Source: Saprospiraceae bacterium (GTDB lineage Bacteria; Bacteroidota; Bacteroidia; Chitinophagales; Saprospiraceae). Taken from it: a stretch of 64,000 nt of DNA. Location: the NCBI GenBank assembly GCA_026993525.1, contig JALWSS010000092.1, positions 1 to 64,000 of the forward strand. Reading direction: 5' to 3'. This document shows, piece after piece, positions 1-64,000 of the stretch. The translations under genes were made by a program, and so were the position numbers. The notes under the pieces are model-generated. The model was not told where the DNA came from. It saw only the letters and a list, made by a program, of their open reading frames with translations, and made no database searches. Every line of letters begins with the position of its first letter. Positions within the stretch are counted from its first letter, which is position 1.

Positions 1-127
1 ATATGAGGGCGTGGCTTCTGGGGTCGAGGCTTCACTCAGCTCCCGCCCTTTACCCCCCGTTTTTTTCTTCGCAAAACGGATGCGACAGCGTTTGGAAGAA
101 TTTTAGCCATCATAACTTGCTAAACCA

Positions 128-168
128 TTTTCGACCCGGGCCTTTGCGCCTGGGTTCTTTTTTTTGTT
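128..168 (+). terminator. Rho-independent-like terminator
   Basis: acccgggc-ctttg-cgcctgggt hairpin followed by ttctttttttt. Confidence 0.6.
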
Positions 169-232
169 GATTTGTTGAGATTGTTGAATTGTTGAGATTG
201 TTGAAATGTTGAATGTTGAATTGTTGAGGGGC
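166..232. repeat. Low-complexity ttgttgaga/ttgttgaat tandem array
   Basis: Repeated ttgttgaRa units read directly. Confidence 0.7.
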
Positions 233-552
233 GTGAGCTTGTCTCACGATCCCGGGCTTGTCTTACGATCCCGGGCTTGTCTCGGGATTGAGATTGTTGA
301 ATTGTTTAAGTGGTGTATGGCTGGTTTGGGGGCGTATTGGCGATCCCCGTCGTTGCAAGTGTTGAGCGAAGCGGCACTTGCAACATTCCCGTTCCGGCAA
401 GTGTTGAGCCGAGCCCTGGCGAGGCGTCACTTGCCGTGCCATATAACTTTGTTTGCACGCTAAATGAATACTTCAGAGAACACGGCGATCATGAGGTCGT
501 CGTTACAGCATTTTAGTTGGGAAAAAGTCGGGATCGAGAGGCAAGCTCACGA

Positions 553-675
553 CCCTTCAATACTTCAATACTTCAACCCTTCAACCCTTCAACCCTTCAA
601 CCCTTCAACCCTTCAACACTTCAACCCTTCAACCCTTCAACCCTTCAACCCTTCAACACTTCAACACTTCAACAA
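553..675. repeat. 8-bp tandem array (CTTCAAYM)n upstream of ychF
   Basis: cttcaata/cttcaacc/cttcaaca units in register. Confidence 0.9.
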
Positions 676-745
676 TCTCCACATCCCCCAGAATCCTATC
701 TTTGCGGCCGTTTTTAGAAATCACATTCAAACAATATCATCAGAA

Positions 746-1843
746 ATGGCCCTGAAAGCTGGAATTGTTGGCTTGCCCAACGTCGGAAAATCAACCCTTT
801 TCAATGCGCTGACCTCTGCCAGGGCGCTGGCAGCCAACTACCCCTTTGCTACCAAAGACCCCAACGTAGGGGTCATTACCGTACCTGACCCCCGGCTGGA
901 CAAGCTGGCGGAGTTGGTGAAGCCGCAGGCCGTGCTGCCTACCACCATCGAGATACTGGACATTGCCGGCTTGATCAAGGGAGCCAGCAAAGGGGAAGGC
1001 CTGGGCAATCAGTTCCTTGCCAACATCCGGGAAGTGGATGCCATCGTGCACGTGGTTCGTTGTTTCGACGATGGCAATGTGGTGCACGTGGAAGGTGGCG
1101 TGGACCCTGTACGCGACAAGGAAACCATTGATACCGAGCTGATCCTCAAAGACATCGAGACTGTGGAGAAGCGCATCGAGCGCCTGAGAAAGCAGGCAAA
1201 GACCGCCAAAAAAGAGGACATCGCCAATCTCGAAAATGCGCAAAAGATCCTGGCACACCTCAATGAGAGCAAACCGGCCCGGAGCATTGAGCTCGAAGAC
1301 GACGGCATGGCTTTGCTGAAGGAAATGATGCTGCTCACCTCCAAACCCATCCTGTACGTTTGCAACGTGGATGAGGCATCCGTCATTGAAGGCAATGCCT
1401 ACACTGCCCGATTCAGGGAAGCCGTAAAGGACGAACCCGCTGAAGTGATCTACATCAGCGCAGCCATCGAAGCCGATATTGCGGAACTGGAATCAAAAGA
1501 AGAGCGCATGGCCTTCCTCAAGGACATGGGACTCGACGAGCCGGGAGTTAACAAACTGATACGTGCCACTTACCACCTGCTGGACCTCATCACCTATTTC
1601 ACCGCAGGTGAGAAGGAAGTAAGGGCCTGGACCATCCGCCGGGGCTGGAAAGCACCCAAAGCCGCCGGTGTAATCCACACCGATTTTGAAAAGGGCTTTA
1701 TCCGTGCAGAAGTGATCAAATACGATGACTACGCTAAATACGGCTCAGAAACAGCCGTGAAAGAAGCCGGCAAACTTTCCGTGGAAGGCAAAGAATACGT
1801 TGTGCAGGATGGTGATGTAATGCACTTCCGGTTCAATGTTTAG
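746..1843 (+). CDS. ychF: Redox-regulated ATPase / GTP-binding protein YchF
   Basis: MALKAGIVGLPNVGKSTLFNALT P-loop; Obg/YchF-type sequence. Start placed at ATG 746; the upstream ORF extension runs through the repeat. Confidence 0.95.
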   Translation: MALKAGIVGLPNVGKSTLFNALTSARALAANYPFATKDPNVGVITVPDPRLDKLAELVKPQAVLPTTIEILDIAGLIKGASKGEGLGNQFLANIREVDAIVHVVRCFDDGNVVHVEGGVDPVRDKETIDTELILKDIETVEKRIERLRKQAKTAKKEDIANLENAQKILAHLNESKPARSIELEDDGMALLKEMMLLTSKPILYVCNVDEASVIEGNAYTARFREAVKDEPAEVIYISAAIEADIAELESKEERMAFLKDMGLDEPGVNKLIRATYHLLDLITYFTAGEKEVRAWTIRRGWKAPKAAGVIHTDFEKGFIRAEVIKYDDYAKYGSETAVKEAGKLSVEGKEYVVQDGDVMHFRFNV

Positions 1844-1849
1844 CCCGGG

Positions 1850-1980
1850 AGGGTTTTTGAATGGGTTTTTGGAGGTTTTTTAAAAAGGTTTTTGTCCCGA
1901 GGCAAGCTCGGGATTAAAAGGTTTTAGTCCCGAGGCAAGCTCGGGATTGAGGTTTTTTAAAAGGTTTTTGGAGCTTTTTT
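1850..1980. repeat. ggtttttt-rich spacer with two tcccgaggcaagctcggga hairpins
   Basis: Two copies of tcccgaggcaagctcgggatt in this spacer; the same palindrome is inverted near 20650 and 20763. Confidence 0.75.
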
Positions 1981-1981
1981 C

Positions 1982-2051
1982 GCCCACTGCCCACTGCCCA
2001 CTGAGTACTGAGTACTGAGTACTGAGTACTGAGTACTGCCCACTGCCCACT
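1982..2051. repeat. Heptamer array (GCCCACT)3(GAGTACT)5(GCCCACT)2
   Basis: Ten exact 7-bp units counted base by base. Confidence 0.95.
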
Positions 2052-3595
2052 CATCCTTCCTTCGCAATGTGCGAACCGACCCTCAAGGCATTGGCGGCGA
2101 TGGTCAGGCTGGGGTTCACTGCAGCAGACGTAGGCATGAAGCTGCCATCAACCACCCACAGGCCATTTACTCCCCTGAAAGCACAGAATTCATCCAGTGC
2201 AGATGTTTTGGGGTCATGGCCCATCCTGACCGTGCCCACGGCGTGTGAGAAGGTGCGTATGTGGTGGGTGTAGGTGGCCCATGCGCCGGCGGTTTTCATG
2301 ATTTTAGCAGCTTCTTTCGTCAAAACTTTCATGGCTGCTTTGTCCCTTTGCGAATATTGGTGAACCACGTTCAGGCGCGGGTAACCCCATTGGTCCTTTT
2401 GGCTGAAATCAAGCCAGCATTTGTTTTCGTAATCCGGTTGGTCTTCGGCTATCGCCAACAGGCCGGTGAGCCGTTTTACCTGGCTGCCGAGCATTTTTCC
2501 CAGAAAGCCCGGCACGGCATTTTCGACCAGGCCGGCCGGTGGTGTGGGCATCTGCTGCAGGCTGCCGATTTTACCGTTCAGTTCGGGATGTGATTCTTTT
2601 CCGAGGTAAAAATCCAGTATCGCCAGTTGTTTGTGAAAGCGGCCTTCTTTGTCGGCCGCGCCCGGGAAGATGCCAAAGACGATGGCGTTGACATGGCGCA
2701 TCAGGTAGTGGCCGACCACTCTTCCGCCGGGGTTCTTTTTTTCCAGTCCGGAGGCCAGGATCAGGTGAGGAGAACCGAGGGCACCGGCAGCCAGTATCAC
2801 ACGAGGGGCATGGATGGTAGATTCTTCACCGGAGGATTTGTTTTTGCATCGCACACCTTTTACCCGGCCGTTTTCTTCCAGAATTTGCAGAACGACGGTC
2901 CGGTCCATCAGTTGCATGCCCTGATTGAGCAAATGCGGGATCAGCACGGTTGCGAGGTCATTTTTCGCATTCACCGCACAGGCGAAGGTATCGCAGGTGG
3001 TGCAGGAAGCACAGGCTTGCTGGCCGGGTTTGTTTTTCCGGTAGTTGATGGCGAGGGGCAGTGGGAAGGGATGCAGGCCGAGGGATTCCGCAGCTTTTTT
3101 AACTTGTTCCGAAACGGTGGCCAGCGGTGCTGCCGGCTGCGGGTAGGGCTTTGACCGGGGTGGGGCAGTGGGGTCATTGGCATCGTCTCCGGAAATGTCC
3201 AGAATGTTTTCGGCCCGGGAATACCAGGGTTCGAGGTCATCGTAACTGATGGGCCACCTGGCCTGGCTGCCGGCAACGAGGTTTTCCGAAGGACTGAAAT
3301 CCTCTTTGCGGAACCTGAAAGATACACCGCCATAAAACACGGAAGGGCCTCCTACACAGGCATAGACACCCATTTCAGCTTTGTTGCCGCCTTTGAGCAC
3401 CTTGTAAGCTGTACTGTTGTCGTAATGGGGGGTGAGATCAAGTGATGCTTTGGGGCCCCAGTTGTGAGGGCCTCTCTTCACCCATTCACCTCTTTCAATC
3501 ATCAACACCTTCATGCCGGCGTGCACGAGTTGCCGGGCGGCCATGGCTCCGCCAAATCCGCTGCCAATCACGATGGCGTCGTATTTCTTGTTCAT
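2051..3595 (-). CDS. GMC-family FAD-dependent oxidoreductase
   Basis: N-terminal GSGFGGAMAARQL dinucleotide-binding motif; C-terminal NPSLTIAANALR GMC signature; Cys-rich CASCTTCDTFAC insert. Confidence 0.85.
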   Translation of the reverse strand: MNKKYDAIVIGSGFGGAMAARQLVHAGMKVLMIERGEWVKRGPHNWGPKASLDLTPHYDNSTAYKVLKGGNKAEMGVYACVGGPSVFYGGVSFRFRKEDFSPSENLVAGSQARWPISYDDLEPWYSRAENILDISGDDANDPTAPPRSKPYPQPAAPLATVSEQVKKAAESLGLHPFPLPLAINYRKNKPGQQACASCTTCDTFACAVNAKNDLATVLIPHLLNQGMQLMDRTVVLQILEENGRVKGVRCKNKSSGEESTIHAPRVILAAGALGSPHLILASGLEKKNPGGRVVGHYLMRHVNAIVFGIFPGAADKEGRFHKQLAILDFYLGKESHPELNGKIGSLQQMPTPPAGLVENAVPGFLGKMLGSQVKRLTGLLAIAEDQPDYENKCWLDFSQKDQWGYPRLNVVHQYSQRDKAAMKVLTKEAAKIMKTAGAWATYTHHIRTFSHAVGTVRMGHDPKTSALDEFCAFRGVNGLWVVDGSFMPTSAAVNPSLTIAANALRVGSHIAKEG

Positions 3596-3659
3596 AAAGG
3601 TATAGTTGCTTACTCAGGTTTTTTGCGTCGGCAAAAGTAGGACAAAGCAATGCTGAAAG

Positions 3660-4169
3660 TCAGTATTGTGTGGAGGCAGCCCGGTGGGTGGCCTGTTTGT
3701 CCGGTTTGAGAACGGGAAAGGAAAGCGAAGTGTAAAGTTGAAAGGTTTCAGTATGTGTCAGGGGCAGGCGGTACTGTTTTGCGAAGCGAGAGAAAAAAGC
3801 TGAAAGCGCCTCCCGGGAAACGTTCCTGGATGCAGGCTTCAGGTAAAAGGCGATGTGTTGGATACTGCCGTCGGGGTTCCAGAAAATGTGTATCCAGCAC
3901 TTGACACCGTTCAGGTCAAAGCCCTCGGAAAATGCTCTTTTTTGAATGTCCACTGCCATTTGCCGAAGGAAATGATACGCCTCTCTTACATCATTGTGGC
4001 AAACACTGACCAATGATGCACTGGAGGCTGCCAATTCGTTGTAGGTGGATTCGTATTGGCCGATCAGGAACACCCTGGGTACTTGCGCACCCGAACCCGA
4101 TCCACGTGGTTGTGCCACGGAATTCAGAATGAAAGAGACAGTAAACAGTATGACCAGTATTCCTTTCAC
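3660..4169 (-). CDS. Hypothetical secreted protein
   Basis: 169-aa ORF with N-terminal signal peptide. Confidence 0.65.
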   Translation of the reverse strand: MKGILVILFTVSFILNSVAQPRGSGSGAQVPRVFLIGQYESTYNELAASSASLVSVCHNDVREAYHFLRQMAVDIQKRAFSEGFDLNGVKCWIHIFWNPDGSIQHIAFYLKPASRNVSREALSAFFSRFAKQYRLPLTHTETFQLYTSLSFPVLKPDKQATHRAASTQY

Positions 4170-4402
4170 GTAAGGAATGTTTTGAGCTGGGTAAACTTCT
4201 TCTTGTTTCCAAATGGGCGGGGAATAAAAGAATCGGGGGTCTCTTTTTTGATGTAGAACAAACAGGAGGGTAAACGATCAATGCTGACAAAGGTAATGGA
4301 TTCCTGTGTTAAAACAAGGATTTGTCGAAAACCGGGCTGCTATACTTTCGGCCTGTAGTATCTTGCGCATTGTCAGCAACACTATGGATAAACACAAGTT
4401 GG

Positions 4403-5011
4403 ATGATTATTGACATTCTCTTTCTCATTGTGGCCGGTTGGGGATTTTACCAGGGATTTACCCGGGGAATCATCAAGACCTTCTTTACCATCTTCAGCAT
4501 TTTGTTTGGAATGGTGGTGGCCTTCAAGTTGTCTCCGGCTGCAACCCGCTTTTTGGAAACCGCTTTCGACACCGAGAGTGCATTCACATTTGTGGCCGGC
4601 TTTCTCCTGGTGTTTTTGCTCACAATGATTGTCATCCGGCTCATCGCCAAATTCTTCGAAAGTGCACTTCAATCCGCCAACATCAATTTCATCAACCAGG
4701 TCGTTGGCGGCATTGTGCTTGGGGCCCTTTACACCCTGATGCTGAGTTACCTGATCTGGTTTGCCGATGCCTCCCACATCATTAAGGACAAAACCAAAAA
4801 AGAGTCAATGACCTATGTGCAGTTGAAAGAGTTTCCTTCGCGGATGAAATCCGTTTACGAATACGTAAAGCCGGCTTTCCGGGACTTCTGGAACGAATCG
4901 GTGCGATTCATGGACCGCCTGGAGGAGCAGAATCTGGAGCAATCCGATTCCCAGCACACCATTTTTGACGTTCCGGAAGAAGATTCAGAAAAAAACAATG
5001 CGGGTCAGTAA
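4403..5011 (+). CDS. CvpA family membrane protein
   Basis: MIIDILFLIVAGWGFYQGFTRGIIK and multiple TM segments; start chosen at ATG 4403. Confidence 0.8.
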   Translation: MIIDILFLIVAGWGFYQGFTRGIIKTFFTIFSILFGMVVAFKLSPAATRFLETAFDTESAFTFVAGFLLVFLLTMIVIRLIAKFFESALQSANINFINQVVGGIVLGALYTLMLSYLIWFADASHIIKDKTKKESMTYVQLKEFPSRMKSVYEYVKPAFRDFWNESVRFMDRLEEQNLEQSDSQHTIFDVPEEDSEKNNAGQ

Positions 5012-5019
5012 GCCTGTTG

Positions 5020-6921
5020 TCAACGGCCCATGTGCACGAGCAGCACTGAAACATCCGCCGGAGTAACACCACTGATGCGGCTGGCCTGACCAATGGTGCG
5101 GGGCCGGATGCGTGAAAGCTTTTCACGGGCCTCTTTGGAGATGGCTTTCAATTGGTGAAAATCAAAATCTTCGTGAATTCTGACTGCTTCGAGACGGTTC
5201 ATTTTTTCCACCAATTCCTGCTCTTTCTTGATGTAGCCTTCGTATTTCATTCTGACTTCAGCCTCGTTGAGGTGGGATTCACTGAACCGGTCCAGGAATG
5301 CGTCCACCTCCGGCAAAACCTCTCTCAATTCTGCCAGGGTGATGTGCGGTCTGAGCAGTACGCCGTGCAGTTTCACCGGGTGGCGCAAGGGTGAGGACCC
5401 TTTGCTTTCGAGGTAGCCATTGAGCTGGTCGGGTGAAACACTGATTTCCCTGAAGAATTTTTCTATTTCCGAAGCGGCATTTTCTTTTTCTTCGACAATT
5501 CGCATCCGTACTGCCAGTTCCGATTCATCCACGGTTTTGCCACCCCAGGTGCCGAACTTTTTAGCCAGTTCATACATCAACGGCGTCAGGCGGCTGTCGG
5601 CATTGTCTTGCCGTAGCAGTATGCGGTACTCCGCCCGTGAAGTAAACATCCGGTAGGGCTCTTCTGTGCCTTTGTTCACAAGGTCGTCAACCAGGACGCC
5701 CATGTAAGCTTCAGAACGCTTCAAAACGAATGGCTCTTCTTCGTGCAATGCCAGATGGGCATTGATGCCGGCAATAAGCCCCTGGCAGCCGGCCTCTTCG
5801 TAGCCAGTGGTGCCGTTGATCTGCCCGGCAAAGAACAGGTTTTTCACCAGGTGGGTTTCCAGCGTCAGGCTCAGCTGCATGGGCGGGAAGTAGTCGTACT
5901 CAATGGCATAACCCGGCCTGAACATCTTTGCATTTTCAAAACCGGGCACCTTGCGCAGGGCATTGTACTGCACGTCTTCCGGCAAGGATGATGAAAAGCC
6001 GTTGACGTAAACCTCACAAGTGTTCCAGCCTTCCGGTTCCACAAAAAGCTGGTGCCGCTCCCTGTCGGCAAAGCGGTCAATCTTGTCCTCGATGGAAGGA
6101 CAATAGCGGGGGCCCTGCCCCTGAATCCTTCCGTTGAACATGGGCGATTGGTCAAAGCCGCTTTTCAGAATGTCGTGGACTTCCGGGCTGGTGTAGGTGA
6201 TGTGGCAGGGCAACTGCTTTTCCAGCCTGGGGGTGTCGGTGAAAGAAAACTTACCCGGCGGATCGTCGCCTTCCTGGATTTCCATTTTGTCGTAATCCAG
6301 CGTGCGGCCGTCCAGCCTGGGCGGGGTTCCGGTTTTCATCCTGCCAGACTCAAAACCAAGTGATTGTAGCTGTTCCGTAATGCCTTTGGCGGCCCTTTCC
6401 CCCGCCCGCCCGCCACCGAACTGCTTTTCGCCGATGTGGATGATGCCATTGAGGAAGGTGCCGTTGGTCAGGATGACGGCCTTGCCCGGAATCTCCAGCC
6501 CGAGGCCGGTATATACGCCTCTTGCCCTTCCATCTTTCACGATGATACCGGTGACCATTTCCTGCCAGAAATCAATGTTGGGGTGGGCCTCCAGCATCTG
6601 GCGCCATTTGGCGGCAAACAGCATGCGGTCGTTTTGTGCCCGGGGGCTCCACATGGCGGGGCCTTTGGAGCGGTTCAGCATCCTGAACTGCACCATGGTG
6701 TGGTCGGTCACGATACCGGAATATCCGCCAAGTGCATCTATTTCCCGTACGATCTGCCCTTTTGCAACGCCGCCCATGGCCGGGTTGCAGGACATTTGGG
6801 CAATGGTCTGCATGTTCATCGTTGCCAGCATGACTTTGGAGCCCAGATTGGCGGCTGCCACTGCGGCTTCACAACCGGCATGGCCGGCTCCGACAACTAT
6901 GACATCGTACTCAGGAAACAT
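5020..6921 (-). CDS. mnmG: tRNA uridine-5-carboxymethylaminomethyl modification enzyme MnmG (GidA)
   Basis: VVVGAGHAGCEAAVAAANLGSKVMLATMN; full-length 633 aa. Confidence 0.97.
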   Translation of the reverse strand: MFPEYDVIVVGAGHAGCEAAVAAANLGSKVMLATMNMQTIAQMSCNPAMGGVAKGQIVREIDALGGYSGIVTDHTMVQFRMLNRSKGPAMWSPRAQNDRMLFAAKWRQMLEAHPNIDFWQEMVTGIIVKDGRARGVYTGLGLEIPGKAVILTNGTFLNGIIHIGEKQFGGGRAGERAAKGITEQLQSLGFESGRMKTGTPPRLDGRTLDYDKMEIQEGDDPPGKFSFTDTPRLEKQLPCHITYTSPEVHDILKSGFDQSPMFNGRIQGQGPRYCPSIEDKIDRFADRERHQLFVEPEGWNTCEVYVNGFSSSLPEDVQYNALRKVPGFENAKMFRPGYAIEYDYFPPMQLSLTLETHLVKNLFFAGQINGTTGYEEAGCQGLIAGINAHLALHEEEPFVLKRSEAYMGVLVDDLVNKGTEEPYRMFTSRAEYRILLRQDNADSRLTPLMYELAKKFGTWGGKTVDESELAVRMRIVEEKENAASEIEKFFREISVSPDQLNGYLESKGSSPLRHPVKLHGVLLRPHITLAELREVLPEVDAFLDRFSESHLNEAEVRMKYEGYIKKEQELVEKMNRLEAVRIHEDFDFHQLKAISKEAREKLSRIRPRTIGQASRISGVTPADVSVLLVHMGR

Positions 6922-6991
6922 AAGGTGTATCTATTGCTCAGCATTGATCTTTTCCTTCGGTAAAACAACTGAAACCAAAAGAGTTTCAACC

Positions 6992-7100
6992 AATTATACT
7001 CTAAACGAAGTGGTTTGGGCGGCGATCCCGATCCCGAATCCCATCCACACTTGACGGGAGTGATGAATTATTCCCAAACCACTTCGAATCGGGTATATCT
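6992..7100. mobile_element. MITE-like element, family 1, copy 1
   Basis: Perfect 14-bp inverted termini CGAAGTGGTTTGGG (7006-7019) / CCCAAACCACTTCG (7073-7086), weaker extension to attatactc; second copy at 27061-27178. Confidence 0.7.
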
Positions 7101-7264
7101 GAAAAAGTGTGCAAAAATAGGAAATCACAGAGCATGTATGCCCAATTGCTTCTGATCCTGTTTCGTTCCTCAAAATACAGGCTGTGGAAAAGAAAATCAT
7201 GGAGATTTGAAATCCCGGACTATCTTTGGTGCTCTATTCACCATGCCGGGTTACCACACATTAC

Positions 7265-7564
7265 ATGAACACAGACAGAAAACCATTTTTAGACAGCAAA
7301 CTGATCGAATGCGCGTCACTCAAACTCCGGGCCTTTAACCACCGGTTCCGGCTTGCAATTCTAAATATCCTGAACAGCCATGGCCCGGCGGACTTGCCCT
7401 TCCTTGTAGCACAACTTGGTCTCAGCCAGGACTATGTTTCCGAACAAATCGAATTCCTCATCAACGCCGGGCTGGTCTTTGTTCTTCCCGATGGCAGTTT
7501 TGAAGTTGACTCAGAGAAAATTGCGGCCATCAATTCTTCCCTCCGTGTTTTTGCGACAGAATAA
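7265..7564 (+). CDS. Small winged-helix (ArsR-like) DNA-binding protein
   Basis: NHRFRLAILNILNSHGPADLPFLVAQLGLSQDYVSEQIEFLINAGLVFV HTH pattern. Confidence 0.7.
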   Translation: MNTDRKPFLDSKLIECASLKLRAFNHRFRLAILNILNSHGPADLPFLVAQLGLSQDYVSEQIEFLINAGLVFVLPDGSFEVDSEKIAAINSSLRVFATE

Positions 7565-7745
7565 GCTACCCTGCAAAAGAATTAATTCAAATTAATTGTC
7601 TTTTAATTGGCAGCTAATTGTTACCTAAGTTAGCAATAATCAGTCGCTTGCATCTTGCAGCCGGTTCAGGATTTGTTTTCCCAAATGAAAATTTCCTGAT
7701 CTGATTCTGATTGCCGTTTCCTGAACCCGGCATCTGATTTCAGTG

Positions 7746-8213
7746 ATGGCTAAAATTACTACTGTTATGTCTAAGCCCCTCAATTTGGAAGTAATGTTCC
7801 CCTGTCCGGCAAAAGTTGACGCCAATGTTTGCTGGCATGAAGTGCACAAGGAAAAAGGTTGTTGCATGGACATCGACAATCCACGAATCATCACCAAGGG
7901 GAACGATCTTGAGTTCACCTTCAACTGGGTTGCCAGTGGACCACTGTTCGACATCATGTGCCCACCTTGCCAGTGGTGCATGGAGGTTCGCCTCGAAAAT
8001 CTGGGATCAGTACCTGATCCTAACCTCGTTCAGCAGTTTTGCATTTCCCACAACGGACAGGGCAATTACAGCGGCACTGTGACATTCAAATGGGGTACAC
8101 TTGCACCCTACAGTGGCGACATCTTCAAACCAGTTGCGATGCTGCACCTCAATTGCGGCTCTACCCTGGTTGTTTGTGGTTTTGAAGAATTCAGTGCCAT
8201 TCACATCCAGTAA
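7746..8213 (+). CDS. Hypothetical Cys-rich protein
   Basis: Continuous 155-aa ORF, no signal peptide, several Cys pairs (MCPPCQWCM); no family recognised. Confidence 0.65.
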   Translation: MAKITTVMSKPLNLEVMFPCPAKVDANVCWHEVHKEKGCCMDIDNPRIITKGNDLEFTFNWVASGPLFDIMCPPCQWCMEVRLENLGSVPDPNLVQQFCISHNGQGNYSGTVTFKWGTLAPYSGDIFKPVAMLHLNCGSTLVVCGFEEFSAIHIQ

Positions 8214-8288
8214 CACAAAGATCAAAACCGGGCTGGCCGGTCATGACCTCCGGCAGCCTGGTTTTTTTTACTTCAAAATCCATTTGAA

Positions 8289-9257
8289 ATGAATCCTCAA
8301 AGCAATATGTACGAATTGAGAAAGTCCCCGCCTGGGGTCTATCTGAACGAAGCGGATGAAGCATTCAGGGTAATTGTCGTTTTATCCTCTGGAATACTGG
8401 TTTTGTCCCAACCATTCCAATCTGCTGAGGAAGCGAAGAACTACTTCGAATCTTTCAATCGCCGGCCTCCCTCTGCAAAACGAGGCAGGGTCAGGGGTGA
8501 AAAGTCATCTTACTATTTTGAATTTCTCGATGGGAAAAGGAAAAGAGTGGTTGCGAAGAGTGAGTCCTTTAAGAGCATTGAAAAGGCTGAACTTGGCCTG
8601 GCAGAGTTCATAGAATTGATTTCTAACTCGTTGGTGAAGGAAGCAATTACGGAACCGGAAGAAGATCAACTGGTAATTCAGGATCAGGATGTCAGGGATG
8701 CAGGCAAGTACACCTATCGTTTGGAGATTTATCCGAAAAAAGACGAAGCCGGGACCTCGCTGACTTCAAGGATCACCAATGTCAGAACTGAAAGAAGCAC
8801 TTCATTCAACGGAATTGATGGTAAAGCCATTGAAGAATTTATTGCCAGGGATTTGCCTCAAAACAATCGCGAAAAGGAGGCACCAACGGAAGATATCCAG
8901 TTGACGGAGAAAGAAAAAATTGTTCAGAAAAGGGAGCCAATGACCCCCAAAGCTGCTTTCGGAATAGCTACCCTGGTTGAGGGAAAGCCGTCTAAGATTT
9001 TGCCAAAGGAGGCCAATGTTTCACTGAATATAGAGTTGCCGCCTGCGTTCAGAAAGCCTGAGCTTGAAGTGGGTGTGAAGCTGGTGCAAAGACAACTCCA
9101 TTATGATGTGCCTTTTTATTCCTTCAAAAAGAAACTACCCGCAAATAAAGACAAAGATTTGTCCATTGATCTGCCGGAAATTGGTTGCGCCGGCGTGTAC
9201 AGGCTGGAAGTGTCCGTGTCAGGGGCAACAGAAATTGCTTTTGTTCAGGTGGCCTGA
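8289..9257 (+). CDS. Hypothetical protein with YegP/DUF1508-like segments
   Basis: YELRKSPPG..., SYYFEFLDGKRKRVVAKSESFKS..., YRLEIYPKKDEAG... resemble degenerate YegP repeats. Confidence 0.6.
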   Translation: MNPQSNMYELRKSPPGVYLNEADEAFRVIVVLSSGILVLSQPFQSAEEAKNYFESFNRRPPSAKRGRVRGEKSSYYFEFLDGKRKRVVAKSESFKSIEKAELGLAEFIELISNSLVKEAITEPEEDQLVIQDQDVRDAGKYTYRLEIYPKKDEAGTSLTSRITNVRTERSTSFNGIDGKAIEEFIARDLPQNNREKEAPTEDIQLTEKEKIVQKREPMTPKAAFGIATLVEGKPSKILPKEANVSLNIELPPAFRKPELEVGVKLVQRQLHYDVPFYSFKKKLPANKDKDLSIDLPEIGCAGVYRLEVSVSGATEIAFVQVA

Positions 9258-9270
9258 ATGACGATGACGA

Positions 9271-9504
9271 TCAGTTCAAATTGCACTGCAGGTTATCCAA
9301 CCCGGGCTTTATAAAGGAGCCCCTATGCTGGTGTGGATTGCCTTCAGCCCCTGAAACCACGACCTCTCTGGATTTCAGGTTGATTCTCCTTTCGTAGTCT
9401 TTGCAGATTGGGCAAGTGAAGATAACCCAATCGCCTTCTACTTTCTGTTCACACTTGTGCGTGGAGGGATTTCCACTGAAATTGAAGTCAAATGAATACT
9501 CCAT
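9271..9504 (-). CDS. Small putative zinc-ribbon protein
   Basis: HKCEQKVEGDWVIFTCPICKDYERR; convergent to the 8289-9257 ORF. Confidence 0.55.
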   Translation of the reverse strand: MEYSFDFNFSGNPSTHKCEQKVEGDWVIFTCPICKDYERRINLKSREVVVSGAEGNPHQHRGSFIKPGLDNLQCNLN

Positions 9505-9718
9505 GGTCCGGAATTTTTTTGGTGACAAAACATAAACTATCCAATGAATTTGACTGATCGGAGGGTAACAAATTCAAAATTCATTTGATTAAACAGTCGA
9601 AGGGGCAACATCAGATTGGCCAGAATTGTACCAAAGCAAAGGTGGTCGTACTCTTGAATGGTGTTTTTGACAGGGTTAAGCTACTTTGAGGAAGCTATTT
9701 ATCCAAAATAGTTCCCAA

Positions 9719-11005
9719 ATGAAAAGCAAAAAGATCATCAGCTTCTTCACCCCTTCTCCTCAACGATTTCAACATCTGACAGAGCTGTTATCCGCTCACT
9801 TTGAAGTTCGGTTCAATCCCGGGCCAACTTCAAGGATCGTTGCCGGATCGCAAATGGTAATGTTCCACAACCATTTGCCATCGGCAGCCAGAGAGAAAGT
9901 ACTCCAATCACTTGAAGAATCAGGTTCTTCAGTTCCCATTTTGTTCATTGGTGAAAACCCCCATTCGGAAGATGTCATAGAAGCCTTCAGGTCTGGAGCA
10001 AAGGATTTTATCCTTTTGCCCGTTGAGTCCGAATTGTTGATGGCCAGAATTGAACGGATCATTGGAGAAGTATCAGGGCCGGCACAACCTTTGGCCAGAA
10101 TCGTCTCACAGGTCAGGAAGTACCTGAAGGTTGACAATTCAGCCACCGTTGGAATCGTGCCGGAAGCAGTTACTTATTCGGGGGCAAATCTGGAACAAAC
10201 TTTTACCCCGGGGGCAGACCTCGTTGTCAACTTCTTTGGAAATTGCAGTGTGTTTGCAAGTGACGAAAGGTTGATTCTCAAAGGTAAAAAAGCCAATTCC
10301 ATCTTGTATTTCCTGCTTTATGAGAGCCCTGGAAAAGTATGCAGGGACGCTTTGATTGACCGGTTCTGGCCTTATCACTCATTTGAGGCCGGCAAGAACT
10401 GTCTCAATGTTACCATTCATTCCATCAGAAAGGCCTTTAAGGAAATCGGTTTCAGAAAGGACGTCATTGTTTTCAAAAATGACTGTTACCAAATCAATTC
10501 TGATCTGGTCATAGAGTTTGACCACAGAAATTTTGAGTTGAACTGGCGAGTGGGAACAAGGCATGAACAAGCAGAAAGGGTTGCAGAAGCTGTTAATTGT
10601 TATCGGAAGGCTTTTGCGTACTACAGCGGGGCTTTTGCAGCAAATCTGAAGTCTGAAGAATGGTGTGAATTGAAGCGTGAAAAGTTTAAGGAACAGTGGT
10701 TGATCCTGGCTATCAGGCTCTGTTCATGCTACCTCAGGAAAAACAAACTGAACCTGGTAATAGACATCGCTCAGAAAATTCTAAAAGAGGATGCTTGCAT
10801 GGAAGAAGCCCATAAGTACCTGATGCGCTGTTATTCTAAAATGGGGCTGCGCAGCCAGGCGATCCGCCAGTACGAATTTTGCAGGCAGCGCTTATGGAGC
10901 GAACTCAAATTGCTTCCGGAACAGGAAACTGAAAAGTTGTATCAGAGTTTGCGAGGTATTGAATCAGGTATTCAGCCCACCACAAACACTGATCACTTGT
11001 CCTGA
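9719..11005 (+). CDS. SARP/BTAD-type transcriptional regulator with receiver-like N-terminus
   Basis: Receiver-like VPILFIGENPHSEDVIEAFRSGAKDFILLPVESELL, then OmpR-like winged helix and BTAD TPRs. Confidence 0.8.
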   Translation: MKSKKIISFFTPSPQRFQHLTELLSAHFEVRFNPGPTSRIVAGSQMVMFHNHLPSAAREKVLQSLEESGSSVPILFIGENPHSEDVIEAFRSGAKDFILLPVESELLMARIERIIGEVSGPAQPLARIVSQVRKYLKVDNSATVGIVPEAVTYSGANLEQTFTPGADLVVNFFGNCSVFASDERLILKGKKANSILYFLLYESPGKVCRDALIDRFWPYHSFEAGKNCLNVTIHSIRKAFKEIGFRKDVIVFKNDCYQINSDLVIEFDHRNFELNWRVGTRHEQAERVAEAVNCYRKAFAYYSGAFAANLKSEEWCELKREKFKEQWLILAIRLCSCYLRKNKLNLVIDIAQKILKEDACMEEAHKYLMRCYSKMGLRSQAIRQYEFCRQRLWSELKLLPEQETEKLYQSLRGIESGIQPTTNTDHLS

Positions 11006-11713
11006 AATATAGCCCGCCATTTCAGACCCGAGGAACACACATACGTCTGCCACTTCTTCGCTTTTGCCGAATCGCTTCATCGGAATGTTGGCGAAGTAGG
11101 CCTCTTTCGTTTTTTCATCAAGTGCTTCGGTCATTTCCGTCTCAATGAAGCCTGGAGCAATGGCGTTGCATCGGATGTTGCGGGAACCGATTTCTTTTGC
11201 CACGGATTTGGTGAACCCGATCATCCCGGCTTTACTGGCGGCATAATTGGCCTGGCCGGCATTTCCGGTTATACCTACAATAGAACTGATATTAATGATG
11301 GAGCCGCCCCGGGCTTTGAGCATGGGGCGCATCACTTGTTTGGTAAGGTTGAAAACCGATTTGAGATTGGTGTGGATCACTTCATCCCACTGTTCTTCGC
11401 TCATGCGGAGCATCAGGTTGTCCCGTGTGATGCCGGCATTGTTGACCAGGATGTCAATCTGCCCGAACTCAGCGAGTACATCGGCTACAAGGCCAGCTGA
11501 CTGTTGAAAATCACTGGCATCAGAGCGATAGCACTGCACCTTTACATTGGTTTGCCCGGCTACTGAGTCGGCCAGGGCTTTGGCTTTTTCTTCAGAAGAA
11601 AGAAATGTAAATGCCACATTGGCGCCGTTTTCGGCCATGCGCTTTACAATGGCGGCTCCAATTCCACGTGAGCCTCCGGTGACCAGTGCTGTTTTCCCTT
11701 CCAGTAATTTCAT
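10964..11713 (-). CDS. fabG: 3-oxoacyl-ACP reductase FabG
   Basis: TGGSRGIGAAI, NNAGI, YAASKAGMIGFTKS SDR motifs. Confidence 0.93.
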   Translation of the reverse strand: MKLLEGKTALVTGGSRGIGAAIVKRMAENGANVAFTFLSSEEKAKALADSVAGQTNVKVQCYRSDASDFQQSAGLVADVLAEFGQIDILVNNAGITRDNLMLRMSEEQWDEVIHTNLKSVFNLTKQVMRPMLKARGGSIINISSIVGITGNAGQANYAASKAGMIGFTKSVAKEIGSRNIRCNAIAPGFIETEMTEALDEKTKEAYFANIPMKRFGKSEEVADVCVFLGSEMAGYISGQVISVCGGLNT

Positions 11714-11794
11714 GTTGTGTAGTTTTTTTCAGATGAATTCAGATTGAGGCTGGCTCAGGCTTTTCGGTGCGCAAATGTAAAAAAACAGCCCACA

Positions 11795-12574
11795 TCAAAG
11801 CGAGATTGACAGTCCGTCATAGGCAAGGGTTACATGAGGCGGCAGCGTGGGGTTGATCTTCTCAAATGTTCCCATGTGGTGGCTGATGTGGGTCAGGTAT
11901 GCTTGTTCAGGATGCAGTTCCTGTATCAGCTCCAGTGCTTCTTCAAGATTGAGGTGTGTTTTGTGGGGCTTGTGGTGCAGTGCATTGATGACGAGGTGTT
12001 TCAATCCGGTCAAACCGGATTTTGATTCTTCAGGAACTGTCTTGACGTCTGTGAGGTAGGCAAATTGACCGGTCTTGAAACCCAGAATAGGCAAGTTGCC
12101 GTGGAGTAGTTGCAGGCATTTGAAATGAATGTCTCCGATGACAAGTTCCTGTTGGTTCTCAATTTCAGTGAGAACAAGCTGTGGTGCTCCGGGATAGGGA
12201 TTCTTGTCAAAAATGTATTTGAAGCGCTGTTGAATTTCACCGAGCACCCTGCTCATGGCATAGACCGGCATTGGGCGCTTTTGTTTGAAGTTGAAGGGAC
12301 GGACGTCGTCCAGGCCGATGATGTGGTCGTTGTGTTCATGGGTGATGAGAACAGCATCCAGTTTTTTAACCCCTTCCCTCAACATTTGCTGCCTGAAATC
12401 AGGGCCGGTATCAATAACGACGGTGGTTTCCGGTGATTCGATCAGGATGCTTACCCGCAGCCTGTGGTCTCGCAAATCAGCGGAGGTACACACTTCGCAA
12501 TCACAACCGATGACCGGCACGCCTTGCGAGGTGCCTGTGCCCAAAAATGTTATTTTCAGAGGTTTTCCGGACAA
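11795..12574 (-). CDS. MBL-fold metallohydrolase (PhnP-like)
   Basis: FLGTGTSQGVPVIGCDCEVC and THEHNDHI. Confidence 0.9.
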   Translation of the reverse strand: MSGKPLKITFLGTGTSQGVPVIGCDCEVCTSADLRDHRLRVSILIESPETTVVIDTGPDFRQQMLREGVKKLDAVLITHEHNDHIIGLDDVRPFNFKQKRPMPVYAMSRVLGEIQQRFKYIFDKNPYPGAPQLVLTEIENQQELVIGDIHFKCLQLLHGNLPILGFKTGQFAYLTDVKTVPEESKSGLTGLKHLVINALHHKPHKTHLNLEEALELIQELHPEQAYLTHISHHMGTFEKINPTLPPHVTLAYDGLSISL

Positions 12575-12641
12575 TGGTTCTTCTTTTGTGCGGGCAAAGA
12601 TAATTGACAGGTTTGTCTGTGTAACTGAGGAATGACACTAT

Positions 12642-14165
12642 TCACCCCCTGAGTGCTTCATAGGTGAGTTCCCAGAGTTTTTCATAGGGAATGGGTTCCA
12701 TTTCTGAGCTCTGCGGGGCCCTGGACAATGGCATCTCGGCCAGTTTTCTGATGTATTTCTTTGCCCTTTCGTAAACGGTGCGTTTGTGAAAATACCCAAG
12801 CGGAATCTGGGTGAGCATGTGAATGAAGCAATTGCTCCGGTAAGTGTCGTTTTTGCGAAGGTGACGGCCTGCATAGGCCTTGAGAGCTTCCACCCGTTCG
12901 ATTACTTTTTCCTGCCTGTTTTGCCGAAGGAAAAACAATATCTGTAGAGAAAGCACAGCGATGTTTGCCCCTCTTTTGTCCTTCGAGAACTCTGCCACCT
13001 GGTTCAGAAAGCGGCCCAGTTTGAAGCCTTTGAGCTGAGCTTCCTGCTTCATGGTAGGCCTGGCTTTTTCAGTCAATACAAGGTAGTGAATGAAAGCCTC
13101 CATCAGCAACCAACGCTCCTGGTAAACCCTTGGCAACTTGGCCCTTTCCGGTTTGTTGAAGGCCTCCAGAAATACCTTCAACGCTTCCTGATAATTGCCA
13201 GTGTGCAGGTTCAGCAAGAGTTCGTACTCCTTGATGATGAACCAGTTGTGATTAGGGACGGGATACTCATTCAAATAACTTTCTATTTCCACCTTTGCTT
13301 CAGAATAATGACCCAGGTGCAGCAGACTTGAAATGGCGGATATTTGAAAAGTGAGAAAGGCAGTGGGTGCCAGCAAATGCTTTTTGGGGGTCAAAGCTTT
13401 GATCGCCTCCCTGGCGCTTTTCAATACTTTGGAGTGATCATACACAAGATGGTAACGATACATCTTTACCCGGTAGTAATTCAAGTAGAACGATGCCGTA
13501 CGATGCTCAGGTGGTATTCTGTCAAGCTCTTCTACATACTTAATGGCCTCCGGCTCAAGAAAACTGTAAGAAGCTCTGGATTTTACGAAGTGAACTGCCA
13601 GCATGCTGTAATACTGTTCAGCTTTCATCTCGGCCTCCAGTTTCTGTAGTTGAAGATGCAGTTGCTTGTTCAGCTTCTCCAAAATTTTCGGATTGCCTTC
13701 TGTTAGTAAATAAATCGAGCGTAGTTGCCGTAGCGAAAGAACAGCCAGGTCCGTGAATTCAAATTTCAAAGCGGTTCGGTACAGCTGTTCTGCCAATTTC
13801 CGCCTTATAGATATAGAAACGAATCGGCCGGTCAGTATCTTTAATGATGCATAATCCTGGTGTCCTCGATAATACGCTCTTTGGATATCCCTGAACTTAG
13901 GCTGATTGAGGTCAATGAACAGAATGGAAGTCAGCAACTTCTTTTCAAGTTTTTTGATGGTTTTGTTCAATGCCTGTTCCGGATCCTTGTTCTTTTTGAA
14001 CAGCAAATCAATGGCATCTTCAGCTGATTTGATCTTCCCTGAATGAATCAATACATAGAGTTGCTCCGTCTTATTGGTCGCTGATATTGAGCCCTGACCG
14101 ATGATTTCCAAATTTTTGGCCTTGTTTTTGGAAACTACATTCACGAGTTCAATCAAATCCTTCAT
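12642..14165 (-). CDS. Hypothetical helical (TPR-like) protein
   Basis: 507-aa helix-rich ORF; family unknown to me. Confidence 0.75.
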   Translation of the reverse strand: MKDLIELVNVVSKNKAKNLEIIGQGSISATNKTEQLYVLIHSGKIKSAEDAIDLLFKKNKDPEQALNKTIKKLEKKLLTSILFIDLNQPKFRDIQRAYYRGHQDYASLKILTGRFVSISIRRKLAEQLYRTALKFEFTDLAVLSLRQLRSIYLLTEGNPKILEKLNKQLHLQLQKLEAEMKAEQYYSMLAVHFVKSRASYSFLEPEAIKYVEELDRIPPEHRTASFYLNYYRVKMYRYHLVYDHSKVLKSAREAIKALTPKKHLLAPTAFLTFQISAISSLLHLGHYSEAKVEIESYLNEYPVPNHNWFIIKEYELLLNLHTGNYQEALKVFLEAFNKPERAKLPRVYQERWLLMEAFIHYLVLTEKARPTMKQEAQLKGFKLGRFLNQVAEFSKDKRGANIAVLSLQILFFLRQNRQEKVIERVEALKAYAGRHLRKNDTYRSNCFIHMLTQIPLGYFHKRTVYERAKKYIRKLAEMPLSRAPQSSEMEPIPYEKLWELTYEALRG

Positions 14166-14351
14166 GGGTTAATCGAATTTGTTTTTTCATCCCTCTCCAG
14201 GAACTCAACCTCTTTTTTCTCCCAACACTACTAAATCCAAAGTTGAGCATCGCGGCTGACCACTGTTTGTCGGTTTCGCATTCCCTCTTGCTCATCACTC
14301 CCCACCCGTATTCACAAGGCTGGAAACTTTAACCAAACTCACACAATAACT

Positions 14352-14441
14352 ATGGATCTACTCACTTACATCGACATTGTCATCGACATCGTTACCGGAC
14401 GCCCTGAAAACATCATCATTGAAGATGATGCAGGGATGTAA
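14352..14441 (+). CDS. Candidate 29-aa small ORF
   Basis: ATG...TAA encodes MDLLTYIDIVIDIVTGRPENIIIEDDAGM; divergent from the TPR-like gene and followed by a hairpin. Confidence 0.35.
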   Translation: MDLLTYIDIVIDIVTGRPENIIIEDDAGM

Positions 14442-14565
14442 AAACTGGTCCTTGATCCTGAACGCCCTGTAAAACAAGGGGCAAACACTTACTCGTTTGG
14501 TTTGCCGGGGGAGAAAAGCACTCCTCCAGGCAAGGCCAAACCTACGACAAGTCTGTGAAATTAAG

Positions 14566-14600
14566 AAATCCAATCACTTGTTTATCAGGTGATTGGATTT
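14566..14600. terminator. 12-bp perfect-stem hairpin
   Basis: aaatccaatcac...gtgattggattt arms. Confidence 0.55.
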
Positions 14601-14678
14601 CCTGTTGTCTTATCTAATGGTAAATCTGCTGTGCCAAAGTGGCTGTAATTCGTTTCTAAAGTGGGCTGAAACCCGCCA

Positions 14679-14920
14679 TATCTTTGTACCATCAGAAACG
14701 AACAACCGGTTGATCAGTCCCGGTTTCTTTGAAAAGAGTTACAGGTTTCTAGAATCGCTCCGTCAAACGCTCAAAAAAACGCTCCGAACAAATTTTTTTG
14801 TTCAACAACGCTCCGAAGAAGTATTGAAACGATTGATCATTTAAGCTGGGTTTTTTCAAGGTTAAAACACAAAAGCCAAGTTCGAGCCTCCGGTACACCA
14901 CCGGAGGTTCTTTTTTGTGC
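14679..14920 (+). ncRNA. Candidate unannotated transcript/ncRNA
   Basis: TATCTTTG (TAnnTTTG-like) at 14679-14686, internal hairpin gaacaaattttttttgttc-like, strong terminator at ~14886-14916. Confidence 0.35.
14886..14920 (+). terminator. Rho-independent terminator
   Basis: gagcctccggt-acacc-accggaggttc followed by tttttt. Confidence 0.75.
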
Positions 14921-15113
14921 ATCCGTCAAAAGAAATGAAAAGTTGAGCAAATGGCAAGTGGAGAAAAAACGAAAGCAGCTCCGAAGTTGCTAATTGTAAA
15001 ATTAGTGAGAGTAAACCCGTGAGCTGCTTCCAGGAATAACGCCTATTTCTTTAAACCTCCCATATTACGTTTCAGGCCCTCATTCCGCTGCCAACAGCTC
15101 AAAAAAGTTCCAA

Positions 15114-17300
15114 TCAGGTAAGGGGTGTAGAGCTTAGTTGCACTTTACGCCGGACGAAGTACATTTCCAATTGTCCCTTGTTTTTTGCTTTTATCAGTCC
15201 CCGGGGGGTGCATTCGAATTCATCAGGGAGCAAATCAAAAGTAGCGCGTGAGATATTTACTTCATTCGGTTCACTTTGCGATTCCATTCTGGCGGCAATG
15301 TTGACGGTATCTCCCCAGATGTCATAGGCGAATTTGCTCTTTCCCACCACACCGGCCACTACCGGTCCGGAGTGGATGCCAATCCGGCAGCAAAACGGGG
15401 GTTTCCCGGCTGCGAGCTGGCGTTTTCGCCATTCGTCCATGAACGCCTGCATCTCCAGTGCAGCATTGACGGCTCTGCCGGCGTGGTCAGCACATTGTAC
15501 CGGAAGGCCTGCCACCCCCAGCCATGCGTCGCCAATGGTTTTGATCTTCTCGATGCCGTGTTTCAAGGCGATTTCATCAAAAGCGGCAAAGCACTCGTCC
15601 AACTGTGTCAGCAGTTCTTCCGGTGGGCAGGATTCAGCGATTTGGGTAAATCCCTTGAAGTCGGTGAAAATAACTGTGGCCTGATCATACCTGCGGGCAA
15701 TGGCCTTGCCGTATTTCTTCAACTCTTCGGCGGTTTGTTTGGGCAGAATGTTGAGCAGGAGCCGCTCAGAACGCTGTTTCTCTTTCTTGATGAGATTGTT
15801 TCTGTTGTACAAGATCAGGGCGATGAGGACAAACAACACAGCTCCCCCGAGCAGTGAGTACTGTACGATGCTGGCCGTTTTCAGTTGGGCATCCCTAATT
15901 TTCAGCTCGGCTTGTTGTTTTTCAATTTCTATTTGTTTTTTCCTGTCGCTGTACGCAATTTCCCTTCTTTCCTCGTTCTTGATCTTTTCTTCGTTAAATC
16001 GCTGGTACCGGAGCTGATCGTATTTTTTTCTGAAGTCATAAGCCTTTTTGTACGCTCCCAGTTTGTAATAGATCCTGGCGAGGTCCTTGAGCCCGTTTTG
16101 CTGAAACTTGGCATCCTGAATCTCACTGGCAATCTGCAGGTATTTGTTGGTGAATACGAGCGCTTCTTCATACCTGTGCCGGCGCCTTCTGATGTCTGCC
16201 AGCCCATTGTAAACTTCCATGACACCGGCCTTGTCACCTTCTGCCTCTCTTATTTGCAGCGCTTTGTTCAGGTATTTCTCTGCTTCTGTCCAGGTTTTTG
16301 CTGCCAGCTGTTTCTGGTTCCTGTCTTTGTAAAAGCTGCCGAGGTTTTTTAATACATAGCCAATGTTGTTGTAGATCTCCGCTTGTCCACCCAGGTCTTC
16401 CAGTTCTATCCGGATACGGAGGGCTTGCTGATGCAGATCAATGGCTTCCTGGTACAATTGCAATACCTCGTCAGACAGATCACCCCCATCCATCTTTTCT
16501 TCCGCAATGGCGTCATTGAGGTTGGCGATGTTGTTCATCACCGAAGTCAGTTCCCATTGGTTTCCGAGCTTTTGGTGCAGGTCTTTTGCCTGGTTGTAGT
16601 ATTTGAGTGCATCTTCAAAGCGCCCAGTTTCCACTTTGATGTTGCCAATGATGTTCCAGGCATTGGCCATGTTGTATTCATCATTGGCCGATTCGGCGAA
16701 TTCCAGAAATCTGAAAATGTAATCCAGCGCCTCAGGGTAGTTGCCCATGCTTTCCTGCACAATGGCCATGTTGTAATAGGCCCGCATGGTGCGTGTGGTA
16801 TCCCTTAGCTCTTCTCTCAACCGAAGAGATCGTTGGTAGTAGTCAAGCGCTGAAAGATAGTCTCCCTGGTTTTCATAGACATTGCCGAGGTTGTTGTACA
16901 GGGAAGCCACCCCTTTTTTATCCCCTGATTCCTGTCTCAGTTTGAGTGCTTGCTGAAAAAAGTGCAGCGCCTGGTCGCTGTTGCCGTGGATGTCTTCAAC
17001 CACCCCTTTGAAATTGAGCGCCGTTGCTTCACCTTTTTTGAAGCGGAGTTTTTTTGCGAGAAGAACCGAACTGTCGAGAAGGGCTCTGGCCTTTTCCGGA
17101 TCGTCAAATTTGTACTCCCAGGCAAGGTCGTTCAGAAGGTTGACCCTGTTGGTATCGGGTCTTTGGGTTTTCAGAAGGCCCTCCAGGCTGTCGGCAAGGC
17201 TGTTTTGAGAAATGACAACACCCGGTAAAACCCAACAGGCAGCTATAAACAGCAACCAATGCAATCTTGGGAATACCGGGTGTTGTGTTATGGTATGCAA
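15114..17300 (-). CDS. TPR-repeat class III adenylate/guanylate cyclase
   Basis: N-terminal TPRs, one TM segment, cyclase motifs FTDFKGFTQIAE, KIKTIGDAWLG, YDIWGDTVNIAARM. Confidence 0.92.
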   Translation of the reverse strand: MHTITQHPVFPRLHWLLFIAACWVLPGVVISQNSLADSLEGLLKTQRPDTNRVNLLNDLAWEYKFDDPEKARALLDSSVLLAKKLRFKKGEATALNFKGVVEDIHGNSDQALHFFQQALKLRQESGDKKGVASLYNNLGNVYENQGDYLSALDYYQRSLRLREELRDTTRTMRAYYNMAIVQESMGNYPEALDYIFRFLEFAESANDEYNMANAWNIIGNIKVETGRFEDALKYYNQAKDLHQKLGNQWELTSVMNNIANLNDAIAEEKMDGGDLSDEVLQLYQEAIDLHQQALRIRIELEDLGGQAEIYNNIGYVLKNLGSFYKDRNQKQLAAKTWTEAEKYLNKALQIREAEGDKAGVMEVYNGLADIRRRRHRYEEALVFTNKYLQIASEIQDAKFQQNGLKDLARIYYKLGAYKKAYDFRKKYDQLRYQRFNEEKIKNEERREIAYSDRKKQIEIEKQQAELKIRDAQLKTASIVQYSLLGGAVLFVLIALILYNRNNLIKKEKQRSERLLLNILPKQTAEELKKYGKAIARRYDQATVIFTDFKGFTQIAESCPPEELLTQLDECFAAFDEIALKHGIEKIKTIGDAWLGVAGLPVQCADHAGRAVNAALEMQAFMDEWRKRQLAAGKPPFCCRIGIHSGPVVAGVVGKSKFAYDIWGDTVNIAARMESQSEPNEVNISRATFDLLPDEFECTPRGLIKAKNKGQLEMYFVRRKVQLSSTPLT

Positions 17301-17327
17301 GAGGATGTTTGACTTTTGAACAGGCGC

Positions 17328-17825
17328 TTATTCATCGCCTTCCGGCAAAAGTAATACACCACTGGCAAGGAAGCGCAATTCCTCTTTTGGTTCCGTAATG
17401 GCGTTAATCTCCTTTTTCGACTTGCCGGCATCTTCGGCGTAGTGGCGCAGTTCTTCCACAGAAGTTACCGTTTTGTAAACAATGCCGTCAGCAATTACGG
17501 TTCTGCCGGCGATGGTCTTGGGCATGAAGAAACCATAGTCCTCAAAGCGCACCATCATTTCTTCCGGGAAATTGTCATCAGTCAGGGTCATCCAACAGCC
17601 TTTCATCTGACAAACTGCGGTGACTTTGCCCTTGACTTTTACCCGAAGGCTATCGGCATCTCCCAGTTCGGCTTGCATTTCAGCCAGTGCCTTGGCGCCG
17701 TCCATGGTGATTTCTTTCCCGAATGATTGTGGCTTGCCGGTTTTGGCGGTCATGTCAACTACCTCCTGTGCCTGGCTGGCAGAAAGGATCAACAGTGAAA
17801 ATACTGCGGTGAAGATTTTTTTCAT
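17328..17825 (-). CDS. DUF4920 domain secreted protein
   Basis: KVTAVCQMKGCWMTL and C-terminal ELRFLASGVLLL; signal peptide. Confidence 0.8.
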   Translation of the reverse strand: MKKIFTAVFSLLILSASQAQEVVDMTAKTGKPQSFGKEITMDGAKALAEMQAELGDADSLRVKVKGKVTAVCQMKGCWMTLTDDNFPEEMMVRFEDYGFFMPKTIAGRTVIADGIVYKTVTSVEELRHYAEDAGKSKKEINAITEPKEELRFLASGVLLLPEGDE

Positions 17826-18205
17826 AAGGATTGAAAATTTGTGGTTAGTGTGAAAATCAACTTTGCAAAGTTCTGGTCTCACCCGGCAAAATTGAATGAC
17901 AAATGTCAGAGGCGGCAAACTTAATGAGGTCCGGGTGTTTTGCGGAGATTTTTACATTTGTTTAAATGCTGCTCATCTTTTCCGGGTCAGCAACAAGAAT
18001 TTTCCTCAAATCTTGCGGAACGAAAAATAAAGCCCGGCTGACTTCACGTTAGAGTGCTACTTCCGACGAATTCCAATTGTCACATACCGGAAAACCAGAA
18101 ACCCTTTTATCACTGACCTGGTCAGCAACAAAAACTCATATTCCTGAATGAACCACTGCTACACCTTACACGAATCCTGTTTTCACCTTTTAAATCGGTT
18201 GAATT

Positions 18206-19660
18206 ATGTGTGTCATTCAAAAGCAGTGGGTTTTCACTTTCCTGGTTGTCGTCTTAACAACTTTCTTCGCAAAGGCTGAGACCAATCCCTTTGGTTCCTT
18301 ACGGGGTAAATGTGTGCGTGGAGATTGCTTCAATGGCGAGGGTGTCATGAGATTTCCCAACGGCGATGAGTACCACGGAGCGTTCAAAGATGGAGAAGCC
18401 AGTGGCGATGGGGTGATGAAATTTGCCAACGGCAACAATTATTACGGCCATTGGGAACACAACATGCGAGAAGGCAAAGGTCGCTTCACCTACCGCATAG
18501 GCCACGAATACCTCGGCTATTTTCGCCAAAATCACATGCACGGCAAAGGCGTCATGAACTTTGCCAACGGCGACCGGTACGAAGGTGATTGGGAAATGAG
18601 CAAGCCCAATGGCTTTGGCGTGTATGCTTTCCATACCGGTGAGCGGTACGAAGGAGGATTCAAACAGGGCCGGTTCCACGGGCAAGGAACTTTCTTCTAT
18701 AACTCCGGGGCCAGGTTCTTCGGCAACTGGATGAACAATAAGAAACACGGCAGGGGAACTTTGGTACGGGCAGACGGCAGCAAAGTGCAGGGGGAGTGGA
18801 TCTACGGAAAACCTGTTGGCGGCCAGGCTGCCCCCGATGAATTGGTCAATGTCGTGGAGGTGCCCGGTTTTGACGAAGAAAAAAGAACAGAAGCAAAGAA
18901 TGGATCCGGTGATGTGAAAATCTGGGCTGTCATCGTCGGCATTGCCGATTATACCCACATGCCTACCTTGCATTACACCGATGACGATGCCTACAAGTAC
19001 TACTCATTCCTGAAAAGCCCGGAGGGTGGGGCAGTGCCCGACCGGCAAATCAAACTGCTCATAGACGATGTGGCGACCCGGGATGCCATCATTGATGCCC
19101 TCTACACCACCTACGTTCGGGCGGATGAGAATGACGTGGTGGTGTTTTACTACAGTGGGCACGGCCTGAGCGGAGCCCTGGTTCCGTACGATTACGACGG
19201 CATCAACAACCGGCTATACCACGAGGAACTGAAGCAAGCTTTTGAATCCTGCAAGGCAAGGCACAAATTGCTCATTGCCGATGCGTGTTATGCCGGTTCG
19301 CTGCTTTCTTACAACAGCATGGGCAATGCGCTGGCCGCCCGCGGGGATGCCATTCAGGACATGCTTAGGAAGTTTTACAAGGATTTTGAAAACGCGGCGC
19401 CGGGCATGGCGGTCATGCTGTCATCCAACAGCGACGACCTTTCCTATGAAGACAATGGTATTCGCTCCGGTGTGTTCAGCCATTTTCTGATGCGAGGATT
19501 GGCCGGTGAAGCCGATGAAAACAATGACGGCCTTGTTGTGCTCTCAGAAATTGCTTCTTATGTGATCTCCAGGGTGAGCCGCTATACCGTTGGCGCTCAG
19601 ACGCCTATGCTGATGGGCAATGCCGATGACAACATGCCGGTAGCCATCATAAGACGGTGA
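18206..19660 (+). CDS. Secreted MORN-repeat caspase-family (C14) protein
   Basis: About 7 MORN repeats; catalytic YYSGHGLS and IADACYAGSL motifs. Confidence 0.9.
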   Translation: MCVIQKQWVFTFLVVVLTTFFAKAETNPFGSLRGKCVRGDCFNGEGVMRFPNGDEYHGAFKDGEASGDGVMKFANGNNYYGHWEHNMREGKGRFTYRIGHEYLGYFRQNHMHGKGVMNFANGDRYEGDWEMSKPNGFGVYAFHTGERYEGGFKQGRFHGQGTFFYNSGARFFGNWMNNKKHGRGTLVRADGSKVQGEWIYGKPVGGQAAPDELVNVVEVPGFDEEKRTEAKNGSGDVKIWAVIVGIADYTHMPTLHYTDDDAYKYYSFLKSPEGGAVPDRQIKLLIDDVATRDAIIDALYTTYVRADENDVVVFYYSGHGLSGALVPYDYDGINNRLYHEELKQAFESCKARHKLLIADACYAGSLLSYNSMGNALAARGDAIQDMLRKFYKDFENAAPGMAVMLSSNSDDLSYEDNGIRSGVFSHFLMRGLAGEADENNDGLVVLSEIASYVISRVSRYTVGAQTPMLMGNADDNMPVAIIRR

Positions 19661-19714
19661 TGCTGCTGCTTTTCCCGGGGAATTCCCATCTTCGCAACTC
19701 ACAATGATTCCGCG

Positions 19715-20464
19715 ATGGGGCCCTGGGAACTCTACCTGCTGTTTTTTGTCGTTGCTTTGGTTTATTCCTCCGTAGGATTTGGGGGCGGCTCCAGTTACCT
19801 GGCCTTGTTGGCCTTGTTTGGAGTTGACTTGCTGATCATGCGGTCCACCACCTTGCTCTGCAACATCACTGTGGTTACCGGAAGTGTTTTCGTCTTTTAC
19901 AGATCGGGTTTTCTGAAGTTGCGGAAGGTCTTGCCACTGGTCCTGGCCAGTATGCCCATGGCATTTTTAGGCGGTTTTGTTCCGGTACAAAAAGAGTTTT
20001 TCAAACTGATCCTTGGTGCCACCCTCGTATTGGCGGCAGTGATGACGTGGTTCTCACCCAAACTGCGCCAACTGGAACTGGCCGGAAAAACACCAGAAAA
20101 TCAAACACTTGCGATCAACACCGCCATGGGAGGAAGCATCGGGTTTTTATCGGGAATGGTTGGATTGGGCGGTGGAATTTTCCTGGCTCCATTGCTCTAC
20201 CTGACCAAATGGGATACGCCCAAAGTAATTGCCGCCACTTCCAGCTTCTTCATCCTGGTGAATTCTGTCTTTGGCCTGGGGGGGCAAATGTCATCCCCTC
20301 AATTTCAAATGAACTGGAACTTTGCACTGCCTTTGATGCTTTGTGTATTGGCCGGAGGTCAGATCGGCGTGCGTCTTGCCACGAAAAAGTTTTCTCCTGT
20401 TTACATTCGCAGAGCAACCGCCCTGCTGGCCTTTTACGTCGGTGTTCGAATGCTTTTTTTTTAG
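19715..20464 (+). CDS. TSUP family (TauE/SafE) permease
   Basis: GFGGGSSYLALLALFGVD and GMVGLGGGIFLAPLLYL. Confidence 0.9.
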   Translation: MGPWELYLLFFVVALVYSSVGFGGGSSYLALLALFGVDLLIMRSTTLLCNITVVTGSVFVFYRSGFLKLRKVLPLVLASMPMAFLGGFVPVQKEFFKLILGATLVLAAVMTWFSPKLRQLELAGKTPENQTLAINTAMGGSIGFLSGMVGLGGGIFLAPLLYLTKWDTPKVIAATSSFFILVNSVFGLGGQMSSPQFQMNWNFALPLMLCVLAGGQIGVRLATKKFSPVYIRRATALLAFYVGVRMLFF

Positions 20465-20523
20465 GAATTGAGCCCCGTGCCATCCCGATCCCGAAGGATT
20501 TCGGGACGGGATCGGCATCGGGG

Positions 20524-20573
20524 GAGGAACTGAGGAACTGAGGAACTGAGGAATTGAGGAATTGAGGAACTGA
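20524..20573. repeat. 8-bp tandem array (GAGGAAYT)n
   Basis: gaggaact/gaggaatt units. Confidence 0.9.
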
Positions 20574-20704
20574 GATTCCGAAACAAGCTCTCCCCCCCCT
20601 CAAAAAAACCTCATAAAAAACCAGAAAAACCTTTCCATAAAACTCAATCCCGAGCTTGCCTCGGGACAAAAACCTCAAAAAAAACCTTCAAAAAAAACCT
20701 TCAA

Positions 20705-20751
20705 AAAAACCGCAAGAAGAATTCAGGAGCTGACCGAAAGTCAGCGCCTGA
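20705..20751 (-). repeat. Singleton REP hairpin
   Basis: 47-bp string identical in reverse complement to 35440-35486; hairpin core shared with the 26640 array. Confidence 0.85.
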
Positions 20752-20829
20752 TGGGGTCTCAATCCCGAGCTTGCCTCGGGATAAAAACCTCAAAAAAAAA
20801 CCTTCAAAAACCTTCAAAAACCTTCACCA

Positions 20830-21072
20830 ATGAAACTGACGTTGTTGGCATTTGGCATTGCGAAAGACATCACCGGGAAGAGGTTCTCACAGATTGAGAT
20901 GCCGGACAATTGTACGGTGGCTCAATTGCGCAGTGTGCTTGCTGAGCAGTATCCTGTATTGAGCGATCTGGCTGCCCTTCGCTTCGCAATTAACAGCGAA
21001 TATGCCCAGGAAGGCGACACGCTGAAAGATGGTGATGAAGTGGCGTTGATTCCACCCGTAAGTGGTGGTTAA
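20830..21072 (+). CDS. moaD: MoaD/ThiS family sulfur carrier
   Basis: 80 aa, C-terminal diglycine IPPVSGG, followed by moaE. Confidence 0.9.
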   Translation: MKLTLLAFGIAKDITGKRFSQIEMPDNCTVAQLRSVLAEQYPVLSDLAALRFAINSEYAQEGDTLKDGDEVALIPPVSGG

Positions 21073-21082
21073 TTGCGGTTTT

Positions 21083-21499
21083 ATGATTGATATTCAACTG
21101 ATTGACGAAAAATTGGATGCCGGCCGTTGCGTGCGGTTTGTTTCCGCTCCGGAAGCCGGCGGCATCAATGTTTTCATTGGAACGGTGCGCAACCACACCA
21201 AAGGAAAAAAAGTGCTTCGGCTGGAGTTTGAAGCCTATGAACCAATGGCCGTTTCGGAAATGCAGAAAATTGCCCGAAGGGCGATGGAAAAATTTGATGC
21301 GCAACGAATCGCCATCCACCACCGCATCGGATCACTTGACATTGGCGAGATACCGGTGGTGATTGCCGTGGGGGCCGCTCACCGCGAGGCAGCCTTCCGG
21401 GCGTGCAGATTCGCCATTGACACCTTGAAAGAAACCGTGCCCATCTGGAAAAAAGAAATTTTCGAAGATGGCGAAGTTTGGGTGGCTGCACACCCGTAA
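21083..21499 (+). CDS. moaE: Molybdopterin synthase catalytic subunit MoaE
   Basis: GGINVFIGTVRNHTKGKKVLRLEFEAYEPMA; IHHRIGSLDIGEIPVVIAVGAAHR. Confidence 0.93.
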   Translation: MIDIQLIDEKLDAGRCVRFVSAPEAGGINVFIGTVRNHTKGKKVLRLEFEAYEPMAVSEMQKIARRAMEKFDAQRIAIHHRIGSLDIGEIPVVIAVGAAHREAAFRACRFAIDTLKETVPIWKKEIFEDGEVWVAAHP

Positions 21500-21580
21500 T
21501 ACCCTGCAAACCTTTGATTTCTGTCCCAACGCTGCCAATTTGCATCCGCCTTTTTGGCGAATATTGCCAAAAGCCCGGAC

Positions 21581-23560
21581 ATGAGGTTACCAATCGTTTT
21601 TTTCTTTTTTTTCGTCGCAATGGCTACCCATCTCTCAGCGCAGGTGCGGGGCAAAGTCGTTGATGCCACCGACGGGACGGCCTTGCAAGGGGCCCATGTC
21701 TTTTTGGATGGAACACAGCAAGGCGCCTTTACCGACGGGCAGGGTGCGTTTGAATTGGAAACGAGCGGGTTCAGAAACGCTGTGTTGGTGGTCAGTTTCG
21801 TTGGGTATCAAAGCCGCAGCATCAACCTGAAAAACAAAGGCCATGAGCCGCTGACTGTTGAGTTGCGCCCGGTGCCTCAAAGTTTGGCCACCGCCGAAGT
21901 AAAAGCCAAATCATCCAATAAAAGAAAGCGCTGGTTGCGGCAATTCCGCAAAGATTTTCTGGGTGCCTCCAATTACGCTTCCAAATGCACGATTCTCAAT
22001 CCCGAAGTACTCCGTTTTGAGGAAAAAGACGGATACCTGCTGGCCCATGCCGGTCAATTGATCGAAATCGAAAACAATGCCTCCGGCTACCGGGTGCATT
22101 TTCTTTTGGAGCATTTCCAGTCCAACGGAGCCACCGTTTCCTACTCGGGCAAGGCCCTTTTTACCGCCCTCCATTCCGACGATGAAAAAACAAGCAAAAA
22201 ATGGGCATCCGCACGAGAAAAAATCTGGCGGGATTCAAAACGGAGATTTCTGCTTTCAATGGTACACAACCGTTTGGCCAGGGACGGATACTCGGTCTAT
22301 GCCGGCAGGATTACCCCGGAGAATGAGTTTGAACCCGCAAAGAGAATTGTACGCACCCAAAGCATTGTGGAGCAAAAAAGCGATGGCGCTTTCGTGCTGA
22401 AAATGCCCGCAGTGTTGCGGGTGGCAACTGACGATGACAGACCGGATGGGAGTGACGCCCTGGCTGCTGTAAATCTCGGTAAAGACCATGAAACCAGTCA
22501 GTTAGGCCATGTAATAGGGTCGCAGCAGTCGCCCTTTTCGTTTCTGGTGGCTACCAGGCCCAACGTTGAGATTTCAGAATACGGGATGTTTGCGCAACCT
22601 GAGCTGGTCAGTGAATTCGGCCGGTTCGCTTCGCAACGTGTTGCTGAAATGCTGCCGTTGGAGTACGGTCTCAATGACTATGTTCAAATGCACCAGGTGC
22701 CTGTCAGGAATGGTTTTCAGTTGTCCAACCTGCGCATCCCGCTGGATGAGATCAGGTCCGGCGGGCCGCCTCGTGACGGGATTCCGGCCATTGACCATCC
22801 CCGCTTCGCAAATGCCTCGTCGGCGGATTTCATAACCGGAGAAGATTGGGTACTGGGTGTTGTTTACAACTTCACAGCCAGGGCCTACCCGGTAAAAATC
22901 CTCAACTGGCACGAGATCGTCAACGATCGTTTTGCCGGCGAACCCGTGGCCATTACCTGGTGTCCGCTTTGCGGCAGTGGCATGGCCTTCAAAGGGCGAG
23001 ACAGCAGCGGAGCCCTCAGGCAGTTTGGCGTTTCCGGGCTTTTGTACAACAGCGATGTACTGATGTACGACCGCCAGTCCGAATCCTTGTGGTCGCAGGT
23101 GATGGCAATGGCGGTAGCAGGCCCCGCTTCGGGCTACGAACTGGAAATGCTCCCCACCGAACTTTGCACATGGGCCAGTTGGAAGACGCGCCACCCCGAC
23201 ACCAAAGTGATGACAACCGATACCGGGTTTGAGCGGGATTACCAGCGAGACCCGTATGCGGATTACCAGGCCACGGACAGGCTGATGTTTCCCGTGGCTG
23301 CGCAGAGTGAGGCGCTGCCTGCGAAGGCCAGGGTGCTGGGAGTGGAGATCGGAGGTCGTTACAAGGCTTATCCACTCGAAGTTTTGAGGAAGAAAAAACT
23401 GGTGACAGAAGTTTTTGCCGGTAAGAAGTTACAGATCAAATGGGATGAAAAAGCCAGGGCTCCCCAACTGACGGCTGATGGAGAGCCCTGGCCTGCAATC
23501 AATCTGTATTGGTTTGCCTGGTATGCGTTTCACCCTCAAACAGAGGTGTTTAACCCCTGA
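21581..23560 (+). CDS. CarboxypepD-regulatory-like domain fused to DUF3179
   Basis: N-terminal VRGKVVDATDGTALQGAHVFLDGTQQGAFTDGQG; C-terminal ITWCPLCGSGMAF...GVSGLLYNSDVLMYDRQSESLWSQ. Confidence 0.85.
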   Translation: MRLPIVFFFFFVAMATHLSAQVRGKVVDATDGTALQGAHVFLDGTQQGAFTDGQGAFELETSGFRNAVLVVSFVGYQSRSINLKNKGHEPLTVELRPVPQSLATAEVKAKSSNKRKRWLRQFRKDFLGASNYASKCTILNPEVLRFEEKDGYLLAHAGQLIEIENNASGYRVHFLLEHFQSNGATVSYSGKALFTALHSDDEKTSKKWASAREKIWRDSKRRFLLSMVHNRLARDGYSVYAGRITPENEFEPAKRIVRTQSIVEQKSDGAFVLKMPAVLRVATDDDRPDGSDALAAVNLGKDHETSQLGHVIGSQQSPFSFLVATRPNVEISEYGMFAQPELVSEFGRFASQRVAEMLPLEYGLNDYVQMHQVPVRNGFQLSNLRIPLDEIRSGGPPRDGIPAIDHPRFANASSADFITGEDWVLGVVYNFTARAYPVKILNWHEIVNDRFAGEPVAITWCPLCGSGMAFKGRDSSGALRQFGVSGLLYNSDVLMYDRQSESLWSQVMAMAVAGPASGYELEMLPTELCTWASWKTRHPDTKVMTTDTGFERDYQRDPYADYQATDRLMFPVAAQSEALPAKARVLGVEIGGRYKAYPLEVLRKKKLVTEVFAGKKLQIKWDEKARAPQLTADGEPWPAINLYWFAWYAFHPQTEVFNP

Positions 23561-23563
23561 AAG

Positions 23564-24808
23564 TCAGGATTCTGAAGGATTCATCACCTTGCCCATGAAA
23601 AGGATGCTGTTGGTCTTGTTGTCTCTTATTACGAAGAAAAACGGGTGGTCGGCTTTGAACAGGACAGGGAACTGTGCCGATGTTTCCACGATGATCACGA
23701 CCGTCACCGCTGCGGCCTCTGTTCCTTCTTCGTTAACTTCGAGGAAGGCTTTGTGAATCACGTCGTCAATTTTGACACCGCCACCTGCGACCATATTGCT
23801 GAAATCAGCAGCGTCAGAAAACGCCAGGCCCATGCCCATATCTGACAAGGTGCGTTTCAGTTTGGCGCCGTACTCCAATTTGAATTTCGGGAAATACAGT
23901 TCCATGTTCTGATTGCTGAATTTCGACAGCCACAGCTCATAATTCTCCGGTGTCAGAGCGGATATCACATGCTCCACATCTTTTCCTTCCTTCGGTAAAA
24001 ACACGGTCATGGAGAAAATGGAGTCGCCGTATGGGAGGTCCACAGCCTGAAACAAATCGTTCTCGAAATAGGGGAAATTGCCCTCAGGAATGTGCATCAT
24101 GTCCACTTCGGGTTCTCCGGCCGCTGCGTAAAAGGGCATGGGCCCGGTCAGTTCGGGGTCGAATTTTGCCTGCCAGCTGCCTTTGAAATAAATGGCATTG
24201 ATCAGCAGCATGACCACGCTTCCGGGCAGTTCTGTCAGCGCCTCCTCGATCAGCCCATCTGTATTGTCAGAAACCCAGAGGTTCACTTTCTCTATGGCAC
24301 CCTGAAGGTCTGCACGGAAGTCCGTAGGGTGCACTTCGCTGGCGTAATAGTTTTCATTCAATTGCAAAAACTCATCGAGCACGGGATAATCCGTTTGTGG
24401 CCAGATACTCTGGGCCAGTTTGAGTTTGGTGAGCGGGTCCAACTGGGGCAGGATTTCCAGAAGTGTTTTGTAGTCCTTGTTCACCTGGGCCGTTGGCAGG
24501 TCGTCAATTTTCAGGGTGTTGCGCATATCCGCCAGGGTTTGTCCGGCGGCGCCGTTGGTGGTCATGCTCAGCGCTGTGGAGATGCTGAACGGGGAGACAA
24601 AGATGTTCTTGCCGGCTTCTTCTTCAGAATTGAGTTGTTTGAAAAATGCGATGGCAAAATCGCCATTGGCGGCTGTGAGGTCACATACCGTTGGAGCATC
24701 ATCGCAATTGAAATCAACTCCTTCGGGCAAAGCGATGTTCTCCTTCTCACATTGGGTAAAAAACAGGGGCAAAAGCAACAGGCCGAAAACCGAAAGGATA
24801 CTTTTCAT
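23564..24808 (-). CDS. Serpin family lipoprotein
   Basis: Lipobox LFFTQC; hinge EVNEEGTEAAAVT; FKADHPFFFVIRDNKTNSILFMGKV. Confidence 0.93.
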   Translation of the reverse strand: MKSILSVFGLLLLPLFFTQCEKENIALPEGVDFNCDDAPTVCDLTAANGDFAIAFFKQLNSEEEAGKNIFVSPFSISTALSMTTNGAAGQTLADMRNTLKIDDLPTAQVNKDYKTLLEILPQLDPLTKLKLAQSIWPQTDYPVLDEFLQLNENYYASEVHPTDFRADLQGAIEKVNLWVSDNTDGLIEEALTELPGSVVMLLINAIYFKGSWQAKFDPELTGPMPFYAAAGEPEVDMMHIPEGNFPYFENDLFQAVDLPYGDSIFSMTVFLPKEGKDVEHVISALTPENYELWLSKFSNQNMELYFPKFKLEYGAKLKRTLSDMGMGLAFSDAADFSNMVAGGGVKIDDVIHKAFLEVNEEGTEAAAVTVVIIVETSAQFPVLFKADHPFFFVIRDNKTNSILFMGKVMNPSES

Positions 24809-24963
24809 GTCGATTGTTTTTGGTTCATTCAGGCAGACATCCGATGCCAAAAGATCGTTGGGTACACGAATGATTTTTATCCGAAGGTAATTTTACTTTG
24901 TTAACCGCATTTTTCACAGAAATTTGCGCTCCCCGATTCAGTAAGGGCTATAAACACCACAAA

Positions 24964-26643
24964 ATGAGCAACAACACAGAAACACCGGAGAAAGAACCCC
25001 TCAATTTTTTAGAGGAAATTATTGAAAGAGACCTTGCCGAAGGAAAAAACGACGGCGCTGTCCGTACCCGTTTCCCGCCGGAGCCCAACGGCTACCTGCA
25101 CATCGGGCATGCCAGTGCCATCTGTATCAACTTTGGTCTGGCGCAGAAATACAATGGCACCTGCAACCTCCGCTTCGACGACACCAACCCCGTTACCGAA
25201 GAAACAGAATACGTGGAGAGCATCCTGAGTGATGTCAGGTGGCTGGGCTTTGAGCCGGACAACATCTTTTACGCCTCCGACTATTTCGGAAAGCTGTATG
25301 ATTTTGCGGTTAAACTGATCAGAAAGGGCCTGGCTTACGTGGATGATTCAACCGCCGAAGAAATTGCACGGATGAAAGGTACCCCCACCCAACCCGGTGA
25401 AGAAAGCCCCTACCGCAATCGCAGCGTGGAGGAAAACCTGGACCTGTTTGAGCGCATGCGCAAGGGGGAGTTCAAAGAGGGAAGCCGGGTACTCAGGGCT
25501 AAAATTGACATGGCCTCTCCCAACATGATCATGCGCGATCCGGTGCTCTACCGCATCAAATTTGCCCACCACCACCGCACCGGCGACGAATGGTGTATCT
25601 ACCCGCTCTATGACATGGCTCACGGCCAGTGCGATTCCATCGAGAAAATAACGCATTCCATCTGCACCCTCGAATTTGCCCCACACCGGGAGCTGTACGA
25701 CTGGCTCATAGAGCATTTGGAGATTTTTCCGAGCAAACAGTACGAATTTGCCCGCCGCAACCTCACCTACACAGTGATGTCCAAACGGAAACTGCTCCAA
25801 TTGGTGAACGAAAAATACGTGGCCGGCTGGGACGATCCCCGCATGCCCACCATCTCTGCCATGCGCCGCCGGGGCTACCCACCGGCTGCCATCCGGGAAT
25901 TTGTAAAGCGCATCGGTGTCAGCAAACGGGAGAACATCGTGGACATCAGCCTGTTGGAGTTCTGTGTTCGTGAGGAACTCAACAAAGTGTCAAACCGGGT
26001 GATGGCCGTGTTGGACCCCATCAAAGTGGTGCTCACCAATTACCCGGAAGGACAAACCGAAACACTGCAAACCGAAAACAATCCCGAAGATCCCGATGGA
26101 GGTACCCGTGAATTGCCGTTCTCCCGTGAATTGTGGATCGAGCAGGGCGACTTCATGGAGGATGCTCCAAAGAAATTCTTCCGTCTGAAGCCCGGCGGCC
26201 TGGTACGCCTGAAAAGCGCATACATCATCCAATGCGACGAGGTGGTGAAAAACGACGCCGGCGAGATCACGGAACTCCGTTGCACCTACTTCCCGGAATC
26301 AAAAAGCGGACAGGACACTTCGGGCCTTCGGCCCAAAGCCACCATTCACTGGCTGTCAGTACCCCACGCCATCAGGGCAGAGGTGCGGCTCTACGACCGG
26401 CTCTTCCAGGTGGAAGACCCTTCTTCCGACCCACGGGATTTCAAAGAACTGCTGAACCCCGAATCCCTGGTTGTGAGAAACGCCTGGCTGGAACCCAGCC
26501 TCGCCAACGTACACCCCGGCGAGTACTACCAGTTCATCCGCCTCGGCTATTTCACCCCGGACCCGGACAGCCAACCCGGCAAGCCCGTCTTCAACCGCAC
26601 CGCCACCCTTCGGGATAATTGGGCAAAGATGAAGGGGAAGTGA
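24964..26643 (+). CDS. glnS: Glutaminyl-tRNA synthetase
   Basis: [35 protein letters not shown]. Confidence 0.96.
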
Positions 26644-27050
26644 CTGTCAGGCGCTGACTTTCGGTCAGCTCCTGAATTCGAATCTTCAGTGCAATAAAAA
26701 CAGGAGCTATCTGAAAGTTAGCTCCTGTAATGGTGACCTTCAGGCGCTGACTTCCGGTCAGCTCCTGAATTCGAATCTTCAGTGCAATAAAAACAGGAGC
26801 TATCAGAAAGTTAGCTCCTGTAATAGTGACCTTCAGGCGCTGACTTCCGGTCAGTTCCTGAATTCGAATCTTCAGTGCAATAAAAACAGGAGCTATCTGA
26901 AAGTTAGTTCCTGTAATGGTGACCGTCAGGCGCTGACTTTCGGTCAGCTCCTGAATTCGAATCTTCAGTGCAATAAAAACAGGAGCTATCTGAAAGTTAG
27001 CCCCTGTAATGGTGACCGTCAGGTGCTGACTTTCGGTCAGCTCCTGAATT
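26640..27050. repeat. 93-bp REP/BIME-like tandem array (4 complete units plus a 39-bp partial)
   Basis: Units start at 26640, 26733, 26826, 26919, 27012, each with two inverted hairpins. Confidence 0.95.
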
Positions 27051-27060
27051 ATACTCGACT

Positions 27061-27178
27061 CGAAGTGGTTTGAGAATAACCCCTCACTCTCGTCAAGTAA
27101 GGATGGGGAGTTTGTGTCCCGATCCCGTCCCGAAATTCTTCGGGATCGGGATTCGGGATCGCCGCCCAAACCACTTCG
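27061..27178. mobile_element. MITE-like element, family 1, copy 2 (inverted relative to copy 1)
   Basis: CGAAGTGGTTTGAG / CCCAAACCACTTCG termini, internal match to copy 1. Confidence 0.7.
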
Positions 27179-27212
27179 TTTTGAGAATATCTTCCAAAAA
27201 CACTTAGCTTTG
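27179..27212 (+). promoter_or_regulatory. Bacteroidota-type promoter for the TA pair
   Basis: TTTTG (27179-27183), 21-nt spacer, TAGCTTTG (27205-27212). Confidence 0.5.
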
Positions 27213-27232
27213 AAAGGCAAAAGAATATTTGT

Positions 27233-27496
27233 ATGGATATCAGGGCAGAAAAAGTTTGGCTGATTGAACAGATTTCCAAAATCAGTGATGAGCGCTTACT
27301 CAAAGCGCTGAGAGGCCTGTTGGAATGCGTTGCTCAAAAGGAAGAGGATAATTCAGAGCAGGACTTTTGGGACGAACTCTCCGATGAGCAAAAAAAGAGA
27401 ATTGAAATGGCCATCCAGGAAATGGATGAAGGGAAAGGAATTCCACATGATGTGGTAATGGAAGAATACAGGACCAGGTATTCGAAAGAAAAATGA
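27233..27496 (+). CDS. Putative antitoxin (addiction-module component)
   Basis: Small acidic 87-aa ORF overlapping the start of a RelE/ParE-like toxin. Confidence 0.75.
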   Translation: MDIRAEKVWLIEQISKISDERLLKALRGLLECVAQKEEDNSEQDFWDELSDEQKKRIEMAIQEMDEGKGIPHDVVMEEYRTRYSKEK

Positions 27497-27792
27497 GTTA
27501 TTCAGTAAAATGGGCTCCTGAAGCTAAGAAAGAGTTTGACCAATTATTGGATTATCTTGAATTCCGCTTTGGACTCAAAGCTGTGCTGAATTTCATTGAA
27601 AAGACAGACAAAGTAATCGGCTACATTTCAGAAAGGCCTGACATTTTTCCAGTGTTATCAGTAAGGTCTGGTATACACAAGGGTTTTGTCACCGAACACA
27701 CATCATTGTTTTACAGAGTTTCTAATGAGGAAGTCCAGATCCTACATTTTTGGGATAACCGAAAAGACCCTGATACATTGCAGTTTGACTAA
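27493..27792 (+). CDS. RelE/ParE-family toxin
   Basis: YSVKWAPEAKKEFDQLLDYLEFRFG...FYRVSNEEVQILHFWDNRKDP. Confidence 0.85.
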   Translation: MSYSVKWAPEAKKEFDQLLDYLEFRFGLKAVLNFIEKTDKVIGYISERPDIFPVLSVRSGIHKGFVTEHTSLFYRVSNEEVQILHFWDNRKDPDTLQFD

Positions 27793-27831
27793 TAGTAGCC
27801 GAATGAATTTTCCTATGGCTAATGAAAAAAT

Positions 27832-27887
27832 GAAGGCACCCACGATCCCGTGAGTGCCTTCTGAAGTTTTACTCAGCTCAATTCTCA
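27832..27887. repeat. Terminator-bearing direct repeat, copy 1
   Basis: 56 bp matching 27977-28032 with one mismatch seen. Confidence 0.85.
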
Positions 27888-27976
27888 GGCGCTGACTTCC
27901 GGTCAGCTCCTGAATTTCAACCCACACCTCTTGAGAAAAAAGGCGCTATCTGGGAGTTAGTTCCTGCGATAAAAAC

Positions 27977-28032
27977 GAAGGCACCCACGATCCCGTGAGT
28001 GCCTTCTGAAGTTTTACTCAGCTCAATTTTCA
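27977..28032 (-). terminator. Terminator of the downstream lipoprotein gene (direct repeat, copy 2)
   Basis: Minus strand aaggcactcacgggatcgtgggtgccttcgttttta. Confidence 0.75.
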
Positions 28033-28037
28033 ATCTC

Positions 28038-28856
28038 TTATTTCCACCATTTTTTGATCAGGATCACGTGTTGGGTGCCATCGGGAGCGGTCAGGATGGC
28101 CTTGCGGTCGCAGTTGCCATTGCCATAGTCAATGGTGACGGTTTTGTCTTCCACGGTGAGGCTGAGCACACCGGCCACGCGCCAGGGGCAGCTTTTTTTG
28201 CGGATTACCGGTTCCAGAATTTCGGTGGAGAAAGCCTTGCCGTGGCGGTTTACACCGCTGCTGCCACCGGTAATGGCGTACACATTGTCGAAGCAGGGGG
28301 GGGTGTCAGCACCTTCGATCTGTGTGATGAAGTGGTCGGCCTGCCAGGTGGCAACATCGCCGTTGGGGAAGGTGATCTGACCCTCAACGGTGCGCTGGAA
28401 AGTCATGTTGCCATCGGCGTCGGGGCCGAGGTTGGTCAGGGTTTTGGTGCCCTCGATCTGGGCATCGTCAATGAAAAAATCCACAAAGGTGGTGGTGCGG
28501 GTGGCACCTTCGTTGCTCATGGTATCACTGACGGTAACCACGATCTGGCCTTTGCGGATGCGGCCGTGGGGTCCTTCGCAGCCGTCGCCGAAATCAATGG
28601 TGATGGTGCGCGGGTAGGAACCGTCGTCAGGTTCTACGGTAACTTCGGGGCAGTCCTGGCCGGCGCCACGGGTCTCGATGGCCAGGTCCACCTGGTCTTC
28701 AACGTCGCCGTACAAATCTTCGGAAGTGGTCTGGTCGGTGGAAGCCACCATCTGTTCGGAATCTTCAAAGCCAAGGGTGAGATCGTCTTTGTTGCAAGCG
28801 GTGAGAAAAACGCCCAATGCAAGGGCAAGTGCAGCAAACCATTTGATCTGTTTCAT
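28038..28856 (-). CDS. Hypothetical lipoprotein
   Basis: Signal peptide and lipobox FLTACNKDD. Confidence 0.7.
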   Translation of the reverse strand: MKQIKWFAALALALGVFLTACNKDDLTLGFEDSEQMVASTDQTTSEDLYGDVEDQVDLAIETRGAGQDCPEVTVEPDDGSYPRTITIDFGDGCEGPHGRIRKGQIVVTVSDTMSNEGATRTTTFVDFFIDDAQIEGTKTLTNLGPDADGNMTFQRTVEGQITFPNGDVATWQADHFITQIEGADTPPCFDNVYAITGGSSGVNRHGKAFSTEILEPVIRKKSCPWRVAGVLSLTVEDKTVTIDYGNGNCDRKAILTAPDGTQHVILIKKWWK

Positions 28857-29007
28857 AACGGGTTACTTTTTTTGGTTGATGAAAAATTTGGGAGAAATGG
28901 GCAGCTGTTGATGTGCACCTCAACAACTGCCCGGGAGTTTGTCAAAATCCGGCCCCCTGACCAATCCGGCAAAGAGGAGTTTAATGAACCGGGATTTTTT
29001 TTTGAGG

Positions 29008-29100
29008 TTTAGAGAGGTTTATCCCGGGACTCCCGAAAGCCGATGCCGACAACTATCGGCATCGGCTTCGGGACCGGGAGGTTTAGAGAGGTTTAGCGAG
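29008..29100. repeat. gaggtttaga array enclosing a long palindrome
   Basis: gaggtttagagaggtttatcccggga... with cccgaaagccgatgccgacaactatcggcatcggcttcggga. Confidence 0.75.
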
Positions 29101-29683
29101 CTACCCATTACCCACAAATCCACCATTCCGGTTCTGAGAGTTCTGCAAGCGTAGTACACTCATGAAGTTACCGAGGCGTGAAAAAGTATTCTTCACCCAT
29201 CAAACATCTTGAAACCCCTTGTTTCAACGAGGGGTTAGCGAATTAACTCCCAATCACATCAAACATCTTTACAGAGCATCAGCATCAATTTCTATCCACA
29301 TCCCGAATTTGGTGCTAAAGCCATTCCTGATGTGATGTTTTGAATAGAAGTTGGATGTGTGTAGGGGTACTGGCAAGATTCCCGCCGTTGAAACAGCGGG
29401 TTAGAAGATGGCTGATGTCACCACAGTTTTTTGCCACAGCTCAGGCAACAGGGTATAAAATTTTTTTTCACGATCAATGAAGTCGGGTTGCAGAGGCATT
29501 TCCCGATGGGGTTGGGATTTGTGGGTAATCGATAGGGTTGAGAGGGGTTTACCCCATGTGCTCTCAACCCCTAACGCTGCTCCTTCTCTCGAAACTCGGT
29601 TTTGCGAAGCGACCAAAAAAAAATGGCGGGAAGAATCCCGCCACAGTGATTTGAAAACAAAGTCTTGGTATCCGGACCGTCCA

Positions 29684-31126
29684 TCATGGGAAGATACCCA
29701 TTGACTGGTAGTCGGCGCCGATGAGGCGGATGGCATTGACGAATGCCGCTGTGCGCATGTCAATGTTTTCTGTCCTTGCAATGTCTCGTGTGGTGTTGTA
29801 GGCGTTGATCATTGACTCTTCCAGTCCGGAGCGAACCAGGTCAATTTCATCAGCGCCTTTGGCGATTTTCCGGATCAGGTCTTCAGGTACGTTTTTACCG
29901 GCCATTTCTTCGAAGAGCCGGATGAGGTTTTCGGTGGCCTTTTGCTCGTAGCGTTTGTCCATCCGGCCGAAGCGCATGTGTGAAAGGTTTTTCAGCCATT
30001 CGAAGTAAGAAACCGTCACACCGCCGGCATTCAGGTAAACGTCCGGAATGATCAGGATGCCTTTTTTGAGCAATATTTCTTCGGCAACAGAAGATATCGG
30101 GCCGTTGGCGGCCTCACCGATGATCTTTGCCTTGATCTTGTCGGCATTTTTGTAGTTGATCTGGTCTTCCAGCGCTGCGGGGATGAGGATGTCGCATTCC
30201 AGTTCCAGCACTTTGTCCCGGTCTTCCTGGCCGTATTTCTTAGCGTCGGAATAGTTCATGATGGAGCCGGTTTCTTTTTTAATTTCAATGAGCTTTGGAA
30301 TGTCAATTCCTTTTTCATTGTAAATGAAACCGTCAGCTTCGCCTACGGCAATGATCACCGCATCGCCTTCTTCCTGTGAGATGGCGGCCGAGAAAGAGCC
30401 CACATTGCCAAGGCCCTGCACGACGACTTTTTTGCCCGCGATGCCGGGAGAAAGTCCGAGTTTTTTCATGTCCTCTGCATTGTTGCAGGCTTCACGGAGG
30501 CCGTAGAATACGCCGCGGCCGGTTGCTTCCGTGCGGCCGCGAATACCAAATTGGTTGACGGGTTTACCGGTTACGCAACCCGCAGCATCGAGCTCATTTT
30601 CCCGAAGGGTGCGGTAGGTGTCGTAAATCCAGGCCATTTCCCGTTGGCCGGTGCCATAGTCAGGAGCCGGCACGTCAATGGAAGGGCCGATAAAATTTCT
30701 GCGCACCAGTTCGTAGGTATAGCGCCGGGTAATTCTTTCGAGGTCTTCGTCGGTGTAGTCCCAGGGGTTCACTTTCACGCCACCTTTGGCGCCGCCGAAT
30801 GGCACGTGCACAATGGCGCATTTGTAAGACATCAGGGTGGCCAGGGCCATCACCTCAAACTGGTTTACGTGGTTGCTGTATCGGATGCCCCCTTTGGTTG
30901 GCAGGCGGTGGTGGCTGTGCTGCACGCGATACGCTTCAATTACCTGCACTTCTTGTTTGCCTGTGTGTTTGTTTGTTACCTTGATGGGAAAACGGATGGC
31001 ATAGATGGCATTGCACACCTTGATCTGGTCCAACAAACCGCGCTCCAGGTACGTGTAGGGAGCGGCCTTCTCAAAGAAGTTGTCAACGGTTTGGTAAAAA
31101 CTAATTGGTTGTTTCTGCGTCGTCAT
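29684..31126 (-). CDS. Glu/Leu/Phe/Val dehydrogenase (glutamate dehydrogenase)
   Basis: HHRLPTKGGIRYSNHVN, PFGGAKGGV, VVQGLGNVGSFSA. Confidence 0.93.
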   Translation of the reverse strand: MTTQKQPISFYQTVDNFFEKAAPYTYLERGLLDQIKVCNAIYAIRFPIKVTNKHTGKQEVQVIEAYRVQHSHHRLPTKGGIRYSNHVNQFEVMALATLMSYKCAIVHVPFGGAKGGVKVNPWDYTDEDLERITRRYTYELVRRNFIGPSIDVPAPDYGTGQREMAWIYDTYRTLRENELDAAGCVTGKPVNQFGIRGRTEATGRGVFYGLREACNNAEDMKKLGLSPGIAGKKVVVQGLGNVGSFSAAISQEEGDAVIIAVGEADGFIYNEKGIDIPKLIEIKKETGSIMNYSDAKKYGQEDRDKVLELECDILIPAALEDQINYKNADKIKAKIIGEAANGPISSVAEEILLKKGILIIPDVYLNAGGVTVSYFEWLKNLSHMRFGRMDKRYEQKATENLIRLFEEMAGKNVPEDLIRKIAKGADEIDLVRSGLEESMINAYNTTRDIARTENIDMRTAAFVNAIRLIGADYQSMGIFP

Positions 31127-31358
31127 GATGAGAAATTTGGTTTTCCAATTTGGTGAGCTTTCGATCCAGTGAATACAGGTACAATACCATGCCGATAAAC
31201 AGGATGGCAATCACCGCCACCACCACGTACATCTTTCCCATGCTGCGCATGAAATCAGCTTCCTGTTGGGCCATCAGTGTGGTCGTGGAAAATGAGAGAA
31301 GAGCAAAACAGGCAAAAGTTCTTGCAACTGTTCGAATCATCGGTATTGAGTTGTTCAT
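31101..31358 (-). CDS. CcmD-like small membrane protein
   Basis: MYVVVAVIAILFIGMVLYLYSLDRKLTKLENQ; next to ccsA/ccmB. Confidence 0.65.
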   Translation of the reverse strand: MNNSIPMIRTVARTFACFALLSFSTTTLMAQQEADFMRSMGKMYVVVAVIAILFIGMVLYLYSLDRKLTKLENQISHHDDAETTN

Positions 31359-31470
31359 CCCTGTCCGAAAACGGCGGCAAAACTCGTCGAATTTTTCAGA
31401 CAACCAAAGGATGGGATGGTGATATTCGTTATCAAATTTCAAACAAAGTTGTAAGCAATTCATTCCCTTC

Positions 31471-32526
31471 TCAATGCTCCCACAGCAATTTTTCCCGAAG
31501 GGTATTCATTCTGTACAGCAATTGTGAGGCCCAAAGCCCCGTCAGTGTCCAACCGATGATGGCGGGGTAGAAGACCATGCGCATGGTGTTGTCGAGGTCC
31601 TGGCTGCCAAAAGCGATGTTGCCACCGGCACCCGGATGCAGGCTGTCGGTCAGCTTGGGGATCACATACAGCAGCGGTATCAGTGTCGAATACGCAAAGA
31701 TGTTGTAAACGGCGCTGATGCGGGCTTTGCGCTCGGGGTCTTCCATTGCGAAGCGAAGGACGAAATAGGCGCCGTAAATGAGCAGACCGATGGCCGTCAT
31801 GTTCTGTTTTACATCGCCGCTCCAGGGTTCGCCCCAGGTGTAGTTGGCCCACACGGCGCCGGTGGCAAGCCCCATGGCGCCGAACACCAATCCGGTGTTG
31901 GTCAGCGCTGCTGCCCAGCGGTCGTTTTTCAGGTTTTTTCTTCGCAAAAAATGGATGCTGTGTACCATTGCTCCGGTGAACAGCAAAAACATGGCGAACC
32001 ACATGGGTACATGGTAGTAAGTGTTTCGGATGGTTTCGCCGAGTATGTTCCGGAACGGAAAGGTGATCGCATCCTTTTCGTGCAGGTTTTCAATGGGGTC
32101 TGTCCAGTTGGTTGATGATTTTTGAGGCTGCACGTTTTTTTTCTGTCTGATCCGGATGCCTCCCGGATATACATGCGCCCCATCCACCGGGCTGTCAATC
32201 AGCAGCGAGGCGTCTGTTTCTTCGGCAGTTCCGGGCAGTTCTTCAGGCAGTGCAAAATACAGCACCAGGTGGCGGTCGTCTTTTACCTCGATGGCACTGG
32301 CAGCCAGTGCATGTGCGGCATCCAGTTTCAGCCAGGCCCTCAGCTTGCCTTCAGCGGCCTGGTAAAAGGAATTGTAACCGGTGATTTCCATCGCCACCGT
32401 ATCACCGGTGCTGATAAACTGGGGATGAATGTCGCTGATGCCCGTCTTCAGAGGCGTCAGCAAGCCCATGCCGAAACTGTACAGCACCAAAACGACTCCC
32501 AGTATTTTCCACCAATATTCTCTCAT
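31471..32526 (-). CDS. Cytochrome c biogenesis protein CcsA/CcmC
   Basis: HVPMWFAMFLLF and WANYTWGEPWSGDVK (WxWG-type) motifs. Confidence 0.85.
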   Translation of the reverse strand: MREYWWKILGVVLVLYSFGMGLLTPLKTGISDIHPQFISTGDTVAMEITGYNSFYQAAEGKLRAWLKLDAAHALAASAIEVKDDRHLVLYFALPEELPGTAEETDASLLIDSPVDGAHVYPGGIRIRQKKNVQPQKSSTNWTDPIENLHEKDAITFPFRNILGETIRNTYYHVPMWFAMFLLFTGAMVHSIHFLRRKNLKNDRWAAALTNTGLVFGAMGLATGAVWANYTWGEPWSGDVKQNMTAIGLLIYGAYFVLRFAMEDPERKARISAVYNIFAYSTLIPLLYVIPKLTDSLHPGAGGNIAFGSQDLDNTMRMVFYPAIIGWTLTGLWASQLLYRMNTLREKLLWEH

Positions 32527-32540
32527 GAGCTCTTTTTTCA

Positions 32541-32796
32541 GGGATGAGGGATGAGGGATGAGGGATGAAAGGGCTAGCTACTCTCTACTCCCCCGTCTGG
32601 CCTGCCTGCCTGTCGGCTAGACAGGGCGCCAGCCTGTCCGGCGGACAGACGGGCCGGACAGGCTACTCCCTACTCCCTACTCCCTACTCCCTACTCCCTA
32701 CTCTCTACTCTCTACTCCCTACTCCCTACTCCCTACTCCCTACTCTCTACTCTCTACTCCCTACTCTCTACTCCCTACTCCCTACTCCCTACTCCC
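32541..32796. repeat. Heptamer arrays (GGGATGA)4 and (CTACTCY)n with a GC-rich hairpin between
   Basis: Heptamer register read directly; ~70-bp GC palindrome cluster at 32597-32660. Confidence 0.9.
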
Positions 32797-33448
32797 TCCA
32801 AAGCATAGGGAAGAGTACCAGTCCCAGTCCGAGCAGCAGCAGGTCAATACCGGCCAGCATGACGATGTCGTCCTCGATCAGGGAGCCTTGCAGCAGGCCG
32901 ATGGCATGGGCGCTCAAATTTACGAGTATCAGCAAAACCGGAATGATGACCGGAAACCCGAGGATGGTCATCATGGTACTGCTGTTGCTCGTTTTTGCGG
33001 CGATAGCCGCTATGAAAGTAAAAGTCACCGAAAACCCAATGCTGCCCATGACTACCGACAGGGCAAACAGTCCGGGGTCCTCCAGGGGGTTGCCGGCCAC
33101 CAGCAGCAAAGCTGCGGCATTCAGTCCACCCAGCAGTAACAGGAGCAGGGTATTGTACAGGGTTTTTGACAATAGAATGGCAACGGGGTTGGCCAACTGG
33201 TAATAGTAAAGCTGTCGGTTGCCGCTTTCCTGCACAAAACTTTTGACCACCGCATTGATGGAGGCAAAAAGCATGATGATCCAAAACAGTACATTCCAGA
33301 GCTGCGGGCTGATTTGCTGAAAGGAGATGAAGACGATGAAAACCGTACTCAGCACGTACAGTACAATGCCGCTGAGGGCGTGGCGCTGCCGCCATTCCAG
33401 CTTTACTTCTTTGCCCAGCAGAAACCATATTTCAGTCCACAAACTCAT
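32789..33448 (-). CDS. ccmB: Heme exporter CcmB
   Basis: [27 protein letters not shown], 6-TM architecture. Confidence 0.85.
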
Positions 33449-33457
33449 GGGTGCTGT

Positions 33458-34717
33458 TTATTGGCTCAAAAGGTTGGCGAGTTGCCAGACGTCTTCAAAA
33501 CTGTTGTACATAGGAACGGGAGCCACCCGGATGACTTCGGGTTCCCGCCAGTCGGCAATGACGCCGTTGGCTGTCAGGTGGTCGAACAATCGCTTGCCCT
33601 CTTTGCCTGCGGCAATGGAGAGCTGGCAGCCCCGCTGTTGCGGGTCGGTGGGTGTCAGGATGCGGAAGCGCTGTTCCCGTTCATTGCTTTTGCGAAGCAG
33701 AAATTCGAGGAAACCGGTCAGCTTCAGGCTTTTTTCCCGAAGGGCCTCCATGCCCACTTCGTCAAACATATTCAGGCTGACCAGGTGCGGAGCCATGGCC
33801 ATTATCTGGGCGTTGCTGAGCTGCCAGCCGGCGGCACCTTTCATGGGGTGGAAGCCCTTTTCCATCAGGAAACGGCGCTCTTCGTCGTGGCCCCACCAGC
33901 CGCCGAAACGGGGCAGGCCGGGGTTGTTGCCGTGGCGTTCGTGAACGAAGATACCGCTCGGCCCACCGGGGCCTGAGTTGAGGTATTTATAGCTGCACCA
34001 GCAGGCAAAATCCACGTCCCAGTCGTGAAGGTTGAGCGGCAGGTTGCCGGCGGTATGCGCCAGGTCAAAACCCGCATAGGCACCCACTTCATGGGCTGCT
34101 TTTGCGATGGTAGCCAGGTCGAAAAACTGACCGGTGTAATAGTTCACGCCACCGAACATGACCACGGCAGTCTCCTCACCGTGCCTTTTAATTGTTTCTA
34201 TAATATCCTCGCTGCGCAATGTTTCTTCACCGGCCCGGGGCGCCACCTCAACGATGGCATCGGCAGGGTCGAAGCCGTGCCATTTTACCTGGGTTTCCAT
34301 GGCGTATTGGTCCGATGGAAAAGCTCCGGCCTCCATGATGATCTTGTATCGCTGTGGGGTGGGCCGGTAAAAACTGACCATCAGCAGGTGCAGGTTGGTG
34401 GTCAGGGTGTTCATCACCACCACTTCATCCTCTTTGGCACCCACCAGGCGGGCCGTTTGCGGGCGTAAAAACCTGTGGTAATACATCCACGGGCGTTCGC
34501 CCCGGAAGTGGCCTTCCACGGCGTATTTCCGCCAGTGCTCCAGTTCTTCCTGCAGAATTTCCTGCACTCCCTCAGGTTGCAAACCGAGGCTGTTGCCGCA
34601 GAAGTACAGCACGTTTTTCCCTTCGTGTTGTGGAAAGAAAAAGCGCTCCCGACAGGCCCTCAGCGGGTCTTCCCTGTCCATTCGCTTCGCAAATTCAAGA
34701 CTGTCGTGGTATTGCAT
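33458..34717 (-). CDS. kynU: Kynureninase
   Basis: YFCGNSLGLQPEG; FACWCSYKYLNSGPGGPSGIFVHERH. Confidence 0.93.
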   Translation of the reverse strand: MQYHDSLEFAKRMDREDPLRACRERFFFPQHEGKNVLYFCGNSLGLQPEGVQEILQEELEHWRKYAVEGHFRGERPWMYYHRFLRPQTARLVGAKEDEVVVMNTLTTNLHLLMVSFYRPTPQRYKIIMEAGAFPSDQYAMETQVKWHGFDPADAIVEVAPRAGEETLRSEDIIETIKRHGEETAVVMFGGVNYYTGQFFDLATIAKAAHEVGAYAGFDLAHTAGNLPLNLHDWDVDFACWCSYKYLNSGPGGPSGIFVHERHGNNPGLPRFGGWWGHDEERRFLMEKGFHPMKGAAGWQLSNAQIMAMAPHLVSLNMFDEVGMEALREKSLKLTGFLEFLLRKSNEREQRFRILTPTDPQQRGCQLSIAAGKEGKRLFDHLTANGVIADWREPEVIRVAPVPMYNSFEDVWQLANLLSQ

Positions 34718-34742
34718 TTTTTTTGGTTGAGGAATTGAGGAA

Positions 34743-34930
34743 TGAGAGCACTGCAAAAACCCCCATTTTCGAAGGAACTCATGTTTTTTAAGGTTTTTGA
34801 ATGGGTTTTTGAGGTTTTTGAGATGCGTCGTTGATTGAACTTTAGAATGTTAAATATTCAATTATTAGTCAACTGTTCATCAGCTTTCCGTCGTAACTGG
34901 AAATACCACTTTTTGCAGTGGACTCAGGAA
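34743..34930. mobile_element. MITE-like element, family 2, copy 1
   Basis: GCACTGCAAAAA ... TTTTTGCAGTGGACTC termini; matching inverted copy at ~61434-61680. Confidence 0.6.
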
Positions 34931-34962
34931 TTGAGGAATTGAGGAACTGAGGAACTGAGGAA
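34924..34962. repeat. 8-bp tandem array (GAGGAAYT)n
   Basis: gaggaatt/gaggaact units. Confidence 0.85.
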
Positions 34963-34993
34963 TCGAAGGGAGTGAATTCGATTCATCAGTTCT

Positions 34994-35404
34994 TCAATTC
35001 ACCGGATACTTCTCATCCATGTAAGCCACGGATTCTTTGATCAAATCGCGGAGTACCTTTTCATCCACATCACTGAGTTTTTTGAGGTACAGGCAGCTCT
35101 TGCCGGTTTTGAATTTGCCCAGTTTGGCCATCAGTTCTTCAAAGCGGTCAAAACCGGATATGAGGTAAAGTGTCAGTGCGCTTTTCCGGGGCGAAAATCC
35201 CACCCTCAGGAAATCGCCTTCCCGGCCGCTGTCGTATTTGTAGTGATACGTGCCAAAACCTACGATGCCGGACCCCCATAGCACCGGCTCATAACCTGTA
35301 ATTTCTTTCATCATGTACAACACCTGCCAGGCGTCCTTGCGCTTTTGCTCATCCTCCACGCTGTTGAGGAAGTTTTCTACACTGCCGTCGTTGGGTTGGG
35401 CCAT
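34994..35404 (-). CDS. DUF1801 domain protein
   Basis: EPVLWGSGIVGFGTYHYKYDSGREGDFLRVGFSPRKSALTLYL. Confidence 0.8.
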   Translation of the reverse strand: MAQPNDGSVENFLNSVEDEQKRKDAWQVLYMMKEITGYEPVLWGSGIVGFGTYHYKYDSGREGDFLRVGFSPRKSALTLYLISGFDRFEELMAKLGKFKTGKSCLYLKKLSDVDEKVLRDLIKESVAYMDEKYPVN

Positions 35405-35439
35405 AGAGAGGTTTTTTTTGAGAGGTTTTTGGGCGCCTG

Positions 35440-35486
35440 TCAGGCGCTGACTTTCGGTCAGCTCCTGAATTCTTCTTGCGGTTTTT
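35440..35486 (+). repeat. Singleton REP hairpin
   Basis: 47-bp reverse-complement identity to 20705-20751. Confidence 0.85.
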
Positions 35487-35713
35487 CTGAAGGTTTTTAG
35501 AGGGTTTTTAGAGGGTTTTTAGAGGTTTTTAGGGGTTTTTAGGGGGGTGCATTTAACAGCACTTCGGCTTTGGGTGCTTTCAGTGGTGGTAAGTTATTGA
35601 ATTGTCTCTTTCATTCAGCGCTGCAAAGAAAAGGAAGATCAGCCAGATGGATGCAATGTTGATTCAAGTTGGGGGACCCCCGTTCGGGATACTCTTCGAG
35701 GATGACGATCGCA

Positions 35714-36034
35714 CACGACCTGGAGAGGTCGTGTTACTGTCTCAGCCTGAAGGCTGTGTTACAGCATCGCAGCGTTCGGGCTGTGCCGGTAAAGTGATCT
35801 TCAGATCATAGAAAACAAAGCATTACCAATTTATTACGGTTGAAGAATCAAAAGCAGTTGGGAAGCCAGGATATTCCGTTGCAACCTGTTGGGATGGCTG
35901 CCCCCCCCCAGTAGCGCAGCTTTCAAGCTGCGACAGTGCAACGACCTTCAGGTCGTTGGAGAATAAACACACGACCTTCGGAGAATCAACACACGACCTG
36001 AAGGTCGTTATACCGTCGCATCCTGAAGGATGCG
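35714..36034. repeat. Cluster of TGAA-loop REP-like hairpins
   Basis: cacgacctggagaggtcgtg, cagcctgaaggctg, gcagctttcaagctgc, aacgaccttcaggtcgtt, acgacctgaaggtcgt, cgcatcctgaaggatgcg; several followed by gttac. Confidence 0.75.
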
Positions 36035-36232
36035 TTACAGTGGGGCGTTCGTTCTGCACGGGCAGGGTTACGGCTGCACCAAAGAAAACCCGGATGCTGG
36101 TTGCCGGGCCTGAGCGGTGGCCTCCCGGCCGCATGTGAGGTGACCCGTTGGCGCCCGACTCTACTGGCGCTGAACGAAATATCTTCGGGAAGTCCGGTAT
36201 GATTACCTTCGCTGCGCAAAAAATAGTGAACC

Positions 36233-37459
36233 ATGCCCCAAACGCTGCTTATTACCAACATCAAAGGACTGGCCGGAGTGGCAGATTCGCCACCTGAAAA
36301 GCCGCTGGCCGGTGAATCCCTGCAAAAACTGGAAGTACTCGAAAACGCCTGGCTGCTGACTGAAAACGGCCGCATCGCCCGTTTTGGCCGGATGGCCAAA
36401 GTGCCCGACAGGGCCGATGAAATGATAGATGCCCGGCAGGGCTATGTCCTGCCCGCCTGGTGCGATTCCCACACCCACCTGGTCTTTGCCCAAAGCCGGG
36501 AAACCGAATGGGTGGACCGCATCAGAGGCCTCAGCTACGAGGAAATTGCGCAGCGAGGAGGAGGCATATTGAACTCCGCCCGCAAGCTGCGGGAAATGCC
36601 CGAAGAAGAACTGTACGAAAAGGCCCTGCAGCGCCTCGATGAAGTGCGGAATTACGGAACGGGAGCCATAGAGATAAAAAGCGGCTACGGCCTCAGCGTT
36701 GACAGCGAGCTGAAAATGCTGCGGGTCATCCGCCGGTTGAAGGAAAGCTCCAAAATGGGCATCCGGGCCACCTTTCTCGGCGCCCATTCCGTGCCCATGG
36801 AGTACCGTCATAAACGGCAGGAGTATATCCGCATCATTATCCAGGATATGCTCCCGAGGATTGCTGCCGAGGGCCTCGCCGACTACATTGACGTGTTTTG
36901 CGAAAAAGTGGCCTTCACCGTTGAGGAAATGGAGCAGGTGCTGGAAGCCGGTGCCCGCTACGGTCTGAAACCCAAGGTGCACGTCAATCAGTTCAACTGC
37001 ATGGGGGGCATTGCCGCTGCCATCCGTCACGGCGCTATTTCAGTGGACCACCTGGAGGTGGTGGACAACGCCGACCTCCTTGCCTTGCAGAACAGCAGTA
37101 CCATTGCCACGCTGTTGCCCACCGCACCTTTTTTCCTCAACGACCACATTCCGCCCGCCCGCCGCATTATCGGGGCCGGCATCCCGCTGGCACTGGCCAC
37201 GGATTTCAACCCCGGCACCTCACCCAGTGGCCGCATGGCCTTTGTGCTTTCCCTGGCCTGTATCCAAATGCGCATGTTGCCCGAAGAAGCCATCAACGCC
37301 GCCACCGTCAACGGCGCCTTCGCCATGGAGTGGGGGAGTGAGTGCGGCAGCATTGCCCCCGGAATGGCTGCCAGGCTCATCATCACCAAACCAATGCCCT
37401 CACTGGCCTACTTGCCCTACGCCTTCGGCAGCGACCTGGTGGAAAGGGTGATTGGCTGA
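36233..37459 (+). CDS. hutI: Imidazolonepropionase
   Basis: CDSHTHLVFAQSRETEW; HVNQFNCMGGI; LATDFNPGTSP. Confidence 0.93.
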   Translation: MPQTLLITNIKGLAGVADSPPEKPLAGESLQKLEVLENAWLLTENGRIARFGRMAKVPDRADEMIDARQGYVLPAWCDSHTHLVFAQSRETEWVDRIRGLSYEEIAQRGGGILNSARKLREMPEEELYEKALQRLDEVRNYGTGAIEIKSGYGLSVDSELKMLRVIRRLKESSKMGIRATFLGAHSVPMEYRHKRQEYIRIIIQDMLPRIAAEGLADYIDVFCEKVAFTVEEMEQVLEAGARYGLKPKVHVNQFNCMGGIAAAIRHGAISVDHLEVVDNADLLALQNSSTIATLLPTAPFFLNDHIPPARRIIGAGIPLALATDFNPGTSPSGRMAFVLSLACIQMRMLPEEAINAATVNGAFAMEWGSECGSIAPGMAARLIITKPMPSLAYLPYAFGSDLVERVIG

Positions 37460-37738
37460 GGTTGTGGGAGTACTGGAAAAAATCGTTTTCCGAAGGGAAT
37501 TATTTTTTTATTTCCGAACTTGATTCGGGATTAATCGTTTTTTCCGGGCTTCGTCAGGGACGTCGTTGATTCAATTTCGGCTCGCTTCGCAATAGTTGTT
37601 GTGCTCAATTGAACTACATTTACGAAGAAAGAGCCCGCTCACTGGGGCGCCATATCATGCTCAACTTGTCTTACAACATCTCCGGCTTCGGAAAAGGGCA
37701 GGATGGTGGGATGACCATTGATATTTTGGGGGAGTGAG

Positions 37739-38650
37739 TCAAAAATGCACCAGCTTCACATTGTCCAGCCAGACATCGGCTTCCAGCTTCGTAAATTCAC
37801 CACCCTCAAAAGGTAGAATTCCCCTCATAAGGATGAAAAATTTATCGGTGTTCGCAGATGAGATGAGTTCGGTGAGGTCGAAGTAGATCTTGTTCCATTC
37901 TTCTTTCTCGAAGACATAAAATGCGTAGTTGGGTTCCTCAACGCCCTGGGCATCAACGGCGATGACACCGAATTCCAAAGGAACCCCGGTTTTGTAATTC
38001 AGTTCCATGAATATCTTGCCCTGTTCAGCAACGGACAAGGTAAAAGGGGATATTGAAGAAACCACGAACGTGTTGTTGGCGGTGTCCAGGTGGACATGGC
38101 CGGAATAGTTTCCTTCAAAAACATCGAGGTCCGAGCGTTCGATGAAGGTCAGCGGGTTTTCATCCCTGTCGTCAGAAAAAATGTGGACCGGATTTTCAAA
38201 GTCCTCAATGAACTCAAAAGTGGTGTTTTCAGTGTACCGGGTGGTGAGCTGAACTTCCGTGTCCTCGTCCGGAACCAGGTTGACCACGGCAGTGTAGCGC
38301 TCGTAAAACGGGTAGATAAGGGCCGAAAGACTGTTCCCATTCGCCTTGATGACCGGATCAACGTTCACTTCGTAATCGCCTTCCAGCAAAACGGGATAAG
38401 TGCCCGGCAATGGCAACACCCCAAGTGCATGCGTCTCACCGGAGTTCAGGTCCCGGAAAAACACCTTTGCATGGGTCACCTTGCCGGACACCGAACCGTG
38501 AACATTTGGGTTGGTGACCAACACCTCAAATTCACTGAGCTTCACAAAAGCGGGAATGGGCTCATCTTCCGCATCGCAGCCGGTGAACAAAATGGAGTTG
38601 ATTGCAAGTACCAATAACAGGGGAAAGAAAAACTGTCTTGACCTCATCAA
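37739..38650 (-). CDS. Hypothetical lipoprotein
   Basis: Signal peptide with FTGCDAEDEP lipobox. Confidence 0.7.
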   Translation of the reverse strand: MMRSRQFFFPLLLVLAINSILFTGCDAEDEPIPAFVKLSEFEVLVTNPNVHGSVSGKVTHAKVFFRDLNSGETHALGVLPLPGTYPVLLEGDYEVNVDPVIKANGNSLSALIYPFYERYTAVVNLVPDEDTEVQLTTRYTENTTFEFIEDFENPVHIFSDDRDENPLTFIERSDLDVFEGNYSGHVHLDTANNTFVVSSISPFTLSVAEQGKIFMELNYKTGVPLEFGVIAVDAQGVEEPNYAFYVFEKEEWNKIYFDLTELISSANTDKFFILMRGILPFEGGEFTKLEADVWLDNVKLVHF

Positions 38651-38768
38651 TTGTCGGGTTGTTTTTTACTGGCTAAGAGCCACTTGTAAGGCCACCGCCT
38701 GGCAGCTCCGGCAAAATTCTGAAAAAACAAGCCCCCACCCGTGCACATGGCAGACAAATGTCAGGAAG

Positions 38769-38930
38769 ATGAGGAATTGAGGAATTGATCCCGACTATCG
38801 TCGGGAGAGGAATCGAGGAATCGAGGAATTGAGGAATTGAGGAACTGAGGAATTGAGGAATGAGTCCCCCGATACCCCGAAAGCCTTCGGGATCGGGGCA
38901 CTCAGGAATCGAGGAATCGAGGTGTCTTGT
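38769..38930. repeat. 8-bp tandem array (GAGGAATY)n with cccga...tcggg hairpins
   Basis: gaggaattg/gaggaatcg units with tcccgactatcgtcggga and ccccgaaagccttcgggatcgggg. Confidence 0.85.
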
Positions 38931-38972
38931 TCTGAAATAGGTTGGCACTTCAACATTCGTGAGCTTTTGCTC

Positions 38973-39062
38973 ACGATTTTCAACAATATCAACAATTCAA
39001 CAATTCAACTCCCGAAAGCTTTCGGGATCAACAATTCAACAATTCAACAATTTCAACACTTC
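38973..39062. repeat. 9-bp tandem array (CAACAATTY)n with a central palindrome
   Basis: caacaattcaacaattcaactcccgaaagctttcgggatcaacaattcaacaatt. Confidence 0.85.
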
Positions 39063-39069
39063 ACCCCCC

Positions 39070-41430
39070 CTACTGTTTCCAAATCCTGAACTCTGTTCTC
39101 CGGTTCAGTTGGTGATCGGCTTCGGAGCAGCCGTCTTTGCAGTTGACCACGGGTTCGGTTTCACCGAGGCCTTTGGCTATCATCCGTTTTGGGGAAATGC
39201 CCTTTTGCCGGAGGTATTCCACGGCGGCCATTGCCCGCCTTTCCGAAAGGAAGAGGTTGTAGGTGGAGCTGCCCCGTTTGTCAGTGTGGGCCCGCAATTC
39301 CACCATGAGGTCGGGGTGGCGTTGGAGAAATTCGGCCAGTTCATCCAGTTCTCTTTTGCTTTCCGGGCGGTTGATTTCGGCTTTGTCGAGGTCGTAATAG
39401 ATGTTTTTCATTTCCACCACCAGCCCTTCGTTGAGCATTTCTTCCAGGGTCATTGCCGGGGATGATACATCGAGGTCTTCTTCCTCCATGCCGGCGCCTT
39501 TGGCTTCGGTGGCTTCGGGGCTGCCTTCAGAACCGGTGTTGCCGGGTGCCAGGGCCACGTCAATGGTCGGGTTTTCGGTTTGGATGTTTTCCAGTTGGGC
39601 AGGGGTGATCAGTACATTTTCAGATTTAAACTGGCGGCGGCTGCCTTGCAGCACGTAATCGCAATCAGTGGGCAGGCAGGGGAAGCTGTAAAAGCCCTTT
39701 TCATCGGCGCGGACTTCCACCATTTCACCGGAGCAGAGGTTTATCATGACCATCGCGGCATAAGGCACGGCCCTGCCGCTTCTTTTATCGGTGACACGGC
39801 CCTCCCATGCCACACAGTCGAGGGGTTGCAGGGGCAGGTACATGCCGTCCAGTTCGTTGCGGGTGGCTTCCAGGGTAGCGTTTTCATAGCCGTTTTGCGA
39901 AGCGAGGAAAACAAAGCGTTCGCTGTTGCCAAGAGCCAGTTCCACAAAGCCATTTTCGTCGGCAATGTAGCTGCTGTTGGGTGTCATGGCGCCGTTGAAG
40001 GGGTCGAGGGGGTGTTCCGAGAATTGCAGTTCACCGGTTTCGGGGTCTTTGACAGCGGTGATGGTGTATTGGTCCGTGGCGCCGGTGAACAGGCCGTCGG
40101 CGGTGTGTCTGAGCAACACCACCCGGGTTCCTGCCAGTGGTTGCCCGCTGATGGCATCCAGAACGGCTATTTTTTTCGTCGGCTGCGCCAAACGCTTCAG
40201 TGCCAGTGGATCGGCCAGGGTGAGTTCGTAAATGTCGTCTCTGCCGGGGCCTCCCTCCCGTGCTGAGGAGAAATAGCCGTGTACGCCCGAGATGTCCAGT
40301 ACCAGCCCGAAATCATCGCGGGCGCTGTTGACGGGGTGGCCGCAGTTGACGGCCTTTGCGAAGACGAGCTCACTTTGGCTCTCTGCAAAGTAGATGTCCA
40401 GGCCGCCCATGCCGCCCATGGCATCAGAGGCGAAGTAGAGGGTGCCGTCGTCGTGCAGGTAGGGGAAGAGTTCGTTGCCGGGGGTGTTCACGTTGGGGCC
40501 CAGGTTGATGGGCAGGCAGTAGTGGTCTTCCCGCCACACACAGGCGTAGAGGTCCATGCCTCCGTAGCCTCCTTCGCGGTCTGAGGCAAAGATGATGATG
40601 CGTCCGTCGGCGGAGAGAGCGGGGTGGGCGTCGTTGCAGGTTTCGTTGCCCAGTTCCAGTTCTTTGGGTTTGGTCCAGCCGGCGCCTTTGCGTTCACTGA
40701 GCAGGATGCGGAGGCCATTCTTGCGGCCTTTGCGTTTTTTGCTGTTGGCGGTGAACAGTGCCACCTGGCCGTCCCGGCTGAAGCTCACCGGCCCCTCGTG
40801 GAGTTTGGTGTCGAAGTGCGAATCAAACAGGCTGGGTGTGCCGGGTTTTCCCGTTTCGTCAAATTTTGCGAAGTAAAGGGTAGAGAAATCTTCGCCCGTC
40901 CAGCCGTCAGAAGCTGAAAGCAGGTCGGCCTGAACACCTTTGCGGGGCCTTGCGGAAGCGAAGACGAGGCCGCCTTTGTACAGCGCCGGGCTGAAGTCAA
41001 TCCATTCGCTGTTGAGCTGGTTGACGGGCTCCACCACTACCCCGGCCACTTCCCGGTCTTTTTCAGCCAGTGGCTGCCTGTAGTTGTCCGGTTGTCCGCT
41101 TTCTTTGGCGTAAAGCCGGTAGAAATCCTTTGCAGCAGCGGTGTTGCCGTTGCATTGCAGCATTTGGGCATAGTAGAGGTAGTTGAGCGGGTCTTCGGTG
41201 CTGTTGATGATCCTGGCGTACCACTTTTCGGCGTTGCGGGTATCGTGGTTGAGGCGGAAGGAGTGGGCCAGTTTTTCCATGGCCTCCAGGTCGGGTTCGC
41301 CGTTTTCGAGGTAGAGGTCAATGGCTTCGGCGTAGGCCATTTGATCGTACAGCTTGTCGGCTTGTTGGCCGAAGGCCGAAGAAAAAAGGCAAAGCAAAAC
41401 CAGGGTCAACAGTGTTGATGGGTAATTCAT
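39070..41430 (-). CDS. OmpA-family outer membrane protein with TPR and PD40 propeller
   Basis: PD40-type FASDREGGYGGMDLYAC; C-terminal OmpA VELRAHTDKRGSSTYNLFLSERRAMAAVEYL. Confidence 0.9.
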   Translation of the reverse strand: MNYPSTLLTLVLLCLFSSAFGQQADKLYDQMAYAEAIDLYLENGEPDLEAMEKLAHSFRLNHDTRNAEKWYARIINSTEDPLNYLYYAQMLQCNGNTAAAKDFYRLYAKESGQPDNYRQPLAEKDREVAGVVVEPVNQLNSEWIDFSPALYKGGLVFASARPRKGVQADLLSASDGWTGEDFSTLYFAKFDETGKPGTPSLFDSHFDTKLHEGPVSFSRDGQVALFTANSKKRKGRKNGLRILLSERKGAGWTKPKELELGNETCNDAHPALSADGRIIIFASDREGGYGGMDLYACVWREDHYCLPINLGPNVNTPGNELFPYLHDDGTLYFASDAMGGMGGLDIYFAESQSELVFAKAVNCGHPVNSARDDFGLVLDISGVHGYFSSAREGGPGRDDIYELTLADPLALKRLAQPTKKIAVLDAISGQPLAGTRVVLLRHTADGLFTGATDQYTITAVKDPETGELQFSEHPLDPFNGAMTPNSSYIADENGFVELALGNSERFVFLASQNGYENATLEATRNELDGMYLPLQPLDCVAWEGRVTDKRSGRAVPYAAMVMINLCSGEMVEVRADEKGFYSFPCLPTDCDYVLQGSRRQFKSENVLITPAQLENIQTENPTIDVALAPGNTGSEGSPEATEAKGAGMEEEDLDVSSPAMTLEEMLNEGLVVEMKNIYYDLDKAEINRPESKRELDELAEFLQRHPDLMVELRAHTDKRGSSTYNLFLSERRAMAAVEYLRQKGISPKRMIAKGLGETEPVVNCKDGCSEADHQLNRRTEFRIWKQ

Positions 41431-41666
41431 GGGAATTTTGATGTTTCGGTTCGAAAACGATGGTGCCAGCCGGCACTTCGGCAGATGGGATGCGCTGTAT
41501 TTACGGGCTTTCAGCTTTTGTGTTTCCTTCGGTAAAACAGGCTCCCTGCCATATCATTTCCGAAAATCCTTTTAGAAACTGATCAATGAACTAAATTTAC
41601 CGCCACTGCGAAGGGCGGTTGTGTTGCCTTTTTCTTTGCAAAAAATAAACCATAAAAATCTGCTAT

Positions 41667-42305
41667 ATGAAGAAGTTGATCTACACTCTGTGCATTTCAG
41701 CATTGTTTGCCGGCTTTGGATGCCAGCAGGAAGGCACCGGTTCAGCCCCTGAAGAGAGTGAAGCTGCCGGTCTTGACATGGCTTTTGCCAGGCTTTTTGA
41801 TACGGTGAATGTTGTGAAGATGCACGTGTTCAGCGCTGAAGAAAGTACCAATTATCCATACAACGGCATGGCCATCGGGGAAGATCACCTGGCCTTGCTG
41901 GCCGACGACCTGCAACCCGCAGATGGCGGCGAGGTTTATGCCTGCTACTGGCTCGAAAATGACAATTCCTACATGCTGAGAATCAAAAACGGCGAATCTG
42001 CCAGCAGCCTGGTATTGGCCCGCTACAACCCCGTGTCCGGCAAACTTGAAAAAATTGCCGACCTGGCTTCTTACACCTGTACGGAATCCCAATGCAAACA
42101 GCGCGATGCCTGGTTCATTGACCTCGACGATGACCGCGACCTGGAACTCATCACGCTGGACATGACCCTGGATGCCAATGGCAACAAGGTGGGCGAAACT
42201 TTTACCGTGATGGCCCGTGACGACAAAGGCATGTTCAGCAAGGCCGGTGAGCAACTGGCTGCCCTGGCACCCCAGGACAGGTACGTGCCTTCCAGCCACC
42301 CCTGA
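41667..42305 (+). CDS. Hypothetical lipoprotein
   Basis: MKKLIYTLCISALFAGFGCQQEG. Confidence 0.7.
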   Translation: MKKLIYTLCISALFAGFGCQQEGTGSAPEESEAAGLDMAFARLFDTVNVVKMHVFSAEESTNYPYNGMAIGEDHLALLADDLQPADGGEVYACYWLENDNSYMLRIKNGESASSLVLARYNPVSGKLEKIADLASYTCTESQCKQRDAWFIDLDDDRDLELITLDMTLDANGNKVGETFTVMARDDKGMFSKAGEQLAALAPQDRYVPSSHP

Positions 42306-42349
42306 TCGCCCGGCAACCGGGAAGGGCTGAGGATCGGAAACAAGCCAAC

Positions 42350-42450
42350 CCCAAAACCCCTCTAAACCTCCCGGGCTAGTCCCGGGATAAACCTCTCTAA
42401 ACCTCCCGTCCCGAACTTGTTCGGGACTGGAATAAACTCCCCTAAACCTC
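42350..42450. repeat. Array of aaacctctct units with cccggg..cccggg and cccga..tcggg hairpins
   Basis: Reverse-complement counterpart of the 29008-29100 block. Confidence 0.7.
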
Positions 42451-44112
42451 ATGCGTAAAAAGACCAACGACAAGCCCGCAGTAGCCTACTTCTGTATGGA
42501 GTACGGCCTGAGTTCCGATTTCAAGATCTACGCCGGTGGCCTGGGCATTTTGGCGGGCGACTACATGAAAGGCGCCAAAGACCACGATTGTCCCATCGTC
42601 GGCATTGGCATCAAATGGAAGCAGGGTTACGGCGATCAGATGATAGATAAAAAAGGCCGGCCCTTTGACGCTTACCACAACTATGTGTACGATTTTCTGA
42701 AGGAAACCGGGATCACGGTGGAAGTGGAAATCCGCGGCACCACCGTCAAATGCAAGGTTTGGCTGGTTGACTGCTTCGGCAATGCACCGCTTTACTTGCT
42801 GGATACCGACCTGCCGGAAAACGACGACCGGTGGATCACCGGCCAGCTCTACGGCTGGTTTGGGGAGGAGCGCATTGCCCAGGAGATGGTGCTGGGCATC
42901 GGTGGTGTGCGGGCCTTGCGGGCCCTGGGCATCGAGGTGGATGTGTACCATTTCAACGAAGGGCACGCACTGTTTGCAGGTTTTGAGTTGCTCAGGGAAG
43001 AGCTGAAAACCATGAACAAAAAACAAAAAAAGCCTTTTAAAACGGCCTTGCAACGGGTGCGCAGGAAGGTGGTTTTCACCACCCACACCCCGGTGGTTCA
43101 GGGCAACGAATCGCACCCCACAGCGAGGATCATGTACATGGGCGCCAACCTGGACCTTTCCCGGAAGCAACTTCGGAAATTGGGCGGCGAGCCCTTCAAC
43201 ATGACCGTGGGTGCCCTGCGCATGTCCCGCAAATCCAACGCCGTGGCCCATCTTCACAGCGAAACCGCCAACAAGATGTGGGCGCATGTGAAACGGCGCT
43301 CAGAGATCGTGGCCATCACCAACGGGGTGCACGTGCCCACCTGGGTGGACCCTGCCATTCTGAAAGCTTCCAAAAGCCGCAAAAAGAACGCCCTGTGGGA
43401 TGCGCACATGACCAACAAAAAGGCACTGGTTGACTTTGTGAAAAAACGAACACGCAAACAACTCGATCCCGATAAACTCATCATCGGTTTTGCCCGAAGG
43501 GCAGTGGCCTACAAACGTGCCGACCTCATCTTCAGAAAGCCGGAGGTCATCGGGCCCCTGCTCAATTCGCAGAAGGTGCAGATCATCTTCTCCGGAAAGT
43601 CGCACCCGCTCGATGACCAGGGAAAAGAGCTGGTGGCCAACCTGGTGGCCATGTCCAAAAAGTACCCGAAATCAGTCGTTTTCCTCGAGAACTACGACAT
43701 GACCATCGGCGCAGCCTTGACCCGGGGGGCGGATGTGTGGCTCAACAACCCGGTTCGCCCCAAAGAAGCCAGCGGCACCAGCGGCATGAAAGCCGCCATG
43801 AACGGCGTACTCAACCTCAGCACCCTGGACGGCTGGTGGCCCGAAGCCTGCCGGCACGGCATCAACGGCTGGCAGTTTGGCGATGGCTTCGAAAGTGAAA
43901 ACCAGGAAGAACAGGATACCCACGACCTGGAAGCGCTTTACAATGTGCTGCAAAAGGAAGTGTTGCCCACTTTTTACGACGATAAAGAAAAGTGGCAGGA
44001 AATGATGAAAGCCAGCATCAACACTACCCTCGAGCAATTCTCCGTTAAACGAATGCTCGATGAGTATTATGAGTTGTTGTATCAGGAATCAGGGATGAGG
44101 AATGAGGGGTGA
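42451..44112 (+). CDS. glgP: Alpha-glucan family phosphorylase
   Basis: YFCMEYGLSSDFKIYAGGLGILAGDYMKGAKD; RPKEASGTSGMKAAMNGVLNLSTLDGWW. Confidence 0.92.
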   Translation: MRKKTNDKPAVAYFCMEYGLSSDFKIYAGGLGILAGDYMKGAKDHDCPIVGIGIKWKQGYGDQMIDKKGRPFDAYHNYVYDFLKETGITVEVEIRGTTVKCKVWLVDCFGNAPLYLLDTDLPENDDRWITGQLYGWFGEERIAQEMVLGIGGVRALRALGIEVDVYHFNEGHALFAGFELLREELKTMNKKQKKPFKTALQRVRRKVVFTTHTPVVQGNESHPTARIMYMGANLDLSRKQLRKLGGEPFNMTVGALRMSRKSNAVAHLHSETANKMWAHVKRRSEIVAITNGVHVPTWVDPAILKASKSRKKNALWDAHMTNKKALVDFVKKRTRKQLDPDKLIIGFARRAVAYKRADLIFRKPEVIGPLLNSQKVQIIFSGKSHPLDDQGKELVANLVAMSKKYPKSVVFLENYDMTIGAALTRGADVWLNNPVRPKEASGTSGMKAAMNGVLNLSTLDGWWPEACRHGINGWQFGDGFESENQEEQDTHDLEALYNVLQKEVLPTFYDDKEKWQEMMKASINTTLEQFSVKRMLDEYYELLYQESGMRNEG

Positions 44113-44205
44113 GAGATGAAAGACTAACCTACAACCTACAACCCCCATAATCCTCCATAATCCTCATAATCCTCATAAACCTCATAAACCTAACATCCAA
44201 ACGTC

Positions 44206-45645
44206 ATGAACAAGCATCCCCATCTTCGCCTCAGTGCATTTCTTTTCGTCGCAATTAGCTTTCTGGTGTCCTGTGCGGTCAATCCGGTCACGGGCAAGAA
44301 AGAATTCATGCTGATGTCGCAAAATCAGGAGAAAGCCCTCGGGGCATCCTATGATCCTCAGGTCATCCAGCAGTTTGGTCTTTACGAAGATGAAAAACTG
44401 CAACAGTTCATTACCCTGCATGGAGAAGAAATGGGGCGAATCAGTCACCGGCCGGAATTGGATTACAAATTCCGCATTCTGGATTCTCCGGTGGTGAATG
44501 CCTTTGCCGTACCGGGCGGTTATGTCTATTTCACCCGGGGCATCATGGCACATTTCAACAACGAAGCGGAATTTGCCGGAGTTTTGGGACACGAGATCGG
44601 CCATGTGGCGGCCCGGCATTCTGCGAAGCAGTACAGCAACCAGGTTCTGGCGCAACTGGGTCTGGTGCTCGGCATGGTCGTGTCGGAAGAATTCCGCAAC
44701 TATTCCGACCTGGCCACAACGGGCCTCAACCTGCTCTTTCTCAGCTACAGCCGCAAACACGAAAGCCAGTCCGACAAACTGGGCGTGGAATATTCAACCG
44801 CCGTGGGTTACGATGCCCACGAAATGGCCAATTTTTTTCAAACCATCCAGCGCCTGCAGGACGAGAGTGGGGGAGGGCCCCCAACGCTGCTGAGTACCCA
44901 CCCCGATCCCGGTGACCGCTTCAACCGGGTACACCAACTGGCGGAGAAGGAACAGATGAATGTGCAAGGCAAGGACCTGAAGGTCAACCGCAACAGCTAC
45001 CTGCACATGATAGACGGCATCGTTTACGGAGAGGACCCCCGCCAGGGCTATGTGGACGGGAATGTCTTCTACCACCCGACCCTGCGTTTTCAGTTTCCCA
45101 CCCCTGCCGGCTGGCAGGTGGTGAACATGCCCTCACAGGTGCAGATCGTTCCGAAAAACGGGAAGGCAGCCATCGTGATGACCCTGGCAACCGAAAGCAG
45201 CCTGGCCGAAGCCACCAATGCCGCCGTGGCCAAAGACAGCCTCAAGGTGATCAGCCGCAGGAACACCCGCATCAATGGCAACGACGCCGTTGAACTCACC
45301 GCCGATCTCAACGAAAACGTCCGGCTGTTGATGACGCTGATCAATTACAGAGGGGTGATCTACAAATTTGCCGGACTGGCCGGAACCCCCGATTTCAATA
45401 CCTACAAACCGTATTTCACAAAGACTTTCAACGGGTTCAAATCCCTCAACGACCCTGCCCGCATCAATGTGAAACCCGAGCGCATCCGAATCAAAACCGT
45501 CCAAAAAGACCAGACCCTGGAAGAAGCCCTGCGTAGCTTCGGCATGCCCCCCGACCGCCTGCAAGAGCTGTCTATCCTCAACGGCATGCAACTCAACGAC
45601 GGCGTCAGCCGTGGCACGTTGATCAAAGTGGTTGAAAGGGAGTAG
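44206..45645 (+). CDS. M48 family lipoprotein metalloprotease
   Basis: VSCAVNPVTGKKEFMLMS; HEIGHVAARHSAKQ. Confidence 0.92.
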   Translation: MNKHPHLRLSAFLFVAISFLVSCAVNPVTGKKEFMLMSQNQEKALGASYDPQVIQQFGLYEDEKLQQFITLHGEEMGRISHRPELDYKFRILDSPVVNAFAVPGGYVYFTRGIMAHFNNEAEFAGVLGHEIGHVAARHSAKQYSNQVLAQLGLVLGMVVSEEFRNYSDLATTGLNLLFLSYSRKHESQSDKLGVEYSTAVGYDAHEMANFFQTIQRLQDESGGGPPTLLSTHPDPGDRFNRVHQLAEKEQMNVQGKDLKVNRNSYLHMIDGIVYGEDPRQGYVDGNVFYHPTLRFQFPTPAGWQVVNMPSQVQIVPKNGKAAIVMTLATESSLAEATNAAVAKDSLKVISRRNTRINGNDAVELTADLNENVRLLMTLINYRGVIYKFAGLAGTPDFNTYKPYFTKTFNGFKSLNDPARINVKPERIRIKTVQKDQTLEEALRSFGMPPDRLQELSILNGMQLNDGVSRGTLIKVVERE

Positions 45646-45750
45646 GGAGTAGGGAGTAGGGAGTAGGGAGTAGGGAGTAGGGAGTAGGGTTTAGGGAGTA
45701 GGGTTTAGGGTTTAGGGTGTAGGGTTTAGGGTGTAGGGTTTAGGGTTTGG
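45641..45750. repeat. Heptamer array (AGGGAGT)n/(AGGGTTT)n
   Basis: 7-bp units in register. Confidence 0.9.
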
Positions 45751-45861
45751 AAGCGCTACTCTGTTTGACTCTGTGTAAAAATGCTGTTGAACTCTGTGGT
45801 TTATGAGGGATTATTCCCGGGGCTTCGCCCGGGACTGCCCTGTCTGACGGCCAGGCAGGCT

Positions 45862-45988
45862 GGCGGCAGACAGGGATTATGACCCCGATGTTCATCGGGG
45901 ATGAAGGGTTAGCAGAGCCTGCTACGAGCTACGAGCTACCAGCCACGAGCTACGAGCTACAGCCTGCCCCGAGTACTCGGGGAGCTAC
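45862..45988 (+). repeat. Long dispersed palindrome/heptamer module, left arm
   Basis: ggcggcagacagggattatgaccccgatgttcatcggggatgaagggttagcagagcctgc...; inverted counterpart at 53563-53679. Confidence 0.85.
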
Positions 45989-46124
45989 GTGTCACGTGTC
46001 ACCCGTCACCCGTCACCCGTCACCCGTCACCCGTCACGTGTTACGTGTCACCCGTCACCCGTCACGTGTCACCCGTCACCCGTCACCCGTCACGAGTCAC
46101 GAGTCACCCGTCACGAGTTACGCC
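45984..46124. repeat. Heptamer array (GTCACCC/GTCACGT)n
   Basis: gtcacccgtcacccgtcaccc units. Confidence 0.92.
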
Positions 46125-46213
46125 ATTTCATAATACCTGACAAATAACCTACCTTCGACACTGGTAAGCCGGCAGGTGCCGGATTGCCTCAAAACCTGGA
46201 AAACTACATAACC

Positions 46214-49200
46214 ATGAAGTCTCATTCTTTTCCTTTCCTGATCCGTCTGTTGGCGGTTTTCTTCGCAATTGCAATACTGGCCCCTTCTTGTTCTGACAAG
46301 CCCACTTATGTCAAGGCCGATGAAGTGCCCGAGGAGGTTGTACCTTATGTGCATGGATTCACCAGTGGGGTCATTTCATTTCGAGACCCTGTACGGGTGC
46401 GTTTTACCGGTTCGGCCGTTTCCGAAGATGAAGTTGGGCAGGATGCCAGTGGCATTCTCGAGTTTTCACCGAAGGCCAAAGGGCATGCCTGGTGGGAAGA
46501 TCAGGCCACCCTGCGTTTTGATCCCGATCCCGAATGGAAGGCGGGTCAAGGGTACATCGCAACCGTCCACCTGGATGAGGTGTACGACAACCTTCCGGAA
46601 AATGCGGCTTCTTTCGAGTTTGATTTTCTGGTCAATGAACACAAGTTTTTGGTGGACATATTCGGGCTGGAAATTCCCGAAGGTGAAAACCTGGCCTTCG
46701 TGAGGGGCATGCTGATCACCGACAGGGGCCTGGCCTCCGAGAATGTGGAAAAGGCCCTTCAGGCTTATGACAACGGGCAAGCCCTGGAAGTGGCCTGGGA
46801 CCATCACGAAGACGGCACCCACCAGTTCGTGGTGCAGAACGTTGCCCTTCGGGAAACGGCCGGCAAGGTAGAATTGAAGTGGGAGGGGGAGCCACTGAAC
46901 ATCAGGGCCAATGGACAGGCCGAAGTGGAAGTGCCGGCCCTGAACGACTTCAGTGTACTCTCGGTTCACCTGAACGAATCGGGGCAGCGCGCCCTGACCG
47001 TGTATTTTTCCAAACCATTGCGCAGCGACCAAAACCTCAACGGCCTGGTGGCCCTTCAGCAAGCCGGCCAGGACAACATCTACGACCTGCAAAGCGAAAT
47101 TGCCGACAACAAACTGACGGTGTATCCGCCCTCCTGGCTCCGGGGCCAATTCAGTGTGGTGCTGTTTCCCGGTATTCAAAGCGCTGATGGAAAAGAACTG
47201 GACCGGCCCACCACCTGGGAGGTGGAACTGAAAGCGCCACCTCCCGCAGTGCGGCTGGTGGGCAATGGCGCCATTCTGCCGGGTTCCGATGAAGGTTTGT
47301 TGTTGCCTTTTGAGGCCGTGAGCTTGCAGGCGGTGGAAGTGGAAGTGTTCAAGATATTCGACAACAACGTGATGCAGTTCCTGCAGGATGCTACCCTTGG
47401 CGACATCTCCGGCAGCTACGAGTTGCGCCGGGTGGGCCGGGTGGTGAGCCAGCAGATGGTACCGCTACGGGGCCTCGATGCAGATGCCGACCCTTACGAG
47501 TGGAATCGCTATGCGCTGGACCTCAGCAAACTGTTCACCGCTGACCCCAACGCCATTTACCAGGTGCGCATCGGCTTCAGGCCCTCGTATTCCCTGTATC
47601 CCTGCGCCGGCAACGAAGATGAAGAACAACCCCTGCGCACGGCAGCCGTGAGCAACAGTGGAGGAGAGATCAACAGCATCTGGGACAATTATTACGGCGT
47701 GCAAGGGTATTACGACGGCTTCAAATGGAGCCACCGGGAAAACCCCTGTTATCCGGCGTATTACAACCGCGAAAATTTTGCTGCTACCAACGTAATGGCC
47801 ACCAACATCGGCCTGACGGCCAAAGCCGGTGCGCCCGGTCAGGGTGGGCAGGTGCAAATGTTCGTAGCCGCAGCTGACCTGCGCACGGCCAAAGCCCTGG
47901 GGGAGGTAGAGTTGGAGTTTTACGACTACCAGAAACAACTCCTCGCTTCCGCAAAAACCGATGGCGATGGACTGGCGGAGATCACCCTGCCGAAACAACC
48001 CTGGTTCCTCGTTGCGAAGAAAGAAAATGAGGTGACGGTGATGCGCCTGGGCGATGGTGATGCCCTGTCGCTGAGCCGCTTCAACGTAAACGGAACCGTG
48101 GTGCAAAAAGGCCTCAAAGGCTTCATCTACGGTGAAAGAGGCGTGTGGCGCCCCGGTGATGAGATGTTCCTCAACTTCATACTGGACGACCCCGGCGAAA
48201 GCCTGCCGGACAACTACCCGGTGGCTTTTGAATTGTACGATGCCCGCGGACAAATGCAGTACAGCACCGTTGTCACCACCAATGTTCAGAACATTTACCC
48301 CATCCATGTAAAAACAGGCCCTGCTTCGCCTACCGGCAACTGGCGGGCTGTGGTGAAAGCCGGCGGAGCGGTCTTCGAAAAAACCCTCAAAGTGGAAACG
48401 GTGAAACCCAACCGCCTGAAACTGGACCTGAAGTTCGCCGGTGGCAAAGAGGTGCTGAGTGTTCAGGATGAACCCGTGTTCGTGAATTTGACCGTAAGCT
48501 GGCTGCACGGGGCTCCGGGTGCCAACCTGCGGGCAGTGGTGGAAGCACAACTCCAACCGGTGGAAACAAAGTTTGACAATTTTGGAGATTTTAAATTTGA
48601 CGACCCCGCCCGGGAGCTGTACAGCGAGCCGGTCGTGATCTTTGACAACCAGGTGAACAAGGATGGCAAAGCCTCTTTTGCCGCCCGGCTGTACAACAAA
48701 GAGAACCTCGCCCCCGGCAAGCTGGTGGCCCGCATTTCTGCCCGGGCTTTTGAAAGGAGCGGGGATTTCAGCATCTACAACACCCGCCTCGATTACCATC
48801 CCTATACGGGCTATGCAGGTGTGGCCATTCCTGAAAACAAGTGGGGTGAAAAACGCCTCGATATTGGCAAAGAGAAAGCCATCCGCTTTGCTGCCGTAGG
48901 CAGCGACGGAAAACCGGTAAGCGGCCGGAAACTGAACATCGGCCTTTACAAGGTTAAATGGCGCTGGTGGTGGGAACGGGATCGCAGAAGTTTCTCCAAT
49001 TTCAGCAGCGCCAATCATTACAACGCCCTGGAAAAGACCACCGTCACCACCGATTCGAAAGGCCAGGCCGTGTGGAATGCCAAAGTGGATGCCTGGGGGC
49101 GCTACCTGGTGCGTGTTTGCGACGAAGAAACAGGCCATTGCAGCGGTGATTTCTTTTACGCCGGCTACCCCTGGTACGACGCCGGCTCCAACCTGCTGGC

Positions 49201-51856
49201 TCGACAGGCCGCTGCCATGATGACCTTCAAAACGGGCAAGGAAAAATATGAAGTTGGCGAAGACATCGAGGTGACCGTGCCGGCCGGAGAATCGGGCAAG
49301 GTGCTCATCACCCTGGAAAAAGGCGACAAGGTGCTGCGCTCCATGTGGAAAGACGCCAAAAAGGGAGAAAACACCTACCGCTTTGAAGCCACCGAAGAAA
49401 TGACCCCCAACGTGTATGTGCATGTGAGCCTGGTGCAGCCCCACGGACAGGTACAAAACGACCTGCCCATGCGCATGTACGGCGTCCTTTCGGTAGAGGT
49501 GGAAGACCCGGAAACCGTTTTGGAACCACAGATCAGTATGGCCAAAGAGCTGAAACCCGAACAGGAGTTTACCGTGAAGGTGAGCGAGAAGAACGGAGAG
49601 CCCATGGCCTATACCATCGCCATCGTTGACGAGGGGCTTTTGGGACTGACCAATTTCAAAACGCCTGACCCACATGCGGCCTTTTACGCCCGCGAGGCCC
49701 TCAATGTGCACACCTGGGACCTCTACGATGAGGTGCTGGGCGCTTTCAACGGCAAGCTGGAAAGGGTGCTTTCCGTCGGTGGCGATGCTGACATCAGCGC
49801 ACCGCTGGAACGCAAAAACGCCAATCGCTTCAAGCCGGTGGTACTCCAGGCGGGTCCCTTTTACCTGAAGCGTGGCTCCAAAACGCACAAGTTCACCCTG
49901 CCCAACTACATCGGTTCCGTGCGGGTGATGGTGGTGGCCGCCAACCGCAACGGCGCCTATGGCAACGCCGAAATGACCGTACCCGTGCGCAAACCGCTCA
50001 TGGTGCTGGCCACCCTGCCCAGAACCCTCGCACCCGGCGATCAGTTCAACCTGCCGGTAACGGTCTTTGCCATGGACAAAAAAGTGAAAAACGTGACACT
50101 CGACTTGCGGGAGGACAGCGGCCTGTGCCAGATCGTCAATGGCAGCAGCAAAAACCTGCGCTTCAGCAACACGGGTGAGCAAATGGCCACTTTCAACATC
50201 CGGGTGCAGGAGGGCGTCGGCATAGCCCGCTTCCGGGTGGAAGCCAGCGGCGCCGGAGAAAAGGCTTTTGACGAAATAGAAATTGACGTCAGAAACCCGA
50301 ACCCCCACATCACAAAGGTCTATCCGGCGCTGATAGCTCCGGGACAAAGCTGGGCGCAGGATTTCGAGCCCCTGGGAATACGCGGCACCAACCAGGCCGT
50401 ACTGGAGGCGTCGGTCATTCCGCCGCTCAACCTGGGAGAGCGGATCAACTACCTGATACGCTATCCGCACGGCTGCATCGAGCAGACCACCTCATCGGCT
50501 TTTCCCCAGTTGTACGTCGGCAAGTTGATGAAGCTGACCAAAGACCAGCAACAGCGCATCCAGAACAACGTCACCGCCGCCATCAGCAAGCTGAAGAACT
50601 TCCAGGCGGGAAGCGGAGGTTTCGGCTACTGGCCGGGTGGCAATGAAGACAACTGGGCCACCTGTTACGCGGGTCATTTCATGCTGGAAGCAAAAAAGGC
50701 CGGATACAGCGTGCCAAAAAACATGATAGATCGCTTCGTGAAATACCAGAAAACAATGGCACGGCTCTGGACGCCCACCACCGTTGCCGGTGCCCGGTCG
50801 GATTACTCGCAGCGCACCCAGGCCTACCGTTTGTTTACCCTCGCCCTGGCGGGCAAAGCCGAAGAGAGCTCGATGAACCGGCTCCGGGCCTATCCCCGCC
50901 TCTCGCAGATGGCCAAATGGCGCCTGGCGGAGGCCTATGCCCTCACCGGCAAAAAGAAGATCAGCGAAGACCTGGTGAGGGGCGTGCCCGTGGCCGTGTC
51001 GCCGTACACGGAAATGAGTTACACCTACGGCTCCAACATCCGGGACGCAGCCATCATTCTCGAAGCACAGGTTTTGCTCGGCGACAAAATGGCCGCCGCC
51101 GAAAACGCTAAAGCCCTCGCTGAACATCTAAGCGAAAACAGGTGGTATTCCACCCAGACAACCGCCTATTCCCTCATCGCTCTGGCCCGCTACCTCGGCG
51201 ACTATGCGCCCGGCAGCGAGTTTTCCATCTCCTATGCCCTTGGCACCGGGGCCCGGGCCGATGCCGGCAGCAACGATCCCCTGATGCAAATCGAAATCCC
51301 GGTGGACGAAGGCAACAACCGCCGCGTAAACGTGACCAATACTTCCGAAACCCCGGTGTATGTCCAACTGATCCTGAGCGGCCAGCCCTCCACCCAAACA
51401 TTGGTGGAAGACGACGCCAGCCAATTGCGCATAGACGTCCGTTACACCACGGTCAATGGCCGGGACCTGGAGCCGTACAGCCTGCCGCAAGGCACCGATT
51501 TCATTGCCGAAGTGATGGTGTCGCATCCGGGCTCCAACATCCGCAATTACAATGAACTGGCGCTGGAACAACTGTTCCCTTCCGGCTGGGAAATTCTCAA
51601 TGCCCGGATGTTTCAGACCGCCGGGTTTTCCGATACCAGCACCCCGGAGTATGTGGACGTGCGGGACGACAGGGTTTACACCTATTTTGATTTGCGTCGC
51701 AATGAAAGAAAGGTGTTCCGCATACGCCTGAACGCCGCCTATATCGGACGGTATTACCTCCCGCCCACTACCTGCTCCGCCATGTACGACAACAATGTCT
51801 TCGCCCGCAAAGCGGGCAACTGGGTGCGGGTGACGGAGCCGGGAAAGCCGCTTTAG
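46214..51856 (+). CDS. Alpha-2-macroglobulin family lipoprotein
   Basis: MG2-like region GLKGFIYGERGVWRPGDEMFLNFIL; thioester-type YPHGCIEQTTSSAFPQLY; lipobox ILAPSCSD. Confidence 0.93.
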   Translation: MKSHSFPFLIRLLAVFFAIAILAPSCSDKPTYVKADEVPEEVVPYVHGFTSGVISFRDPVRVRFTGSAVSEDEVGQDASGILEFSPKAKGHAWWEDQATLRFDPDPEWKAGQGYIATVHLDEVYDNLPENAASFEFDFLVNEHKFLVDIFGLEIPEGENLAFVRGMLITDRGLASENVEKALQAYDNGQALEVAWDHHEDGTHQFVVQNVALRETAGKVELKWEGEPLNIRANGQAEVEVPALNDFSVLSVHLNESGQRALTVYFSKPLRSDQNLNGLVALQQAGQDNIYDLQSEIADNKLTVYPPSWLRGQFSVVLFPGIQSADGKELDRPTTWEVELKAPPPAVRLVGNGAILPGSDEGLLLPFEAVSLQAVEVEVFKIFDNNVMQFLQDATLGDISGSYELRRVGRVVSQQMVPLRGLDADADPYEWNRYALDLSKLFTADPNAIYQVRIGFRPSYSLYPCAGNEDEEQPLRTAAVSNSGGEINSIWDNYYGVQGYYDGFKWSHRENPCYPAYYNRENFAATNVMATNIGLTAKAGAPGQGGQVQMFVAAADLRTAKALGEVELEFYDYQKQLLASAKTDGDGLAEITLPKQPWFLVAKKENEVTVMRLGDGDALSLSRFNVNGTVVQKGLKGFIYGERGVWRPGDEMFLNFILDDPGESLPDNYPVAFELYDARGQMQYSTVVTTNVQNIYPIHVKTGPASPTGNWRAVVKAGGAVFEKTLKVETVKPNRLKLDLKFAGGKEVLSVQDEPVFVNLTVSWLHGAPGANLRAVVEAQLQPVETKFDNFGDFKFDDPARELYSEPVVIFDNQVNKDGKASFAARLYNKENLAPGKLVARISARAFERSGDFSIYNTRLDYHPYTGYAGVAIPENKWGEKRLDIGKEKAIRFAAVGSDGKPVSGRKLNIGLYKVKWRWWWERDRRSFSNFSSANHYNALEKTTVTTDSKGQAVWNAKVDAWGRYLVRVCDEETGHCSGDFFYAGYPWYDAGSNLLARQAAAMMTFKTGKEKYEVGEDIEVTVPAGESGKVLITLEKGDKVLRSMWKDAKKGENTYRFEATEEMTPNVYVHVSLVQPHGQVQNDLPMRMYGVLSVEVEDPETVLEPQISMAKELKPEQEFTVKVSEKNGEPMAYTIAIVDEGLLGLTNFKTPDPHAAFYAREALNVHTWDLYDEVLGAFNGKLERVLSVGGDADISAPLERKNANRFKPVVLQAGPFYLKRGSKTHKFTLPNYIGSVRVMVVAANRNGAYGNAEMTVPVRKPLMVLATLPRTLAPGDQFNLPVTVFAMDKKVKNVTLDLREDSGLCQIVNGSSKNLRFSNTGEQMATFNIRVQEGVGIARFRVEASGAGEKAFDEIEIDVRNPNPHITKVYPALIAPGQSWAQDFEPLGIRGTNQAVLEASVIPPLNLGERINYLIRYPHGCIEQTTSSAFPQLYVGKLMKLTKDQQQRIQNNVTAAISKLKNFQAGSGGFGYWPGGNEDNWATCYAGHFMLEAKKAGYSVPKNMIDRFVKYQKTMARLWTPTTVAGARSDYSQRTQAYRLFTLALAGKAEESSMNRLRAYPRLSQMAKWRLAEAYALTGKKKISEDLVRGVPVAVSPYTEMSYTYGSNIRDAAIILEAQVLLGDKMAAAENAKALAEHLSENRWYSTQTTAYSLIALARYLGDYAPGSEFSISYALGTGARADAGSNDPLMQIEIPVDEGNNRRVNVTNTSETPVYVQLILSGQPSTQTLVEDDASQLRIDVRYTTVNGRDLEPYSLPQGTDFIAEVMVSHPGSNIRNYNELALEQLFPSGWEILNARMFQTAGFSDTSTPEYVDVRDDRVYTYFDLRRNERKVFRIRLNAAYIGRYYLPPTTCSAMYDNNVFARKAGNWVRVTEPGKPL

Positions 51857-51985
51857 GATGGAGTAAAGCCAGAATGGATCAGGAGCAGAAACGTTTGGTG
51901 AATCGGATTCGAACGTTTCTGCTTCTTTTTTTGAACTTTGCAAAGTACTGACGAAAACTTTCACAAACCTTACGAACACAGCAAG

Positions 51986-53404
51986 ATGATGTACCGAGTT
52001 CTTATAGCCCTTGTCACAGCAAGTCTGGTGGCATGCACACCAAAAACAGGCGAGCAAACTACCCAAACGCCACTGCAGCAGCCAACCCAGCCCGAGGTGC
52101 CGGTGGTGGAAAACCCCTGCGCCACCTTTGCCGATGCACCCAACCCGGACCTGGCCCTGGAGAACTTCGTGCTGTACCGGGATTTTTTGAAAACCAAAGA
52201 CTGGGACCTGGCCTTCGATTACTGGAAGAAGGTGTACAAGGATGCTCCCGCTGCCGATGGCAAGCGAACCACCGTATTTACCGACGGGGTGAAATTCTAT
52301 GAGCATTACATGCAGCAGGACACCAGCAAAAAACAGGAGTACATCGAAAAGATCTTTGAGCTGTATGACAAGATGGAAGAGTGCTACCCCGATGGCGGGA
52401 TGGCAACCGGCATGAAGGCATTTGACTACTTTTTCAAATACCCTGAGCTGAAAACCAAAGAGGAATTGTACCAGCTCTTCAAAAAATCCATCGAGCAGGA
52501 TGGGGGAGAGCCCCGCTATTTTGTGATCAATCCCTTTACCTCTTTGCTGGTGGACCTCGTTTTAGACAATAAAATTCCGATTGATGAAGCCCAACAATAC
52601 GCCAGGCTGATCTTCAAATCCATTGACAAGGGACTTGCAGAATGCGAAGGCCAGGAGTGCGAAGGCTGGAAGGTGATCCAGGAATACGCACCTGCCAGGC
52701 TGGAGGCCCTGGAAAGTATTGAGGGATTCTACGACTGTAAGTACTATGCTGACAAATACTACCCGGAGTTCGAAGCAAACCCCACCGATTGTGAGACCAT
52801 CGTTCGCACCTATTCAAGGATGAAGTGGGGCGGTTGCGAAGATGCAGAGCAGCGCTTCGCCAACGTGAAAACTGCCTACATGCAGAACTGCTACCAGGCA
52901 CCCACCAGCCCCGTTGAGGCCTGCAACGACTTTCTTCGCAACGGCGAATACCGCAAGGCCGTCAACTGTTACGGGGAGTTGCTTCAGAACATGACCGACA
53001 ATGCACAGAAAGCACAGATCAACCTCGTCATTGCGAAGATATACTTTGCCTACCTGAAGAATTTCCCGAAGGCAAGACAATACGCCCGCAAGGCTGCTTC
53101 CCTGCGGCCGGGATGGGGTGAACCATACATTTTGATCGGCACCTTGTACGCTTCCAGCGGCCCGCTCTGTGGCCCCGGTCGCGGCTGGGACAGCCAGATT
53201 GTCGTATGGCCCGCCGTGGATATGTGGAACAAAGCCAAGCAGGTGGACCCCTCCGTGACCCGCGAAGCCAACCGGCTCATCGCCGAGTACTCACAATACA
53301 TGCCCACGAAGGAGGATATTTTCCAGCGCCTGTTAAAGGAAGGTGACACCTATTTCGTGCCCTGCTGGATACAGGAATCAACCATCATCCGGGCTGCTCC
53401 GTGA
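51986..53404 (+). CDS. TPR-like lipoprotein
   Basis: Lipobox SLVACTPKTG; helical tetratricopeptide-like sequence. Confidence 0.75.
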   Translation: MMYRVLIALVTASLVACTPKTGEQTTQTPLQQPTQPEVPVVENPCATFADAPNPDLALENFVLYRDFLKTKDWDLAFDYWKKVYKDAPAADGKRTTVFTDGVKFYEHYMQQDTSKKQEYIEKIFELYDKMEECYPDGGMATGMKAFDYFFKYPELKTKEELYQLFKKSIEQDGGEPRYFVINPFTSLLVDLVLDNKIPIDEAQQYARLIFKSIDKGLAECEGQECEGWKVIQEYAPARLEALESIEGFYDCKYYADKYYPEFEANPTDCETIVRTYSRMKWGGCEDAEQRFANVKTAYMQNCYQAPTSPVEACNDFLRNGEYRKAVNCYGELLQNMTDNAQKAQINLVIAKIYFAYLKNFPKARQYARKAASLRPGWGEPYILIGTLYASSGPLCGPGRGWDSQIVVWPAVDMWNKAKQVDPSVTREANRLIAEYSQYMPTKEDIFQRLLKEGDTYFVPCWIQESTIIRAAP

Positions 53405-53477
53405 GTGGCTCCCCGATGCCGATGCCGAATCCCGTCCCGAAATCCTTCGGGATCGGGATCGGCATCGGCACGGGGCA

Positions 53478-53622
53478 GGCTGTAGCTGGTAGCTGGTAGC
53501 TCGTGGCTCGTAGCTGGTAGCTCGTGGCTCGTAGCTCCCCGAGGGATCGGGGCAGGCTGGTGGCTCCCCGAGTACTCGGGGCAGGCTGTAGCTCGTAGCT
53601 CGTGGCTCGTAGCTCGTGGCAG
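53478..53622. repeat. Heptamer array (GTAGCTS/GTGGCTC)n with ccccga..tcgggg palindromes
   Basis: gtagctggtagctcgtggctcgtagc units. Confidence 0.88.
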
Positions 53623-53679
53623 GCTCTGCTAACCCTTCATCCCCGATGAACATCGGGGTCATAATCCCTGTCTGCCGCC
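53563..53679 (-). repeat. Long dispersed palindrome/heptamer module, right arm
   Basis: Reverse complement of 45862-45988 with unit-number differences. Confidence 0.85.
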
Positions 53680-53785
53680 CTGTCTGCTGCCAGGCAGGCA
53701 GCCCGCCTGGTCGTCGGACAGGGCAGGCTTCATAAACCACAGCGTTAAACAGCGTTATTACACAGCGTTGAGCAGAGTGTTCCTG

Positions 53786-53965
53786 CCAACCGTCAACTGC
53801 CAACTGATAACCGCCAACCGTCAACTGCCAACTGCCAACTGCCAACTGCCAACTGATAACCGCCAACCGCCAACTGATAACTGCCAACTGATAACCGCCA
53901 ACTGCCAACTGCCAACTGATAACTGATAACCGCCAACTGCCAACCGCTAACCGCCAACCGCTAAC
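53786..53965. repeat. Heptamer array (CAACTGC/CAACTGATAAC/CAACCGC)n
   Basis: ccaactgccaactgataaccgcc units. Confidence 0.88.
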
Positions 53966-53970
53966 CGTCC

Positions 53971-55470
53971 TCACATCCACTCGCGTCCGGAAGCTTCCAC
54001 CTTGTACAGCACCCAGTTGCTCAGTTGGGTGGCTTTTTCCTTCGGTAAATAAGGGATTCTGACGGAGCCGGCGGCGGTGTGCAGTTCGACGTGGGCGAGG
54101 TTTCGGCGGCGCAGGAACCAGTTCTCATGCAGGGTGATGCCCTGTACTTTGTACAGTTCGAGGAGGACCCCTCTTCGGGTAACCACGCCCCACTGAGCCC
54201 GAAGTGACTCCCGGCTGATCTGCCACTGCCAGTTTTTGTGGAAGCGGATGGCCAGCCACACCCCGATGGGCAACCACAGCAGCAGCAACCAGTGGCCCGG
54301 CATTGACCAGGACAGGTACAGCAGCACGGCCACCGGCCCTATGGCCTGCAACCAGATCTGCCGCCAGATGACCCTCCGGTGGATGCCGTGGGCAGTGTAT
54401 TCACGGTGATCTTCTTCCGGAAAGCAGATTCTTTGAACCACTGCCAGTTGATCCTGGTAGCAGCCCGGAACCGAAAAGGTGGTTTTGCGGCCCACGGCTA
54501 CGCTGGCTGCCTGTGGCAAACGGAGGTGGACCATTTTGAAATGGCGCCTCAGTGGATTGTCGGACCAGCGCAAAAACTGGATCTTCGGAAAGCTGGCCGA
54601 TACCTCCTGCCGGGTGAACAGTCCGCTCACCATCTTCAGCCCGTTCAGGGTTTTGAACACCCGGAGGTCGAAATAGCGCAACACCGTGTTGAGCAATGAG
54701 AGCAGGACCGACAGCAACAGAAAAAAGACCACTCCCCAGAGAAACAGGAAGGCGTAATGATCGTCAGCGGCCATGCCGGGCACCTTTTCCAATTCCTCTT
54801 CCAGTTTGATGTCCAGTGCGTTGGCCACATCGTCCATGAAACCGTATGCGAAGGCCATGATGATGCCGGCGGTGCGCAAGTGGTTCTGGCTGAGGCCGAT
54901 CTTCAGCAGGTCGGCCGGTTTGAGGTGGAAAAGCAGCAATTCTTCTGCCTTTTGTGTGGGTATTGTGGCTTTTTCGTTTTCCGTTGCGGGTGGCGTCTTT
55001 GCTTTGCTGTTGACTTGTTCCACATAGCTTCGCAATGCCTCTGCCTGTTCTTTGCGGATGGCCTGCAGGCTGAACTCCTTTCCGACCGAGCCGGCCGTGT
55101 CAATTTCAACGGCCACCACGTTCAGGGCCTGGTGCATAATGCCCTGCTTGAAGTTGATGGTCTGGATGCGGTCCAGTGGTACGTTGATCTTTGTTTTGCG
55201 AAGCACCCCCTTTTCCAGCACCAGTTCCCCATCCCGGATGTAGAAGTAAAAGTTGAACCAGGAGATCACCGAGATCAGTGCACCCAAAAGGGCCATTCCG
55301 ATGAAGAGCCAGGTAAAGCCGCCGAAAACCTGCTTTTTCGGGTTGAAGAAAATCACCAGGATCAGCACCCAAAGCTGCCGCACCAGGATGCGCAGTACAT
55401 TGCCCAGAATGAAAAGGATGGCCGCTGACGACTGTCGGGTGGGTTCCGGAAATGGTACTTGTTGGTGCAT
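53971..55470 (-). CDS. bPH2 (YdbS/YdbT-like) membrane protein
   Basis: Duplicated PH-like segments FYFYIRDGELVLEKGVLRKTKINVPLDRIQTINFKQG with TM pairs. Confidence 0.85.
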   Translation of the reverse strand: MHQQVPFPEPTRQSSAAILFILGNVLRILVRQLWVLILVIFFNPKKQVFGGFTWLFIGMALLGALISVISWFNFYFYIRDGELVLEKGVLRKTKINVPLDRIQTINFKQGIMHQALNVVAVEIDTAGSVGKEFSLQAIRKEQAEALRSYVEQVNSKAKTPPATENEKATIPTQKAEELLLFHLKPADLLKIGLSQNHLRTAGIIMAFAYGFMDDVANALDIKLEEELEKVPGMAADDHYAFLFLWGVVFFLLLSVLLSLLNTVLRYFDLRVFKTLNGLKMVSGLFTRQEVSASFPKIQFLRWSDNPLRRHFKMVHLRLPQAASVAVGRKTTFSVPGCYQDQLAVVQRICFPEEDHREYTAHGIHRRVIWRQIWLQAIGPVAVLLYLSWSMPGHWLLLLWLPIGVWLAIRFHKNWQWQISRESLRAQWGVVTRRGVLLELYKVQGITLHENWFLRRRNLAHVELHTAAGSVRIPYLPKEKATQLSNWVLYKVEASGREWM

Positions 55471-55598
55471 GAATTGGCTGGTTGCAGACGGACAAAGATA
55501 TTTGCCGGAGGCGTAAGTGTTCTTTCAGGGGAGGAAAATGTCCTGATTAATGGTTTCTTTCTCTTTCAGAATACCCAACATTGCGAAGCGAAGAAATT

Positions 55599-56531
55599 AT
55601 GCTCATCAACAAAAGCGAAATAGAACCGGGAAGCCAGGAGGTGATCCGGCTGCTGGTGGGGCGCCTGCCCTCGGATACCCGTATTTACCTGAATGTGCAC
55701 GTTTACCGCAGCGCAAAGCCCGGCCCGGTGGTGGGACTGCTGGCCGGTGTTCACGGTGATGAGATCAACAGCGTTGAAATCTTGCGGAGGGTCATTTCCG
55801 GCGGCATGCTGGAAAAACTGGAGCGGGGCAGCGTGCTCGTCATTCCGGTGCTCAACGTATATGGGTTCAACAATTATTCACGGGACGTGCCTGACGGCAA
55901 AGACGTGAACCGCAGTTTTCCCGGTTCTGCCAAAGGCTCTCTGGCCTCCCGGGTGGCCCGGTTGTTCACCAGACACATCCTGCCGCACATTGACTTTGCC
56001 ATTGATTTTCACACGGGCGGCAATTCCAATTACAACTATCCGCAGATACGGTACACGGCCGGTCACGGTGCCAGCCGGACCCTGGCAGAGCAATTTGCTG
56101 CGCCCTTCCTCATTGCGGCCCGCCCCATTGCCCATTCGCTTCGCAAAACGGCGTTGGCAGCCGGCAAGCCCGTCATCGTTTTCGAGGGCGGAGAAAACCT
56201 CCGTTACGACGGCCTTTCGATAGAGCAGGGGATGGCCGGAATCCGGCGGGTATTGCACGCCCATGCGATGCTTGACAACGCTCCGCCGCCAACCCACACA
56301 CCGGTTCACCTGAGCAAAACCACCTGGGTGCGGGCCTCACGCCCCGGCATGTTTCGCTGGACCAAACCCTCCGGCCAGCCCGTCAGAAAAGGCGAACCCC
56401 TGGGCCTCATCAACGACCCCTTCGGTGAAAGTGAGTACCCCGTCGTTGCCTCCAGAGACGGATACCTCATCGGCCACAACAACGCCACCATCGCCGGCCA
56501 GGGCGATGCGCTGTTTCACATCGGAGCATGA
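55599..56531 (+). CDS. Succinylglutamate desuccinylase/aspartoacylase family protein
   Basis: GLLAGVHGDEINSVEILRR; DVNRSFPGS; DFHTGG. Confidence 0.9.
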   Translation: MLINKSEIEPGSQEVIRLLVGRLPSDTRIYLNVHVYRSAKPGPVVGLLAGVHGDEINSVEILRRVISGGMLEKLERGSVLVIPVLNVYGFNNYSRDVPDGKDVNRSFPGSAKGSLASRVARLFTRHILPHIDFAIDFHTGGNSNYNYPQIRYTAGHGASRTLAEQFAAPFLIAARPIAHSLRKTALAAGKPVIVFEGGENLRYDGLSIEQGMAGIRRVLHAHAMLDNAPPPTHTPVHLSKTTWVRASRPGMFRWTKPSGQPVRKGEPLGLINDPFGESEYPVVASRDGYLIGHNNATIAGQGDALFHIGA

Positions 56532-56582
56532 CGGGTGCAAACCCGAGCAAGTGAATCCGAAACCGGCAAGTTCAAAAAAAAC

Positions 56583-57692
56583 TCAGAGGCTCCAGCCGAG
56601 TTTTTTCCGCACGTTTTCCGGAACGGCATCTTTGTGTACCATGATGGAAACCGTTTTCAGCCGGAAGTAGGGCTCCGACATGTAGAGGTAGCCTTCGTAA
56701 GGGCTGATCTCCCCCCATGAATTTTTGATGTAGAAATAGCGGGTGCCGTTTTGGTCTTTTGCCACGCCGGTGATGTGCATGAGGTGGTCGTCGGTGGTGG
56801 AGAAAGATTCAAAGGTTTGCTGTCGAAGTTCCTGTGTGGCGCTTACCTCTTCTGCGGGTTTTTCCCACACTTCGTCTCCCCGGTCAGTGGCCGGCAGCAC
56901 GGCAATGCCTTTACGGGCAGAGAAGGTTTTTTCACTCACGTCGCCGTCCCAGGCCACGGAATAACCATTTTCAACGGCGTTTTCGGTGATGGCCACCAGG
57001 TCTTCGACGGGAACGTTGATGAAGCTGCCGTTGCTCCAGTTGTCCGGTATTTCCAGCACGAAGCTGCTGTAAAAGGGGTGGTGGGTATAGGAGGTAAAAG
57101 AAACGTAGTCTTCAGGATGGATGCCCAGTGAGTTGGCAAAGGACTGCGCGGTGTATTTTTTGCCTTTGTACTCAAAGCTTTTCGGAACGGCGCCCATGTA
57201 GGCATCCAGAACGGCCCGGTAGGCATTCATCCACTTCTCCGATGCCTTTTTGCTTTTCAGTGCAGTTTCCACAATGGCTTTGAGCATGGCCTCCATTTCG
57301 CTGTGGTCGTAGTGGGTTTCGCCCGGCAGCAGGCCGCTGTACACTTCCTGTGGCACGGCACCGGCAGCGGCAAAGGCGTTGATTACATCGTGCGCCAGCC
57401 CCCCCTGGCCGAACTGGGCTTTGCCCTGGCGCAGGTAGTAGTTGAGGGCTTTGTCTTCGTAATTTTTGCGCACGAAGTACATCTCCGAGAGGTCAATGTC
57501 TCTTTTGCCCATTCTGATCAGTTCCGCTTCCAGAAAGGAAGAGGTGGCAAAACTCCAGCAGGTGCCCGTGCGGTCCTGGCTGGTCACCGGGGTGCAATGG
57601 CAGTCACTGATCATGGTGAATTGGTATTGCCCGAAGGCGAAGGAAATGCTGAAAATCAGGAAAAGGGTGAAGAAAGCTTTTTTCATGTCCAT
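56583..57692 (-). CDS. C1 family (papain/PepC-like) cysteine peptidase
   Basis: TSQDRTGTCWSFATSSFLEAEL; HLMHITGVAKDQNG; KNSWGE. Confidence 0.9.
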   Translation of the reverse strand: MDMKKAFFTLFLIFSISFAFGQYQFTMISDCHCTPVTSQDRTGTCWSFATSSFLEAELIRMGKRDIDLSEMYFVRKNYEDKALNYYLRQGKAQFGQGGLAHDVINAFAAAGAVPQEVYSGLLPGETHYDHSEMEAMLKAIVETALKSKKASEKWMNAYRAVLDAYMGAVPKSFEYKGKKYTAQSFANSLGIHPEDYVSFTSYTHHPFYSSFVLEIPDNWSNGSFINVPVEDLVAITENAVENGYSVAWDGDVSEKTFSARKGIAVLPATDRGDEVWEKPAEEVSATQELRQQTFESFSTTDDHLMHITGVAKDQNGTRYFYIKNSWGEISPYEGYLYMSEPYFRLKTVSIMVHKDAVPENVRKKLGWSL

Positions 57693-57775
57693 TATTTTTT
57701 ACTCATTTGTTTCCGGAACAGCCACAGGTACCCTGTGTTCGCTGAATCCGCAAAGTGCAAGTTTACTGAAATAAC

Positions 57776-59416
57776 ATGAACAAAGCCTCCAATCTTTACC
57801 GAAGCGAAATAGCCGCTGAGTTGCAAAAAGAGCCCTTTGACCTGCTGGTGGTGGGCGGAGGCATCACCGGAGCGGGCATTGCCCTGGATGCCGCATCCAG
57901 GGGCCTCAGTGTGGCACTGGTAGAACGGGAGGACTTTGCCTCGGGAACCAGCAGCAAGTCCACCAAACTCATCCACGGCGGGCTGCGCTACCTGAAAAAC
58001 CTGGAATTCTTACTGGTGAGGGAGGTCGGCCGGGAGCGGGCGGTGGTGCACGGGCTGGCACCCCACCTGGTAGTGCCCGAAAAGATGCTCTTGCCCATTC
58101 TGAAAAAAGGTACCTTCGGAAAATTCAGCACCTCCATCGGGCTTTGGCTCTATGATCTGCTGGCCGGGGTGAAAGGTGATGACCGACGCAGGATGCTGGC
58201 CCGGCAGGCCACCGTTTCGGAAGAACCCCTGGCAGAGCGCCCCGACCTGCTGGGAAGCGGCCTGTACGCCGAATACCGCACCGACGACGCCCGGCTGACC
58301 ATCGAGGTGGTGAAAACGGCGATCCGGCACGGGGCGGTTTGTCTCAATTATTGCCCCGTTGAAGATTTTCACTACGAACGTGGAAAATTGGCCGGGGTAC
58401 TCTGCCGGGATGCTGTCAATGGCAACATCATTCCGGTGGCAGCACGGCAAATCGTCAATGCGGCCGGCCCCTGGGTGGATCACCTTCGGCGAAAGGACAA
58501 CTCGCTGAAAGGCAAACACCTCTTCCTCTCCAAAGGCGTACACATCGTGGTGCCCCGCGAGCGCCTGCCCCTGAAACACAGCGTCTATTTCGACGTGCCC
58601 GACGGGCGGATGATGTTTGCCATACCCCGGCACCGATGCACCTACCTGGGCACCACCGACACGGCTTACGAAGGCAAACCGGAGCAGGTGGCAGCGGATG
58701 CAAACGATGTTCACTACATCCTGGATGGCGCCAATGCCATGTTTCCTTCGGTAAATCTGGAAACGGGGGATGTGGAAAGTACCTGGGCAGGGTTGAGACC
58801 GCTCATTTACGAAGAAGGAAAAAGCCCCGGGGAGATGAGCCGGAAAGACGAAATTTTTGAATCCGGGAGCGGACTGATCTCCATCGCCGGCGGCAAACTG
58901 ACGGGCTATCGCCTCATGGCAAGGAAAGTGGTGGACCTGGTTTTGCGAAGAATGAAAAAAAACAAAAACACCACATACGGCCCGTCCAGAACCCACCACA
59001 TACCCCTCAGCGACCAGCCCTTTGCGAACACCGCTGAAGTGCGCCATTTTGAAGAAGATCTTCTGAAAACCGTCCGCCAGGCCGGCCTGCCCGCCTGGAA
59101 GTGCTATGCGCTGACTGAAATGTTCGGCCGGCATGCGCAAGGCATCGTGGAAGCCGCCATACAACTGGGCGGAGGAGAGGAAGCCCTCATCAGAGCAGAA
59201 CTGCACCACAGCCTGGAACACGAACTTCTGGCCACACCCCTCGACTTTTACGAGCACCGCAGCGGCCGGCTTTTCTTCGAAATAGACTCGGTGCAACCCT
59301 CCCTCGATTTTGTAATTTCGGAATTCAAAATTGCCTTTGGCTGGTCAGAGGAGCAGGCGCTGAACGCCACCGGAAAAGTGAACCGGGAAATCAGCCGGGC
59401 AAAGGTTTTTTTGTGA
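57776..59416 (+). CDS. glpD: Glycerol-3-phosphate dehydrogenase
   Basis: LLVVGGGITGAGIALDAASRGLSVALVEREDFASGTSSKSTKLIHGGLRYL. Confidence 0.95.
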   Translation: MNKASNLYRSEIAAELQKEPFDLLVVGGGITGAGIALDAASRGLSVALVEREDFASGTSSKSTKLIHGGLRYLKNLEFLLVREVGRERAVVHGLAPHLVVPEKMLLPILKKGTFGKFSTSIGLWLYDLLAGVKGDDRRRMLARQATVSEEPLAERPDLLGSGLYAEYRTDDARLTIEVVKTAIRHGAVCLNYCPVEDFHYERGKLAGVLCRDAVNGNIIPVAARQIVNAAGPWVDHLRRKDNSLKGKHLFLSKGVHIVVPRERLPLKHSVYFDVPDGRMMFAIPRHRCTYLGTTDTAYEGKPEQVAADANDVHYILDGANAMFPSVNLETGDVESTWAGLRPLIYEEGKSPGEMSRKDEIFESGSGLISIAGGKLTGYRLMARKVVDLVLRRMKKNKNTTYGPSRTHHIPLSDQPFANTAEVRHFEEDLLKTVRQAGLPAWKCYALTEMFGRHAQGIVEAAIQLGGGEEALIRAELHHSLEHELLATPLDFYEHRSGRLFFEIDSVQPSLDFVISEFKIAFGWSEEQALNATGKVNREISRAKVFL

Positions 59417-59552
59417 GGTTTTTGGAAGGTTTTTTTCGGTTTTCCCCAAAAAACCCTCATAATCCCTCATAATCCTCCATAATCCCTGCCTGCCTGCCCG
59501 GCGGCAGACGGGGCGGCAGACAGGCTCCATAATCCTCCCAACCCCTTTCACT

Positions 59553-61370
59553 ATGGGCGAACTACTTCAAAAATCCCGGGAAGCACTTCAGCGGTACTTC
59601 GGTTACAAAGAATTCCGGCCCTTGCAGGCTGAGGTCATCCAAAGCATTTACGACGGTAAAGACGTGCTGTTGCTGATGCCAACGGGCGGCGGCAAGAGCA
59701 TTTGTTACCAGATACCGGCGCTGACCCGGGCGGGCTGCTGTATCGTGGTCTCTCCGTTGATCTCGCTGATGAAAGACCAGGTGGAAGGGCTGGTGGCCAA
59801 TGGGGTGAGGGCCGCCTTTCTCAACAGTTCGCTCAGCCATGGTGAACAGCAAAAGGTGGGAAACGACCTGTACAACGGACGGCTGGACCTGCTGTACACC
59901 TCTCCGGAAAAAATGTGCAGCCAGGAGTTTTACAACCTGCTGAAGGCCGCCAAAATCAATCTCTTTGCCATTGACGAGGCGCATTGCATTTCCAGCTGGG
60001 GGCACGATTTCAGGCCGGAATACCGCAAGCTGACTTTTCTTAAAAAGAGCTTTCCTCAGGTGCCGGTCATTGCGGTGACGGCCACTGCCGACAAGCTCAC
60101 CCGGATGGACATTGCCCGGCAATTGCACCTCGACGAGCCGGAGGTCTTTGTGGCTTCCTTTGACCGGCCCAACATCTTCCTCGAGGCCCGCCCCGGACGG
60201 AAGAAATTTGAGCAAATCCGGGACTTTGTCAGGCGCCGGCCCGGCCAACCGGGCATCATCTATTGCCTGGCCAAAAAGACCACCGAAAGCCTGGCGGCCA
60301 AATTGCAGGAAGCGGGCATCGTCGCCGACAGCTACCATGCGGGTCACGATTCGCTGCGCCGCTCATCGGTGCAGGAGGATTTCATCTCGGACCGCACCCA
60401 GGTGATTTGTGCCACCATTGCCTTCGGTATGGGCATTGACAAAAGCAACGTCCGCTGGGTCATCCATTACAACCTGCCCAAAAACATCGAAAGCTATTAC
60501 CAGGAAATCGGCCGCTGCGGACGGGACGGAGCGGCTGCCCATGCCCTGTTGTTCCACAGTTTTTCGGATGTGATGACCATGCGCAGTTTTATCAGCAGTG
60601 AGCCTTCGGAAAACAGCCAGGTGTACCTCACCAAACTCGACCGGATGTACGAATATGCCACCGCCGCCATTTGCCGAAGGAAAATGCTGTTGAATTATTT
60701 CAACGAAGCCAGAGAAGAAGACTGCGGCCATTGCGATGTGTGTAAGAATCCACCCGAATACATTGACGGAACCGTGACCGCCCAAAAGGCGCTCTCGGCC
60801 GTGGCCAGGTGCAGGGAACAAATCGGTTCCGGAATGCTGGTGGACATCCTCCGGGGCTCAAAGGGCTACCAACTGGTAAATGCCGGTTATGACAAGATCA
60901 AAACCTGGGGCGCCGGCCGGGAGCACAACCAGGAAGCCTGGTTTCAGTACATCAACCAACTGATCCTTCAGGGCCTGCTGGAGGTGGCCTACGATGACCA
61001 CAACAAGCTGCGCCTGACACCGGCCGCAAAAGAGGTCCTCTTCACCGGCCGAAAAGTCAAACTGGTAAAAGCTGAAGTGCTGAAGAAAAGACAAGAAGCC
61101 AAAGCTCAGGTCAAAACCAAACGGGAACGGGTGCGCGATGATCTTTTTGAACACCTCCGGCAACTGCGCCTCCAAATCTCACGGGAAAAGGGCGTGCCGC
61201 CCTACATCATTTTCAGCGACGCCAGCCTGGAGGAAATGGCTGCCATGCGCCCAACCACCGAAGCCGATTTTGCCAATATCAACGGCGTGGGAGAACTGAA
61301 GCTCCGGGAATTCGGACAGACTTTTATTACGGCTATCCAGGAATATCTGGAGGAGGAATCGAGGAAGTGA
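59553..61370 (+). CDS. recQ: ATP-dependent DNA helicase RecQ
   Basis: LLMPTGGGKSICYQIPAL; DEAHCISSWGHDFRPEY; RecQ-CT and HRDC regions. Confidence 0.96.
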   Translation: MGELLQKSREALQRYFGYKEFRPLQAEVIQSIYDGKDVLLLMPTGGGKSICYQIPALTRAGCCIVVSPLISLMKDQVEGLVANGVRAAFLNSSLSHGEQQKVGNDLYNGRLDLLYTSPEKMCSQEFYNLLKAAKINLFAIDEAHCISSWGHDFRPEYRKLTFLKKSFPQVPVIAVTATADKLTRMDIARQLHLDEPEVFVASFDRPNIFLEARPGRKKFEQIRDFVRRRPGQPGIIYCLAKKTTESLAAKLQEAGIVADSYHAGHDSLRRSSVQEDFISDRTQVICATIAFGMGIDKSNVRWVIHYNLPKNIESYYQEIGRCGRDGAAAHALLFHSFSDVMTMRSFISSEPSENSQVYLTKLDRMYEYATAAICRRKMLLNYFNEAREEDCGHCDVCKNPPEYIDGTVTAQKALSAVARCREQIGSGMLVDILRGSKGYQLVNAGYDKIKTWGAGREHNQEAWFQYINQLILQGLLEVAYDDHNKLRLTPAAKEVLFTGRKVKLVKAEVLKKRQEAKAQVKTKRERVRDDLFEHLRQLRLQISREKGVPPYIIFSDASLEEMAAMRPTTEADFANINGVGELKLREFGQTFITAIQEYLEEESRK

Positions 61371-61432
61371 GGAATTGAGGAATTGAGGAATTGAGGAATC
61401 GAGGAAGTGAGGAATTGAGGAATTGAGGAATG
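61366..61432. repeat. 8-bp tandem array (GAGGAATT)n
   Basis: gaggaattgaggaattgagg. Confidence 0.9.
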
Positions 61433-61433
61433 A

Positions 61434-61680
61434 GTGCACTGCAAAAAGTGGTATTCTCGTCAATCGAGGTTATTCCTTCTGGAAAAATGTCGGACAGAGT
61501 CCGACAAGATATGGTCCCGGACATCCCGAAGAAATTTCGGGACGGAACCAGCGTAGTTGCTGGCGCCTCCCGAAATCCTTCGGGACGTCCGGTGCCTCAT
61601 CCAGCCGGACTCTGTCCGGCATGTGAGCATTCAAATTTCCGTCGGAATTAATGAGTTAGGGGTTTTTGCAGTGGACTCAG
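61434..61680. mobile_element. MITE-like element, family 2, copy 2 (inverted)
   Basis: GAGTGCACTGCAAAAAGTGGTATT left end equals the reverse complement of the copy 1 right end, and vice versa. Confidence 0.6.
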
Positions 61681-61770
61681 GAATTGAGGAATCGAGGAAT
61701 TGAAGAATTGAGCCCCGAAAGCCGATACCGAATCCCGAAGAATTTCGGGATCGGGAGAGGGATCACTTTC

Positions 61771-63507
61771 TCAATTCGCAAACACCATCCTTTTCGTGTC
61801 CATCACTTTGCCGTCCACGACGATGCTGTAGGTGTACACACCGGTGACGTTGTATCCGTGGGTGTACAGCACGGTGTTGATTCCGGGTCGGAGCTGAACC
61901 GGCAGGCGTTTGATGGTGTTGCCGTTCAGGTCTGAAATGGTGATGAAAGCCTTTTCGTAAACCGGCACTTGGTGCACCATGAAATCAATGTTGGTGGCTT
62001 CGTCAAAGGGATTGGGCCGGTTCTGGAACAGTTCGATGGGCTTTGCGGGCACTTCTTCCACCGCTTCTCCGGTGGCGTTGACGGTGGCGGGAATTTTCTC
62101 TCCGGAGAAGAGGCTTTCGATGCCTTTGGCATCAACGGCGGCCACGCTGACCCACCCGCCGCCTGTGGGCCTCGGAACGGAAGCTATCGCCGAGTTCACC
62201 GTCCAGATGCTGTCAAACTCATTGCTCAGCGAGCGAAAGAAAACGCGGTATTGGCCGTAGTTCTCCGGGTCGTCAATTTCCACGTGGAGGAATTGGTCGT
62301 CTTTTGTCGTCTCAAACTCAGGTGTTTTGGGTCCGGTGGCGGCCATGGCAGCTGCCACACCGTTGATGACGGCGTTGCGCGACAGGTAGTTGAAATCCAC
62401 AAAAAAGCTGTCAATGACCTGATCGCCGTCGGTATCCACGCCGAGAATATCCGTTGTTGTGTGTTGGCGGTCGTGGTAATTGGGATTGCTGGTATTGGCG
62501 TTGCCGTGTTCGTTGGCGGAGGTGAAGCGCATGGCCGGGAAGCCCTGTTGCCGGAAGGGGATGTGATCGCCGCCTCGGCCGGTGCGGTCCTCAGCCGACA
62601 TGATGGTGAGCTGCATCGGTACGTTGACCAGGTCCATCACTTCTTCGAGGTATTGCAGTTTGATGAAGCGGGCCAGTTGTTTGTGCGGAGAGTTGATGCT
62701 GCCGGCAGAGAACAGGCGCACCTGGGTGCTGTCAATGTGGTTGAGGCCAGGGCAGGAAGGAGGCGAGGAGGTCTCCCCGCAAATGATGCCGCCAACGATG
62801 TCATTGTTCAGCACAGCCCGTATCCGGATGCCTTTGTTTTTGGCGTATTTGGCGAAGGCATCGGCGCCGTAGAGGCCCTGCTCCTCACCGATGGTGCACA
62901 TGAAAACCACCGTCCTTTTCAGGGCCAGTTGGCTCATCACCCTGGCCAGTTCGATGACCAGCGCCGATCCGCTGCCGTTGTCCTCCATGCCGTGCGCCTG
63001 GCAATCCACATCGCAAACGCTCTCGCAGCGACTGTCCAGGTGCGCTTCAATGAGGATCATGTCATCGAGGTCGCCGTCTGTTCCCGGCAAGACCGCAAAG
63101 ATGTTTCTGTGTTGCTCCATGCCGCAGATATTGCGGTCAAATTGCAGGTAGGATGGGAGCAGGCGCCCCTCGTTTTCCGAAGAAAACTGTTGGAATTTGC
63201 TGTACACCCATCGGCGCGCAGCGCCAATGCCGGCGATGGCTGAGGTGGTGTCGGAACCCGTGTTGCGGGTGTGAAAATCGTTCAGCACTTCGAGGTAGGC
63301 GTGGAGCGAGTCGGGAGACACATGCTGCAAAATGTGGGAAACGATTGCATCCGGTTGATCTATGACCTGTGAGGGTATGTAATCGGCCGGATTGTAATTG
63401 CCCAGCATCACCTGCTCAGCCACCGGATTGGTGGAAAGCATGTTGCTCTGACTCATTACCGCCCCTGTGAAGGCGACAGAAAACAAAAGGGTGAAATAAC
63501 TTCTCAT
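61771..63507 (-). CDS. M28 family metallopeptidase with T9SS-like C-terminal domain
   Basis: IEAHLDSR, HGMEDNGSGSALVIELAR, GEEQGLYGADAFA; C-terminal GVYTYSIVVDGKVMDTKRMVFAN. Confidence 0.9.
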   Translation of the reverse strand: MRSYFTLLFSVAFTGAVMSQSNMLSTNPVAEQVMLGNYNPADYIPSQVIDQPDAIVSHILQHVSPDSLHAYLEVLNDFHTRNTGSDTTSAIAGIGAARRWVYSKFQQFSSENEGRLLPSYLQFDRNICGMEQHRNIFAVLPGTDGDLDDMILIEAHLDSRCESVCDVDCQAHGMEDNGSGSALVIELARVMSQLALKRTVVFMCTIGEEQGLYGADAFAKYAKNKGIRIRAVLNNDIVGGIICGETSSPPSCPGLNHIDSTQVRLFSAGSINSPHKQLARFIKLQYLEEVMDLVNVPMQLTIMSAEDRTGRGGDHIPFRQQGFPAMRFTSANEHGNANTSNPNYHDRQHTTTDILGVDTDGDQVIDSFFVDFNYLSRNAVINGVAAAMAATGPKTPEFETTKDDQFLHVEIDDPENYGQYRVFFRSLSNEFDSIWTVNSAIASVPRPTGGGWVSVAAVDAKGIESLFSGEKIPATVNATGEAVEEVPAKPIELFQNRPNPFDEATNIDFMVHQVPVYEKAFITISDLNGNTIKRLPVQLRPGINTVLYTHGYNVTGVYTYSIVVDGKVMDTKRMVFAN

Positions 63508-63584
63508 GGTCGGGAATTATTGAGTTCTCTGAAAAAAGTCATTTTGCGTTGGAGTTGACCGCAATTGAAGTTGGTTTGAGGGTT

Positions 63585-63733
63585 ATGGAGGGTTATGACC
63601 CCGATATTCATCGGGGATGAAGGGTTATGAAGGGTTATGAAGGATTATGAAGGTTGGGGACTGGGCTACCTCCTCTCTCAACCCCTCTCAACTTCTCTCA
63701 ACTTCTCTCAACTTCTCTCAACTTCTCTCAACG
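63585..63733. repeat. Tandem arrays (GAAGGGTTAT)n and (TTCTCTCAAC)n with ccccgat..atcgggg hairpin
   Basis: 10-bp units in register. Confidence 0.85.
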
Positions 63734-63905
63734 ATAATTTTAATTTGCCTCTAAGATAGGTGTTGTTACATTTATTTTTAGACTTGACCGGGGAATACTC
63801 AAAATGTCATCGCAAAGGGATGCCTGATTGACCTTCGGGGAATAAATCGGAAGCTTCCGGTAATACCCGGGTGCAGGCGGCAGTTATCAACGGCAAACCT
63901 GCCTT

Positions 63906-64000
63906 ATGAGAGATTTACTGCTCCTGTTTCTGTTTTTCACTTCGTCAATACTTCATTCACAATCTTCTGACACCCTCTGGCAATACTGGCACAAAAACCA
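63906..64000 (+). CDS. 5' end of a secreted protein ORF, truncated by the window
   Basis: ATG then MRDLLLLFLFFTSSILHSQSSDTLWQYWHKN signal peptide. Confidence 0.6.
   Translation, partial: MRDLLLLFLFFTSSILHSQSSDTLWQYWHKN

Follow-up and report, generated by a model that had tools for sequence, protein, structure and literature searches.

A marine bacterium of the family Saprospiraceae has about 1,330 scattered genomic copies of TTGCGAAG, a short word followed by A-rich sequence, and the motif is conserved beyond what codon and protein constraint account for. We infer, at about even odds, that a genus-specific signal of the DNA-uptake type, in a pilus-free member of the Bacteroidota, has TTGCGAAG as its core. 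The window, the whole stretch of 64,000 nucleotides that was analysed, holds 30 exact copies, 15 per strand; each copy claimed in the preliminary description was found at its coordinate, with the orientation balance given there. The position and strand of each copy were taken from an exact-match search, as follows.

67..74, minus strand: TTGCGAAG word, exact match; followed by an A-rich tract, AAAAAAACGG
2060..2067, minus strand: TTGCGAAG word, exact match
3779..3786, plus strand: TTGCGAAG word, exact match; extended TTTTGCGAAGCGAGAGAAAAAA
8551..8558, plus strand: TTGCGAAG word, exact match
12493..12500, minus strand: TTGCGAAG word, exact match
12853..12860, plus strand: TTGCGAAG word, exact match
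18265..18272, minus strand: TTGCGAAG word, exact match
19690..19697, minus strand: TTGCGAAG word, exact match
20982..20989, minus strand: TTGCGAAG word, exact match
22629..22636, minus strand: TTGCGAAG word, exact match
22804..22811, minus strand: TTGCGAAG word, exact match
29602..29609, plus strand: TTGCGAAG word, exact match; full extended motif TTTTGCGAAGCGACCAAAAAAAAA
31746..31753, plus strand: TTGCGAAG word, exact match
31940..31947, minus strand: TTGCGAAG word, exact match; extended TTTTTTGCGAAGAAAAAACC
33690..33697, plus strand: TTGCGAAG word, exact match
34685..34692, minus strand: TTGCGAAG word, exact match
37585..37592, minus strand: TTGCGAAG word, exact match
39895..39902, plus strand: TTGCGAAG word, antisense in OmpA-like gene 39070-41430; kept in sister species
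40356..40363, plus strand: TTGCGAAG word, antisense in OmpA-like gene 39070-41430; not kept in sister species
40866..40873, plus strand: TTGCGAAG word, antisense in OmpA-like gene 39070-41430; sister species has TGGCGAAG
46261..46268, minus strand: TTGCGAAG word, exact match
48012..48019, plus strand: TTGCGAAG word, exact match; kept in sister species
52834..52841, plus strand: TTGCGAAG word, exact match
52934..52941, minus strand: TTGCGAAG word, exact match; kept in sister species
53031..53038, plus strand: TTGCGAAG word, exact match; kept in sister species
55028..55035, minus strand: TTGCGAAG word, exact match; kept in sister species
55196..55203, plus strand: TTGCGAAG word, exact match; kept in sister species
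55581..55588, plus strand: TTGCGAAG word, exact match; sister species has TTGCGCAG, another motif member
56139..56146, minus strand: TTGCGAAG word, exact match; sister species has TTGCGCAG
58943..58950, plus strand: TTGCGAAG word, exact match; then AATGAAAAAAAACAAAAA

The over-representation noticed in the preliminary description was borne out by Markov and codon-shuffled nulls and by a check for restriction to a single frame, none of which reproduced the excess. As compared to the 30 copies found, dinucleotide shuffles of the window gave 3.1 ± 1.7 (maximum 8 in 100 shuffles) and an order-3 Markov model gave 3.5. In the whole genome of 5.16 Mb there were 658 + 673 = 1,331 copies, against 79 + 78 = 157 for the word read backwards, and the density in the window (0.47 per kb) was above the genome mean (0.26 per kb). 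Predicted coding sequences (510 kb) contained 139 copies against 22.0 ± 4.7 after synonymous-codon shuffling (maximum 38 in 100 shuffles), and on this null TTGCGAAG ranked first among all 8-mers. Enrichment extended over all six frames and both orientations (2.5- to 43-fold), the genic share of copies (139/186) was the same as the coding fraction of 75%, and orientation was independent of gene strand, in agreement with the earlier view that copies lie in genes in various frames and that codon usage explains them poorly. Thus, the word is strongly over-represented genome-wide in both orientations, independently of reading frame and codon usage, as an uptake sequence should be.

The word is the core of an asymmetric motif of about 20 bp in which wTTGCGAAG(C/A)(G/A)A runs into an A-rich tract. 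The flank logo has T/A at -1, C/A at +8 and A at +10; in the tract beyond these, the word's strand is rich in A and poor in T. The wider context TTTTGCGAAGC proposed earlier was correct but incomplete, the informative flank being on the 3' side (C/A-G/A-A, then the A-rich tract). Copies lying sense to a gene (90), antisense to one (88) or between genes (40) had this flank alike, always on the word's own strand, and past the A-tract no similarity among copies was found. G004, a sister species, had the core flank as well, and G003, another sister species, had it less strongly. One form of the motif with core and A-tract is TTTTGCGAAGCGAAAAAA. Over-representation fell with rising mismatch load (6.1, 1.4 and 1.0, as compared to 1.1, 1.0 and 1.0 for the control), and a similar gradient is reported for uptake words (PMC1939737). 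In an uptake sequence exact copies should outnumber singly mismatched ones; here, coding sequence had 139 exact copies against several hundred with a single mismatch. TT(G/C/A)CGAAG, TTGCGCAG and TTACCGAAGGA were also members of the enriched set by a weight matrix derived by EM; since this matrix is partly coding-driven, with frame-biased matches, our strong claims are based on the exact word.

Conservation was checked, as the preliminary description had proposed, in 178 kb aligned with a sister species at 82% identity. There, 32 of 55 copies (58%) were intact, as compared to 24.4% for 8-mers matched for composition and CpG, and several of the lost copies are other members of the motif in the sister species. 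Synonymous third positions inside the word were identical in 88 of 106 cases (83%) against 59.8 expected (56%; z 5.9). The word is common to most species of the genus, known here from draft genomes, with enrichment up to about 8.5x; among 248 genomes of the family, seven of the eight well-sequenced species of the genus stood out, and no comparable enrichment was found in other genera of the family (about 100). In G003, TTGCGAAG was again the top 8-mer of coding sequence (79 vs 19), and in G002 and G009 the word was weak. Sharing among close relatives is a property of uptake sequences, and so is depletion from acquired DNA, which was seen in small samples. A 46-kb contig of G003 (C3) encoding Rep3, a MobA relaxase and ArdC, and likely a plasmid of that species, carried no TTGCGAAG among the copies listed for G003. 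Within syntenic spans, sequence unaligned to the sister species had one copy in 23 kb (0.04 per kb), as compared to 55 in 178 kb (0.31) of aligned sequence, both small samples.

A look for competence genes, also suggested earlier, revealed ComEC, DprA, helix-hairpin-helix (HHH_3) proteins and a DUF5689 protein (E 5e-62) encoded in the genome; no ATPase (PF00437) of the type IV pilus machinery, which reads classical uptake sequences, scored above the cut-off in the window's genome (G000). Transformation of Riemerella requires proteins of the ComEC, DprA, HHH and DUF5689 kinds (PMC8459023), and all of these kinds, the four that the check covered, are encoded here. In G026, of the same family, an ORF 21 bp upstream of the DUF5689 gene has outer-membrane-receptor-like sequence and no Pfam match. 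ComEC and DUF5689 occur family-wide, including genera without the word and the weak-word G002 and G009. Riemerella columbina favours its own DNA, and no uptake word is known for it (PMC7965970). Genes for components homologous to some of those of the pilus-free Riemerella system, which comprises ComEC, DprA, HHH, DUF5689 and beta-barrel proteins, are present in this genus; no uptake word has been identified in Riemerella.

The uptake words studied in depth are those of two Gram-negative families, both users of type IV pili, and the likeness to them claimed in the preliminary description holds for enrichment, use of both strands and frame independence, with a looser consensus here, in which singly mismatched forms outnumber exact ones. 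Like TTGCGAAG, the Pasteurellaceae USS (AAGTGCGGT / ACAAGCGGT) occurs in a thousand-plus copies in both orientations, many of them genic, is common to related species, loses over-representation with mismatches and has a short core with AT-rich sequence on one side (PMC1626085, PMC12616744). It differs in belonging to another phylum, in its unrelated sequence, in having two AT-rich segments rather than a single continuous A-rich flank, and in the type IV pilus ATPase, which was not found here; exact density is about 1/kb for USS and DUS (PMC1626085) as compared to 0.26/kb here. The Neisseriaceae DUS (GCCGTCTGAA and dialects) shares genus-level occurrence, balanced orientation and depletion on acquired elements, but is read by the pilin ComP, has no flanking tract and often forms inverted pairs at terminators, of which TTGCGAAG showed no excess.

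If the word does act in uptake, a surface or outer-membrane DNA receptor of a pilus-free system would read the motif, preferring double-stranded DNA with the word and its A-rich 3' flank, and DNA of the same species would therefore be imported more often and then recombined into the chromosome. Such bias would raise the copy number over time wherever the protein code permits and leave the motif out of recently acquired elements; uptake bias, rather than another process, would then maintain the copies. The candidate receptor is the DUF5689/beta-barrel pair or a partner, and the cells would presumably be naturally competent. We give somewhat less than an even chance to the fuller claim that Bacteroidota here yield their first DNA uptake sequence, and that its reader is a non-pilin receptor (DUF5689, an outer-membrane partner or another pilus-free part). 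No uptake word in Bacteroidota, and no mention of TTGCGAAG itself, was found in the literature searched. If true, a third lineage would have arrived at word-guided uptake on its own, converging on a core with an AT-rich flank, and self-recognition in transformation could have arisen more than twice. A strong genus-limited word, the lack of a pilus ATPase and much of a Riemerella-type gene set together provide a concrete test sequence, which could help to trace the receptor that the pilus-free system uses, and absence of the word could mark acquired DNA in these genomes.

The preliminary description had offered uptake, Chi and architecture as candidate roles, with function as inference, and the evidence favours uptake without proving it. 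A Chi-type word would be read on single-stranded DNA by an AddAB/RecBCD-type nuclease-helicase that switches from degradation to recombination, and would therefore accumulate in the core chromosome. Chi sites are likewise short and abundant, the core-genome enrichment and the empty plasmid-like contig would fit, two encoded PDDEXK_1 (PF12705) proteins of AddAB-like size are consistent with AddAB, and GCGAAGCG bears a passing resemblance to GAAGCGG, the Chi of S. aureus. We consider this reading improbable, and favour uptake over it because strand skew was absent. There were no strand domains and none of the leading-strand excess of Chi (heterogeneity among contigs p=0.45 for exact copies and 0.79 by PWM, in a test that detects a bias of at least 70:30 and that a weaker bias could escape), and adjacent copies were in the same orientation 95 times and opposite 97 times. 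The word's confinement to one genus also speaks against Chi, as do its extended A-tract and degenerate family, since known Chi sites have, to our knowledge, neither a long A-rich flank nor graded degeneracy.

An abundant nucleoid or segregation protein that binds DNA sequence-specifically, the density of its sites being selected chromosome-wide, would agree with a dispersed, strand-neutral word that is the same in genic and intergenic DNA; an A-tract beside a GC core would go well with a protein that binds bent DNA, and a loose consensus fits ordinary protein-binding sites. Spacing was random (CV 1.0) rather than even, however, density varied two- to fourfold among contigs, the plasmid-like contig was empty among the listed copies and no candidate protein was identified, and such a role appears rather unlikely. 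Little probability is likewise left for a functionless HIP1-like word produced by context-dependent mutation, mismatch-repair bias or a modification system. HIP1 is a precedent for highly iterated words without settled function, and that of TTGCGAAG is putative; but local mutation bias would hardly make an asymmetric motif of about 20 bp with graded positions, synonymous sites are more conserved in the word than in the same codons elsewhere, and the plasmid-like contig lacks any listed copy. The analogy with cyanobacterial HIP1 drawn earlier stands as to high iteration in and between genes and fails as to symmetry: HIP1 is a palindrome and TTGCGAAG is asymmetric with a one-sided flank, and uptake is favoured over HIP1-type words because of this. 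An origin in the usage of codons or amino acids, or in interspersed repeats that left remnants, is extremely improbable. Some other enriched coding words (CATTGAC-type) do have three-base periodicity, but for TTGCGAAG the shuffle counts and six-frame enrichment already refute codon usage, the same motif is found in intergenic copies, and copies lack the similarity past the A-tract that repeats would leave.

Other words were set aside. Because their motifs show three-base periodicity, CATTGAC, GCCGGCA and other enriched words of coding sequence are likely coding artefacts. TAGGGAGT and other low-complexity words outscored TTGCGAAG against the Markov model in the window; they came from intergenic tandem arrays and were rejected as comparable dispersed words. 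The mini-hairpin of d(GCGAAGC) is very stable, but a hairpin reading of the word was rejected, as A at +8 in 38% of copies breaks the stem and triloop hairpins as a class were only mildly enriched. Words of the CCGAAGG/TTCCGAAGGAA type were likewise enriched.

The 8-mer TTGCGAAG was found at all 30 window coordinates listed in the preliminary description, 15 per strand, against 3.1 copies expected from dinucleotide shuffles and 3.5 from an order-3 Markov model. Genome-wide, the 5.16 Mb draft (G000, 230 contigs) carried 1,331 copies, evenly balanced between strands, and 157 of the reversed word; thus, the excess was not confined to the window. Simple gene calls made for this analysis over 677 kb of G000 (75% coding) placed 139 of 186 copies in genes, matching the coding share. 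As proposed earlier, several reading frames were used: genic copies occupied all six, with enrichment of 2.5 to 43 times in every frame taken alone. When synonymous codons were shuffled inside each gene, preserving protein and codon usage, 22.0 ± 4.7 copies were obtained as compared to the 139 observed, the largest departure of any 8-mer in the predicted genes. Codon usage, already considered a poor explanation, was ruled out as the source of the excess by these shuffles and the six-frame enrichment.

Comparison with the sister species G004 (178 kb aligned, 82% identity) showed that TTGCGAAG is maintained as a DNA word. Intact copies numbered 32/55, the baseline being 24.4% for 8-mers with equal composition and one CpG, and altered copies had often changed into related enriched words, with TTGCGCAG arising in four cases and TTCCGAAG in two. 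Where a codon kept its amino acid and its first two bases, a third base lying within the word was identical in 88/106 cases, as compared to 59.8 predicted from the same codons elsewhere (z 5.9). This synonymous excess indicates that the DNA word itself is maintained.

The preferred bases around the word were T/A at -1, C/A at +8, G/A at +9 and A at both +10 and +11; an A-rich tract extended 3' to ~+17, or to ~+25 in intergenic copies. Tract and word shared one strand in sense, antisense and intergenic copies, so the tract belongs to the DNA as such rather than to the protein encoded. Four seeds given to expectation maximisation all led to a single ~20-bp motif, wTT(G/T)NCGA(A/C)G then R-A-A-A; since training used coding sequence and the matches of the matrix were partly frame-biased, the matrix served as support only. 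Enriched kin were TTCCGAAG, TTACGAAG, TTGCGCAG and TTGCGACG. With rising mismatch number, over-representation was 6.1, 1.4 and 1.0 for TTGCGAAG and 1.1, 1.0 and 1.0 for the reversed word.

Among 60 relatives and 248 family genomes spanning about 100 genera, a strong excess was found only in the window's genus; a few other genera showed about two- to threefold. Seven members (G000, G001, G003, G004, G005, G006, G011) carried about 1,200-1,350 copies each, and G007, G008, G010, G012 and G013 showed a weaker excess. In the more distant species G003, comparison with codon shuffles likewise ranked TTGCGAAG first among CDS 8-mers (79 copies vs 19). It was near background in G002 and G009 of the same genus, a possible place to seek altered or lost specificity; ComEC and DUF5689 were present in both despite this.

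Some G003 contigs lacked TTGCGAAG. Contig C3 (45.7 kb) had none among the matches listed, about 9 being expected at chromosomal density. Its first 20 kb (L067 1-20000) encode a Rep3 initiator, a MobA-type relaxase and an ArdC anti-restriction protein, which, with the matches listed, mark C3 as a predicted plasmid or similar element; a T9SS-sorted PKD protein is also encoded there. Two ORFs (2300 and 2695 aa) lie in a TTGCGAAG-free stretch of contig C2 (L066 1-20000). The larger has a C-terminal toxin-deaminase domain (PF14424), which suggests a polymorphic-toxin island, and a full-length PF00437 ATPase is encoded further on in C2. Within syntenic spans of G000, sequence without alignment to G004 held 1 copy in 22.7 kb, as compared to 55 in 178 kb. 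The samples behind these contrasts, C3 included, are small.

A search for competence genes, as advised earlier, found ComEC, DprA and HHH_3 proteins in G000, together with a DUF5689 protein (E 5e-62). A transposon screen in Riemerella anatipestifer found ComEC, DprA, ComF, RecA, a helix-hairpin-helix protein, a DUF1343 protein and a DUF5689/DUF5017 protein with its outer-membrane neighbour to be required for transformation (PMC8459023). In G026, of the same family, the DUF5689/DUF5017 gene directly follows an ORF resembling an outer-membrane receptor, Pfam naming the DUF5689 protein alone. Such transformation genes occur broadly across the family, and their presence alone therefore does not account for a word restricted to one genus. 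No type IV pilus ATPase was detected in G000, the sole PF00437 matches scoring about 20 bits, under cut-off. R. columbina favours its own DNA, and a raw k-mer count there gave A/T-rich words only (PMC7965970).

The likeness to USS/DUS noted earlier held for most sequence-testable features, among them the USS layout of core plus AT-rich flank, here one-sided (PMC1626085, PMC12616744). It failed on three: unlike known uptake words, TTGCGAAG occurs in a genome without pilus machinery, its consensus is looser (single mismatches outnumber exact copies) and its exact density is lower. Because of these departures the motif is not filed as USS or DUS. Closely spaced inverted copies, which characterise DUS at Neisseria terminators, showed no excess.

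Judged from such features, the chance that TTGCGAAG would work like an uptake word is about one half, and Chi-like, architectural and neutral readings together take most of the remainder. A strongly skewed Chi-type word is disfavoured by balanced orientation: contigs showed no strand heterogeneity (exact copies, p = 0.45; matrix sites, p = 0.79), and adjacent copies were opposite in 97 cases and equal in 95. A Chi with weak strand bias may apply, AddAB-like nucleases being encoded in G000. Gaps between copies looked exponential (CV 1.0), which argues against an evenly spaced architectural word.

Other features of the window were as follows.

32663-32797, tandem array
45637-45748, tandem array
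45998-46114, tandem array
53482-53620, tandem array
53783-53967, tandem array
20524-20574, tandem array
38807-38861, tandem array
61353-61431, tandem array
26640-27050, 93-bp repeat unit, 4.4 copies, 95% identity, beginning at the glutamine--tRNA ligase gene end
18206-19660, + strand, predicted caspase-like protein, EACC1-associated type, under curated cut-off
23564-24850, - strand, serpin (serine-protease-inhibitor family; PF00079, E 4e-115)

The arrays, mostly intergenic by predicted genes, have 7-, 8- and 10-bp units including CTACTCC, AGGGAGT, GTCACCC and GAGGAATT; units such as TAGGGAGT, CCCTACAC and GAGGAATCG rank among the most over-represented words in a genome sample. The 93-bp unit contains the inverted repeat GGAGCTA...TAGCTCC. 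The caspase-like protein has N-terminal repeats, apparently MORN-type. The serpin gene adjoins one whose DUF3179 product also carries a carboxypeptidase-regulatory-like domain.
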